A DNA stretch of 44,336 nt from Xenorhabdus griffiniae (GTDB lineage: Bacteria > Pseudomonadota > Gammaproteobacteria > Enterobacterales > Enterobacteriaceae): the NCBI RefSeq assembly GCF_001028135.1, contig NZ_LDNM01000047.1, positions 1 to 44,336 on the forward strand, read 5' to 3'. This document shows, one piece after another, positions 1 through 44,336 of the stretch. Each line of letters opens with the position of its first letter. Within the stretch, counting starts at the first letter, position 1. The notes under the pieces were generated by a model. That model saw nothing but the letters and a program-made list of their open reading frames with translations, searched no databases and had not been told where the DNA came from. The translations under genes were made by a program, and so were the position numbers.

Positions 1-2
1 CA

Positions 3-47
3 GTTGATGAGCTGTTTACAGAGCATATTGAATATGCCATGTTATGA
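3..47 (+). CDS. Possible C-terminal end of an upstream gene (partial)
   Basis: Reading frame 3 is open from the window edge and encodes VDELFTEHIEYAML before a TGA at 45-47. The composition looks like the tail of a real protein, but 14 residues are too few to name a family. The call rests only on an open frame at the edge and on AT-rich non-coding sequence beginning straight after it. It could be chance. Confidence 0.3.
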   Translation, partial: VDELFTEHIEYAML

Positions 48-247
48 TGATTTTGCTATATCAAGTTATGAACTCTGCCTATCTTTAATTTCACTTATGA
101 AATATTGATATTGGTCACATCGTATTGCGACTAATATCGGCTTAATTTTTCTTCCTTATTCTGATAACTATTTCCTATATAATAAAATGAAATAATTTCA
201 ATTTGAGTACAATAACTCGACATTTAACTTCCATTTGGGGTAAATTT

Positions 248-279
248 GGCTATCTGGAAGTCTAAATACACAAGTTCAA
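248..279 (+). promoter_or_regulatory. MetJ operator (tandem met boxes) upstream of metA
   Basis: Four consecutive 8-bp units fill this stretch; the clearest is GGAAGTCT at 256-263, near the met-box consensus AGACGTCT. The sequence around CTATCTGGAAGTCTAAA closely resembles the E. coli metA operator as I remember it. It lies 18 bp before the metA start. MetJ bound to S-adenosylmethionine would repress metA here. The outer boxes are degenerate, so the exact number of boxes is inferred. Confidence 0.65.
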
Positions 280-297
280 TAGTCGAGGTTTTAAGCA

Positions 298-1227
298 ATG
301 CCAATTCGTGTACCAGATGAATTACCTGCGGTGAACGCTCTTTGCAATGAAAACATTTTTGTGATGACCTCAACACGGGCCAGTATTCAGAATATTCGTC
401 CATTGAAGGTATTGCTCCTCAACCTAATGCCAAAGAAGATAGAAACAGAAAACCAGTTTATTCGGTTATTGTCTAACACACCGCTTCAAATCGATATTCA
501 ATTGCTGCGTATTGATAGTCGCCAATGCAAAAATACTCCCGCTGAACATTTGGATACTTTTTATTGTGATTTTGATTCAATAAAAGATCAAAATTTCGAT
601 GGGTTGATTGTCACAGGCGCTCCTTTGGGACTCATTGAATTTGAGGATGTGGTTTATTGGAGCGAGGTTGAAAGAATAGTGATGTGGGCAAAAGAGCACG
701 TTACCTCGACATTTTTTGTTTGTTGGGCTGTTCAAGCAGCATTGAAAGTGCTTTACCACCTTCCTAAATATACGCGAAAAACTAAACTCTCTGGCGTTTA
801 TTCCCATTCAACTTTAGATCCTCTGGCATTGTTAACCCGTGGATTTGACGAAACATTTTTTGCCCCCCATTCGCGTTTTGCTGATTTTCCTGAATCGTTG
901 ATTCGTGGACATACAGATTTGGCTATCTTAGCCAGCTCAGAAGAAGCAGGCGCTTATTTATTTGCCAGTAAAGATAAAAGATTAGTATTTGTGACAGGGC
1001 ACCCTGAATATGGCGCAGGTACATTGGCCGCAGAATATTGGCGTGATCGTTCTGCTGGTCTGGAACCGGAATTACCGGTTAATTATTTTCCAAATAACGA
1101 TCCTGCAAATAAACCTATTGCGTCTTGGCGCAGTCATGGTCATTTACTATTTTCAAATTGGTTGAATTATTATGTCTACCAAATTACGCCATATGATCTG
1201 GCTGTTATGAATCCCACCTTAGATTAA
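298..1227 (+). CDS. metA: Homoserine O-succinyltransferase MetA
   Basis: MetA transfers the succinyl group of succinyl-CoA to L-homoserine, the committed step of methionine synthesis in the cytoplasm. The 309-residue protein has the usual length (E. coli 309). The catalytic residues are in their expected places: nucleophile Cys142 in [10 protein letters not shown], and His235 and Glu237 in GHPEYG, all in the glutamine-amidotransferase-like fold. The ATG at 298 is chosen because [11 protein letters not shown] is the standard N-terminus and a GAGG ribosome-binding site sits at 285-288. Met boxes at 248-279 indicate MetJ repression. The gene appears monocistronic: a strong terminator follows at 1248-1289. 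As in E. coli, aceBAK follows on the same strand. No abnormality is seen. Confidence 0.97.
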
Positions 1228-1247
1228 ATCCAATTTGAGTTTTAAAT

Positions 1248-1289
1248 AAAAATGAGCGGTTGCTGAAGCGAGCCACTTCTCATTTTTTT
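1248..1289 (+). terminator. Rho-independent terminator of metA
   Basis: AAAATGAG at about 1249-1256 pairs with CTCATTTT at 1279-1286. A partly paired inner stem (GGTTGC with GCGAGCC) is followed by a run of seven T. It starts about 20 bp after the metA stop and separates metA from aceBAK. Confidence 0.8.
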
Positions 1290-1456
1290 AATTTTCCTTC
1301 CGTTGCTGTCGTTCAATAGTCATTCGTTATTTTTCATGCATAACAAAAACTTAACATTGTTGCGTGTTATTTTTTAGAATTCATTTCCCAGATTTTTTTA
1401 TCTTTTATGTACCTTAATTTGTTGATTTTAATTAATTAATTTTCATTATTAAAAAT

Positions 1457-1473
1457 AATGGAAACTGTTTTTG
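1457..1473 (+). promoter_or_regulatory. Putative IclR operator at the aceBAK promoter
   Basis: The sequence AATGGAAACTGTTTTTGA closely resembles the IclR-binding site of the E. coli aceB promoter (remembered core ATGGAAATTGTTTTTGAT). It lies about 65 bp before the aceB start. The iclR gene is present just downstream of the operon, which supports the assignment. The -35 and -10 hexamers were not assigned with confidence. Confidence 0.65.
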
Positions 1474-1537
1474 ATTTATTTTCTTAATTGATTACTCTTA
1501 AGCAGATGAGTGTTTAAAAGTGAGAAGTGGGGAGATT

Positions 1538-3133
1538 ATGCAGCAGGCATTAGCAACAAAATTAACTTTTATTAAACCTTTTGGAGAGGAGGAGAAACAG
1601 GTGTTATCACCTGAATCTATTCGCTTTTTAGAGGATTTAATTATCGAATTTTCTGACAGACGTACAAAATTATTGGATGAGCGTGTACATTGGCAGGAAA
1701 AGATAGATAGTGGCTCATTACCTGACTTTATTTCGGAAACAGATTCCATTAGAGGTGGGGCTTGGAAAATTCAGGGAATACCCGATGATCTCAAAGATCG
1801 TCGGGTTGAAATAACAGGTCCTGTAGAGCGCAAGATGGTCATCAATGCCTTAAATGCCAATGTAAAAGTATTTATGGCAGATTTTGAGGATTCATTAGCG
1901 CCTGAATGGGATAAGGTCATCAATGGACAAATTAACTTACGGGATGCCGTTAATGGGACGATCTCATATACCAATGAGCAGGGTAAGCGTTATGAGTTGA
2001 AAGCAGATCCCGCAGTATTGATTGCCCGGGTTAGAGGGCTGCACCTGCCAGAAAAACATATCCTCTACAAGAACGAACCGATTTCTGGTGGACTGTTTGA
2101 TTTTGCTCTCTATTTCTATTTGAATCATAAGAAATTACTGCAAAAAGGCAGTGGTCCTTATTTTTATCTACCCAAAATACAGAGCTACCATGAAGCACAA
2201 TGGTGGAGTGATGTTTTCAGTTTTACAGAATCACGTTTCAATTTGCCAATAGGTACGATTAAGGCAACGGTTTTGATTGAAACATTGCCAGCCGTATTCC
2301 AGATGGATGAAATTCTGTATCACTTGCGTCATCACATCGTTGGCCTGAATTGTGGGCGCTGGGATTATATTTTCAGTTATATCAAGACACTGAAAAATCA
2401 TGCTGATCGCGTTTTGCCGGATCGTCAATCCGTTACGATGACACAACCTTTCTTGAGTGCTTACTCTCGCTTACTGATTAAAACCTGTCATAAACGTGGG
2501 GCATTTGCAATGGGAGGAATGTCGGCATTTATTCCTAGTAAAGATCCTGTGCAAAATCAGCAAGTTTTGGACAAAGTCAGAGCGGATAAAGAGCTGGAAG
2601 CCAATAACGGCCATGATGGTACATGGGTTGCGCATCCAGGGCTTGCAGATATTGTCATGGAGGTCTTTGACGCAAAACTGGCCGAGCGTCAAAACCAATT
2701 AACCGTTTTACGTGAAGAAGATGATGTGATTACGGCTGAACAATTGCTGGCGCCTTGTTTGGGAGAAAGGACAGAAGAGGGAATGCGCGCAAATATTCGC
2801 GTTGCCGTTCAGTACATAGAAGCCTGGATTTCGGGGAATGGATGTGTACCGATTTACGGTTTGATGGAAGACGCGGCTACGGCAGAGATTTCCCGAACGT
2901 CTATTTGGCAATGGATTCGCCATGAAAAATCACTCTCTAATGGTAAAAAAGTGACAAAGGAACTGTTCAGAGAAATGTTGAAAGAAGAATTAGATGTGAT
3001 TAAACAGGAAGTTGGGGAGCTGCACTTTAATCAAGGACGGTTTATGGAAGCTTCTGATTTAATCGAAAGAATTACCACTCAGGACAACTTAATTGATTTC
3101 CTAACATTACCTGGTTATCAGTTATTAGACTAA
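1538..3133 (+). CDS. aceB: Malate synthase A (AceB)
   Basis: Malate synthase condenses glyoxylate with acetyl-CoA to malate, the second step of the glyoxylate shunt used for growth on acetate or fatty acids. The protein of 531 residues matches the usual malate synthase A length (E. coli 533). The family signature GLNCGRWDYIFS lies near residue 268, and the N-terminal MADFEDS motif is present. A GTG at 1520 would add six residues, but the ATG at 1538 has a good GGGGAG ribosome-binding site 4-10 bp upstream and gives the normal N-terminus (MQQALATKLTF). It is the first gene of aceB-aceA-aceK, with an IclR-type site upstream. The 150-bp gap to aceA holds a strong hairpin. Confidence 0.96.
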   Translation: MQQALATKLTFIKPFGEEEKQVLSPESIRFLEDLIIEFSDRRTKLLDERVHWQEKIDSGSLPDFISETDSIRGGAWKIQGIPDDLKDRRVEITGPVERKMVINALNANVKVFMADFEDSLAPEWDKVINGQINLRDAVNGTISYTNEQGKRYELKADPAVLIARVRGLHLPEKHILYKNEPISGGLFDFALYFYLNHKKLLQKGSGPYFYLPKIQSYHEAQWWSDVFSFTESRFNLPIGTIKATVLIETLPAVFQMDEILYHLRHHIVGLNCGRWDYIFSYIKTLKNHADRVLPDRQSVTMTQPFLSAYSRLLIKTCHKRGAFAMGGMSAFIPSKDPVQNQQVLDKVRADKELEANNGHDGTWVAHPGLADIVMEVFDAKLAERQNQLTVLREEDDVITAEQLLAPCLGERTEEGMRANIRVAVQYIEAWISGNGCVPIYGLMEDAATAEISRTSIWQWIRHEKSLSNGKKVTKELFREMLKEELDVIKQEVGELHFNQGRFMEASDLIERITTQDNLIDFLTLPGYQLLD

Positions 3134-3152
3134 ATAGCGTTTCAAAATGATA

Positions 3153-3188
3153 GGAGTATTCCTCACCCCGCGCGGGGTGAGGAACTCC
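3153..3188. repeat. GC-rich palindromic element in the aceB-aceA gap
   Basis: Positions 3161-3182 form a perfect 22-bp palindrome centred on CCCGCGCGGG. It is flanked by a second pairing, GGAGT at 3153-3157 with ACTCC at 3184-3188. It is strikingly GC-rich within an AT-rich spacer. It has no T-run, so it looks like a REP/ERIC-like intergenic hairpin that could stabilise mRNA or tune expression between aceB and aceA, not a terminator. The repeat family is not identified. Confidence 0.7.
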
Positions 3189-3283
3189 AACATCTGATAC
3201 TCTCAGTATTATGAAAACCTATTTAGCTTAAAGACAATAATGGCAAAAATATCCGATTAATTAAGCATAGGAAGTAGAACATC

Positions 3284-4591
3284 ATGACCATATCCCGGAA
3301 ACAACAAATCGCTCAATTGGAACAAGAGTGGCAACAACCGCGTTGGAAAGGTATCACTCGTCCATATAGTGCTGAAGATGTCGTCAAATTGCGGGGTTCG
3401 ATTAATCCTGAGCATACTTTAGCGCAACTGGGGGCGAAAAAGTTGTGGAACTTGCTGAAGGGTAACTCGAAAAAAGGCTATGTGAATGCGCTTGGGGCGC
3501 TGACAGGCGGGCAGGCACTTCAGCAAGCTAAAGCTGGTATTGAGGCGGTTTATCTTTCCGGTTGGCAAGTGGCGGCAGATGCAAATACCGCAGCGAGCAT
3601 GTATCCCGATCAATCATTGTATCCTGTTGATTCTGTTCCTAATGTAATCAAACGTATTAATAATAGCTTCCGTCGTGCAGATCAGATCCAATGGTCAAAT
3701 GGTATCGATCCAGATAGTCAAGAATATATTGACTATTTCCTGCCGATTGTCGCAGATGCGGAAGCGGGATTTGGCGGGGTACTGAACGCATTTGAATTGA
3801 TGAAAGCGATGATCGAGGCGGGTGCTGCGGCTGTGCATTTTGAAGATCAACTGGCCGCAGTGAAAAAATGTGGACACATGGGCGGCAAAGTCTTGGTTCC
3901 GACTCAAGAGGCTATTCAGAAGCTGATAGCAGCACGGTTAGCAGCGGATGTCTCCGGTGTACCCACCTTATTAATCGCACGCACCGATGCAGATGCAGCA
4001 GATTTGCTGACTTCAGATTGTGATCCTTATGACAAAGCGTTCATTACGGGCAAGCGAACCTGTGAAGGCTTCTATTGTACTCACGCTGGTATTGAACAAG
4101 CTATCAGCCGTGGGTTAGCTTATGCCCCTTACGCCGATGTTGTCTGGTGCGAAACCTCTACACCGGATATTGAAGCAGCTCGTTATTTTGCTAAAGCCAT
4201 CCATGCTAAATATCCTGGCAAGTTGTTAGCTTATAACTGCTCACCTTCTTTCAACTGGAAAAAGAATCTGGATGATAAAACGATTTCCAGTTTTCAAGAG
4301 CAGTTATCTGCTATGGGATATAAATTCCAGTTCATCACACTTGCGGGCATACATAGCATGTGGTTCAACATGTTTGATTTGGCCTACGATTATGCACGTG
4401 GTGAAGGAATGAAACATTATGTTGAAAAAGTTCAGGAACAAGAATTTGCTGCCCTTGACCGTGGTTATACATTCTCCTCACATCAGCAGGAAGTGGGAAC
4501 GGGATATTTTGACAAAGTGACCACGATTATTCAGGGAGAAGGGGCTTCTGTTACAGCATTAACCGGTTCGACAGAAGAACAGCAATTCTAA
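3284..4591 (+). CDS. aceA: Isocitrate lyase (AceA)
   Basis: AceA cleaves isocitrate to succinate and glyoxylate, the branch-point reaction of the glyoxylate shunt. The protein has 435 residues (E. coli 434). The catalytic loop KKCGHMGGK is intact with the active-site cysteine at residue 196, and the metal-binding acidic segments ([20 protein letters not shown]) are present. The ATG at 3284 is preceded by GGAAG at a suitable distance, and [16 protein letters not shown] is a normal N-terminus. It is the second gene of the ace operon, with hairpin-forming spacers on both sides. Function is highly certain. Confidence 0.97.
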
Positions 4592-4623
4592 GTTCATTAT
4601 ACTGATTGGGATAATAAACTGTG

Positions 4624-4648
4624 GGGGAATTCCCAAAAGGGATACCCC
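4624..4648 (+). repeat. Hairpin in the aceA-aceK spacer
   Basis: GGGG at 4624-4627 pairs with CCCC at 4645-4648, and TCCC at 4630-4633 pairs with GGGA at 4638-4641 around an AAAA loop. There is no long T-run, so it is not a typical terminator. E. coli has hairpin repeats in the same gap that lower aceK expression relative to aceBA; a similar role here is inference. Confidence 0.55.
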
Positions 4649-4675
4649 TTTACGTGCCGAGTAAGGTGGCTAAAT

Positions 4676-6400
4676 ATGGAAATAGATCTCGCACATTTAA
4701 TTGCACAAACCATTTTGCAGGGATTTGATGCGCAATATGGTCGATTTCTGGAGGTCACTTCTGGGGCACAGCAACGTTTTGAACAGGCCGACTGGCCGGC
4801 TGTACAGCAGGCCATGAAAAAGAGAATTAACTTGTATGATCATCATGTTGGATTGGTGGTGGAGCAATTGAAGCGCATTCACACTTCATTACAATATGAT
4901 GAAGATTACATTGCTGAAGTTAAAGCGGTTTATACCCGTTTATTGCCTGATTATCCGCGTTTTGAAATTGCCGAAAGTTTTTTTAATTCGGTTTACTGTC
5001 GCTTTTTTAAACATCGCAACTTGAAACCAGAAAACCTCTATATCTTTTCTTCCCAACCCTCTTCCCGTTTTCGTCATATTTCTCGCCCATTATCCCGGGA
5101 TTTTTTTCCTAATGATAATCTTGCAGCAACGTTGCGAACCATCTTAAATGATTTGCCATTACGCCTTAAATGGGAGAATTTGGATCGGGATATTAGTTAT
5201 ATCACGCAATATTTACAGAATACATTTTCCCAATCTGATTTATTACACGCCACATTCCAGATCGCGAATGAATTGTTTTACCGCAACAAGGCAGCCTGGT
5301 TGGTAGGAAAGATCAGGATGGGGGCGATTGTTTATCCCTTTTTGTTACCGATTCATCACAATGAATCGGGGGGAGTTTTTGTTGATACCTGTCTGACCCA
5401 TTACGATGATGCCAGCATTGTTTTTGGTTTTGCCCGTTCCTATTTTATGGTTTACGCGCCCTTGCCTGCCGCTTTAGTTGAGTGGTTGCGTGAAATTATT
5501 CCGACGAAATCCACAGCAGAACTCTACATGGCGATAGGCTGTCAAAAGCACGGTAAAACAGAATACTACCGTGAATATCTGACATTCATCAATTCCACTC
5601 AGGAACAGTTCACAATTGCACCGGGTGTGAAGGGCATGGTCATGCTGGTTTTCACTTTCCCGTCATTTGATCGTGTATTTAAAGTGATTAAAGACAAATT
5701 TGCACCACAGAAAGAGGTTTCTCAAGAGCGTGTTCAGGAGTGCTATCGTCTGGTAAAAGAGCATGATCGTGTTGGAAGAATGGCTGATACTCAGGAATTC
5801 GAAAACTTTGTGATTGATAAACGCCATATTAGCCCTGAGTTAATGGAGGAATTGCAAAAAGAGATACCAAAAAAGTTAGAGGATTTAGGCGATAAGCTCT
5901 TGATAAAGCATCTTTATATGGAGCGTAAAATGATGCCGTTAAATATTTATATGGAACAGATCAATGATGAGGAGCAATTGAAGGATGTGATTGAGGAATA
6001 CGGAAATGCCATTAAGCAACTGGCTGCGGCAAATATTTTCCCTGGTGATATGTTGTTTAAAAATTTTGGTGTTACACGCCACGGAAGGGTGATTTTCTAC
6101 GATTATGATGAAATCTGTTATATGGACGAAGTGAATTTTCGGGATATTCCTCCGCCACGCTACCCAGAAGATGAATTAGCGAGCGAACCTTGGTTTAGTG
6201 TTGCTGTTAACGATGTTTTTCCAGAAGAGTTTCGGCATTTTTTATGTACTGACAAACGTATTCGACGTTATTTTGAAGAAAGTCACAGTGATCTGTTTAA
6301 ATCAGATTACTGGCGGGCATTGCAAGAGCGTATTACAAACGGATATATAGAAGATGTTTTTGCGTATCGCAGTAGACAGAGATTTAGTCAACGTACTTAA
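4676..6400 (+). CDS. aceK: Isocitrate dehydrogenase kinase/phosphatase (AceK)
   Basis: AceK phosphorylates and dephosphorylates isocitrate dehydrogenase, setting the split of isocitrate between the TCA cycle and the glyoxylate shunt. The protein of 574 residues matches the family (E. coli 578). The ATP-binding segment [20 protein letters not shown] starts near residue 316 and is followed by KVIKDKF and [11 protein letters not shown]. The C-terminal kinase-like part contains DMLFKNFGV and [10 protein letters not shown]. The start at 4676 has an AAGGTGG ribosome-binding site at 4663-4669. It is the last gene of the ace operon, 84 bp after aceA. Confidence 0.96.
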
Positions 6401-6420
6401 ATAAACCAAATAAGAAAGAT

Positions 6421-6523
6421 ATACCAATCCAACTTCAAGATGCGTGTTATATCTCCCCGTGCAGCGGGGAAATATAAGGCCTCGCGTCATCTTGCAGATT
6501 GCAACTTGAAGTTTATCGAGTAT
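6421..6523. repeat. Intergenic inverted-repeat element between aceK and iclR
   Basis: The outer arms share AACTTCAAG (6431-6439) with its complement CTTGAAGTT (6505-6513), and CAAGATG with CATCTTG. The core is a hairpin at 6448-6476: a 12-bp stem with one mismatch and a TGCAG loop, including CCCCG against CGGGG. The nested-palindrome design resembles the ERIC-type elements scattered through enterobacterial spacers. It lies between the convergent aceK and iclR genes and may help end transcription. The family name is unknown to me. Confidence 0.65.
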
Positions 6524-6623
6524 AAGCCGTGATATTATGTTAGCTGTTAAAAACGACCGCAGGTGTTTCAATAACTTGACATAATTCGCGGCATGATGAG
6601 GCCTGGTTATTTTTTGGCGAAAA

Positions 6624-7454
6624 TTACTTAATGCCACCGTATTCCCGGCTAATTGCCTTTGCTGCCCGCATGACAAGAGCGCCAAGTTCAGTCACTCGAT
6701 CATCAGAGATACGTGATACTGGGCCGGAGATGGAAATAGCGGCAAAGGCTTCATGATGCTCATCATAGATACAGGCAGCAATACAGCGTAATCCTAACGC
6801 ATGTTCTTCATCATCAAATGAAAAACCCTGCTTGCGGATCTGTTCGAGATTTTCTGTTAATGCTGCGGCGGTGGTACAGGTATGCTGGGTATAAGCGTGC
6901 ATTCCTTTTTTATGCAGCAATTGGAAGCGTTTTTGTTCAGAGAGGGTAGACAGCAGGGCTTTTCCAGCGCCGGAAGCGTGCATCGGTAGATTGCCACCAA
7001 TGGGAGCAGACATTCTCATCAGCGCATTGCATTGCACTTGATCAACAATCACGGCTTCATATTCGTCCAGATTAAGGATAGCAAGGTTGACGGTTTCACC
7101 GGAGTCTTCCATTAACTGACGCAATATCGGATGAACCAGCACCATCAGATTACGGCTTTGTAAGAAACTACTCCCAACGACAAAAGCATGGGAAGCGATC
7201 ACCCATAACCCTAGATCACCTATTTGGCGAACAAAACCATGTTGCTGCAAGGTGGTCAAAAGACGGTGGGTCGTAGAGTTGGGCAGACCGGCTTGTATCG
7301 CCAGATCAGTCAAAGCAACACCAATCGGCGAATCGGAAATGTATTCCAAAAGTGTCAGTCCTCGGCTTAAAGACTGAACCTGACCGCTTGCAGCGGCACT
7401 ATTTGTCATCATTTTCGTTTTTTTTGTGCGTTTGCTGGCAACGGCTGTGCTCAT
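6624..7454 (-). CDS. iclR: Acetate operon repressor IclR
   Basis: IclR represses aceBAK and responds to glyoxylate and pyruvate. The 276-residue protein (E. coli 274) has an N-terminal winged helix-turn-helix (VALTDLAIQAGLPNSTTHRLLTTLQ, about residues 50-75). An effector-binding domain follows with the conserved MRMSAPIGG, MHASGAGKA, DDEEHALGLRC and AISISGP blocks. A longer frame begins at 7508, but the ATG at 7452-7454 is preferred: AGAGGGA lies just upstream and the N-terminus then matches the family. It is transcribed towards aceK. In E. coli metH lies between iclR and lysC; here lysC comes next directly. Confidence 0.95.
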   Translation of the reverse strand: MSTAVASKRTKKTKMMTNSAAASGQVQSLSRGLTLLEYISDSPIGVALTDLAIQAGLPNSTTHRLLTTLQQHGFVRQIGDLGLWVIASHAFVVGSSFLQSRNLMVLVHPILRQLMEDSGETVNLAILNLDEYEAVIVDQVQCNALMRMSAPIGGNLPMHASGAGKALLSTLSEQKRFQLLHKKGMHAYTQHTCTTAAALTENLEQIRKQGFSFDDEEHALGLRCIAACIYDEHHEAFAAISISGPVSRISDDRVTELGALVMRAAKAISREYGGIK

Positions 7455-7612
7455 AAGATTCCCTCTGAATAATTGTCTGCTTGCAGCAACGATAGCTGCG
7501 ATGGACAAAAAATGGAATTTATTTTCGTTTTCTTATTATGAATGATAAAGAGGGGAAAAACACATCCGATGTGTTGTGGTTTGATTAATTAATCCTCTTT
7601 GCAAGATCAAGA

Positions 7613-7637
7613 AAACCCGCTTTTCATGCGGGTTTTT
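7613..7637 (-). terminator. Rho-independent terminator downstream of lysC
   Basis: AAACCCGC at 7613-7620 pairs with GCGGGTTT at 7628-7635 around a 7-nt loop. There are T-runs on both strands (TTTTC reading minus, TTTTTC reading plus), so it could work both ways. It sits 27 bp after the lysC stop, between lysC and iclR, and most likely ends lysC mRNA. Confidence 0.85.
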
Positions 7638-7663
7638 CTGGCTCGATGTTTGACTTTATTTTG

Positions 7664-9037
7664 TCATCCTTCAAACAAACTCTGATGCAATGTCTGAATG
7701 ACTTGTTCTGCATCGTTACCCGGAACGAGCAGACAGACATTATGGCTGCTTGCACCACAGCTAATCATGCGGATATTAAAGGGTTCCAACACGCCAAAAA
7801 TTCCTTTTCCCAATCCTTTTGCTCGTGAAAGTTCATTACCGATAATTGCTACTAATGCCATATCTTCCTCGACTTCCACATGGCACAATTTAGAAAGTTC
7901 AGTGAGTAATGCATTGGTCAGCAGGTTGCCATTAGTGCTGGTGGAACCTTTAGTATCCAGTGTCAGGGCGATGCTGACTTCTGATGTAGTAATCAAATCC
8001 ACCGAAATATTATGGCGTGACAGTAGGGTAAAAACTTCTGCCAGAAAGCCCCTGGCATGCAGCATTTTCAGGCTATGTAATGTCAGTAAAGTCTGTTTAC
8101 GGCGCAAGGCCAATGCACGAAACAGCGGGGAATTTTCTGTTTTATCACAAACCACCGTACCGCCTGCTTGTGGATCTTTGCTGGAGCCGACAAATACCGG
8201 AATGCCACAGCGAACAGCCGGTAGTAATGTGGCCGGATGGAGGATTTTGGCACCAAATGTTGCCATTTCTGCCGCTTCATCAAAGGCAATTTTATTGATG
8301 CGTTTAGCGGTAGGAACAATACGGGGATCGGTTGTGTAGATGCCGGGAACATCTGTCCAGATATCAACACGTTGTAAACCAAGTGCTTCACCCAGTAAGG
8401 CTGCGGTATAATCACTGCCGCCTCGTCCCAGCGTAGTTGTCCGTCCTTTTTCTTCTCTGCCAATAAACCCCTGAGTGATGACGATTGTGTTATTCAGGCG
8501 AGGATGAAGGTACCTCATTGCCAAAGTATGGATCTGGCGTATATCTGGCTCTGCCCGCCCAAAGTTATCATTGGTTCGCATGATCCGACGGATATCAAAC
8601 CATTCGGCACCCATATTGCGTTGACGTAGCAACTCTACAAACAATAAGGTAGACATCACTTCACCGTGGCTAACCAATTCATCCGTCAGTGCTTCTGATG
8701 TGGCGAGCGATGCGGCTTCTGACAGCATCTCAATATTTTCCAGCAGGCGATCAATTTCCCCACGGATCACATCGGCTTCATTCAAGCGGTCAATAATGGC
8801 ATATTGAATGTCACGGATCTGTTTCAGGTAACTCTCCCGTTTGTCATTCCCGCAGCCAGCCGCCAATGCAACCAGCAAATTAGTTACGCCAGCAGAAGCT
8901 GACAGAACGACCACCCGGACATTTGTGTTCGCCAGGATAATGTCGGCGCAATTATTCATGGCATCAAAATCTGCCACACTAGTACCACCAAATTTTGCTA
9001 CTACATACTGCGAGTTAGGAGATGAAACAGCACACAT
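7664..9037 (-). CDS. lysC: Lysine-sensitive aspartokinase III (LysC)
   Basis: LysC phosphorylates aspartate to aspartyl phosphate, the first step to lysine, methionine and threonine, and is inhibited by lysine. The protein has 457 residues (E. coli 449). The kinase motif KFGGTSVADFDAMN is at residues 15-28; TTLGRGGSDYTAALL and VDIWTDVPGIYTTDPR follow. Two ACT-type regulatory segments lie at the C-terminus (LTLHSLKML.., LVAIIGNELS..). The N-terminus is about eight residues longer than in E. coli; the ATG at 9037 has a weak AAAGGG about 10 bp upstream. Unlike E. coli, the 277-bp upstream spacer shared with pgi shows no recognisable lysine-riboswitch core. A terminator follows at 7613-7637. Confidence 0.95.
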   Translation of the reverse strand: MCAVSSPNSQYVVAKFGGTSVADFDAMNNCADIILANTNVRVVVLSASAGVTNLLVALAAGCGNDKRESYLKQIRDIQYAIIDRLNEADVIRGEIDRLLENIEMLSEAASLATSEALTDELVSHGEVMSTLLFVELLRQRNMGAEWFDIRRIMRTNDNFGRAEPDIRQIHTLAMRYLHPRLNNTIVITQGFIGREEKGRTTTLGRGGSDYTAALLGEALGLQRVDIWTDVPGIYTTDPRIVPTAKRINKIAFDEAAEMATFGAKILHPATLLPAVRCGIPVFVGSSKDPQAGGTVVCDKTENSPLFRALALRRKQTLLTLHSLKMLHARGFLAEVFTLLSRHNISVDLITTSEVSIALTLDTKGSTSTNGNLLTNALLTELSKLCHVEVEEDMALVAIIGNELSRAKGLGKGIFGVLEPFNIRMISCGASSHNVCLLVPGNDAEQVIQTLHQSLFEG

Positions 9038-9302
9038 GGATGATAACCCTTTGTTTGGAGAATAGTTCAGAGAATAGGCTGTTAGAAATATCGGGTTAGG
9101 CGTACGGAGTCAATATTTGACAATAAAGCATAAATAATTTTCATGATGGAAAGGAAATTATCGTTTTTGCCTATCTCAACAATTAAGACTGGAAATCATG
9201 AGCTATTTTGACCAATATCAGTAATTACAAGGAAAAGGAGATCAATCACAGAATTAAGCCGTTACAATCTGTGCATTCCTATTATTTATTGACAGTTGAT
9301 AG

Positions 9303-10961
<1,659 letters not shown>

Positions 10962-10989
10962 TCTGAGCTTCCATATTATCTAATCTTTT

Positions 10990-11028
10990 CTCACCTTAAT
11001 AACAACTGTTGTTAAGGTGAGTTTTTTT
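10990..11028 (+). terminator. Rho-independent terminator of pgi
   Basis: CTCACCTTAA at 10990-10999 pairs perfectly with TTAAGGTGAG at 11012-11021, followed by seven T. It starts 29 bp after the pgi stop. Confidence 0.92.
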
Positions 11029-11108
11029 GTGATTTACATAATTTGTTATCAACTTTTAATTTTATTGGTCTGCAACATGATATCCTCACTCCCCATTCGT
11101 TGTGCTGT

Positions 11109-11129
11109 CGGGGAAATTGCTCTTCCCCG
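11109..11129 (+). promoter_or_regulatory. GC-rich hairpin in the ubiC leader
   Basis: CGGGGAA at 11109-11115 and TTCCCCG at 11123-11129 form a 7-bp stem with a 7-nt loop, ending 15 nt before the ubiC ATG and just upstream of its TGGGA ribosome-binding site. The place suggests an effect on ubiC translation. It is not a known element, and the role is inference. Confidence 0.45.
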
Positions 11130-11144
11130 CAATGGGAAAATGAT

Positions 11145-11657
11145 ATGGCAGATGACACAATATTAAATTCAACCCCCATCCACTGGTTATCATCAAATGA
11201 GACTGACCTTCTGCCTGAATCTGTTTTAGATTGGTTGATGGAAGTCGGCTCAATGACACGTCGCTTTGAACAACATTGTCAGCAGGTATCGGTTGCACCT
11301 TTCCGAGAAGATTTTATTACTCTGGCAGAGTTAAATGATGAAAGTGAGCACTTACCTGTAAGTGGAAAATATTGGTTACGTGAAATTGTCTTGTATGGAG
11401 ATAACATCCCGTGGCTTTTGGGGCGCACAGTGATCCCTGAGGAAACACTCACTGGCCCAGATAGAAAATTGGTGGATGTCGGCACGGTTCCACTTGGACG
11501 TTATCTTTTTAGTGGTCATAATTTAACGCGGGATTATATTCACATAGGCCGGCAGGGGGATCGTTGGGCGCGTCGTTCTTTATTGAGGCTGTCGGGCAAG
11601 CCACTGCTGCTCACAGAGGTTTTTTTACCGAATTCACCTGTATATAAAGAGAATTAA
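11145..11657 (+). CDS. ubiC: Chorismate pyruvate-lyase (UbiC)
   Basis: UbiC removes pyruvate from chorismate to give 4-hydroxybenzoate, the first committed step of ubiquinone synthesis. From the ATG at 11145 the product has 170 residues (E. coli 165). The active-site Arg79 (YWLREI) and Glu158 (LLLTEVFLP) are present, with PLGRYLF and [10 protein letters not shown] between. The frame is open further upstream to 11043, but those 34 residues do not resemble UbiC and ATG 11145 has TGGGA in front, so the shorter start is chosen. ubiA follows 29 bp downstream in the same operon. Confidence 0.94.
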
Positions 11658-11686
11658 GATCAACAGAACTAAAAGGGAGAAATAGA

Positions 11687-12553
11687 TTGAAGGTCAGTAT
11701 GACGCGGGATAAATGGCGTGCTTATTGTCGTTTAATGCGTATCGATAAACCGATTGGCACATTATTACTATTATGGCCAACCTATTGGGCATTGTGGATC
11801 GCCGCAAAAGGTATGCCAGATTGGCACATAGGGTTAGTCTTTACTCTCGGTGTGTTTTTCATGCGTGCTGCGGGATGTTGCATTAATGATTTTGCAGACA
11901 GAAAATTTGATGGGTATGTAGAACGGACAAAATCTCGTCCTCTTCCCAGTGGCGATATTACCGAAAAAGAAAGTAAAATCTTGTTTGCCACACTGATACT
12001 TATTTCTTTCGCGCTGGTTCTGACACTGAATAAAATGACGATTGCATTATCGGTCGTTGGTCTGGCACTGGCGTGGGTTTACCCTTTTGTCAAGCGTGTT
12101 AGTCACTTGCCACAAGTTGTGTTAGGTACTGCTTACGGCTGGTCAATTCCTATGGCATTTGCCGCAATCAGTGAGTCCTTACCTTTAGAATGCTGGCTGT
12201 TATTTTTGGCTAATATCATTTGGTCTGTCATTTATGATACACAGTATGCCATGGTTGATCGTGACGATGACCTGAAAATCGGCGTGAAATCGACCGCCGT
12301 GCTTTTTGGGCGCTTTGATAAACTGATCATTGGCATTCTGCAATTCATCATGCTGGGCATTTTGGTTTTAGTTGGCGGGATGGTGAATCTGGGGGGAATC
12401 TATTATTGGACGGTATTGCTGGCAACCGCATTATTCGGTTATCAGCAGAAACTGCTCACAAATCGGGAAAGGTCTGCCTGTTTTCAGTCATTTATGAACA
12501 ATAACTACGTTGGTTTAGTTCTATTCCTCGGCATCTTTTTTAGCTATGTCTAA
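11687..12553 (+). CDS. ubiA: 4-hydroxybenzoate octaprenyltransferase (UbiA), TTG start
   Basis: UbiA attaches the polyprenyl chain to 4-hydroxybenzoate in the inner membrane. The 288-residue protein (E. coli 290) has the two Asp-rich prenyl-diphosphate/Mg sites: [10 protein letters not shown] near residue 70 and [13 protein letters not shown] near residue 190. Hydrophobic helices fill most of the rest. The start is probably the TTG at 11687: it has GGGAGA 6 bp upstream, and [10 protein letters not shown] then aligns end to end with E. coli MEWSLTQNKL. The ATG at 11699 would lose four residues. It forms an operon with ubiC and shares a bidirectional terminator with plsB. Confidence 0.95.
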
Positions 12554-12556
12554 TAT

Positions 12557-12578
12557 AACGGGCGGTAAACCGCCCGTT
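12557..12578. terminator. Bidirectional terminator between ubiA and plsB
   Basis: AACGGGCGGT at 12557-12566 pairs perfectly with ACCGCCCGTT at 12569-12578 across a two-base centre. It lies 3 bp after the ubiA stop and 33 bp after the plsB stop on the other strand. The T-runs are short, so its strength is uncertain. Confidence 0.75.
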
Positions 12579-12610
12579 AATTTCTTGTTGCCATCACCAG
12601 CCTGGCATTG

Positions 12611-15079
12611 TTATGGTTGATCTTGTGCTATCTGTATAGGTTCATTCTGTTCTGGTGGCATACTGACACTTTCAATCGTCAAGCGAATTTCAGGTGACAT
12701 CAACTCACTCAATACATGATAGAGTTCCTGGGCACTGGTGGTGATCATATCGCCGCTGTCTTGAATATAACCCTCTTCACGCAACGTATTGACCGAGCAA
12801 GCAAAAACGGCCTTATCAAAGAACTCTGGCGCATTGATGCCATGCAGAACTGACAGACGTTGTGCCAGCATCCGGCTCTCTTTTTCCAGTACACCACGGC
12901 TGATTTCAGGAGTGGCATTCAACAAAGAGAGCGTTATGGCATAACGTTGCAGCGTTTCCCTGATGCCTGCTGCCAGCAATTGCAGTGGGCGAATACGCGC
13001 AGGATTCAGCACCAGCATTTCTTGCTCTTTGTTGCAGATAAGGCATTGGCGCGCAAGCTCATCAATCAAGGTATTGACGACGTCCGGGAGCGTTTCCTTA
13101 CTGTAACGCATGAAAAGTTCCTGCTTGATCAGCGGATAAATCAGTGCTACCTGTCTGAGCAATTCACTGCGACTAATGCGGCGGTGATGCATAATAATAC
13201 TGGTAATCAGGGATGGCAGGATCAGTAAGTGCTGGATATTATTACGATAATAAGTCATCAGTACCGCGCTTTCACGTGGCAGGATAATAATATCGCCCAG
13301 GCCGTCTTTCTCAACCTCAAACTTATTCATCATAAGAGCGTGATCTAACAACTCTTCTGCGGTTTGGTTTGGCACCGTGATATCGTTAGTGTAAGGCACA
13401 TTACGCAGTAATTGCAGATAGCAATCTAACTGCTCAATAAGTTGCTCGCGTGTAAGTGCTCGCTGACGTGATGATAACAGTGCTGTAGTGCATAAATTGA
13501 TAGCATTAGCTGCGGCAGCATTATTGATATTGACCATAATATTGTTAGCCAGTTTACTGACTGTTGGCGTCAGCCATGTTGGACGCTGAGATTCTATCGG
13601 GTCAATGGAGTCACGCCACTCTGGTACATGCTGATTCAGGTATTGTATCAACGGGATCGGTTCACCAAAATTTACGTAACCTTGTCCCAGATTACGTAAT
13701 TTGCGCAACCCTCGAACCATCTGGAAAAAGCTTTCTTTTTCCTTGGTGGCCCCGCGCAGCTCTTTGGCATACGTTGCCACTTCCATCACATATTCATAAC
13801 CGATATAGATCGGCACAATCGTGATGGGACGAGATTCTCCCCGCAGCATGGCTTGCAAGGTCATGGAAAGCGTCCCCGTTTTGGGATCAAGCAAACGACC
13901 AGTACGGGAGCGTCCTCCTTCGACAAAGTATTCAACTGAATAACCGCGGGTAAACAACTCACCGAGATATTCCCGAAAGAGGGTTGAATAGAGCTTATTG
14001 CCTTTAAATGTACGGCGGATAAAGAACGCACCAAGACGACGGAATATCGGCCCGGCAGGCCAGAAATTCAGGTTAATACCCGCAGCAATGTGCGGTGGAA
14101 CCAGCCCTTGGTGATAGAGCACATAAGAGAGCAGAAGGTAGTCCATATGGCTGCGATGGCAGGGAACATACACCAGTTCATGACCATCCTGTGCCAACTG
14201 GCGAATTCGTTCGGCGTTATGGACATTGATGCCCTGATACAAACGGTTCCAGGTCCAACTTAAAACCCGGTCGGTCAAGCGTACGGTTTCATAGGAGAAA
14301 TCCGCAGCAATCTCTTCCAGCATATTGATAGCATTCTGCTTTGCCTTTTCGGGAGAGATTTTCTTGCTACGGGATTCATCAGCAATCGCTTTTTCTATTG
14401 CTTTTGATGTCAGTAACTTGTTGAACAGATCCTGCCTGGCAGGCAAACGAGGTCCAACAGCCGCAAGACGCTGGCGGGAATAGTGCATCCGGGCCACACG
14501 GGCGAGTTTATTGGCGATGATATTATCTGTACCATGTTCGTCGGCCATACGGCGTAAAGACACCGGAGTGGAGAAACGGACAAAACTATCCCGTCCAAGC
14601 CATAAGATCGCAAAAAACTTCTGCACGCCATTTAGCAAGCGTAATCGTGGGGTTGTATGCCCTTCTTGCCCTTCGCGCCCAGGGGATCGGCCAAACATGA
14701 CGGAAACAGGCACCATCTGGATATCCAGATCGGGATTATTACGATGCAAGTCCAGATAGGCATGGAAAATTTTCACAGATTCATGTTTTGGTGCATAACA
14801 ACGGAACACACGTGGACCGTTATCAATAAAGACACAACTGGGCAGCTGTGTATCACTAATTTCCAAAGGATTCAACGGATCAGGCAGATCTTGCGCCAGA
14901 CATTGTTGACGCAGAGTCAATAAGTCTGTTTTTGAGCGGTACGGTAATATGTACAAAATAGGCCGAGTCGTATCAAGACGCAGCTCCGCAATAGGATCCG
15001 TAGGGATTAGTTTACTTTTCACTAAAAATTTTAGTGGTAAATTCAATAACTTATAATATATTTTACGCCAACCTGACAT
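12611..15079 (-). CDS. plsB: Glycerol-3-phosphate acyltransferase (PlsB)
   Basis: PlsB acylates sn-glycerol 3-phosphate at position 1, the first step of phospholipid synthesis at the inner membrane. From the ATG at 15077-15079 the protein has 822 residues (E. coli 807). The start is set by the near-identical N-terminus [16 protein letters not shown]; the frame is open to 15190 but the extra 37 residues are not family-like. The HX4D catalytic motif is HRSHMD (His308, Asp313). [26 protein letters not shown] and the IVPIYIGYE block follow in the usual order. It is divergent from dgkA and convergent with ubiA. Confidence 0.96.
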
Positions 15080-15217
15080 AACTGCTTTAAGCCTCTTGTT
15101 AGCAACGCATCGCAAGGATACCAGAAACGGGTTTTGAGATCTGTGGAAAATAAGACAATAATAAGGGCTAAAAGTTATATAACCATACAATTAATAAGTT
15201 CATTAAAGAAAATTTTT

Positions 15218-15589
15218 ATGGCAAATCAATCAACAGGTTTGAATCGCATCATTAAAGCGGCTGGGTATTCGGCGAAAGGAATCAAGGCAGCATGGCAAAA
15301 TGAAGCGGCATTTCGGCAGGAAACAATGGCCGCCATACTTGCGATCATCATTGCATTTTCTATAGATTTTGGCTTACTTGAAAGACTCCTTCTGATTGGC
15401 TCTGTTATGCTGGTGGTCATTGTCGAAATCCTCAATAGTGCCATAGAGTCAGTCGTGGATCGCATCGGTAGTGAATATCATGAATTATCGGGTCGAGCGA
15501 AAGATATGGGGTCTGCGGCGGTATTGCTCAGTATACTTTTGGCGCTGTTTATTTGGGGAATGATCTTTTGGTCGCATTTTATGCGTTGA
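15218..15589 (+). CDS. dgkA: Diacylglycerol kinase (DgkA)
   Basis: DgkA is a small trimeric inner-membrane enzyme that phosphorylates diacylglycerol to phosphatidate, recycling lipid left from membrane-derived oligosaccharide synthesis. From the ATG at 15218 it has 123 residues (E. coli 122). The N-terminal amphipathic part (GLNRIIKAAGYSAKGIKAAW), the signature EILNSAIESVVDRIG and SGRAKDMGSAAVL are conserved, with three membrane helices. The frame is open from 15134, but the extension is not part of the family. No strong ribosome-binding site is visible. It shares the upstream spacer with plsB and precedes lexA. Confidence 0.95.
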   Translation: MANQSTGLNRIIKAAGYSAKGIKAAWQNEAAFRQETMAAILAIIIAFSIDFGLLERLLLIGSVMLVVIVEILNSAIESVVDRIGSEYHELSGRAKDMGSAAVLLSILLALFIWGMIFWSHFMR

Positions 15590-15663
15590 GGTAGCGTGTT
15601 TTTTCAGCAAACTATGTTAGTTCGCTGCTTTTACATGTTGACCGGTTCCCAATTCGGCTTTAC

Positions 15664-15679
15664 CTGTATATACTCACAG
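15664..15679 (+). promoter_or_regulatory. LexA (SOS) box 1
   Basis: CTGTATATACTCACAG matches CTGT-N8-ACAG exactly. It lies 45 bp before lexA, and its start is 21 bp from that of box 2, the same tandem arrangement as in the E. coli lexA promoter. It points to autoregulation. Confidence 0.9.
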
Positions 15680-15684
15680 TTTGA

Positions 15685-15700
15685 CTGTATAAACAAACAG
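15685..15700 (+). promoter_or_regulatory. LexA (SOS) box 2
   Basis: CTGTATAAACAAACAG matches CTGT-N8-ACAG exactly and ends 8 bp before the lexA start, next to its ribosome-binding site. With box 1 it forms the tandem autoregulatory operator. Confidence 0.9.
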
Positions 15701-15708
15701 GGGGCGAA

Positions 15709-16326
15709 ATGAAAGCATTAACTGCCAGACAGCAGCAAGTCTACGACTTGGTGCGTGACCATATTTCGCAAACGGGTATGCCACCAACACGTGCTGAAAT
15801 TGCAGCGCGGCTTGGTTTTCGTTCACCTAACGCAGCAGAAGAGCATTTAAGGGCTTTGGCGCGTAAAGGGGTGATAGAGATTATCTCTGGTGCATCCAGA
15901 GGTATCCGTTTGCTTCTTGAAGAGGATGATGGAGGAGCAGGATTGCCGCTGATCGGTCGTGTTGCTGCTGGAGAACCACTGCTGGCTCAGGAACACATCG
16001 AAAGTCACTATAAGGTTGATCCTGAATTATTCAAACCAAGTGCTGATTTTCTGTTACGTGTCAGAGGGATGTCCATGAAAGACATTGGGATTATGGACGG
16101 AGATTTACTGGCTGTGCATAAAACACAAGATGTTCATAATGGGCAAGTCATTGTGGCGCGCATTGAAGATGAAGTTACAGTAAAACGCTTCAAACAAACA
16201 GGAAACAAAATTGAACTGATTGCTGAGAATCCAGAATTTAAACCCATTGTTGTTGATTTGAGCGAGCAGAATTTCACTATTGAAGGATTGGCAGTCGGCG
16301 TTATTCGTAGCGGGGACTGGTTCTGA
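15709..16326 (+). CDS. lexA: SOS-response repressor and autoprotease LexA
   Basis: LexA represses DNA-damage genes and cleaves itself when RecA filaments form. The 205-residue protein is three residues longer than E. coli LexA. The N-terminal winged helix-turn-helix contains [26 protein letters not shown] (the recognition helix follows AARLG). The cleavage bond is Ala87-Gly88 in GRVAAGEP, and the catalytic dyad is Ser122 (GMSMKD) and Lys159 (TVKRF), equal to E. coli positions plus three. A strong ribosome-binding site (AGGGGG) precedes ATG 15709. Two SOS boxes lie upstream. In E. coli dinF follows lexA; here a palindrome and convergent zur follow. Confidence 0.97.
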
Positions 16327-16368
16327 TTGCAAAGGCGGATAATTGCAGTTTGCCATTCAGGGGCGGTC

Positions 16369-16416
16369 ATTTTCCCAGTGTCCGTTAAACTTAAGTTTAA
16401 CGGACACTGGGAAAAT
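16369..16416. terminator. Perfect 48-bp palindrome between convergent lexA and zur
   Basis: The two 24-bp arms are exact reverse complements centred on CTTAAG (16390-16395), so either strand folds into a long hairpin ending in a run of T (TTTT reading minus, AAAA reading plus). It lies 42 bp after lexA and 58 bp after zur and would end both transcripts. A perfect, loop-less arm pair of this length is unusual for a simple terminator. Confidence 0.75.
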
Positions 16417-16474
16417 ATATGATTATATTAGTTATGATCGCCTCATTGCTCAATTTGTCTTCAAGTGTCTTTTC

Positions 16475-16987
16475 TTATTTCTTTTTATTTTCTTCAACCG
16501 AATGATTGTGCTGGCATATATCACGCTCTGTACAGGATTCAATCTCATGGCAGGAAGAACACATGCCATGCACTTCTATCACGCTATTTCGCAAGTGAAA
16601 TCCCGTACCTTGTGCTAGCTGTTGGATAGCTGATTCAATATCCTTTGCATCCTTTTCGGTTACTGAACCACAAAATTCACAGATAAACATTGCCGAAGTA
16701 TGGCAAGGCTCTTCAAAATGATGGCAAAGCACATAGCTATTTGTAGATTCTATTTTGTGAATAAAACCTTGTTCCAGCAGAAACTCCAACCCACGATAAA
16801 CTGTTGGAGGCTTGGCTTGTGGCTCGACTTCACGCAATAAATCCAGCAAATCATAGGCACTTATCGCGCTAGGTTGTTCAGTGATTAAGCGGAGAATTTC
16901 AAGGCGTTGAGGTGTTAAACGAACCCCTCTTGACAGGCAGATTGTTTCAGCCTGTGCCAGTAACTTTTTTTGATTGATAGTTTTCAT
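16475..16987 (-). CDS. zur: Zinc uptake regulator Zur (Fur family)
   Basis: Zur represses zinc-uptake genes when zinc is plentiful. From ATG 16985-16987 the protein has 170 residues (E. coli 171). The N-terminal winged helix has VRLTPQRLEILRL, SAYDLLDLLREVEPQAKPPTVYRGLEFL and ESTNSYVLCHH. The structural zinc cysteines are Cys103/Cys106 (CEFC) and Cys143/Cys146 (CSSC), and the tail is Cys/His-rich (CQHNHS). A GTG at 16999 would add four residues, but GAGAGGTG lies correctly spaced before 16987. It is the last E. coli-like housekeeping gene; accessory DNA begins beyond its promoter. Confidence 0.94.
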   Translation of the reverse strand: MKTINQKKLLAQAETICLSRGVRLTPQRLEILRLITEQPSAISAYDLLDLLREVEPQAKPPTVYRGLEFLLEQGFIHKIESTNSYVLCHHFEEPCHTSAMFICEFCGSVTEKDAKDIESAIQQLAQGTGFHLRNSVIEVHGMCSSCHEIESCTERDICQHNHSVEENKKK

Positions 16988-16999
16988 TACACCTCTCAC

Positions 17000-17453
17000 C
17001 CCGACACGATGCTAATGACTTTAATATTATCATGTTTTTTAACCTGAGAGTGGGATCTCTATGATGTTCAATTCTCGTCTGATGTGTAACATACCGGTGA
17101 AGAAGAGTGGCTCACTTGTCATGATGAGATACTTGAAAATAAAGTTAATCCGTGAATAAGAACAATAAAATGGGCTGAAAAACGGAGAAAATAAAGCTGA
17201 AAATATTGGATAATATCCAGGTGCTTAAGTTAATTTATCCGGCCAATTATATTGAGAATTAAAATTATATGTTTTTTAAATATGTCATTCTTCATAATTA
17301 ACACTGAAAATAGTATTCTCCATTACTAATATTAGAGATGGTTTATAATGATATATAATATAAGGCTGTTTATTCTAATGGTTTCACTTAAGAAAGAAAA
17401 AATTCCAACATTAAAAAATTCTAAATACATCTTACTTAATTAATGGATTAAAA
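17000..17453. other. AT-rich spacer at the edge of the accessory region
   Basis: This 454-bp stretch upstream of zur (minus) and of the membrane/DUF1266 gene (plus) contains no credible gene. It should hold the zur promoter near 17000-17060. I could not assign a Zur box, promoter hexamers or an attachment site. It marks the change from syntenic housekeeping DNA to AT-rich accessory DNA. Confidence 0.6.
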
Positions 17454-17969
17454 ATGAAAGAATTATTGCAAAACCACCCGAATAATAGAAGATTTCCTGT
17501 TAATGGTTTTAGGATAATCAAAAATATCCTCAAGGAAAGAAAGGGAGTGGCATTTCTCAAGCCTGTTCAGGTAGTTGGCTTTAGTGTTCTTTGGATTGCA
17601 ACACTTTTGTTAGGGGGATTATCGATCGGAATAACGATACTGATCCTTGATGCTAATAACGTACCTTCAAAGGGATACATACTTTGGGCTAGCTTGATTG
17701 GCTTGAGCTTACTTGGTATCTATTTCTCCACTTATAGTTTACAACGCATCAAAAATCTCCCTATTACTGAACAGAAACGTTATTACTTACAGGCAAAGTA
17801 TTCTGTTTTGCCGGAAGAAAAACGTCAGGCATTGCGTTTGCATATCGTTAGTTGTTATTACAATGGTTTTTGGACAGAAACATTAGAACATTACCCTTTA
17901 AAAAGCCGTGTTTCTCGTGATAATTACCAATACCGTATCTTGCCCTTATCTGATGCAGAGCCTCACTAA
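17454..17969 (+). CDS. N-terminal half of a split membrane/DUF1266 protein
   Basis: The frame encodes 171 residues with two hydrophobic segments, at about residues 40-65 (VVGFSVLWIATLLLGGLSIGITILI) and 74-94 (YILWASLIGLSLLGIYFSTYS). A soluble tail containing EKRQALRLHIVSCYYNGFWTETL follows. It ends at a TAA (17967-17969). The next 18 codons in the same frame remain open and protein-like (SQVYTDWGILDEKDYWKVL) and run directly into the DUF1266 domain at 18024-18605. I therefore read it as the first half of a 383-codon gene interrupted by one nonsense codon. The function of DUF1266 proteins is not known to me; two membrane helices suggest membrane anchoring. A free-standing small membrane protein is the alternative. 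Confidence 0.7.
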   Translation: MKELLQNHPNNRRFPVNGFRIIKNILKERKGVAFLKPVQVVGFSVLWIATLLLGGLSIGITILILDANNVPSKGYILWASLIGLSLLGIYFSTYSLQRIKNLPITEQKRYYLQAKYSVLPEEKRQALRLHIVSCYYNGFWTETLEHYPLKSRVSRDNYQYRILPLSDAEPH

Positions 17970-18023
17970 TCTCAAGTCTATACAGATTGGGGAATACTTG
18001 ATGAAAAAGACTATTGGAAAGTA

Positions 18024-18605
18024 TTGCATGATTTATGGGCGGGAATGCACTCAGAGCGTTTTGCGGTTGATGCGGTTTTTACCGATGGAGAAATGTTTAA
18101 GGTACTTGGCAGTTTAATTGAAGAGCCAGAGGAATATGTACAGCAATGTTCTCGCTCAATTAATGGACGCCCACCCGCTTTACTTTGGGGATTTGATCTC
18201 TGGCGAGCGATTGTTTTGAACCGAAATTGTTTTGCTGCGGGCTATATTAGTGAAGAAACAGCGTGGAAAAATATACTAAAAACAGCCGATTATGTTTATG
18301 AAATCTTTGGCAGCTTTGATGAATTCCATACGAATTATCGGTTAGGTAATGCCTATTGGAATCGGGATTTTGACACAGTGAAAGGGCGCTTGAAAGCGTT
18401 TTGGTTTTACAAGGAACACTGTGACTGGCCGATGGCTCAGTTACCCTGGCCAAACCCGAAAGGTATATTTATGGAACAATATATGAAAGATGGTTTTGCT
18501 GATGCGGTCAATTCCATATTGCGCGATCAACAAATGGAAGATTCATTTGACGACGAAGTAATGGATGAGGAGTATAACCATACCGAAATTCGTGTATTGC
18601 ATTAA
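18024..18605 (+). pseudogene. DUF1266 domain, C-terminal half of the split gene
   Basis: The 193 residues match the DUF1266 pattern: LWGFDLWRAIVLNRNCFAAGYISEETAW, then FGSFDEFHTNYRLGNAYWN, and a closing PMAQLPWP. The domain really begins upstream: codons 17970-18023, in the same frame and free of stops, supply the usual WGI.DE.DYW entry. Only the TAA at 17967-17969 separates them from the membrane half. The fragment could start at TTG 18024 or ATG 18048, but neither has a convincing ribosome-binding site. Whether a partial product is made, or stop readthrough occurs, cannot be told from sequence. The gene lies 93 bp from the IS remnant at 18699, in a region showing other signs of decay. Confidence 0.65.
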
Positions 18606-18698
18606 CAGCCTGTAGGGATAGGTATGTATACTCTATGACACAAAGGAACAACGACAAAAATACTACAAGTAACGCGATGCTCGACTTTAACATCCTAT

Positions 18699-19833
18699 CA
18701 TAGACAGGATCTTAAGAATTAAGTCTTTCAAAACACGCATCCAATGTTTTGTTTTTACATGATTTTTTTTGTGATGTTTTGAAAGCGTTCCGGCATAAAT
18801 ATTCTTGCGCTTTTTCCAGCCAAAAATACGTTTCCGACCACGCTGTTTGGAGCAGAGTTTCTATAATTGGCCTGAGCCAGATGTCTGTATTTTGGGCTGC
18901 TTTGAACAATGAGACGGTAGAAAATAACTGGCTTGCCAACGAACGCCTGAGCAGCAGTGCCAGTAAACTGAGCCAGATCAGTCCCGTGGCTATCGTTTCT
19001 TTCCTGGTGGTAAATCCGTGCCAATTTGTATGCGATTTTAGCTCTTTGAACAACAGCTCTATTTGCCAGCGGCAACGATAAATATCCATGATGTCACTGG
19101 CTGTAAACGCTTCCACAGACAAATTCGTCAGCCAGAGGCAGAAGCGTTTTTCTTCGGCAAACCATCGGCGGACAAGGCGGAACTCATAACCATTACGCCG
19201 ACAAATCAGATCCAGCACTTCTGAGCGGTTGGTTCTGCGTGTAATGGATTTCAAAGGCTTATCAGCCAGTTTGGGCAATAATTTTCCCGGTCCATTGCGG
19301 GCTGTGATTATTTGAGGATTGAGCGATTTGCTTCCCCGGACAATAAATGAACCGCCTGAATAGGATACCCGCTCAAAATAATCAAAATCGACATAACCGG
19401 CATCCGCCAGTAATAATTGGCCATACAGTGTCTCGGGGGCAGGCAGGTAAGCCCGCTCTGATGCCGTATCCGCAGTCACCGTCATCTTAACCGGCGACTG
19501 GGTGAACAGTGACAGCGTCATGTGACACTCAACGGCTGCATCAGTTGACCTGAATCGATAAGGAAAAACATCAGACAGGGCCGAATGGACTTTGAATGAA
19601 CTGCCATCCTGCAAAATAACATTTTGAAATTTTGTGAGTTTCTTGGGTATGGCAACGGATTTATCTGCCCATTGCGCCATAGCAAATCTCACCAATATTT
19701 TGACAAATTCGACAAAAGCGGTTTTACGTAGCTGATTATAAAAGGGACGGTAACTGACCTGTTGTTTTTTATCGGGGCACAGGCCATTAAATTTTTGGTG
19801 TAACTGGGCGATAGACGTAACTTTACCGGTACT
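18699..19833 (-). mobile_element. IS4-family element, copy A: right (3') 1135-bp part
   Basis: The right terminal repeat CATAGACAGGATCTTAAG is at 18699-18716. The segment then follows copy B (reverse orientation), with a few substitutions and one extra base, up to TACCGGTACT at 19824-19833, where homology jumps to a fresh left end at 19834. Copy A therefore lacks its 5' end at this place. The missing part is the fragment at 19834-20094, now facing the other way. TACCGGTACT is the 10-bp target duplication made by copy B. Confidence 0.85.
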
Positions 19834-19854
19834 CATAGACAGGATCTTAAGCAA
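18712..19854 (-). pseudogene. IS4-family transposase, copy A, 5'-truncated
   Basis: The frame encodes 380 residues, of which the first seven come from the abutting left end of the inverted fragment (ATG inside the terminal repeat at 19854). From STGKVTSIAQLHQ on it is the transposase without its first 51 or so residues. The DDE residues are present: Asp in LQDGSSFKVH, Asp in LLADAGYVDFDYF, and Glu in the perfect Y-2-R-3-E-6-K signature YRCRWQIELLFKELK that defines IS4. The C-terminus (KKSCKNKTLDACFERLNS) ends inside the element, thanks to a run of eight A where copy B has seven. It differs from copy B at a few residues (for example AAVEC/ATVEC, TADTAS/TADMAS). The lost N-terminus makes activity unlikely. 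Confidence 0.85.
19824..19833. repeat. Target-site duplication of copy B (first half)
   Basis: TACCGGTACT is the reverse complement of AGTACCGGTA at 20085-20094. In an uninterrupted element the sequence occurs once (20346-20355 in copy B). Two copies at the broken ends of copy A mean a 10-bp duplication from insertion of copy B. They now lie in opposite orientation because of the later inversion. The core GTACCGGTAC is itself palindromic. Confidence 0.8.
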
Positions 19855-20094
19855 TAACCGTTTATTTTAGATAGAAAAAAGGCTTCATTTATGATCTGAT
19901 AATCGTCGCCAAACTAATACCAAAACCACGGATGAAGCCTGTGACGATTATCGCTATAAAACACCAGCTAATGCAATTCTTCAGTGATGTTTCTTTGAAT
20001 AAAATAGCCTTTCAGTGTGGATTTATTCAACGTGTGAGAAATATCGAGCCTCGTGTATTAATCCTCAGCCTTATCGCAGCACTTAGTACCGGTA
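19834..20094 (+). mobile_element. IS4-family element, copy A: inverted left (5') 261-bp fragment
   Basis: It starts with the left terminal repeat CATAGACAGGATCTTAAG at 19834 and is nearly identical to the first 261 bp of copy B (20095-20355). It stops after AGTACCGGTA (20085-20094), the exact point where the copy A right part begins. Its length plus 1135 minus the 10-bp duplication gives 1386 bp, one more than copy B. It is thus the missing 5' end of copy A, flipped. Confidence 0.87.
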
Positions 20095-20099
20095 CATAG
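19932..20099 (+). pseudogene. Transposase N-terminal fragment (copy A)
   Basis: From ATG 19932 the frame encodes 55 residues (MKPVTIIAIKHQLMQF..., ending LSLIAALSTGT) and stops at a TAG created where copy B's left end joins. All but the last residue match the start of the copy B transposase apart from one Val/Ala difference. It is the detached N-terminus of the copy A transposase. Confidence 0.85.
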
Positions 20100-21479
20100 A
20101 CAGGATCTTAAGCAATAACCGTTTATTTTAGATAGAAAAAAGGCTTCATTTATGATCTGATAATCGTCGCCAAACTAATACCAAAACCACGGATGAAGCC
20201 TGTGACGATTATCGCTATAAAACACCAGCTAATGCAATTCTTCAGTGATGTTTCTTTGAATAAAATAGCCTTTCAGTGTGGATTTATTCAACGTGTGAGA
20301 AATATCGAGCCTCGTGTATTAATCCTCAGCCTTATCGCAGTACTTAGTACCGGTAAAGTTACGTCTATCGCCCAGTTACACCAAAAATTTAATGGCCTGT
20401 GCCCCGATAAAAAACAACAGGTCAGTTACCGTCCCTTTTATAATCAGCTACGTAAAACCGCTTTTGTCGAATTTGTCAAAATATTGGTGAGATTTGCTAT
20501 GGCGCAATGGGCAGATAAATCCGTTGCCATACCCAAGAAACTCACAAAATTTCAAAATGTTATTTTGCAGGATGGCAGTTCATTCAAAGTCCATTCGGCC
20601 CTGTCTGATGTTTTTCCTTATCGATTCAGGTCAACTGATGCAACCGTTGAGTGTCACATGACGCTGTCACTGTTCACCCAGTCGCCGGTTAAGATGACGG
20701 TGACTGCGGATATGGCATCAGAGCGGGCTTACCTGCCTGCCCCCGAGACACTGTATGGCCAATTATTACTGGCGGATGCCGGTTATGTCGATTTTGATTA
20801 TTTTGAGCGGGTATCCTATTCAGGCGGTTCATTTATTGTCCGGGGAAGCAAATCGCTCAATCCTCAAATAATCACAGCCCGCAATGGACCGGGAAAATTA
20901 TTGCCCAAACTGGCTGATAAGCCTTTGAAATCCATTACACGCAGAACCAACCGCTCAGAAGTGCTGGATCTGATTTGTCGGCGTAATGGTTATGAGTTCC
21001 GCCTTGTCCGCCGATGGTTTGCCGAAGAAAAACGCTTTTGCCTCTGGCTGACGAATTTGTCTGTGGAAGCGTTTACAGCCAGTGACATCATGGATATTTA
21101 TCGTTGCCGCTGGCAAATAGAGCTGTTGTTCAAAGAGCTAAAATCGCATACAAATTGGCACGGATTTACCACCAGGAAAGAAACGATAGCCACGGGACTG
21201 ATCTGGCTCAGTTTACTGGCACTGCTGTTCAGGCGTTCGTTGGCAAGCCAGTTATTTTCTACCGTCTCATTGTTCAAAGCAGCCCAAAATACAGACATCT
21301 GGCTCAGGCCAATTATAGAAACTCTGCTCCAAACAGCGTGGTCGGAAACGTATTTTTGGCTGGAAAAAGCGCAAGAATATTTATGCCGGAACGCTTTCAA
21401 AACATCACAAAAAAATCATGTAAAAACAAAACATTGGATGCGTGTTTTGAAAGACTTAATTCTTAAGATCCTGTCTATG
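20095..21479 (+). mobile_element. IS4-family insertion sequence, copy B (1385 bp, full length)
   Basis: The ends are 18-bp perfect inverted repeats: CATAGACAGGATCTTAAG at 20095-20112 and its complement at 21462-21479. One transposase gene occupies most of the interior. The left flank is the copy A fragment with the AGTACCGGTA duplication; the right flank (AATCACCCCT) is unrelated, as expected after inversion of the block 19834-21479. I do not assign an IS name. Confidence 0.9.
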
Positions 21480-21491
21480 AATCACCCCTAA
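20193..21491 (+). CDS. IS4-family transposase, copy B
   Basis: The product catalyses cut-and-paste transposition of the element. It has 432 residues. The DDE core is complete: Asp in LQDGSSF, Asp in LLADAGYVDF, and Glu in the Y-2-R-3-E-6-K signature YRCRWQIELLFKELK. The C-terminus is abnormal: a run of seven A near 21410 (eight in copy A) shifts the frame, so the last residues differ (KNHVKTKHWMRVLKDLILKILSMNHP against KKSCKNKTLDACFERLNS). Translation runs through the terminal repeat and stops 12 bp outside the element. The change is beyond the catalytic region, so the protein may still work. Confidence 0.88.
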   Translation: MKPVTIIAIKHQLMQFFSDVSLNKIAFQCGFIQRVRNIEPRVLILSLIAVLSTGKVTSIAQLHQKFNGLCPDKKQQVSYRPFYNQLRKTAFVEFVKILVRFAMAQWADKSVAIPKKLTKFQNVILQDGSSFKVHSALSDVFPYRFRSTDATVECHMTLSLFTQSPVKMTVTADMASERAYLPAPETLYGQLLLADAGYVDFDYFERVSYSGGSFIVRGSKSLNPQIITARNGPGKLLPKLADKPLKSITRRTNRSEVLDLICRRNGYEFRLVRRWFAEEKRFCLWLTNLSVEAFTASDIMDIYRCRWQIELLFKELKSHTNWHGFTTRKETIATGLIWLSLLALLFRRSLASQLFSTVSLFKAAQNTDIWLRPIIETLLQTAWSETYFWLEKAQEYLCRNAFKTSQKNHVKTKHWMRVLKDLILKILSMNHP

Positions 21492-22034
21492 TAAAAAAGA
21501 GAGGAGCTTATCACATATATAATTATTAGAATCATGACCACTATGTTTAACACTAATCAAAGGATTGGATACGTGATCTTTATTATGAAAGCTTAAGATT
21601 CTTAGTGTGGCAGAAAAAACGGAAATTCATTGTGGTATAATATCATAATTTCAAGTTATTATTTTTTTATAATTAATTTCGAGTGTTTTTTGTGATTGAT
21701 TTCACGAAGTTTTTTAAAATAAATTTTGCAATTTAATTCGGCGCTGATACCATAAGTTAATTGTTAAATAAGATTGTAATTTAATGAATTAAAATAACAT
21801 TTAGTTTATTGCTGGTGCGTTGTTATTTTTAATGCCATTTATCGAATTGTTTTTGTATTCCAATAATAGCCATTGATGTTTTTTTAGGTTTCTCTTAATG
21901 TACTCTCATGTGCATGTGCGTTTGAATAATGACTAGTAATTCTTACAGTGATTAAAATTAAGTATTCTGAGGCTAATTACAATAGTCGACAGTGAAGATT
22001 TTATTAAGAATAAATAACACGGTTATTCGTCCAA
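21492..22034. other. AT-rich leader region upstream of the NRPS/PKS locus
   Basis: No gene is credible in these 543 bp. This is where the promoter of NRPS 1 should lie. A TATAAT hexamer occurs at 21636-21641, but without a good -35 partner, so I do not call a promoter. The long AT-rich leader after an IS edge suggests possible silencing by H-NS-like proteins (inference). Confidence 0.5.
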
Positions 22035-25000
22035 ATGAGTATTTTAATCATGGGTAATCCTATTTTTGAGCTATCTAGATCACAGCAAGCTATTTTCAAA
22101 ATGGAAGCGTTCCATTTAACTGGCTACCCGTTTTATTTGAGTGTTGCGGTACGTTTAAGCGGGGATATTCCTCTGGATAAACTGACTCAGGCCGCTGAAA
22201 CGACCCAGAATTCAATGGATATATTTCATATTGGATTCGTTAATGACCATGCGGAAACAGATCACTTGACAACACAGTGGCATGGCATCCGGCGGCTCAC
22301 TCCTCATGCGGAAGTCATACAAGTCGATTTTAGCGGTTATCCGGATCCTAAACGGGCTTTCGAAAGTTGGGCGGAGCGCCAGACGTTGATAGAAGAAGAT
22401 TTATCATTGACACCGGTGCGCGTTTTTGCCGTGCGTTTTCAGCCGGAACAGACAGGCTGGTTTATTAAGGCACATCATGCGGCTACCGATGGTGAGGGAT
22501 TGTCAGTACTGATAGAACATCTGATGGGTGCGCTGGAAGAAGAAGAACCGGATACGGAATATCTGCTATTTTCGGTTAACGCGGAGGGTGAGCGGAATTA
22601 TGAAAACTCCCGGCGTATGCAAAGAGATGAAGCGTATTGGCGGAGTATTTTCAGTGACAATGCCGGTAACGAAACGGAATTCGTTAATGCCGGCAAAATA
22701 GCCAGCCGTTATCCGATTGGTGACTATCGCAGGCTAACGCCTCAATCCCGGCGTGTACGTTACGAACTGAGTGAAGCTGAAAACGATATACTGCGCCTGT
22801 TTAAAAGTCGTGGCGGCTCTATTTTCAGGCTGTTTTTCGCGGCTGTCGCCTATACACAAATGGTTATTGAAGATGGTAATGGCGCTTTATTGCAGGCACC
22901 GATGCTTAACCGCTGGAGTAATGAAGAGAAACGTTCTGCCTCTATGGCAGTGGCTCCGGTTTTGATCCCCGTATCCCGTGAAGCGGGGGAGACGGTGACA
23001 GATTGTTACCATATGCTTAAGCAGCGCTTGCAAAAAGCGGTTGCTCACTCACGTTATGCGCCAGGTGCCCGATGGAATGAATTTGCATCACAAGATTGGA
23101 AACGGATCATTCCCGCTTTCGGGGTTTCCTATCAAACTGGTATTTTCCGGAAAACTGTCTTAGGTGCTGACGTATCAATTGATCATATGCAGGCAGTAGA
23201 AGCACTGTTTGCGACCATTCATATCCATGACCGCTTTGAAGGTGGGAACTTCAAATTTGAGGGGGATTTCCGCAAGATATGGTCATTAGATCAATGTCAT
23301 ATGTTTCTGAAAACAGTCACTGATTATGCAATGGAAGCTGCCTGCGAAATTTTGGCGCAACAAGAAGTCACGCAGACACCATTAAGTAAAAAAGAGCAAG
23401 AAACCCACTCTTGGAAAGAACCTCAGACAAAACCGATCGGCGTTCATTTATACCATGCGTTTGAACGTTATGCTGATAACCTGTTATTCCAGCAGGGTGC
23501 TGATGCGGTGACTTATCGTCAGGGATTGCAATGGATTAACCAGTTCAGAGAACAGTTGCATACCATACGAAATGGGCAAAATGAGCACAATCCGGTATTT
23601 ATTCTGGGAAGACGTACACCTGAAACTGTGCTCGCTTATCTGGCTTGCCTGATTGAAAATGTGACTGTAGTTCCTGTTTGTCCGACCATGCCCTTAGCTA
23701 GATTATCGACTATTGCCCGTAATTCGGGGGCATCTCTCTGTATTTATACGGAAACCGACCATCACCTTGCAGAAATGCTGGGCTTGCGTTTGTTACGTGT
23801 TTCCTTGGATAAGGCAGGGCTTGATGTTGCATTGAATCCAGTAACATGGACAGAACAGACACATTGTCACCCTGCTTATATTCTCTATACTTCAGGATCG
23901 ACCGGAGAACCTAAAGGCGTAGTGATTTCCCCGATGGCGCTGGCAAATTATGTATTGGCGGCTAAGGTGGCTTACGCTGCGCAGACTCCATTTAATGCGC
24001 CTTTATTTACCTCCTTTGGTTTTGATTTAACACAAACCGCTATTCTGGTTCCGGTTTTGTCGGGCGGATTTATCCAACCTTATGAACAAGATATCCGTGA
24101 TAACCCTGAACTGCTGCAAACGTTACTGGCTGATGAGTCATTGACGGGCGTTAAATGCACGCCATCCCATCTCTCATTGCTGATTGAGCACAGCCCGGAA
24201 AGAAGTCATCCGCTGACTTTTGTTGTGGGTGGAGAAAATTTGTCCTCTTCTCTGGTGAAGAAAGCTCTCGATTATTTTCCTGTGGGAAGCAAAATAATCA
24301 ATGAATATGGGCCGACAGAAACAACAGTCGGATGCTGTATCTGTTCAGTGAGTGGGGGAGAAAGCTCTCCTGACGGTCATAACAAGATAAACACCGCAGT
24401 TATGCCTATCGGTACAGCGTTAGGTAAAGCAGAGATGTCGATAAAAAATTCTTGGGGGCAAAATATGCCCCGTGGATTCATGGGTGAAATTAGTATCAGT
24501 GGCCCGGTGCTGGCCATGGGATATCTCAACGACAGTATCCAGACGCAGGAAAAATTTGTGTGCCGTGCTGATGGTTTAAGCCGTTGGTATCGTACTGGTG
24601 ACTTAGGCTTACAGGACGAACAAGGAATATTTCATTGCCTTGGACGTATTGACGATGAGTTTAAGGTACGTGGCTACCGGATCCACCCAGCGGAAATAGA
24701 GAAAGCGGTGGAAAGTGTACTGACGAGTGTTGGGGAGAACGATAACTATAGTTGGGAGTTGAAGGCACTGAAACTGGTGGTTGATGAAGCGGATGGGTAT
24801 GAAACAGTCGCTTTGTGCAGCAGTCAGGCCATACCGCATGACAACCCGGAATTTCAACGTAGCCTGAAAACGAAAATTCCTGATGCTTGGTTGCCAACGC
24901 TGTACTGTACCGTACAACCCTGGCCGATTAATGCCAACGGTAAAGTTGATATGGCGGCGCTGACTGCCGCAGCTCAAGCGACGTTGATGGCGAGTGGTTC

Positions 25001-26648
25001 TTCCCTGCCCGGTTCAGCCAATGCACAACGGCAGAGCGCGCCGGGCACCTATCAACTGCCGGTCTGGTTAAATGCAAAGTTTCTGAAACCAATCTGGCCA
25101 CAGACCGTTGATCTAACCACTTCATTTCTGGAGCAGGGAGGAGACTCGATCAAAGCGATCAGGCTCGTCGCATTGTTAGCCAGAGAAGGGATTCGGATTG
25201 GTGCAGGTGAACTGTTAACGTTGAATTCTTTAGGCTCTGTTCTTGAAAAAGCCTGCGCAGCGGCGTTGGAAAACGGAGTCACTGATTCGGTTATATCAAA
25301 AGAACTTGAAGCAGGTTGGATTAAACACCTACCCAGTATTTGCTGGTTCCGGCAACAATGTTTCAAATATGGCAATCGTTTGCAACAAGGTATGGTGCTT
25401 GAGTTGAAATCTTCGCTCTCGGCTGAAGAAATAAACGCGGCTGTCTCGGTGGTTAAAGCAAGGCATAAAATTTTTGCTTTGAGAGCAAATCAAGATTTGA
25501 GTGAGTTTTACTTCGCATCCCCGGAACCGGAAGTGCATGACTTCGGTACAGTGACAGAAGGCGAGGTTCTGGCGCCGGGTGAACACCTTGAAAACAGATT
25601 GAATAAATTACAAAGCAGGGTTTGTCTGGAGAAACAGCCCAGCGTGCATTCGGTCGTATTTGATCCGGTTTCAGCCAGAAACTATCTGATTTGGGTTTGT
25701 CATCACCTTATTTGCGATGTGCATTCATGGATTTTCTTATTGGATGAGTTGGAGCAAGCTATCAATGGTTCTTTATTCCAGAATGCGAATGCAGAGGAAA
25801 CGACCCACGAACAAGGCGCATTCCTTTGGGGTAAATGGTTGGGAGAACACGTTCCTGAGGTGGATTATGTACCTTATGACGATACCGTCCATCACCCTCC
25901 GGTGACTCCGGTTACTTTGGCGCTGTCAATTTGTGGTTATGATTTGCGATTGATGGAGCAACGCCTTAAGGCTGAGCGTTCACAATTGATCGCTGCTGCT
26001 TTGATGGACGTTATGCAGGATAACGAAATATTGCCTCCACAGCCTGTCATCCTGTTTGAAAACCACGGGCGTTTATTCTCTGAAGCAGGTATTCCCGCAA
26101 CCCGGAATGCAGAAATAGCGAATGCGGTAGGTTGGTTTACCGGCTTTAATCAGTTGACCCTTAATGTTTCGTCAGAACACCCATGCCGACTTTCTCAGGC
26201 TGCTTTTTTGCGAATATTAAAGTCGGGTCTCTATGAAGATAAGCAGAGCTGGAAAGCACAATTGGGGCTGAATAATCCGGGAAAAAGACCACACATGTGC
26301 ATTAACGACATTGGCTTGGGATTAGAAGGGCGCGGAACATGGGGGCATTTCGATCTGGTGCAGTCCTTGTCGGGAGGTTTCCGGCATCCTGCCGAAAAGA
26401 GTGTGGCCGACTTTGACATACTTATTTGTGATTGCCGTGAATCTGGCTCTGTTTTAGTTGAGTTGAGGCTGGGCATTCCCAACGCTAATGGTGATGATGC
26501 GCAGCATTACCTGGCACAATTAAACGAAAAACTATTCTCGAACGAAAAGTTATTATTGAGCGAAAAGCCATACATACCTGCCGATTTTCCTCTTTGTCAA
26601 CTTTCACAATCGGAGCTTGATCTCATTATTAAGGGAGCCTCAGTATGA
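22035..26648 (+). CDS. NRPS, domains C-A(Asn)-T-E: probable N-acyl-D-asparagine loading module
   Basis: The protein has 1537 residues. An N-terminal condensation domain (about 1-440) has HHxxxDG at His147/148...Asp152-Gly153. As it comes first, it is probably a lipo-initiation domain that N-acylates the first amino acid. The adenylation domain (about 475-985) has YTSGSTGEPKG near 618, GFDLTQT (Asp664), NEYGPTE (Glu757), YRTGDL, GRIDDEFKVRGYR and Lys970. The specificity residues read DLTKVGEVGK, the asparagine pattern (Glu757 argues against Asp). The carrier domain has GGDSIK with Ser1038. The C-terminal domain (about 1090-1537) is an epimerase: HHLICD (His1223, Asp1228), FENHGR (Glu1342) and NAVGWFTG. 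Acyl-D-Asn is the removable prodrug cap in xenocoumacin, zwittermicin and colibactin pathways. The stop overlaps the next start by 4 bp (ATGA), implying coupling. ATG 22035 or 22050 could be the start; neither has a strong ribosome-binding site. Confidence 0.9.
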   Translation: MSILIMGNPIFELSRSQQAIFKMEAFHLTGYPFYLSVAVRLSGDIPLDKLTQAAETTQNSMDIFHIGFVNDHAETDHLTTQWHGIRRLTPHAEVIQVDFSGYPDPKRAFESWAERQTLIEEDLSLTPVRVFAVRFQPEQTGWFIKAHHAATDGEGLSVLIEHLMGALEEEEPDTEYLLFSVNAEGERNYENSRRMQRDEAYWRSIFSDNAGNETEFVNAGKIASRYPIGDYRRLTPQSRRVRYELSEAENDILRLFKSRGGSIFRLFFAAVAYTQMVIEDGNGALLQAPMLNRWSNEEKRSASMAVAPVLIPVSREAGETVTDCYHMLKQRLQKAVAHSRYAPGARWNEFASQDWKRIIPAFGVSYQTGIFRKTVLGADVSIDHMQAVEALFATIHIHDRFEGGNFKFEGDFRKIWSLDQCHMFLKTVTDYAMEAACEILAQQEVTQTPLSKKEQETHSWKEPQTKPIGVHLYHAFERYADNLLFQQGADAVTYRQGLQWINQFREQLHTIRNGQNEHNPVFILGRRTPETVLAYLACLIENVTVVPVCPTMPLARLSTIARNSGASLCIYTETDHHLAEMLGLRLLRVSLDKAGLDVALNPVTWTEQTHCHPAYILYTSGSTGEPKGVVISPMALANYVLAAKVAYAAQTPFNAPLFTSFGFDLTQTAILVPVLSGGFIQPYEQDIRDNPELLQTLLADESLTGVKCTPSHLSLLIEHSPERSHPLTFVVGGENLSSSLVKKALDYFPVGSKIINEYGPTETTVGCCICSVSGGESSPDGHNKINTAVMPIGTALGKAEMSIKNSWGQNMPRGFMGEISISGPVLAMGYLNDSIQTQEKFVCRADGLSRWYRTGDLGLQDEQGIFHCLGRIDDEFKVRGYRIHPAEIEKAVESVLTSVGENDNYSWELKALKLVVDEADGYETVALCSSQAIPHDNPEFQRSLKTKIPDAWLPTLYCTVQPWPINANGKVDMAALTAAAQATLMASGSSLPGSANAQRQSAPGTYQLPVWLNAKFLKPIWPQTVDLTTSFLEQGGDSIKAIRLVALLAREGIRIGAGELLTLNSLGSVLEKACAAALENGVTDSVISKELEAGWIKHLPSICWFRQQCFKYGNRLQQGMVLELKSSLSAEEINAAVSVVKARHKIFALRANQDLSEFYFASPEPEVHDFGTVTEGEVLAPGEHLENRLNKLQSRVCLEKQPSVHSVVFDPVSARNYLIWVCHHLICDVHSWIFLLDELEQAINGSLFQNANAEETTHEQGAFLWGKWLGEHVPEVDYVPYDDTVHHPPVTPVTLALSICGYDLRLMEQRLKAERSQLIAAALMDVMQDNEILPPQPVILFENHGRLFSEAGIPATRNAEIANAVGWFTGFNQLTLNVSSEHPCRLSQAAFLRILKSGLYEDKQSWKAQLGLNNPGKRPHMCINDIGLGLEGRGTWGHFDLVQSLSGGFRHPAEKSVADFDILICDCRESGSVLVELRLGIPNANGDDAQHYLAQLNEKLFSNEKLLLSEKPYIPADFPLCQLSQSELDLIIKGASV

Positions 26649-29600
26649 GAACCGCTATCGATTCAGCAAATACAGTATGCAGCGATAATTATATTGAAGA
26701 ACTGCTACAAGTGACGCCTCAAGCGAATGGGTTACTGTTTCACGCATTAAAAGATGGAAACAGCGCTTATCACATTGGTGTGGCATTCAGCTTGAAGGCG
26801 GATGCCGATAAAGAAACCCTCTTTGAAGTATGGCAGCAAATACAGCATTCACAGCCCGCTCTCAGGTCGGTTTTTGTCTGGGAAGGTATTCGCATTCCCC
26901 ATCAGGTTATTTATTCTTTGCCTCGAATTCCGTTCGAATATATCCGTATTGACTCAACGGCTCCAGTCCCGTCAATTAAACAGCGTTGCCTTGATTGGCT
27001 GGCACATTCTAAAGCCACGCCTTTTGCGTTGAACAAAGAAGTGTTTCGCATTGTTGGCTTCCACGATGTTAAGGCGGGAACGGTAAGTCTGGCCTTCTCT
27101 TTTCACCATATTCTGATGGATGGCTGGAGTAGTTCGCTGTTGATTTCCCTCTGGTTGCAGGAATTGCGTCAGCAAAAAATTGTTCCTCTGGATGCACGTA
27201 TCTATTCACAGCAACTCTGGCAGGGATTAAGTCAGGAAGCGTTGATGTCCAGTCGCGAATATTGGCGGGAAGTGTTTCAACATTTGCCCGGTGGAGAGTC
27301 TGCTGCAACAACCCGGCTCTTGGCTGAATCCCTGTTCCGGACCATTGGTTACGATGCGGCTGAGAAAACAATAAATGAAAAAATCGTCGTAAATAGCCTA
27401 TGGAGCGAAGAACGTAAGGCGGCCATAGAATCACTTTGCCGCCGCGCGGGGGTAACGTCAGCCAGTTTTATTTATCTATGCTGGGCATTGACGCTGGCTA
27501 AATTCACCTTCCAGAAAACCATTACGTTGGGCTGTACATTTTCCGGCAGAGGTGGGGCTTTGACGCAAGACATTGACCGTCAACCCTTAGGTCTGTTTAT
27601 CAATACCGTACCGCTTATCCTTACGCTTGAAGGTAAGTGGAATGTAGAAGCGGCTTTGCGTTCTGTTTTTCAAGCGTTACAACAGGCGCAACAATATGAA
27701 AAAACGCCTCCTTTATTGATCCGCGAGGAAGCGGGAATACGTGAAGAACTCTATGACTCTATTGTGGTTTTTGATAACTATCCCATTGATGCCACATTGA
27801 AAGATGCCAGTTGTGGTGCCTTCGTGACGGATTTATACAGTGAAGAAACGACGCATTTCGGTTTGACATTAACCGTTTCTGGTGTGGAGCAATGGTTAGT
27901 CGAACTCAGTGCCGGAGAAGTTTTCACGGGGGCATCTGATGCAGTAAAAGTGGCGTTTAATGGGTTTGAATCGTTGGTGGAAGATCTGATTAATCACACC
28001 ACAGATACCTTGATTGAAGATTTCATCTTAAAACTTGATACAGAGAAAGAAGAAGAAGGCTCTTTGTGCATTGGGGAGATCAACGAACAGACGCCGGATA
28101 TCAATTCATTGCTGACACGTATTTATCAGCGTCTTAGCGAATCTCCTCAAGGAATCAGCCTGATCTATGGACAAAATAGCATCGGCAATTGTGAGTTATT
28201 GAAAGGAGTGAGTGGCGTACAAGAACAGTTACGGTTATCGGGTTTTATTCCGGGAGACAGAGTTGCTGTTCATCTTGAAAAAGGATTGTTATCGACTCAG
28301 GCAATACTCGCAATATTATTCAGCGGTGGCAGTTACTTCTATGTCAATCCGAAAGATCCACTGCAACGTAAAAAGACCCTGTTAACGTTGGCAGATTGCA
28401 GCATTGTTTTATGTGATGCTTCCTTTAATAAAGAACTTGGCGAAGGGAGTGGGCGTTATTTGCTGCTGGATATTGAGGAAAAGATTTTGCGGCCATCTAC
28501 GGCGGAGCCGACGCTATGGACCAACCGACGGCCTGAAGATGAATTTTACTTTATATTCACGTCGGGAACGACAGGCACACCTAAGGGAATTGCGATCCGT
28601 AATGAATCGGTTGCAAACCTGCTGGACTGGTTTATTAAAGAGACGGTGCTGACAGCCGCTGATCGAGTGCTTGGGCTGACCGATCTGAATTTCGACCCCA
28701 GCGTAGAAGATTTATTGGGTAGTTTTGTTGTTGGTGCTACGCTGATCTATCCATCGCCGGATGTGTTACTGGAGAGGCAGGCGTTCATTGGGCTGTTGCA
28801 GTCTGAATCCATCACCTTAATTAATTTTATTCCCGGAGCCATTGCGCAGCTTATTCAGGATGCACCATTCCTGCCTGCCATGAGATTGTGGATATTCGGG
28901 GGTGAAGAATTACCCAAACGTCTGCGGGATGATTTGTTGCAGCAAGGGTATGCCGTTAGCAATCATTATGGACCCAGTGAGACGACAGTGGATTGTCTCA
29001 ACGCGAAACAATCCCTTACTGCGAATGTTGCCATCGGTTGGCCAATTCAAAATGTTATTGCCTACTGCGCTGATATATTCGGTAAACCATTGCCTGCCGG
29101 TGTTCGTGGTGAGCTTTGGGTGGGAGGCAAGGCGGTTACCCGTGGTTACACGACTAACCCCGTTGAGACGGCGAAGTATTTTGTTAAATCTAAGTATTTG
29201 GATCAATACAGTAAGCATCCTTTTTATCGCACTGGCGACATGGTTACTTTTTCCAGTGAATCAGGTTTTCGCTATCTGGGGCGGATTGATGATCAGATGA
29301 AGGTGAACGGTATTCGCATTGAACCGAGTGAACTGGAGCGTGTTGTTGAGACATTAGATACGGTTAAAGCCAGTTGTTTACTGCCCGCAATAGAATCGAA
29401 GGGAAAGCGCCAGTGGCATCTTTTTGTTGATAGCCATGAACCTTCTGCGAGATTGGAGCCTCGGGTACGGGAACATATCCGGCGTAATTTCCCGGAATCG
29501 TGGTTACCTTCACTCATTGTGGTTGTCGATGGGTTTGAACGTACCATTACCGGCAAGATTAATCGCCTAAGCTTACAGGAGTATGCTGCGCAACAACTGC

Positions 29601-29986
29601 AAATAAAACCTGTGCAAAATCATGTGGCATCGGCAGATCCGGTGGTGGCTAAAGTGCAAGCGGTCTGGAAAGCGGTGTTGGAAAGCCAGGTGATTGATAT
29701 AAAAATCAATTTCTTTGATGCTGGTGGTAACTCGATAAAGATAATTGCACTCCAATCCCAGTTGCAACAAACGTTCAATCAGGAGATTCGTGTCACTGTC
29801 TTATTTGAGCATCCGACGATTGCCTCTTTCTCAAACTGGATTAAACAGAGCCGGTTGTCACCTGAACAGGTGAACTTAGACAAACAATCATCCCCGGAGC
29901 ATATGCTGTCGTCATTCCAATCCGGCAAGAGCAGATTAGCGGACAGGCGACGCAAAGCAAAAGGCAGTACAGGAGAGCCTGTTTAA
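26645..29986 (+). CDS. NRPS, domains C-A-T: second amino-acid module
   Basis: The 1113-residue protein begins with a condensation domain (opening LLQVTPQANGLLFHAL; HHILMDG at His154/155 to Gly160). It should be of the type that accepts a D-configured donor, because an epimerase precedes it. The adenylation domain (about 500-985) has FTSGTTGTPKG near 640, NFDPSVED (Asp684, Glu688), NHYGPSE (His774), YRTGDM, GRIDDQMKVNGIRIEP and Lys971. I read its specificity residues as DPENIGHVDK. Asp684 indicates an alpha-amino acid, but I know no firm match; acidic residues at two pocket positions could suit a basic side chain. The carrier domain has GGNSIK with Ser1030. A basic tail (ADRRRKAKGS) after the carrier may dock to the PKS. 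No thioesterase is present, so the dipeptide should pass to the PKS. Confidence 0.9.
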   Translation: MRTAIDSANTVCSDNYIEELLQVTPQANGLLFHALKDGNSAYHIGVAFSLKADADKETLFEVWQQIQHSQPALRSVFVWEGIRIPHQVIYSLPRIPFEYIRIDSTAPVPSIKQRCLDWLAHSKATPFALNKEVFRIVGFHDVKAGTVSLAFSFHHILMDGWSSSLLISLWLQELRQQKIVPLDARIYSQQLWQGLSQEALMSSREYWREVFQHLPGGESAATTRLLAESLFRTIGYDAAEKTINEKIVVNSLWSEERKAAIESLCRRAGVTSASFIYLCWALTLAKFTFQKTITLGCTFSGRGGALTQDIDRQPLGLFINTVPLILTLEGKWNVEAALRSVFQALQQAQQYEKTPPLLIREEAGIREELYDSIVVFDNYPIDATLKDASCGAFVTDLYSEETTHFGLTLTVSGVEQWLVELSAGEVFTGASDAVKVAFNGFESLVEDLINHTTDTLIEDFILKLDTEKEEEGSLCIGEINEQTPDINSLLTRIYQRLSESPQGISLIYGQNSIGNCELLKGVSGVQEQLRLSGFIPGDRVAVHLEKGLLSTQAILAILFSGGSYFYVNPKDPLQRKKTLLTLADCSIVLCDASFNKELGEGSGRYLLLDIEEKILRPSTAEPTLWTNRRPEDEFYFIFTSGTTGTPKGIAIRNESVANLLDWFIKETVLTAADRVLGLTDLNFDPSVEDLLGSFVVGATLIYPSPDVLLERQAFIGLLQSESITLINFIPGAIAQLIQDAPFLPAMRLWIFGGEELPKRLRDDLLQQGYAVSNHYGPSETTVDCLNAKQSLTANVAIGWPIQNVIAYCADIFGKPLPAGVRGELWVGGKAVTRGYTTNPVETAKYFVKSKYLDQYSKHPFYRTGDMVTFSSESGFRYLGRIDDQMKVNGIRIEPSELERVVETLDTVKASCLLPAIESKGKRQWHLFVDSHEPSARLEPRVREHIRRNFPESWLPSLIVVVDGFERTITGKINRLSLQEYAAQQLQIKPVQNHVASADPVVAKVQAVWKAVLESQVIDIKINFFDAGGNSIKIIALQSQLQQTFNQEIRVTVLFEHPTIASFSNWIKQSRLSPEQVNLDKQSSPEHMLSSFQSGKSRLADRRRKAKGSTGEPV

Positions 29987-30380
29987 TGAATGACGATGTA
30001 TTTTATGTGCTCATAATAAATATTAATTATCAAATAGGAAATAATGATAGGTATTTATGGTTTTAATGTCTTTTTTATTTCTTATTAATTGATAAGGTAT
30101 ATTGCATCTGTGTTTTTAGTGTTGGCTTTTCGAAATTAACATGAAGATTATGTTTTGATTTATAAATTATTTCATAAGTCAACTCTATTTGATTTAAAAA
30201 ATAGAGTTGACTGTGCTGTCAAAATTTTTTTGCGGAAAATATGAGTTTTACATTGGTTTTAAGGCCATGACTTAAGGGCGGTAGCGTATCTAAATAACAC
30301 TGATGAAATCGGGAATTATATATTTTGTTTTTATCTTTTCCGACAAGCTGATTTTAATCATAAAAAGTGGGGGGTAATCG
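29987..30380. other. AT-rich spacer between the NRPS pair and the extender-unit cassette
   Basis: These 394 bp contain no credible gene. The only clear structure is the hairpin at 30177-30212. The size of the gap suggests that the four-gene cassette at 30381-33743 has its own promoter, perhaps within 30213-30360, but no good hexamers were identified. Confidence 0.55.
30177..30212. terminator. 14-bp perfect hairpin downstream of NRPS 2
   Basis: AGTCAACTCTATTT at 30177-30190 pairs exactly with AAATAGAGTTGACT at 30199-30212 around an 8-nt loop. A T-run follows only after 12 nt (30225-30231), so it is not an ideal intrinsic terminator. It could instead be a regulator-binding inverted repeat or an attenuator upstream of the cassette at 30381. 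Confidence 0.5.
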
Positions 30381-31253
30381 TTGAAAATATCAATTATTGG
30401 TGCCGGTATCATGGGGTTAGACACTGCAATAACATGTGCTGCATATGGACATAATATATTACTTATAGATATATCCTCAGAAGTTCTGGTAAATCTTGCT
30501 TCGCGAGTTTCAAGTGAATTCCGTTTATATCGGATGCTTAAACCTGAATTTAAATCTCTGGATATATCAGAATTGAAAGCGCGTATTCAATTTACTTCAT
30601 CTTATGAAGAGATTGAAGATAGTGACTGGGTAATTGAAAATGTCAACGAAGAGTGGGCGACTAAACAAGATGTTTATAAAAAAATAACGCCATACATTAA
30701 GCTTGAAACTTATGTTGCTGCAAACACAAGTTGTATATCCATCACAAAAATTGCAGCAGCGTTACCTTTTCCTCAAAAAGTACTTGGCCTCCACTTTATG
30801 AATCCCGTGCCTATAAAGAAATGTGTAGAAGTGATTAAAGGTTTCCATACTTCCGAACAAACATTGACTGAGGCAAAAAAATTCTTACAGGGCATTGAAA
30901 AAAATCCTGTGGTTGTAGAAGACTTTCCCGGATTTGTTTCTAATCGGCTTTCTCACTTATTCATGAACGAAGCGGCATTTCTCGTACAGGATAATCTCGC
31001 CAGCCCACAAGATATTGATCGCATCTTCAAAGAAGGTTACGGACATGCTATGGGGCCATTAGAAACCGCAGACCTGATTGGGCTGGATACGGTCGTTAAC
31101 TCTTTGCAGGTTCTCTATGAAAGTTATCAGGATCCGAAATACCGTTGCTGTCCTCTGCTAAGGAAAATGGTTGAGGCGGGAAATATTGGCAAAAAAAGTG
31201 GTAAAGGCTTTTTTAATTATAAAAACAGCAATGATAAAAATACGGAATATTAA
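30381..31253 (+). CDS. 3-hydroxyacyl-CoA dehydrogenase family protein of a hydroxymalonyl-ACP cassette
   Basis: The 290-residue protein has an N-terminal Rossmann fold with GAGIMG at residues 7-12. The conserved blocks ENVNEEW, ANTSCISITKIA, GLHFMNPVP and DFPGFVSNRL follow, with the helical C-terminal domain ending GKKSGKGFFNY. In hydroxymalonyl-ACP synthesis (FkbK, ZmaG and XcnB types) this family oxidises the C3 hydroxyl of glyceryl-ACP. The three genes that follow supply the rest of that pathway. The start is a TTG at 30381, eight residues before the glycine motif, with a run of six G upstream. The stop overlaps the next ATG (TAATG), implying coupled translation. A fatty-acid oxidation enzyme is unlikely in this context. 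Confidence 0.88.
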   Translation: MKISIIGAGIMGLDTAITCAAYGHNILLIDISSEVLVNLASRVSSEFRLYRMLKPEFKSLDISELKARIQFTSSYEEIEDSDWVIENVNEEWATKQDVYKKITPYIKLETYVAANTSCISITKIAAALPFPQKVLGLHFMNPVPIKKCVEVIKGFHTSEQTLTEAKKFLQGIEKNPVVVEDFPGFVSNRLSHLFMNEAAFLVQDNLASPQDIDRIFKEGYGHAMGPLETADLIGLDTVVNSLQVLYESYQDPKYRCCPLLRKMVEAGNIGKKSGKGFFNYKNSNDKNTEY

Positions 31254-32314
31254 TGATGGATGACTTAACAAATAAGCGGGTAAGCAATGATATACCGGTA
31301 AAATGTATCATCTGGGATTTAGACAATACGCTATGGGATGGGGTTCTTTCTGAAGGGGATGATCTTAAGTTAAAGCCCGGGATAGAAAAAATCATAGACC
31401 AATTGGATCAAATGGGTATTTTGCAGTCAATAGCAAGCAGGAATGAAGCGTCTGATGCTTTGGAAATGCTGAGTAAGTTTAATTTGAAACATTATTTTAT
31501 TTACCCTCAAATTCATTGGGGCGCTAAATCTTCCTCGATTGAAAAAATTCAGAGAAGTTTAAATATTTCAGCGGATACATTTATTTTTGTGGATGATCAG
31601 ATTTTAGAGAGGGATGAAGTTAACGCTAAATTCCCGGAAGTCACCTGTATTGATGCGCTGGAATATCAATCAATACTTCATTTGCCGCGAATTGCCAACA
31701 TGGAAATATCGGATGATGCAAAATTAAGAAGGCAGCGTTATCAAGAAGATATTCTGCGTAAAGAAGAGGAAGATGAATTTATTGGTACATCAGAAGAATT
31801 CCTCAGCCAACTCAATATGAAGTTTTATATCGCCAAAGCCAAACACGAAGATCTCCTTCGGGCTGAGGAACTGACACAACGGACTAATCAGCTTAACTCA
31901 ACAGGTATAACTTACAGTAGAGAAAAATTAAATGAATTAATTCACTCAGATAATTATGGCGTATTTGTTTTTGAATTGGTGGATAAATATGGCTCTTACG
32001 GGAAGATAGGTCTGGCATTAGTACACTATAAAGAAGGGATTGATTATATTAAATTATTGTTAATGTCCTGTAGAACACTTTCCCGTGGAGTGGGCAGTAT
32101 AGCATTGACCTATATTATGCAGCAGGCAAAAGCAAAAGGGCATAAATTGTATGCTGAATTCAGACGTACACCTCGTAATCGGCAAATGTTTGTGACTTAC
32201 CAATTCTCAGGGTTTAAAGAAATAGAAAAACTTGCTGATGAGACGATGCTGTTTGAAAATACGTTAGAGCAAGTATCTGACTACCCTTACTATGTTGATG
32301 TCATTATAAATTAA
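31253..32314 (+). CDS. FkbH-like HAD protein (glyceryl-ACP formation)
   Basis: FkbH-type enzymes take D-1,3-bisphosphoglycerate, remove phosphate and load glycerate onto an ACP. The 353-residue protein starts with the HAD motif WDLDNTLWDG (Asp22 and Asp24); ASRNEASDA and FVDDQILERDEV complete the phosphatase domain. The C-terminal half (about 185-350, containing LTQRTNQLNSTG and LLMSCRTLSRGVG) is the acyltransferase-like part typical of FkbH. ATG 31253 overlaps the preceding stop; ATG 31256 is the alternative. The free ACP that should receive the glyceryl group starts 13 bp after the stop. Confidence 0.92.
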   Translation: MMDDLTNKRVSNDIPVKCIIWDLDNTLWDGVLSEGDDLKLKPGIEKIIDQLDQMGILQSIASRNEASDALEMLSKFNLKHYFIYPQIHWGAKSSSIEKIQRSLNISADTFIFVDDQILERDEVNAKFPEVTCIDALEYQSILHLPRIANMEISDDAKLRRQRYQEDILRKEEEDEFIGTSEEFLSQLNMKFYIAKAKHEDLLRAEELTQRTNQLNSTGITYSREKLNELIHSDNYGVFVFELVDKYGSYGKIGLALVHYKEGIDYIKLLLMSCRTLSRGVGSIALTYIMQQAKAKGHKLYAEFRRTPRNRQMFVTYQFSGFKEIEKLADETMLFENTLEQVSDYPYYVDVIIN

Positions 32315-32326
32315 TAGGATATGATA

Positions 32327-32584
32327 ATGAAAAATCTGGACGCAATTGCCAAAGAAATTCGTGAATTTATTGAAAATAATATTACTGTATTTGATGATGA
32401 TGTTGAATTGTTGGACGATACCAATATATTTACAAGTGGTTTGGTTAATTCACTTTTTGCCATGCGTTTACTTTGTTTTATCGAAGGGAAATGTTCTATA
32501 ACTGTACCGGATGAATATATAGAGCGTGAGAATTTTGTTTCAATCAATTCAATGCTGAACTTAATTAATAAAATAAGAGAGTAA
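32327..32584 (+). CDS. Free-standing acyl carrier protein for the hydroxymalonyl unit
   Basis: The 85-residue protein has the carrier-domain layout with the phosphopantetheine site in GLVNSLFAM (Ser42). That form is typical of the dedicated glyceryl/hydroxymalonyl ACPs, unlike the GGDSL of fatty-acid ACPs. An ATG at 32321 would add two residues, but AGGA at 32316-32319 is 7 bp before 32327 and only 1 bp before 32321. It should carry the glyceryl group made by the FkbH-like protein while the two dehydrogenases oxidise it. It lies tightly between those genes. Confidence 0.9.
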   Translation: MKNLDAIAKEIREFIENNITVFDDDVELLDDTNIFTSGLVNSLFAMRLLCFIEGKCSITVPDEYIERENFVSINSMLNLINKIRE

Positions 32585-32591
32585 GATTTAT

Positions 32592-33743
32592 ATGATAGGA
32601 CATGAAATTCATTCTTTGGTGGAAGCCGCGAAGAAATTTTCAGATAACGTCTTAAGACCCGCCGCAACTTTAATTGATAAACAGGGTAAAGTGCCCGGTG
32701 AAATTATCACTGAGATGGGAGCACAGGGATTTTTAGGTGCGATGTTACCCAAAGAATATGGCGGGCAAGGTATGGACCCTCTTTCTTATGGTTATTTGAC
32801 TGAGGAAATCGGTAAAGGATGTAATTCAACACGCGCTCTATTAACTGTTCACATAAGCTTAGTGGGTGAAACAATTGTAAAACTAGGAAGCCAACCGCAA
32901 AAAGAAAAATATTTACCACCAATGGCAAGAGGTGAAAAAATCGCATGTTTTGCCTTATCTGAACCGGACGCTGGCTCTGATGCTAATGCTATCAGAACAA
33001 AATATGAAGCCACGGAAAAGGGGTTCAGAATTAACGGCAGAAAAAAATGGATTACTTATTCAGGGATTGCTGATTTATTCCTCGTATTTGCCCGTTGCGA
33101 AGAAAAAGTGAGTGCATTCATCGTCGAGTTTGGGGTGAAAGGGTTAACGAGAAAACCAATGCAGGACTTAATGGCAAGCCGTGGTGCTTATTTATCAGAA
33201 CTTTATTTTGATAATGTAGAAATACCAAAAGAGAATTTAGTCGGGCGTGAGGGAGAAGGGTTTAGCTTTGTCGCTAATACAGCCCTCTACTTTGGTCGCT
33301 ACAGTATCGCCTGGGCGGGTGTTGCTATTGCCCATGCCGCGTTGGAAGAGATGGTGACTTATGCGCGTAAGAGGAAACAATTTGGTCAAAAAATCGCACA
33401 GCATCAACTCATTCAAGGCATCATTGCTGATTCAGCTACGGCATTTTATGCCGCAAAAGCCACTTGTGAAAAGATTGGCTATTTAAGGAATCAGGGTGAT
33501 CACAATGCCATTATGGAAACGAATATAGCGAAATATAATAGCTCGGCAGTCGCTATGTTGGTTGCCAATAATGCCGTTCAGGTTCTCGGAGGAAATGGGC
33601 TATCCAGCCGATATCCGGCAGAAAGGTTATATCGTGAAGCCAAAGTTTTGGAAATTATCGAAGGAACTAATCAAATTCAGCAAATGCTAATCTCGCAACA
33701 TGCCTTGCGTAGTTTTTATAGAAAAGACTCGATTATTGAGTAA
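32592..33743 (+). CDS. Acyl-CoA dehydrogenase family flavoprotein acting on the ACP-bound unit
   Basis: The 383-residue protein has the normal length and motifs of acyl-CoA dehydrogenases: CFALSEPDAGSDANAI and RKKWITYSG for flavin and substrate binding, a helical C-terminal domain, and the catalytic glutamate in EIIEGTNQIQ (Glu357). In hydroxymalonyl-ACP cassettes (FkbI, ZmaE and XcnE types) this family carries out the last oxidation to hydroxymalonyl-ACP. It begins 7 bp after the ACP gene and ends the cassette. The dehydrogenase pair, FkbH-like protein and free ACP make this role more likely than lipid breakdown. The order matches, as I recall, xcnB-E of Xenorhabdus nematophila. Confidence 0.9.
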   Translation: MIGHEIHSLVEAAKKFSDNVLRPAATLIDKQGKVPGEIITEMGAQGFLGAMLPKEYGGQGMDPLSYGYLTEEIGKGCNSTRALLTVHISLVGETIVKLGSQPQKEKYLPPMARGEKIACFALSEPDAGSDANAIRTKYEATEKGFRINGRKKWITYSGIADLFLVFARCEEKVSAFIVEFGVKGLTRKPMQDLMASRGAYLSELYFDNVEIPKENLVGREGEGFSFVANTALYFGRYSIAWAGVAIAHAALEEMVTYARKRKQFGQKIAQHQLIQGIIADSATAFYAAKATCEKIGYLRNQGDHNAIMETNIAKYNSSAVAMLVANNAVQVLGGNGLSSRYPAERLYREAKVLEIIEGTNQIQQMLISQHALRSFYRKDSIIE

Positions 33744-33951
33744 TACCTATAAGAGTACGAATCTATCAGCAAATCCCGAAAATTTAAAATTAGCTATATA
33801 AACTAATCCGGGGAAACCTGAATACTGAAATTCGTAATGAATTTGATGTCTTGAACCAATAGGTCATTTTCTTCTTTATAGAAATAATTAATTATTTAAA
33901 TTGAAGAAGCCAGCTCTTTTTATTAACAAATGATTATAATAAAGGTTAATT

Positions 33952-36900
33952 ATGGTAAATAATCTTACTGGTCTTGAAGTTGCCATAGTTGGAATGGCAG
34001 GTCAGTTCCCCGGTGCAGATAACGTACATGATTTTTGGGAAATGCTCCGTGATGGAAAAGAAGGTGTTAGCAGATTCACGCAAGAAATATTAGAAAATAA
34101 TGGCGTATCGGCTGAAGAATATTTACATGAAAATTATGTTTTTGCCAAAGGTGTAATCAATAATCCATATCATTTTGCGGCTGATTATTTCGCAATTAAT
34201 TACTCAGATGCAGAAAAAATGGACCCGCAAACTCGTTTGATGATTGAAACCTGTTGGCAGGCACTTAACCATGCTGGTATTGATGCCAAAAATTATCCGG
34301 GAGAAATTGGTGTTTACGCAGGAGCAGGTAATCAGTGGTCATGGTTTAAAACATTAAATACAGAATTCAGTTCTGCGGCAGAACAGTTCCATGTCGCTAC
34401 ATTAAATGACTCGGCATTTTGTTCCCGTATTTCCTATTTACTGAATTTACGCGGCCCGTCAGTCACGATACAAACAGCATGTTCAACTTCATTAGTTGCC
34501 GTGCATACAGCGTGTCAGGCTCTGCAAGCCGGAGAGTGTGAGGTTGCTTTAGCAGGGGGCGTCAGTGTAACGCACCCACATCAAACCGGCTATATGTATC
34601 AGGAAGGGATGATAAATAGCGCAGACGGCAAAACACGGGCATTTGATGAACATGCGGGTGGTACGGTATTCAGTAATGGCGTTGGTGTTGTTGTACTAAA
34701 AAGATTGAGTGATGCGATAGAAGATAACGATAGAATTTATGCCGTTATCAAAGGCAGCGCAATTAATAATGACGGCAGTGACAAAATAAGTTTTACTGCC
34801 CCTAGTACTTTGGGGCAGCAAAATGTGATTCAGGCTGCATTGGATGTCGCAGAAGTTGATCCTGACAGCATTAGTTATATAGAGGCACACGGGACAGGAA
34901 CTTTACTGGGAGATCCGATTGAAATTGCCGCCTTGAAAGCCGTTTTTAACGGGTCACAATCTTGTGCTATAGGTTCCGTCAAATCAAATGTGGGGCATTG
35001 TGATACCGCCGCAGGGATAATATCACTGATAAAACTCGCATTATGTGTCTATTTTAAAACGTTAGTGCCATCCATTAATTTTGAGAAAGCGAATAAAAAA
35101 TTAGAATTAGAAAAAACACCTTTTCATGTTAACACGCAAACAAAAAACTGGCTCAATAAAACGGATGAACTCATCACTGCGGGCGTCAGTGCCTTTGGTG
35201 TTGGTGGAACCAATGCGCATCTTGTGCTCCAGGAATTTGGGGAGCAAATGGAACCCATTTCGACAGAAAACTTAAATTATGAAGAACTTCCGAATCGAAT
35301 TGAGTTTAAACCGTTAATAAAACCAGATACTCCCCATCATCTGGCCGATGAGCAGGAAGAGAGTGTCATTTTTGCAGAAAAAATAGACATTAAATCTCTG
35401 ACTAAAAATATACTGGATATTTTTAAGGTATATTTTTCAAATAAGAAAATTTCGCCAGAGGATAATTTCTTTGATATCGGTGCCAGCTCTTTAGATATCG
35501 TTCAACTACACGAAAAGATCAATAACCATTACGCAATAAAATTAGCAGTTAATGATTTTTATCGCTATACAACCTGCCAGAAACTTTCTGGAAAAATACA
35601 CAGCTTAATCGGTGAAGCATCCCCTAAGATCATAAATAAGCCGAAAAAAGCAGCAAGAGGAAAGGCGTCAGGCAGTGAAAAAAGCGTATTTAATGATTAT
35701 CCGGCGCATGCCATTGCCGTCGTTGGCATGAGCGGCCGATTCCCCGGCAGTCATAACATACAGGAATATTGGAAAAATATACTGTCTGGCAAAGAGGGTA
35801 TTTCTTTCTTTACGGATGATGAACTGATCGATGCCGGATTTCCTGAACACATTTTCAAGAATAAGCATTATATCAGGGCAAAAGGCATTATTGAGCATTC
35901 ATTGGATTTTGATAAAGATGCTTTTGGCTATACCGCACGTGAATCACAATATATGGACCCACAATTCCGTTTGCTGCATGAAATAACGTGGCAAGTGCTG
36001 GATGATGCAGGATACGGTAACCCAAAATATCGCCCTGTCACGGGTCTGTTCGCCTCTTCCGGCTCTAATTACGCATGGCTGGATTTGGTAAAGGATGAAG
36101 TACAGGACACCACAGAACAATTTGGTATTGGATTATTAAATGACCGGGAATTTCTCACAACCAGAATCGCTTACAAATTGAATCTTACCGGGCCGGCCGT
36201 GACCGTTCAGAGTGCATGTTCCAGCTCTGCATTAGCGATAACGCTTGCCTGTCAGAGCCTGCGGGTCAATCAGTGTGATTTGGCACTGGCCGGAGGTGTT
36301 TCCGTCACCGTGCCGATAAAAAGCGGTTACATGTATGTCAATGGAATGGTGAATAGCGCAGATGGTCATTGCCGCCCGTTTTCTGAAGATGCCAGTGGTA
36401 CTGTTTTCAGCGATGGCATTGGCATGGTTGCTTTAAAAAGGCTGGAAGATGCCATTGAAAATAATGATCATATTTATGGCGTCATCGTTGGTTATGGTGT
36501 TAACAATGATGGTCATGAAAAAGCAGGATTTACCGCCCCGAATGCAAACGGGCAATCTGCCTGTATCAAACAATCTTTAGAAATGGCGGGTCTCTCTGCC
36601 AATGACATTGAATATCTGGAAGCGCATGGAACGGCAACACTGATTGGTGATGAAGTTGAATTAGAAGGCATTAAAGATGCTTTAAACGTTACCAGCGACC
36701 ACCCTAAAACTTGTCATATCGGCAGCGTTAAATCGAACATTGGTCACACCGATAGTGCCGCAGGTGTTGCGGGGATTATTAAGGCATTGCTGGCGTTGAA
36801 GAATAAGAAGATCCCACCCACTTGCCATACTGAAACTGCGCATCATTTATCGTTAGAAGGTACGCGGTTCCGTTTGATCAATACTGCCACTGATTGGGAA

Positions 36901-39900
36901 GATAACAATAATATCAGAACCGCAGGTGTCAGTTCGTTTGGCATTGGCGGAACCAATGTGCATATGACCGTCCAATCAATCTCAGATCAAGCCAGTAACG
37001 GGCAGGATCGTGCAGAACTCATCACGCTTTCAGGCAAAAGCAGAGAAGGGGTGATTAAAACGGCAGAAGCCCTGAGCCGGTTTTTGAGTACAGATGTTCA
37101 TACAAAGGCGCTTTCTGATATCGCTTATACACTCCAGATTGGAAGAGGAGAATATGAATATCGCACCTCGTTTGTTGCAGGAAATACAGAGGAGCTCAAC
37201 ACCGCATTATCTGGTGTTAAAGAGACAAACAAGATCGCGGAAATTTCCTCTGATCACATACCGGGTATTGTATTAATGTTCCCCGGTCAGGGTGCCCAAT
37301 ATATCAATATGGCAAGGGATTTATACAATGAGCTGAGTATTTTCAGAATGCAGCTTGATGAGTGTCATGAATATCTATTAGAGCATTTTGGAATAAATTT
37401 ACTTGCATTACTCTATGATGAGAAGAGTCAGGAGAGTGCAGAAAAACTCCGTAACACTCAATTTACCCAGCCGGTTATTTTTGCCGTATCTTATTCTCTT
37501 GCCAGAACTTTGGAGGCACTAGGAATAGAAATGAACGCAATGATTGGCCATAGTATTGGTGAATACGTTGCAGCAGCAATGGCAGGCGTCATGACATTGG
37601 ATGAGGCCCTAAAACTCGTTGCTGTCAGGGGCCTTATCATGCAGGAATGTGAGCTAGGAGCGATGCTGAGTGTTTCGGCGGGCAGAGAAGATATTGAGCC
37701 TTATTTGACAGATGAAGTCACGCTGGCAACGGTAAACTCATCGAGTGCCTGTGTTATCGCGGGGCCGCAGGTTGAAGTTGAGAAAGTTCAGCAAAATTTG
37801 CTTGCACAAAACTACCGTACCCGATTACTGGAAACCTCTCACGCCTTTCATACCTCAATGATGAAGCCTGCTGTAGAGAAATTTAAACAGGTTTTGAGGG
37901 AGATAAAGTGGAAAAAGCCCAATAAAGCCTACATATCAAATTTAACGGGCCAATGGATCACGGCAGAACAGGCAAATTCTGTCGATTATTGGGTTTCGCA
38001 CTTGTGTCAGACAGTCGAATTTCATCAAGGTATTCTGACTTGTTTGGAACAGTCTGAACTGAACACCTTTATTGAAGTCGGGCCGGGCAGAACATTGTCT
38101 ACGTTTGTTAAACAGATTGTTGCGACGAATCCAGATCTCTCTGTTATTAATGTGATGCGTCATCCATTAGAAGAGGAAAACGACAGAGTTTATTTATTAA
38201 AATTACTCGGACAACTCTGGATGAAAGGCCAATCCATCAATTGGCCGATTATTTACCAAAATCTGAATCCAAAACGAGTGAGTTTACCCGGCTATCAATT
38301 TATTTCAGAAAATATGGAGCTTGGAAACTCCGGCGTCAGTTTGAATGATTCAGAAAAAATATCTGAAATTCGAATCCCAAAAAATAACATTTCAGAATGG
38401 CTCTATGGTGAAATATGGCAGGATGCTCTCTTACCAAATAAATCGAGCCAATCTGACGTGAAAATGGCGCTCTGTTTTGTGCCGGACATCGAGTGGTGCG
38501 AGCCTCTTTGTCGTCATATGAATATTGACGAAAAAGCAGTAAGGTTTGTGTTATCAGGCGATAATTACACCACTGCGAACAATGTTATTACCTTGTCAGC
38601 AGGAGAAGTCAGCCATTTCGAAAGGCTGTTTAATGAATTAAAAGAGAATCAATTACAACCTGATTCGATAATATTTGCCTGGCCTTTATCGGGAAGCGAT
38701 GAAGTAAAAAACACGTGGTTTTCTGCCATTACTCTGCTTCAGGCATGGACAACAGTCGGAAATATGTGTGATTTCCGTTTGTTGCTGGTTAATACGGAAC
38801 AACCTGAATCCAATATGCTCAATGGCTTAGTAAAAGTCATTACGCAAGAAGTCAGCAAATGTCATCCCAGATTAGTACAAATCAACCCGACAGAATCGAT
38901 TGAAAAAAACTGTGAGATATTAACTGAAGAATTATTAGCAACAGGTGAGCGATTTATTGTTCGCCGGACAAAAGAGGGGTGTTCAAAGCAAGCCTATGAG
39001 CGGATTGCAATAAATCCACTGAAAGAACACTCGCTCCTTAAACCGCAGGGTATATACCTCATTACCGGAGGATTGGGGGATTTAGGGCTTTTATTTGCAG
39101 AATATCTCCTGAAAGAATATCGGGCGACAGTGATACTTTCCGGGCGAAGGGAATTACCTGATCAGCGTGAATGGAAACAAGCCATTAAATCGCATTCGCC
39201 ATCCTTCGAAATATTGCAGCGTCTCGATAAACTTTCCGATCTTGGTACAGGAAACTTAGCTTATTATGCTGCCAATGTCGCTGATAAGTCGGCAATGCAA
39301 CGTTTATTAACGACGATCTCCAAACAATATGGAGAATTGAATGGCATCATTTGTGCGGCGGGTGTCACGGAAGGAAACTCATTCCAGGGCATTAATAGGA
39401 TAACGTTGGACGCCTGTTTACCACAGTTAGAAACCAAAGTTGAGGCTTATAAGATTCTGGCAGAATTAACAGAAAATCAGCCGCTGGATTTCTGCCTGCT
39501 TTGTTCTTCAATTGCTGTGGTACTGGGAGGATTGAGTTTCTCTGCATATAGTTCTGTCAGTGCGTTTGCTGATTCTTTTGCGAAGCAACAAAGCAAGAAA
39601 GGTAAGCCCTGGATTAGTGTTAACTGGGACGGATGGGTTTTCGAACGTAATGATTCGGGTGATGCGCTGGGCTCCTCATTGAGTCAGCTTTTAATCGAAC
39701 CCGATGAAGGGATTAAAGTTTTAGAGCGTGTTTTACAATCACCATTAAGAGATCAAATTATTGTCTCCACTGGTGATCTAGATAAACGTTTTGCACAATG
39801 GGTTGGTAGTTATTTAAAAACGTTCGATATTAATAAAGTCAATCAATCCCAACGAAAAACAATTTCCAAAGCCCAAATCGTAGAAACTATCCTTTCGGTG

Positions 39901-42900
39901 TGGAAAGACTTTTTAAAAATAGCACATATTAACCGTGAAGATAATTTCTTTGAATTAGGTGCTAACTCATTGGATCTGGTTCAAGTTAATAAAAGATTAA
40001 CTGATGCGCTCAATATCGATATTTCCGTTGTTGATATGTTTAGTTATCCCACTTCTGATCTATTAGCTGACCATATAACAAACCAGTTTGGAACAGTCAG
40101 TACCGATAACGTTCAGGATGAAAGCGTTGAAGATAGCTATGACAGTGCTTATGTAGCTAAAAACATGATTAAATCGGAAGCGATATTTGATAAACACATT
40201 GCGATTATCGGCGTAGCCGGAAAATTCCCAGGTGCTGAGGATATTCATGAGTTTTGGGATAACTTATGCTACGGAAAAGAATCAATCAGCACAATGAGTA
40301 AGGAAGAGCTAATTGAAGAAGGTATTGATTCAGCATTATTAGACAATCCGAATTATATTCGGGCCAAAGGTATTATGCCTCATTCGGGTGAGTTTGATGC
40401 TGAATTCTTTGGTTATACCCATTACGAAGCGCGTCAAATGGATCCGCAAGTACGGGCTATGCATACTTGCAGTTGGCAGGCATTGCAGGATGCGGGAATA
40501 TCGGCAAAAAACAATAAGCTAAAAATTGGATTATATGCGGCTGCATCAGGGAATTTACAATGGTTAGCGCAGGCAATGGCAATGGCGGAAGGCAGTGCGG
40601 GTCAATATAGCGCTATGGTGGTTGCAGATAAAGATTATATGTCGACGAGCGTGTCATATAAATTAAACTTGTCCGGGCCAAGTATGGTTATCTCAACGGC
40701 CTGTTCTTCATCGCTTGTTGCCGTTAGTGAAGCGGTTAAATCACTGCGTGCGGGAGAATGTGATGTCGCTCTGGCAGGAGGTGTTTCAATTACCTTGCCA
40801 ATCAAAGCGGGCTATTTATTTGAAGAGGGTATGATTTACTCTAAGGATGGAAAATGCCGGCCATTTGATATTCAGGCAAACGGAACGGTATTTAGTGATG
40901 GCGTTGGTATGGTGGTGCTGAAACCACTAAAACAGGCAATAGCAGACAAGGATAATATTTATGCGACTATTATCGGCAGTGCAATTAACAATGATGGAGG
41001 TATGAAAGTCGGTTACACCGCGCCAAGCACAAAAGGTCAGATTGACGTTATTCAGGCTGCATTACGGGATGCAAATGTATCATCAGAAAGTATCAATTTT
41101 ATAGAAACACATGGTACGGGAACGAATTTGGGTGATCCCATTGAGTTCAATGCGTTGAAACAGGCTTTTTCAACGGATAAAAAGAACTATTGCAGAATTG
41201 GCAGTGTGAAATCAAATATAGGCCACCTGAATTTTGCTTCCGGAATCGCCGGGCTGATTAAAGCCGCATTATCCATCAAACATAGGGTGCTGCCACCCAC
41301 GATAAATTTCGCCCGTCTCAATAAAGAAATGGATATCACGAACAGCCCATTTATCGTTAATAACCAATATACGGAATTACGTGATAGTAAGAACCCAATC
41401 AGGGCAGGCGTTAGTTCTTTTGGCTTGGGTGGAACGAATGTGCATATTGTACTTGAAGAATTTCAGGTTGATCAGAACAAATCGTCCAGACAAAACGTCA
41501 ATAATCGATTGCCATTAATCTTGTCAGCACCGGATGAGAAATCATTGCAATCCTATAAAAAACAATTAAAGCAGGTAATTCAGAGCGATAACCAACAACT
41601 GAATGTGAGTGATATCACTTATAGTCTGATGTTAAGGGAGCCAATGGCATCACAAATTGTTGCTACAGTAAACAATCGTGATGAATTGGTTCAGGCGCTG
41701 TCTTCAACAGAAAAAGACAATATTAATATATCACTTGGTATTAAGCGAAAAGTGGTATTTTTGTTCCCTGGTCAAGGTGTTCAATATAGGGCTATGGGGC
41801 AGGATCTTTACAACAACAATGTGTTATTTAAACAATGGTGTGATAAAGGATTTTTAATTGCGAATGATTATTGCACAACTGACTTGAAAGCATTGCTTAT
41901 CAATGACTCTCAGGATGAACATGTTTATGAAACGGAATTTGTCCAACCGTTGCTGTTTATTATCGAATATGCGCTGGCACAAGTTCTGAAATCTTATGGT
42001 ATCACCCCCGATGTAATGATAGGCCATAGTTTGGGGGAATACGTGGCAGCGACACTGGCCGGAGTATTCTCATACGAAGATGCGGTTAGAATTATCTGCA
42101 TTCGCGGTCAATGTATGCAGTCAACAGAAGCGGCGGCTATGCTTGCCGTAATGTCTTCAACCGAGAAAGTGAAAGAAATAATAACTGAGGATATTGAAAT
42201 AGCCTTAGACAACAGTAGTGAGCTTTGTGTTGTCGCGGGATCTGATGATGGAATAACCCAATTCGAAGAAGTTTGTCGCGGGTTATTCATTAAAACGAAA
42301 CGTCTGGAAATTAAAAGAGCGTTCCATACTTGTTATATGGACCCTGTGCTGGACAAATATGGTCAGGCTTTCAAAGAAATCACACTCAATAAGCCTCAAA
42401 TTGATTTTATATCGAATGTAACGGGGACGTGGGTTGATAACAGCAAAGTCATGGCAAGTGACTATTGGATTAATCATATCCGCCAACCTGTACTCTTTAA
42501 ACAATCTATTACGATGATCTTAGAAAATGATAATTGCCTGTTTATAGAAGTCGGGCCAGGAAGTGGACTTTCTACTTTCGTTCAGAATCACTCAGATTAT
42601 GGCGTAAGTCATGCTTGTATCTCATGGCAAAGCCATAAAACCAGAGACATGAGTCACCATAATGAGCTGATAGAAAAATTAGCCTTGATCTCCTTACAGG
42701 GTGTTGATGTGAATTGGCAGCAGGAGATCAATGTCCAGCAGCCTGAATTGATTCATCTTCCCCCGACACCGATACGCGGAAAAGCATACCCGACAGATAT
42801 AAAAAGGTTGCAGGCATTATTTTCTGGCAATTCCCCTCATGTTGTTGAAAAAGAGGAAAGGAAAGAAGAACACGCAAAAGTGGGCAACACAATCAGAGAG

Positions 42901-44223
42901 GCCAGCACAAATATCAACTTGCTGGTACAGGAACGGGATAGAGTTATCACCGAATTAGGTTCTATTTGGAAACTCATTCTTGGTATTGATAGCGTTGAAA
43001 ACAGTGATGACTTTATTTCTCTGGGCGGGAGTTCTCTCTCCGCAGTGCAAGTGGTTGCAAAAGCGAAGGCAATCAATTTACCGATTAACATGAATATGTT
43101 GCTGTCGGGCCAGACTCTGGCTGAGATAAGCCGGCTATTAGATAATGACCTCAAGATTGAATATAACGGTTGGAAATTCAATGAGAATTTTTCACCTGAA
43201 TTATATCCAACGTATGCCAGTTGCTTGTATTCGGCAGTCAGAGAAAAACTGAAACATGAACATCATCTAAACTGCGATGATGCCATTATGCAGGTTTCAG
43301 ATGGCAGCCACTTAATTGGCATTGTATTACAACAGGCTGAAAATAAAATTAGATTAGCTAATCAGGAGGTTAACTTTGGTAATATGCTTGGCTGGCCTTC
43401 ATTAGAAGAAAATTATGCTTTCTCTTACGCTAAGACATTCTTCGAAGATTACGAATCCTATCAGAGCTACTGTGAAAAAGAGTTATCTCTTGGGAATGTC
43501 GTCATTGTAACCGGAAGTGACTACTATCTGCCTTTTTCACCTTCATACGGTTTATCAGAGGTGGAGTATATAACAAGGCCGCTATTCCAGGATATCGTGC
43601 TGGAAGACGAGACAATCCCGCATGCTTTTGTACTGGTTGGAAAGACCGATGCAGGGTATCAAATATATGATGGAAGCTTCCAATACTTTGGGGAGATCAG
43701 CGCACAGGAATTTGAGAAGACGGTTGTAGGGTTCAGAGGTTTAGATTTTATGGAGTCACATGAAGTCTTCAATAAATCCCGGCCTTATTTAGTGATTACC
43801 GTAAATTGCGCTGGTGATTTTCCTGATAGCCATGGACAGAAGGAACTCATTTTAAATAACCTGATTAATGATTTCAGAAGAAAAGAAGAGATAAAATATA
43901 ATGAAAATGAGTTTTCTTGTTATATAGGTCTGGCCGCGATAGAAAAACTTATTGAAACCCCAGGGATATTAACTAACAGTACTGCTAATAATTTGGAGGA
44001 AATATTCACACGTTGGAATAATCAATTTAATTCATTAAGGGATTTTTTAATTCTCGTAAGGCCAGAACATGCCGAACAATTCGAAAGCTCATTCTATTTT
44101 ATCAATGGAAGAATGAAAGAATTGATTGCATCGTGTCAGAATAATGACCATGACAGGAATAGGTTGAATTGCTTAAATCTCATAAAATCGGAATTGAATT
44201 CCGTTATTGATATTCTCGGTTAA
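33952..44223 (+). CDS. Multimodular type I PKS: KS-ACP / KS-AT-KR-ACP / KS-AT-ACP with BtrH-like C-terminus
   Basis: The protein has 3423 residues. Module 1: KS (about 8-428; TACSTS, Cys177; EAHGTGT; NVGHCD) and ACP (GASSL, Ser513), without an AT. Module 2: KS (586-1008; Cys756; EAHGTAT), AT (from about 1106; GHSIGE, Ser1201; HAFH 1297-1300, the malonyl pattern), KR (TGGLGDLG near 1705; Ser1853, Tyr1866; no LDD motif; Ser for the usual Asn after Tyr) and ACP (GANSL, Ser2006). Module 3: KS (2081-2503; Cys2251; ETHGTGT), AT (from about 2601; GHSLGE, Ser2693; RAFH 2789-2792) and ACP (GGSSL, Ser3028). From about 3075 a Cys-His-Asp domain replaces a thioesterase. It should extend the NRPS dipeptide by three units, one of them probably hydroxymalonyl-derived. 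ATG 33952 follows AAAGG. It lies 208 bp after the cassette. Confidence 0.92.
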   Translation: MVNNLTGLEVAIVGMAGQFPGADNVHDFWEMLRDGKEGVSRFTQEILENNGVSAEEYLHENYVFAKGVINNPYHFAADYFAINYSDAEKMDPQTRLMIETCWQALNHAGIDAKNYPGEIGVYAGAGNQWSWFKTLNTEFSSAAEQFHVATLNDSAFCSRISYLLNLRGPSVTIQTACSTSLVAVHTACQALQAGECEVALAGGVSVTHPHQTGYMYQEGMINSADGKTRAFDEHAGGTVFSNGVGVVVLKRLSDAIEDNDRIYAVIKGSAINNDGSDKISFTAPSTLGQQNVIQAALDVAEVDPDSISYIEAHGTGTLLGDPIEIAALKAVFNGSQSCAIGSVKSNVGHCDTAAGIISLIKLALCVYFKTLVPSINFEKANKKLELEKTPFHVNTQTKNWLNKTDELITAGVSAFGVGGTNAHLVLQEFGEQMEPISTENLNYEELPNRIEFKPLIKPDTPHHLADEQEESVIFAEKIDIKSLTKNILDIFKVYFSNKKISPEDNFFDIGASSLDIVQLHEKINNHYAIKLAVNDFYRYTTCQKLSGKIHSLIGEASPKIINKPKKAARGKASGSEKSVFNDYPAHAIAVVGMSGRFPGSHNIQEYWKNILSGKEGISFFTDDELIDAGFPEHIFKNKHYIRAKGIIEHSLDFDKDAFGYTARESQYMDPQFRLLHEITWQVLDDAGYGNPKYRPVTGLFASSGSNYAWLDLVKDEVQDTTEQFGIGLLNDREFLTTRIAYKLNLTGPAVTVQSACSSSALAITLACQSLRVNQCDLALAGGVSVTVPIKSGYMYVNGMVNSADGHCRPFSEDASGTVFSDGIGMVALKRLEDAIENNDHIYGVIVGYGVNNDGHEKAGFTAPNANGQSACIKQSLEMAGLSANDIEYLEAHGTATLIGDEVELEGIKDALNVTSDHPKTCHIGSVKSNIGHTDSAAGVAGIIKALLALKNKKIPPTCHTETAHHLSLEGTRFRLINTATDWEDNNNIRTAGVSSFGIGGTNVHMTVQSISDQASNGQDRAELITLSGKSREGVIKTAEALSRFLSTDVHTKALSDIAYTLQIGRGEYEYRTSFVAGNTEELNTALSGVKETNKIAEISSDHIPGIVLMFPGQGAQYINMARDLYNELSIFRMQLDECHEYLLEHFGINLLALLYDEKSQESAEKLRNTQFTQPVIFAVSYSLARTLEALGIEMNAMIGHSIGEYVAAAMAGVMTLDEALKLVAVRGLIMQECELGAMLSVSAGREDIEPYLTDEVTLATVNSSSACVIAGPQVEVEKVQQNLLAQNYRTRLLETSHAFHTSMMKPAVEKFKQVLREIKWKKPNKAYISNLTGQWITAEQANSVDYWVSHLCQTVEFHQGILTCLEQSELNTFIEVGPGRTLSTFVKQIVATNPDLSVINVMRHPLEEENDRVYLLKLLGQLWMKGQSINWPIIYQNLNPKRVSLPGYQFISENMELGNSGVSLNDSEKISEIRIPKNNISEWLYGEIWQDALLPNKSSQSDVKMALCFVPDIEWCEPLCRHMNIDEKAVRFVLSGDNYTTANNVITLSAGEVSHFERLFNELKENQLQPDSIIFAWPLSGSDEVKNTWFSAITLLQAWTTVGNMCDFRLLLVNTEQPESNMLNGLVKVITQEVSKCHPRLVQINPTESIEKNCEILTEELLATGERFIVRRTKEGCSKQAYERIAINPLKEHSLLKPQGIYLITGGLGDLGLLFAEYLLKEYRATVILSGRRELPDQREWKQAIKSHSPSFEILQRLDKLSDLGTGNLAYYAANVADKSAMQRLLTTISKQYGELNGIICAAGVTEGNSFQGINRITLDACLPQLETKVEAYKILAELTENQPLDFCLLCSSIAVVLGGLSFSAYSSVSAFADSFAKQQSKKGKPWISVNWDGWVFERNDSGDALGSSLSQLLIEPDEGIKVLERVLQSPLRDQIIVSTGDLDKRFAQWVGSYLKTFDINKVNQSQRKTISKAQIVETILSVWKDFLKIAHINREDNFFELGANSLDLVQVNKRLTDALNIDISVVDMFSYPTSDLLADHITNQFGTVSTDNVQDESVEDSYDSAYVAKNMIKSEAIFDKHIAIIGVAGKFPGAEDIHEFWDNLCYGKESISTMSKEELIEEGIDSALLDNPNYIRAKGIMPHSGEFDAEFFGYTHYEARQMDPQVRAMHTCSWQALQDAGISAKNNKLKIGLYAAASGNLQWLAQAMAMAEGSAGQYSAMVVADKDYMSTSVSYKLNLSGPSMVISTACSSSLVAVSEAVKSLRAGECDVALAGGVSITLPIKAGYLFEEGMIYSKDGKCRPFDIQANGTVFSDGVGMVVLKPLKQAIADKDNIYATIIGSAINNDGGMKVGYTAPSTKGQIDVIQAALRDANVSSESINFIETHGTGTNLGDPIEFNALKQAFSTDKKNYCRIGSVKSNIGHLNFASGIAGLIKAALSIKHRVLPPTINFARLNKEMDITNSPFIVNNQYTELRDSKNPIRAGVSSFGLGGTNVHIVLEEFQVDQNKSSRQNVNNRLPLILSAPDEKSLQSYKKQLKQVIQSDNQQLNVSDITYSLMLREPMASQIVATVNNRDELVQALSSTEKDNINISLGIKRKVVFLFPGQGVQYRAMGQDLYNNNVLFKQWCDKGFLIANDYCTTDLKALLINDSQDEHVYETEFVQPLLFIIEYALAQVLKSYGITPDVMIGHSLGEYVAATLAGVFSYEDAVRIICIRGQCMQSTEAAAMLAVMSSTEKVKEIITEDIEIALDNSSELCVVAGSDDGITQFEEVCRGLFIKTKRLEIKRAFHTCYMDPVLDKYGQAFKEITLNKPQIDFISNVTGTWVDNSKVMASDYWINHIRQPVLFKQSITMILENDNCLFIEVGPGSGLSTFVQNHSDYGVSHACISWQSHKTRDMSHHNELIEKLALISLQGVDVNWQQEINVQQPELIHLPPTPIRGKAYPTDIKRLQALFSGNSPHVVEKEERKEEHAKVGNTIREASTNINLLVQERDRVITELGSIWKLILGIDSVENSDDFISLGGSSLSAVQVVAKAKAINLPINMNMLLSGQTLAEISRLLDNDLKIEYNGWKFNENFSPELYPTYASCLYSAVREKLKHEHHLNCDDAIMQVSDGSHLIGIVLQQAENKIRLANQEVNFGNMLGWPSLEENYAFSYAKTFFEDYESYQSYCEKELSLGNVVIVTGSDYYLPFSPSYGLSEVEYITRPLFQDIVLEDETIPHAFVLVGKTDAGYQIYDGSFQYFGEISAQEFEKTVVGFRGLDFMESHEVFNKSRPYLVITVNCAGDFPDSHGQKELILNNLINDFRRKEEIKYNENEFSCYIGLAAIEKLIETPGILTNSTANNLEEIFTRWNNQFNSLRDFLILVRPEHAEQFESSFYFINGRMKELIASCQNNDHDRNRLNCLNLIKSELNSVIDILG
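43174..44223 (+). other. BtrH-like C-terminal domain of the PKS (putative acyltransferase/off-loading)
   Basis: Residues about 3075-3423, following the last ACP, match no KS, AT, KR, C or thioesterase pattern and lack a GxSxG motif. They resemble the butirosin BtrH N-terminal family: YASCLYSAVREKL (Cys3091), a central TGSDYYLPFSPSYG, and PHAFVLVGKTDAGYQIYDGS (His3224, Asp3240), followed by a mostly helical part. BtrH moves an acyl group from a carrier protein to an amine of an aminoglycoside through a cysteine. By analogy this domain may transfer the finished chain from the last ACP to an amine. The family match is from memory of motifs, so it is moderate; the transfer role is inference. Confidence 0.6.
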
Positions 44224-44228
44224 TAAAA

Positions 44229-44250
44229 TCTTCACCTTTCAGGTTTTTTT
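44229..44250 (+). terminator. Weak terminator-like hairpin after the PKS gene
   Basis: ACCT at 44234-44237 pairs with AGGT at 44241-44244 and runs into seven T. An alternative fold pairs CTTCAC with GTGAAG (44251-44256). The stem is short, so transcription may continue into genes beyond the window. Confidence 0.35.
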
Positions 44251-44336
44251 AGTGAAGTGTATCATTCCGGTCATATATAGCTAAATCATACCAATATGGC
44301 ATAATATCCCAATCCAATATGACAAGGCATAAAGTG

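Follow-up and report, generated by a model that had tools for sequence, protein, structure and literature searches.

Xenocoumacin is made by a cluster described as 14 genes, xcnA-N (PMC6391269, PMC5688692), and is composed of arginine, leucine and four acetates, with xcnBCDE serving to form hydroxymalonyl-ACP (PMC5688692). The products, the prodrug step and the conversion mediated by XcnM and XcnN are known from papers on X. nematophila, and seven Xenorhabdus species, X. indica and X. kozodoii among them, have been listed as having the cluster or its product (PMC9232601). The amicoumacin (ami) cluster of X. bovienii, studied here in strain T228 and described for strain Moldova (PMC5055758), has the same acyl-D-Asn prodrug logic.

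Here, we consider a stretch of 44,336 bases (hereafter the window), which is the entire contig C179 of a 4.18-Mb genome in 230 contigs. Its right part carries two NRPS genes, a four-gene extender cassette and a large PKS gene, and it is nearly certain that these are xcnA-F and make up one half of a complete xenocoumacin cluster, which is an already-known pathway. The comparison genomes are X. indica DSM 17382 (G011), X. kozodoii DSM 17907 (G016), X. koppenhoeferi DSM 18168 (G007), X. mauleonii DSM 17908 (G003) and X. bovienii T228 (G019), together with G013 and G017, which we take to be X. nematophila ATCC 19061 and X. doucetiae, respectively. The identification of G013 is based on matches to primers for the X. 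nematophila xcnA promoter. Of the eight such published primers (PMC13168091), seven match G013 exactly and the eighth with one mismatch, all within 600 bases upstream of an NRPS gene encoding 2672 aa; G017 and the X. koppenhoeferi genome each have three exact matches, and the window has none with fewer than four mismatches.

Gene content of the window

The left part of the window consists of ordinary chromosomal genes, namely those for homoserine O-succinyltransferase, malate synthase, isocitrate lyase, aceK, an IclR regulator, an aspartokinase-type protein, pgi, chorismate lyase, ubiA, glycerol-3-phosphate acyltransferase, lexA and a FUR-type regulator. Between these and the insertion elements lie an ORF without any Pfam match (17454-17969) and a gene for a DUF1266 protein (18024-18605). 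The insertion elements have inverted arms of 1070 nt and 72 nt that are 100% complementary, and the presence of paired IS4-family copies beside the cluster is a sign of recent transposition. At the other end, 113 bases of the contig remain past the 3' end of xcnF, and the rest of the cluster is located on another contig.

Table 1. Coordinates of the cluster genes and adjoining elements in the window
Feature	Position	Strand	Description
IS4-family element	18698..21480	.	2 copies, inverted orientation; immediately left of xcnA-1
xcnA-1	22035..26648	+	NRPS, 1537 aa, C-A-T-E
xcnA-2	26645..29986	+	NRPS, 1113 aa, C-A-T
xcnB	30381..31253	+	3-hydroxyacyl-CoA dehydrogenase type; hydroxymalonyl-ACP formation
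xcnC	31253..32314	+	FkbH-type protein, TIGR01686, E 5e-76
xcnD	32321..32584	+	Stand-alone ACP, 87 aa
xcnE	32592..33743	+	Acyl-CoA dehydrogenase type
xcnF	33952..44223	+	PKS, 3423 aa
XcnF terminal domain	43165..44220	+	352 aa, residues 3072-3423 of XcnF

The two NRPS genes overlap by four bases (ATGA). The second condensation-type match of xcnA-1, near its C-terminal end, carries the motif HHLICDVHSW and is the E domain. Its A domain displays the code DLTKVGEVG, read at the positions of the GrsA code and located by motif, which we take to be of the Asn type; the corresponding code in G013, G017, X. koppenhoeferi and X. mauleonii is DLTKIGEVG, with Ile where the window has Val. By homology, the xcnA-1 product is predicted to make the N-acyl-D-Asn cap, its identity being 74% to the N-terminal part of XcnA of G013 and 90-91% to the X. 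kozodoii and X. indica proteins. The A domain of xcnA-2 has the code DPENIGHVD, which is the same in all seven xcn clusters examined. Taken together with the arginine found in xenocoumacin (PMC5688692), this sharing indicates that DPENIGHVD is XcnA's own code, and, going by the known product, the substrate of this domain is arginine.

Whereas xcnA is a single gene in G013 (2672 aa), G017, X. koppenhoeferi and X. mauleonii, it is present as two genes, split at the same place, in the window, X. indica and X. kozodoii. As X. kozodoii has been reported to produce xenocoumacin (PMC6305712), the split form is presumably functional.

Strong relatives of the first NRPS (E up to 1e-150) were recovered from 14 of 60 genomes, the window genome included, all of one genus. 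Additional genes of this type with 61-66% identity lie outside the xcn block in G028, G021, G012, G008, G018, G009 (two) and on contig C517 of X. bovienii T228, and second copies outside the block also occur in X. mauleonii, X. indica and G017. These probably belong to further assembly lines of the genus, of the acyl-D-Asn type or a related one.

The hydroxymalonyl-ACP cassette follows in the order xcnB-E. XcnF then comprises three KS, two AT, one KR and three ACP domains arranged as KS-ACP, KS-AT-KR-ACP and KS-AT-ACP, followed by a terminal domain. The KS and AT active-site motifs and the ACP serines were all found, and no AT match was obtained in the first module of the window copy. The protein is 80% identical to its G013 counterpart (3421 aa) over 3431 aligned positions.

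The second half of the cluster

The remaining eight genes, xcnG-N, are found at the start of contig C16 of the same genome (C16:212-18525) and are 90-96% identical to those of X. indica; the junction of C179 with C16 would follow from synteny. Pfam domain calls made on the X. indica copies identify XcnG as a beta-lactamase/S12 protein, XcnH as KS-AT-KR-ACP-C, XcnI as a thioesterase, XcnJ as Darcynin, XcnK as A-T, XcnL as KS-AT-KR-ACP, XcnM as a saccharopine dehydrogenase and XcnN as a desaturase. In the window genome, xcnG (C16:212-1693) is 90% identical to its X. indica equivalent, xcnH, I, J, K and L follow in order at 90-95%, and both xcnM and xcnN are present. In XcnG, the N-terminus is hydrophobic, an SxxK motif (STSK) is present and the C-terminal part contains hydrophobic segments, as expected from ClbP (PMC9889268); the single pattern used to look for a YxN motif, Y[SA]N, gave no match.

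The same succession is seen in X. indica, X. kozodoii, G013 and G017, where the PKS is followed by an S12 peptidase of about 487 aa, KS-AT-KR-ACP-C, a thioesterase, a 107-aa protein, A-T, KS-AT-KR-ACP, a saccharopine-dehydrogenase-type protein and a desaturase. X. koppenhoeferi has all of xcnG-N except the thioesterase gene xcnI, of which 44 residues survive as a remnant; in X. mauleonii, xcnG-L are present, and xcnM and xcnN were not found within the stretch taken.

Two further observations concern this contig. XcnJ (L042:8503-8826, 107 aa) matches the Pfam family Darcynin (E 5e-10), a domain of unknown function, and occurs in all seven xcn clusters and in the X. bovienii ami cluster. To the right of xcnN, a gene (L042:18769-19941) fuses BpsA_C, the branched-chain polyamine synthase domain, to an AdoMet decarboxylase. 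Of 60 genomes, 23 contain a match to it; all belong to this genus, some with xcn and others without, and, as most of these lack the XcnF terminal domain, we reject it as a member of the cluster.

Relationship to described clusters

The entire seven-gene block of the window occurs in six other Xenorhabdus genomes at 71-95% identity: 90-95% for X. indica and X. kozodoii, and 71-89% for G013, G017, X. koppenhoeferi and X. mauleonii (74-89% for G013 taken singly). G013 contains 14 genes in the order xcnA-N, 13 of them in the ORF list and the ACP located by tblastn, and is like the window genome in gene number, gene order, domain content, the second A-domain code and the XcnF terminal domain; it differs in having one 2672-aa xcnA in place of two overlapping genes. 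X. indica and X. kozodoii are closer still, with the same split of xcnA and with xcnG-N next, although their clusters run unbroken through xcnN on one contig, whereas the window half ends with its contig. By this homology, the window strain would make the same product as the known xcn clusters.

The better of two alternatives, itself very improbable, is that the window carries a cluster for amicoumacin of the X. bovienii kind, in which the second residue is Asn instead of Arg. The function of XcnA is split over two genes in X. bovienii too (PMC5055758), and the similarity to the window is considerable, with 79-82% identity for the extender genes, 70% between XcnF and AmiL-M, and 59% for the terminal domain. 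The cluster that we used for this comparison (G019:C133) agrees with Table 1 of PMC5055758 in that 12 of 16 proteins are of identical length; AmiB and AmiQ differ by 8 and 12 residues, the ACP was located by tblastn and the 46-aa AmiP fell below the ORF cut-off used. However, its gene order is unlike that of the window, it additionally encodes an acetyltransferase and a transporter, and neither of its NRPS genes, those of AmiA and AmiI-1, matches the two NRPS genes of the window at 40% identity or more. Further, xcnM and xcnN are present in the window genome and absent from the ami cluster, and the second A-domain code of the window is that of XcnA in G013. We accordingly reject this alternative.

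That the locus is instead a hybrid cluster of a new kind, yielding a water-soluble product of its own, as might be supposed from the split xcnA, a second A-domain code strange to the original prediction and an unannotated PKS terminal domain, is the least credible reading, being refuted as to architecture by the domains, order and code held in common with the xcn clusters of G013, X. indica and X. kozodoii at 74-95%, by the terminal domain present in all of these known clusters, and by the xcnA-promoter match of G013.

Much of the original prediction is thus upheld. Its genes are all in place, the C-A(Asn)-T-E line followed by C-A-T is there in two genes, and the three-KS PKS with a KS-ACP first module is that of XcnF. 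The acyl-D-Asn prodrug start is borne out by the domains of the first NRPS, its Asn-type code and the homology to XcnA, and the hydroxymalonyl-ACP cassette and the noted resemblance of its order to xcnB-E, and of the whole to xenocoumacin, hold as well. The ClbP/XcnG-type peptidase that was to be sought rightwards is xcnG on contig C16. Its claim that no described cluster has this combination falls, as the xenocoumacin cluster has the same gene and domain order at 74-95% identity, so that a described counterpart of high identity largely exists, along with the peptidase; nor is the code of the second NRPS unfamiliar, being the one common to the seven xcn clusters.

The assembly line

We propose that the assembly line acts in the order XcnA, XcnH, XcnK, XcnL and XcnF. 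XcnA-1 would make the acyl-D-Asn unit and XcnA-2 would add arginine, after which XcnH, encoded on contig C16, is predicted to extend the chain with hydroxymalonyl from XcnB-E. The choice of XcnH emerges from the AT motifs, judged by those in Table 2 of PMC4207774: both ATs of XcnF have GHS(I/L)G, (H/R)AFH and RTR or KTK and are of the malonyl type, whereas the AT of XcnH has GYSFG and HAAH without RXR. Hence, XcnB-E supply XcnH and not the adjoining XcnF; hydroxymalonyl use by the latter, the assembly order implied by the original prediction, is rejected. The hydroxymalonyl-ACP extender is also common to zwittermicin A, with GYSFG being the motif reported for the AT of ZmaA. Downstream, XcnK would bring leucine, and XcnL and then XcnF would add four malonyl units. 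The zwittermicin assembly line and product differ from those of xenocoumacin.

As the last PKS, XcnF would build the dihydroisocoumarin ring. With no KR in the first module, a KR in the second and none in the third, its modules would leave a keto group available for closing the ring, a hydroxyl that aromatization removes and the phenol of 8-hydroxydihydroisocoumarin, such that the chain could close to 8-hydroxy-3,4-dihydroisocoumarin, with the XcnF terminal domain possibly effecting release. XcnG, a membrane S12 peptidase, is then expected to remove the acyl-D-Asn, and XcnM and XcnN to turn Xcn1 into the weaker Xcn2.

The terminal domain of XcnF

The terminal domain is confined to this family of PKSs in the data searched. 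Strong matches occur in 8 of 60 genomes, counting the window genome, and each lies in an open frame of about 3420 aa; every one of the eight xcn or ami clusters examined has the domain. A ninth match among the 60 genomes is weak and attributable to chance, and a 24% match in G046 was discarded as an unrelated dehydrogenase-type protein. Across 398 genomes of the phylum (E up to 0.01), only two matches were obtained, one in the window genome and the other a chance 55-residue fragment with stops; plasmids had none. Scanning named genome contigs with sequence patterns yielded 101 stretches, of which five were relatives of the domain, all from Xenorhabdus; these patterns derive from Xenorhabdus and may miss distant forms, and the Bacillus ami clusters did not appear in the scan.

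Profile libraries likewise returned nothing significant: there was one chance-level match each in the PDB sequences (E 0.17) and NCBIfam (E 0.2), and no Pfam family match, with none to PF14399 (BtrH_N) up to E 1. A PF14399 search of the window genome up to E 10 left the domain unmatched, giving a weak match on another contig only. Plain HMM searches between the domain and the BtrH family found nothing, and hhalign against PF14399 gave probabilities of 0.3% with ten members and 0.6% with six clean members. The BtrH-like character that the original prediction ascribed to this domain is therefore not significantly supported by any of Pfam, NCBIfam, PDB sequences and hhalign, and what speaks for it is a collinear pattern of Cys, LP[FY], His and Asp. 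Cys20, His153 and Asp169 (domain numbering) are invariant in all eight terminal domains, where they form part of long stretches of invariant sequence in the first ~220 residues. The statistically insignificant hhalign alignment with PF14399 covers residues 18-195 and pairs the N-terminal Cys, LP[FY] and His, and in a joint alignment with PF14399 members all four elements are collinear. A first regular expression fitted three of ten family members and was then loosened; the loosened pattern, written, like all the expressions used, after seeing both sets, fits 8/8 domains, 8/10 family members and 7 of 20,000 shuffles. Going by this pattern, kinship with BtrH is possible but unproven.

The domain is perhaps a release or ring-closing domain. 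Our tentative and rather doubtful proposal is that the C-terminal 350 residues of XcnF represent a PKS release domain of an undescribed type. It would be a remote relative of BtrH, acting as a Cys-His-Asp acyltransferase, and would take the finished chain from the last ACP and close it to the dihydroisocoumarin, the lactone being formed on the hydroxyl derived from leucine, either together with ring formation or afterwards. The figure-legend domain list for the Bacillus pathway (PMC4894447) names no release domain; among the literature matches listed, going by titles and abstract openings, no paper assigns one.

A quite plausible alternative, though short of an even chance, is that this region is a non-catalytic linker or docking region and that the chain is released by the XcnI thioesterase, another enzyme or spontaneous chemistry. 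The absence of significant profile or PDB-sequence matches agrees with this, as do an AlphaFold model of mean pLDDT 50.1 and pTM 0.42 that is confident only in the C-terminal helices, and the very existence of a thioesterase in XcnI. Against it stand the invariance of the Cys, His and Asp residues and the remnant state of XcnI in X. koppenhoeferi, which suggests that the thioesterase may be dispensable for release.

Significance

With the window, a documented antibiotic pathway gains a further Xenorhabdus genome. Beyond this, two small points may be of use: xcnA exists as one or two genes among close relatives, and XcnF, the PKS expected to form the ring, ends in a conserved domain, unnamed in the libraries searched, at the very place where release and ring closure must happen. 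If the release-domain proposal for XcnF is true, this domain would fill the release step of both the xenocoumacin and the X. bovienii amicoumacin pathways.
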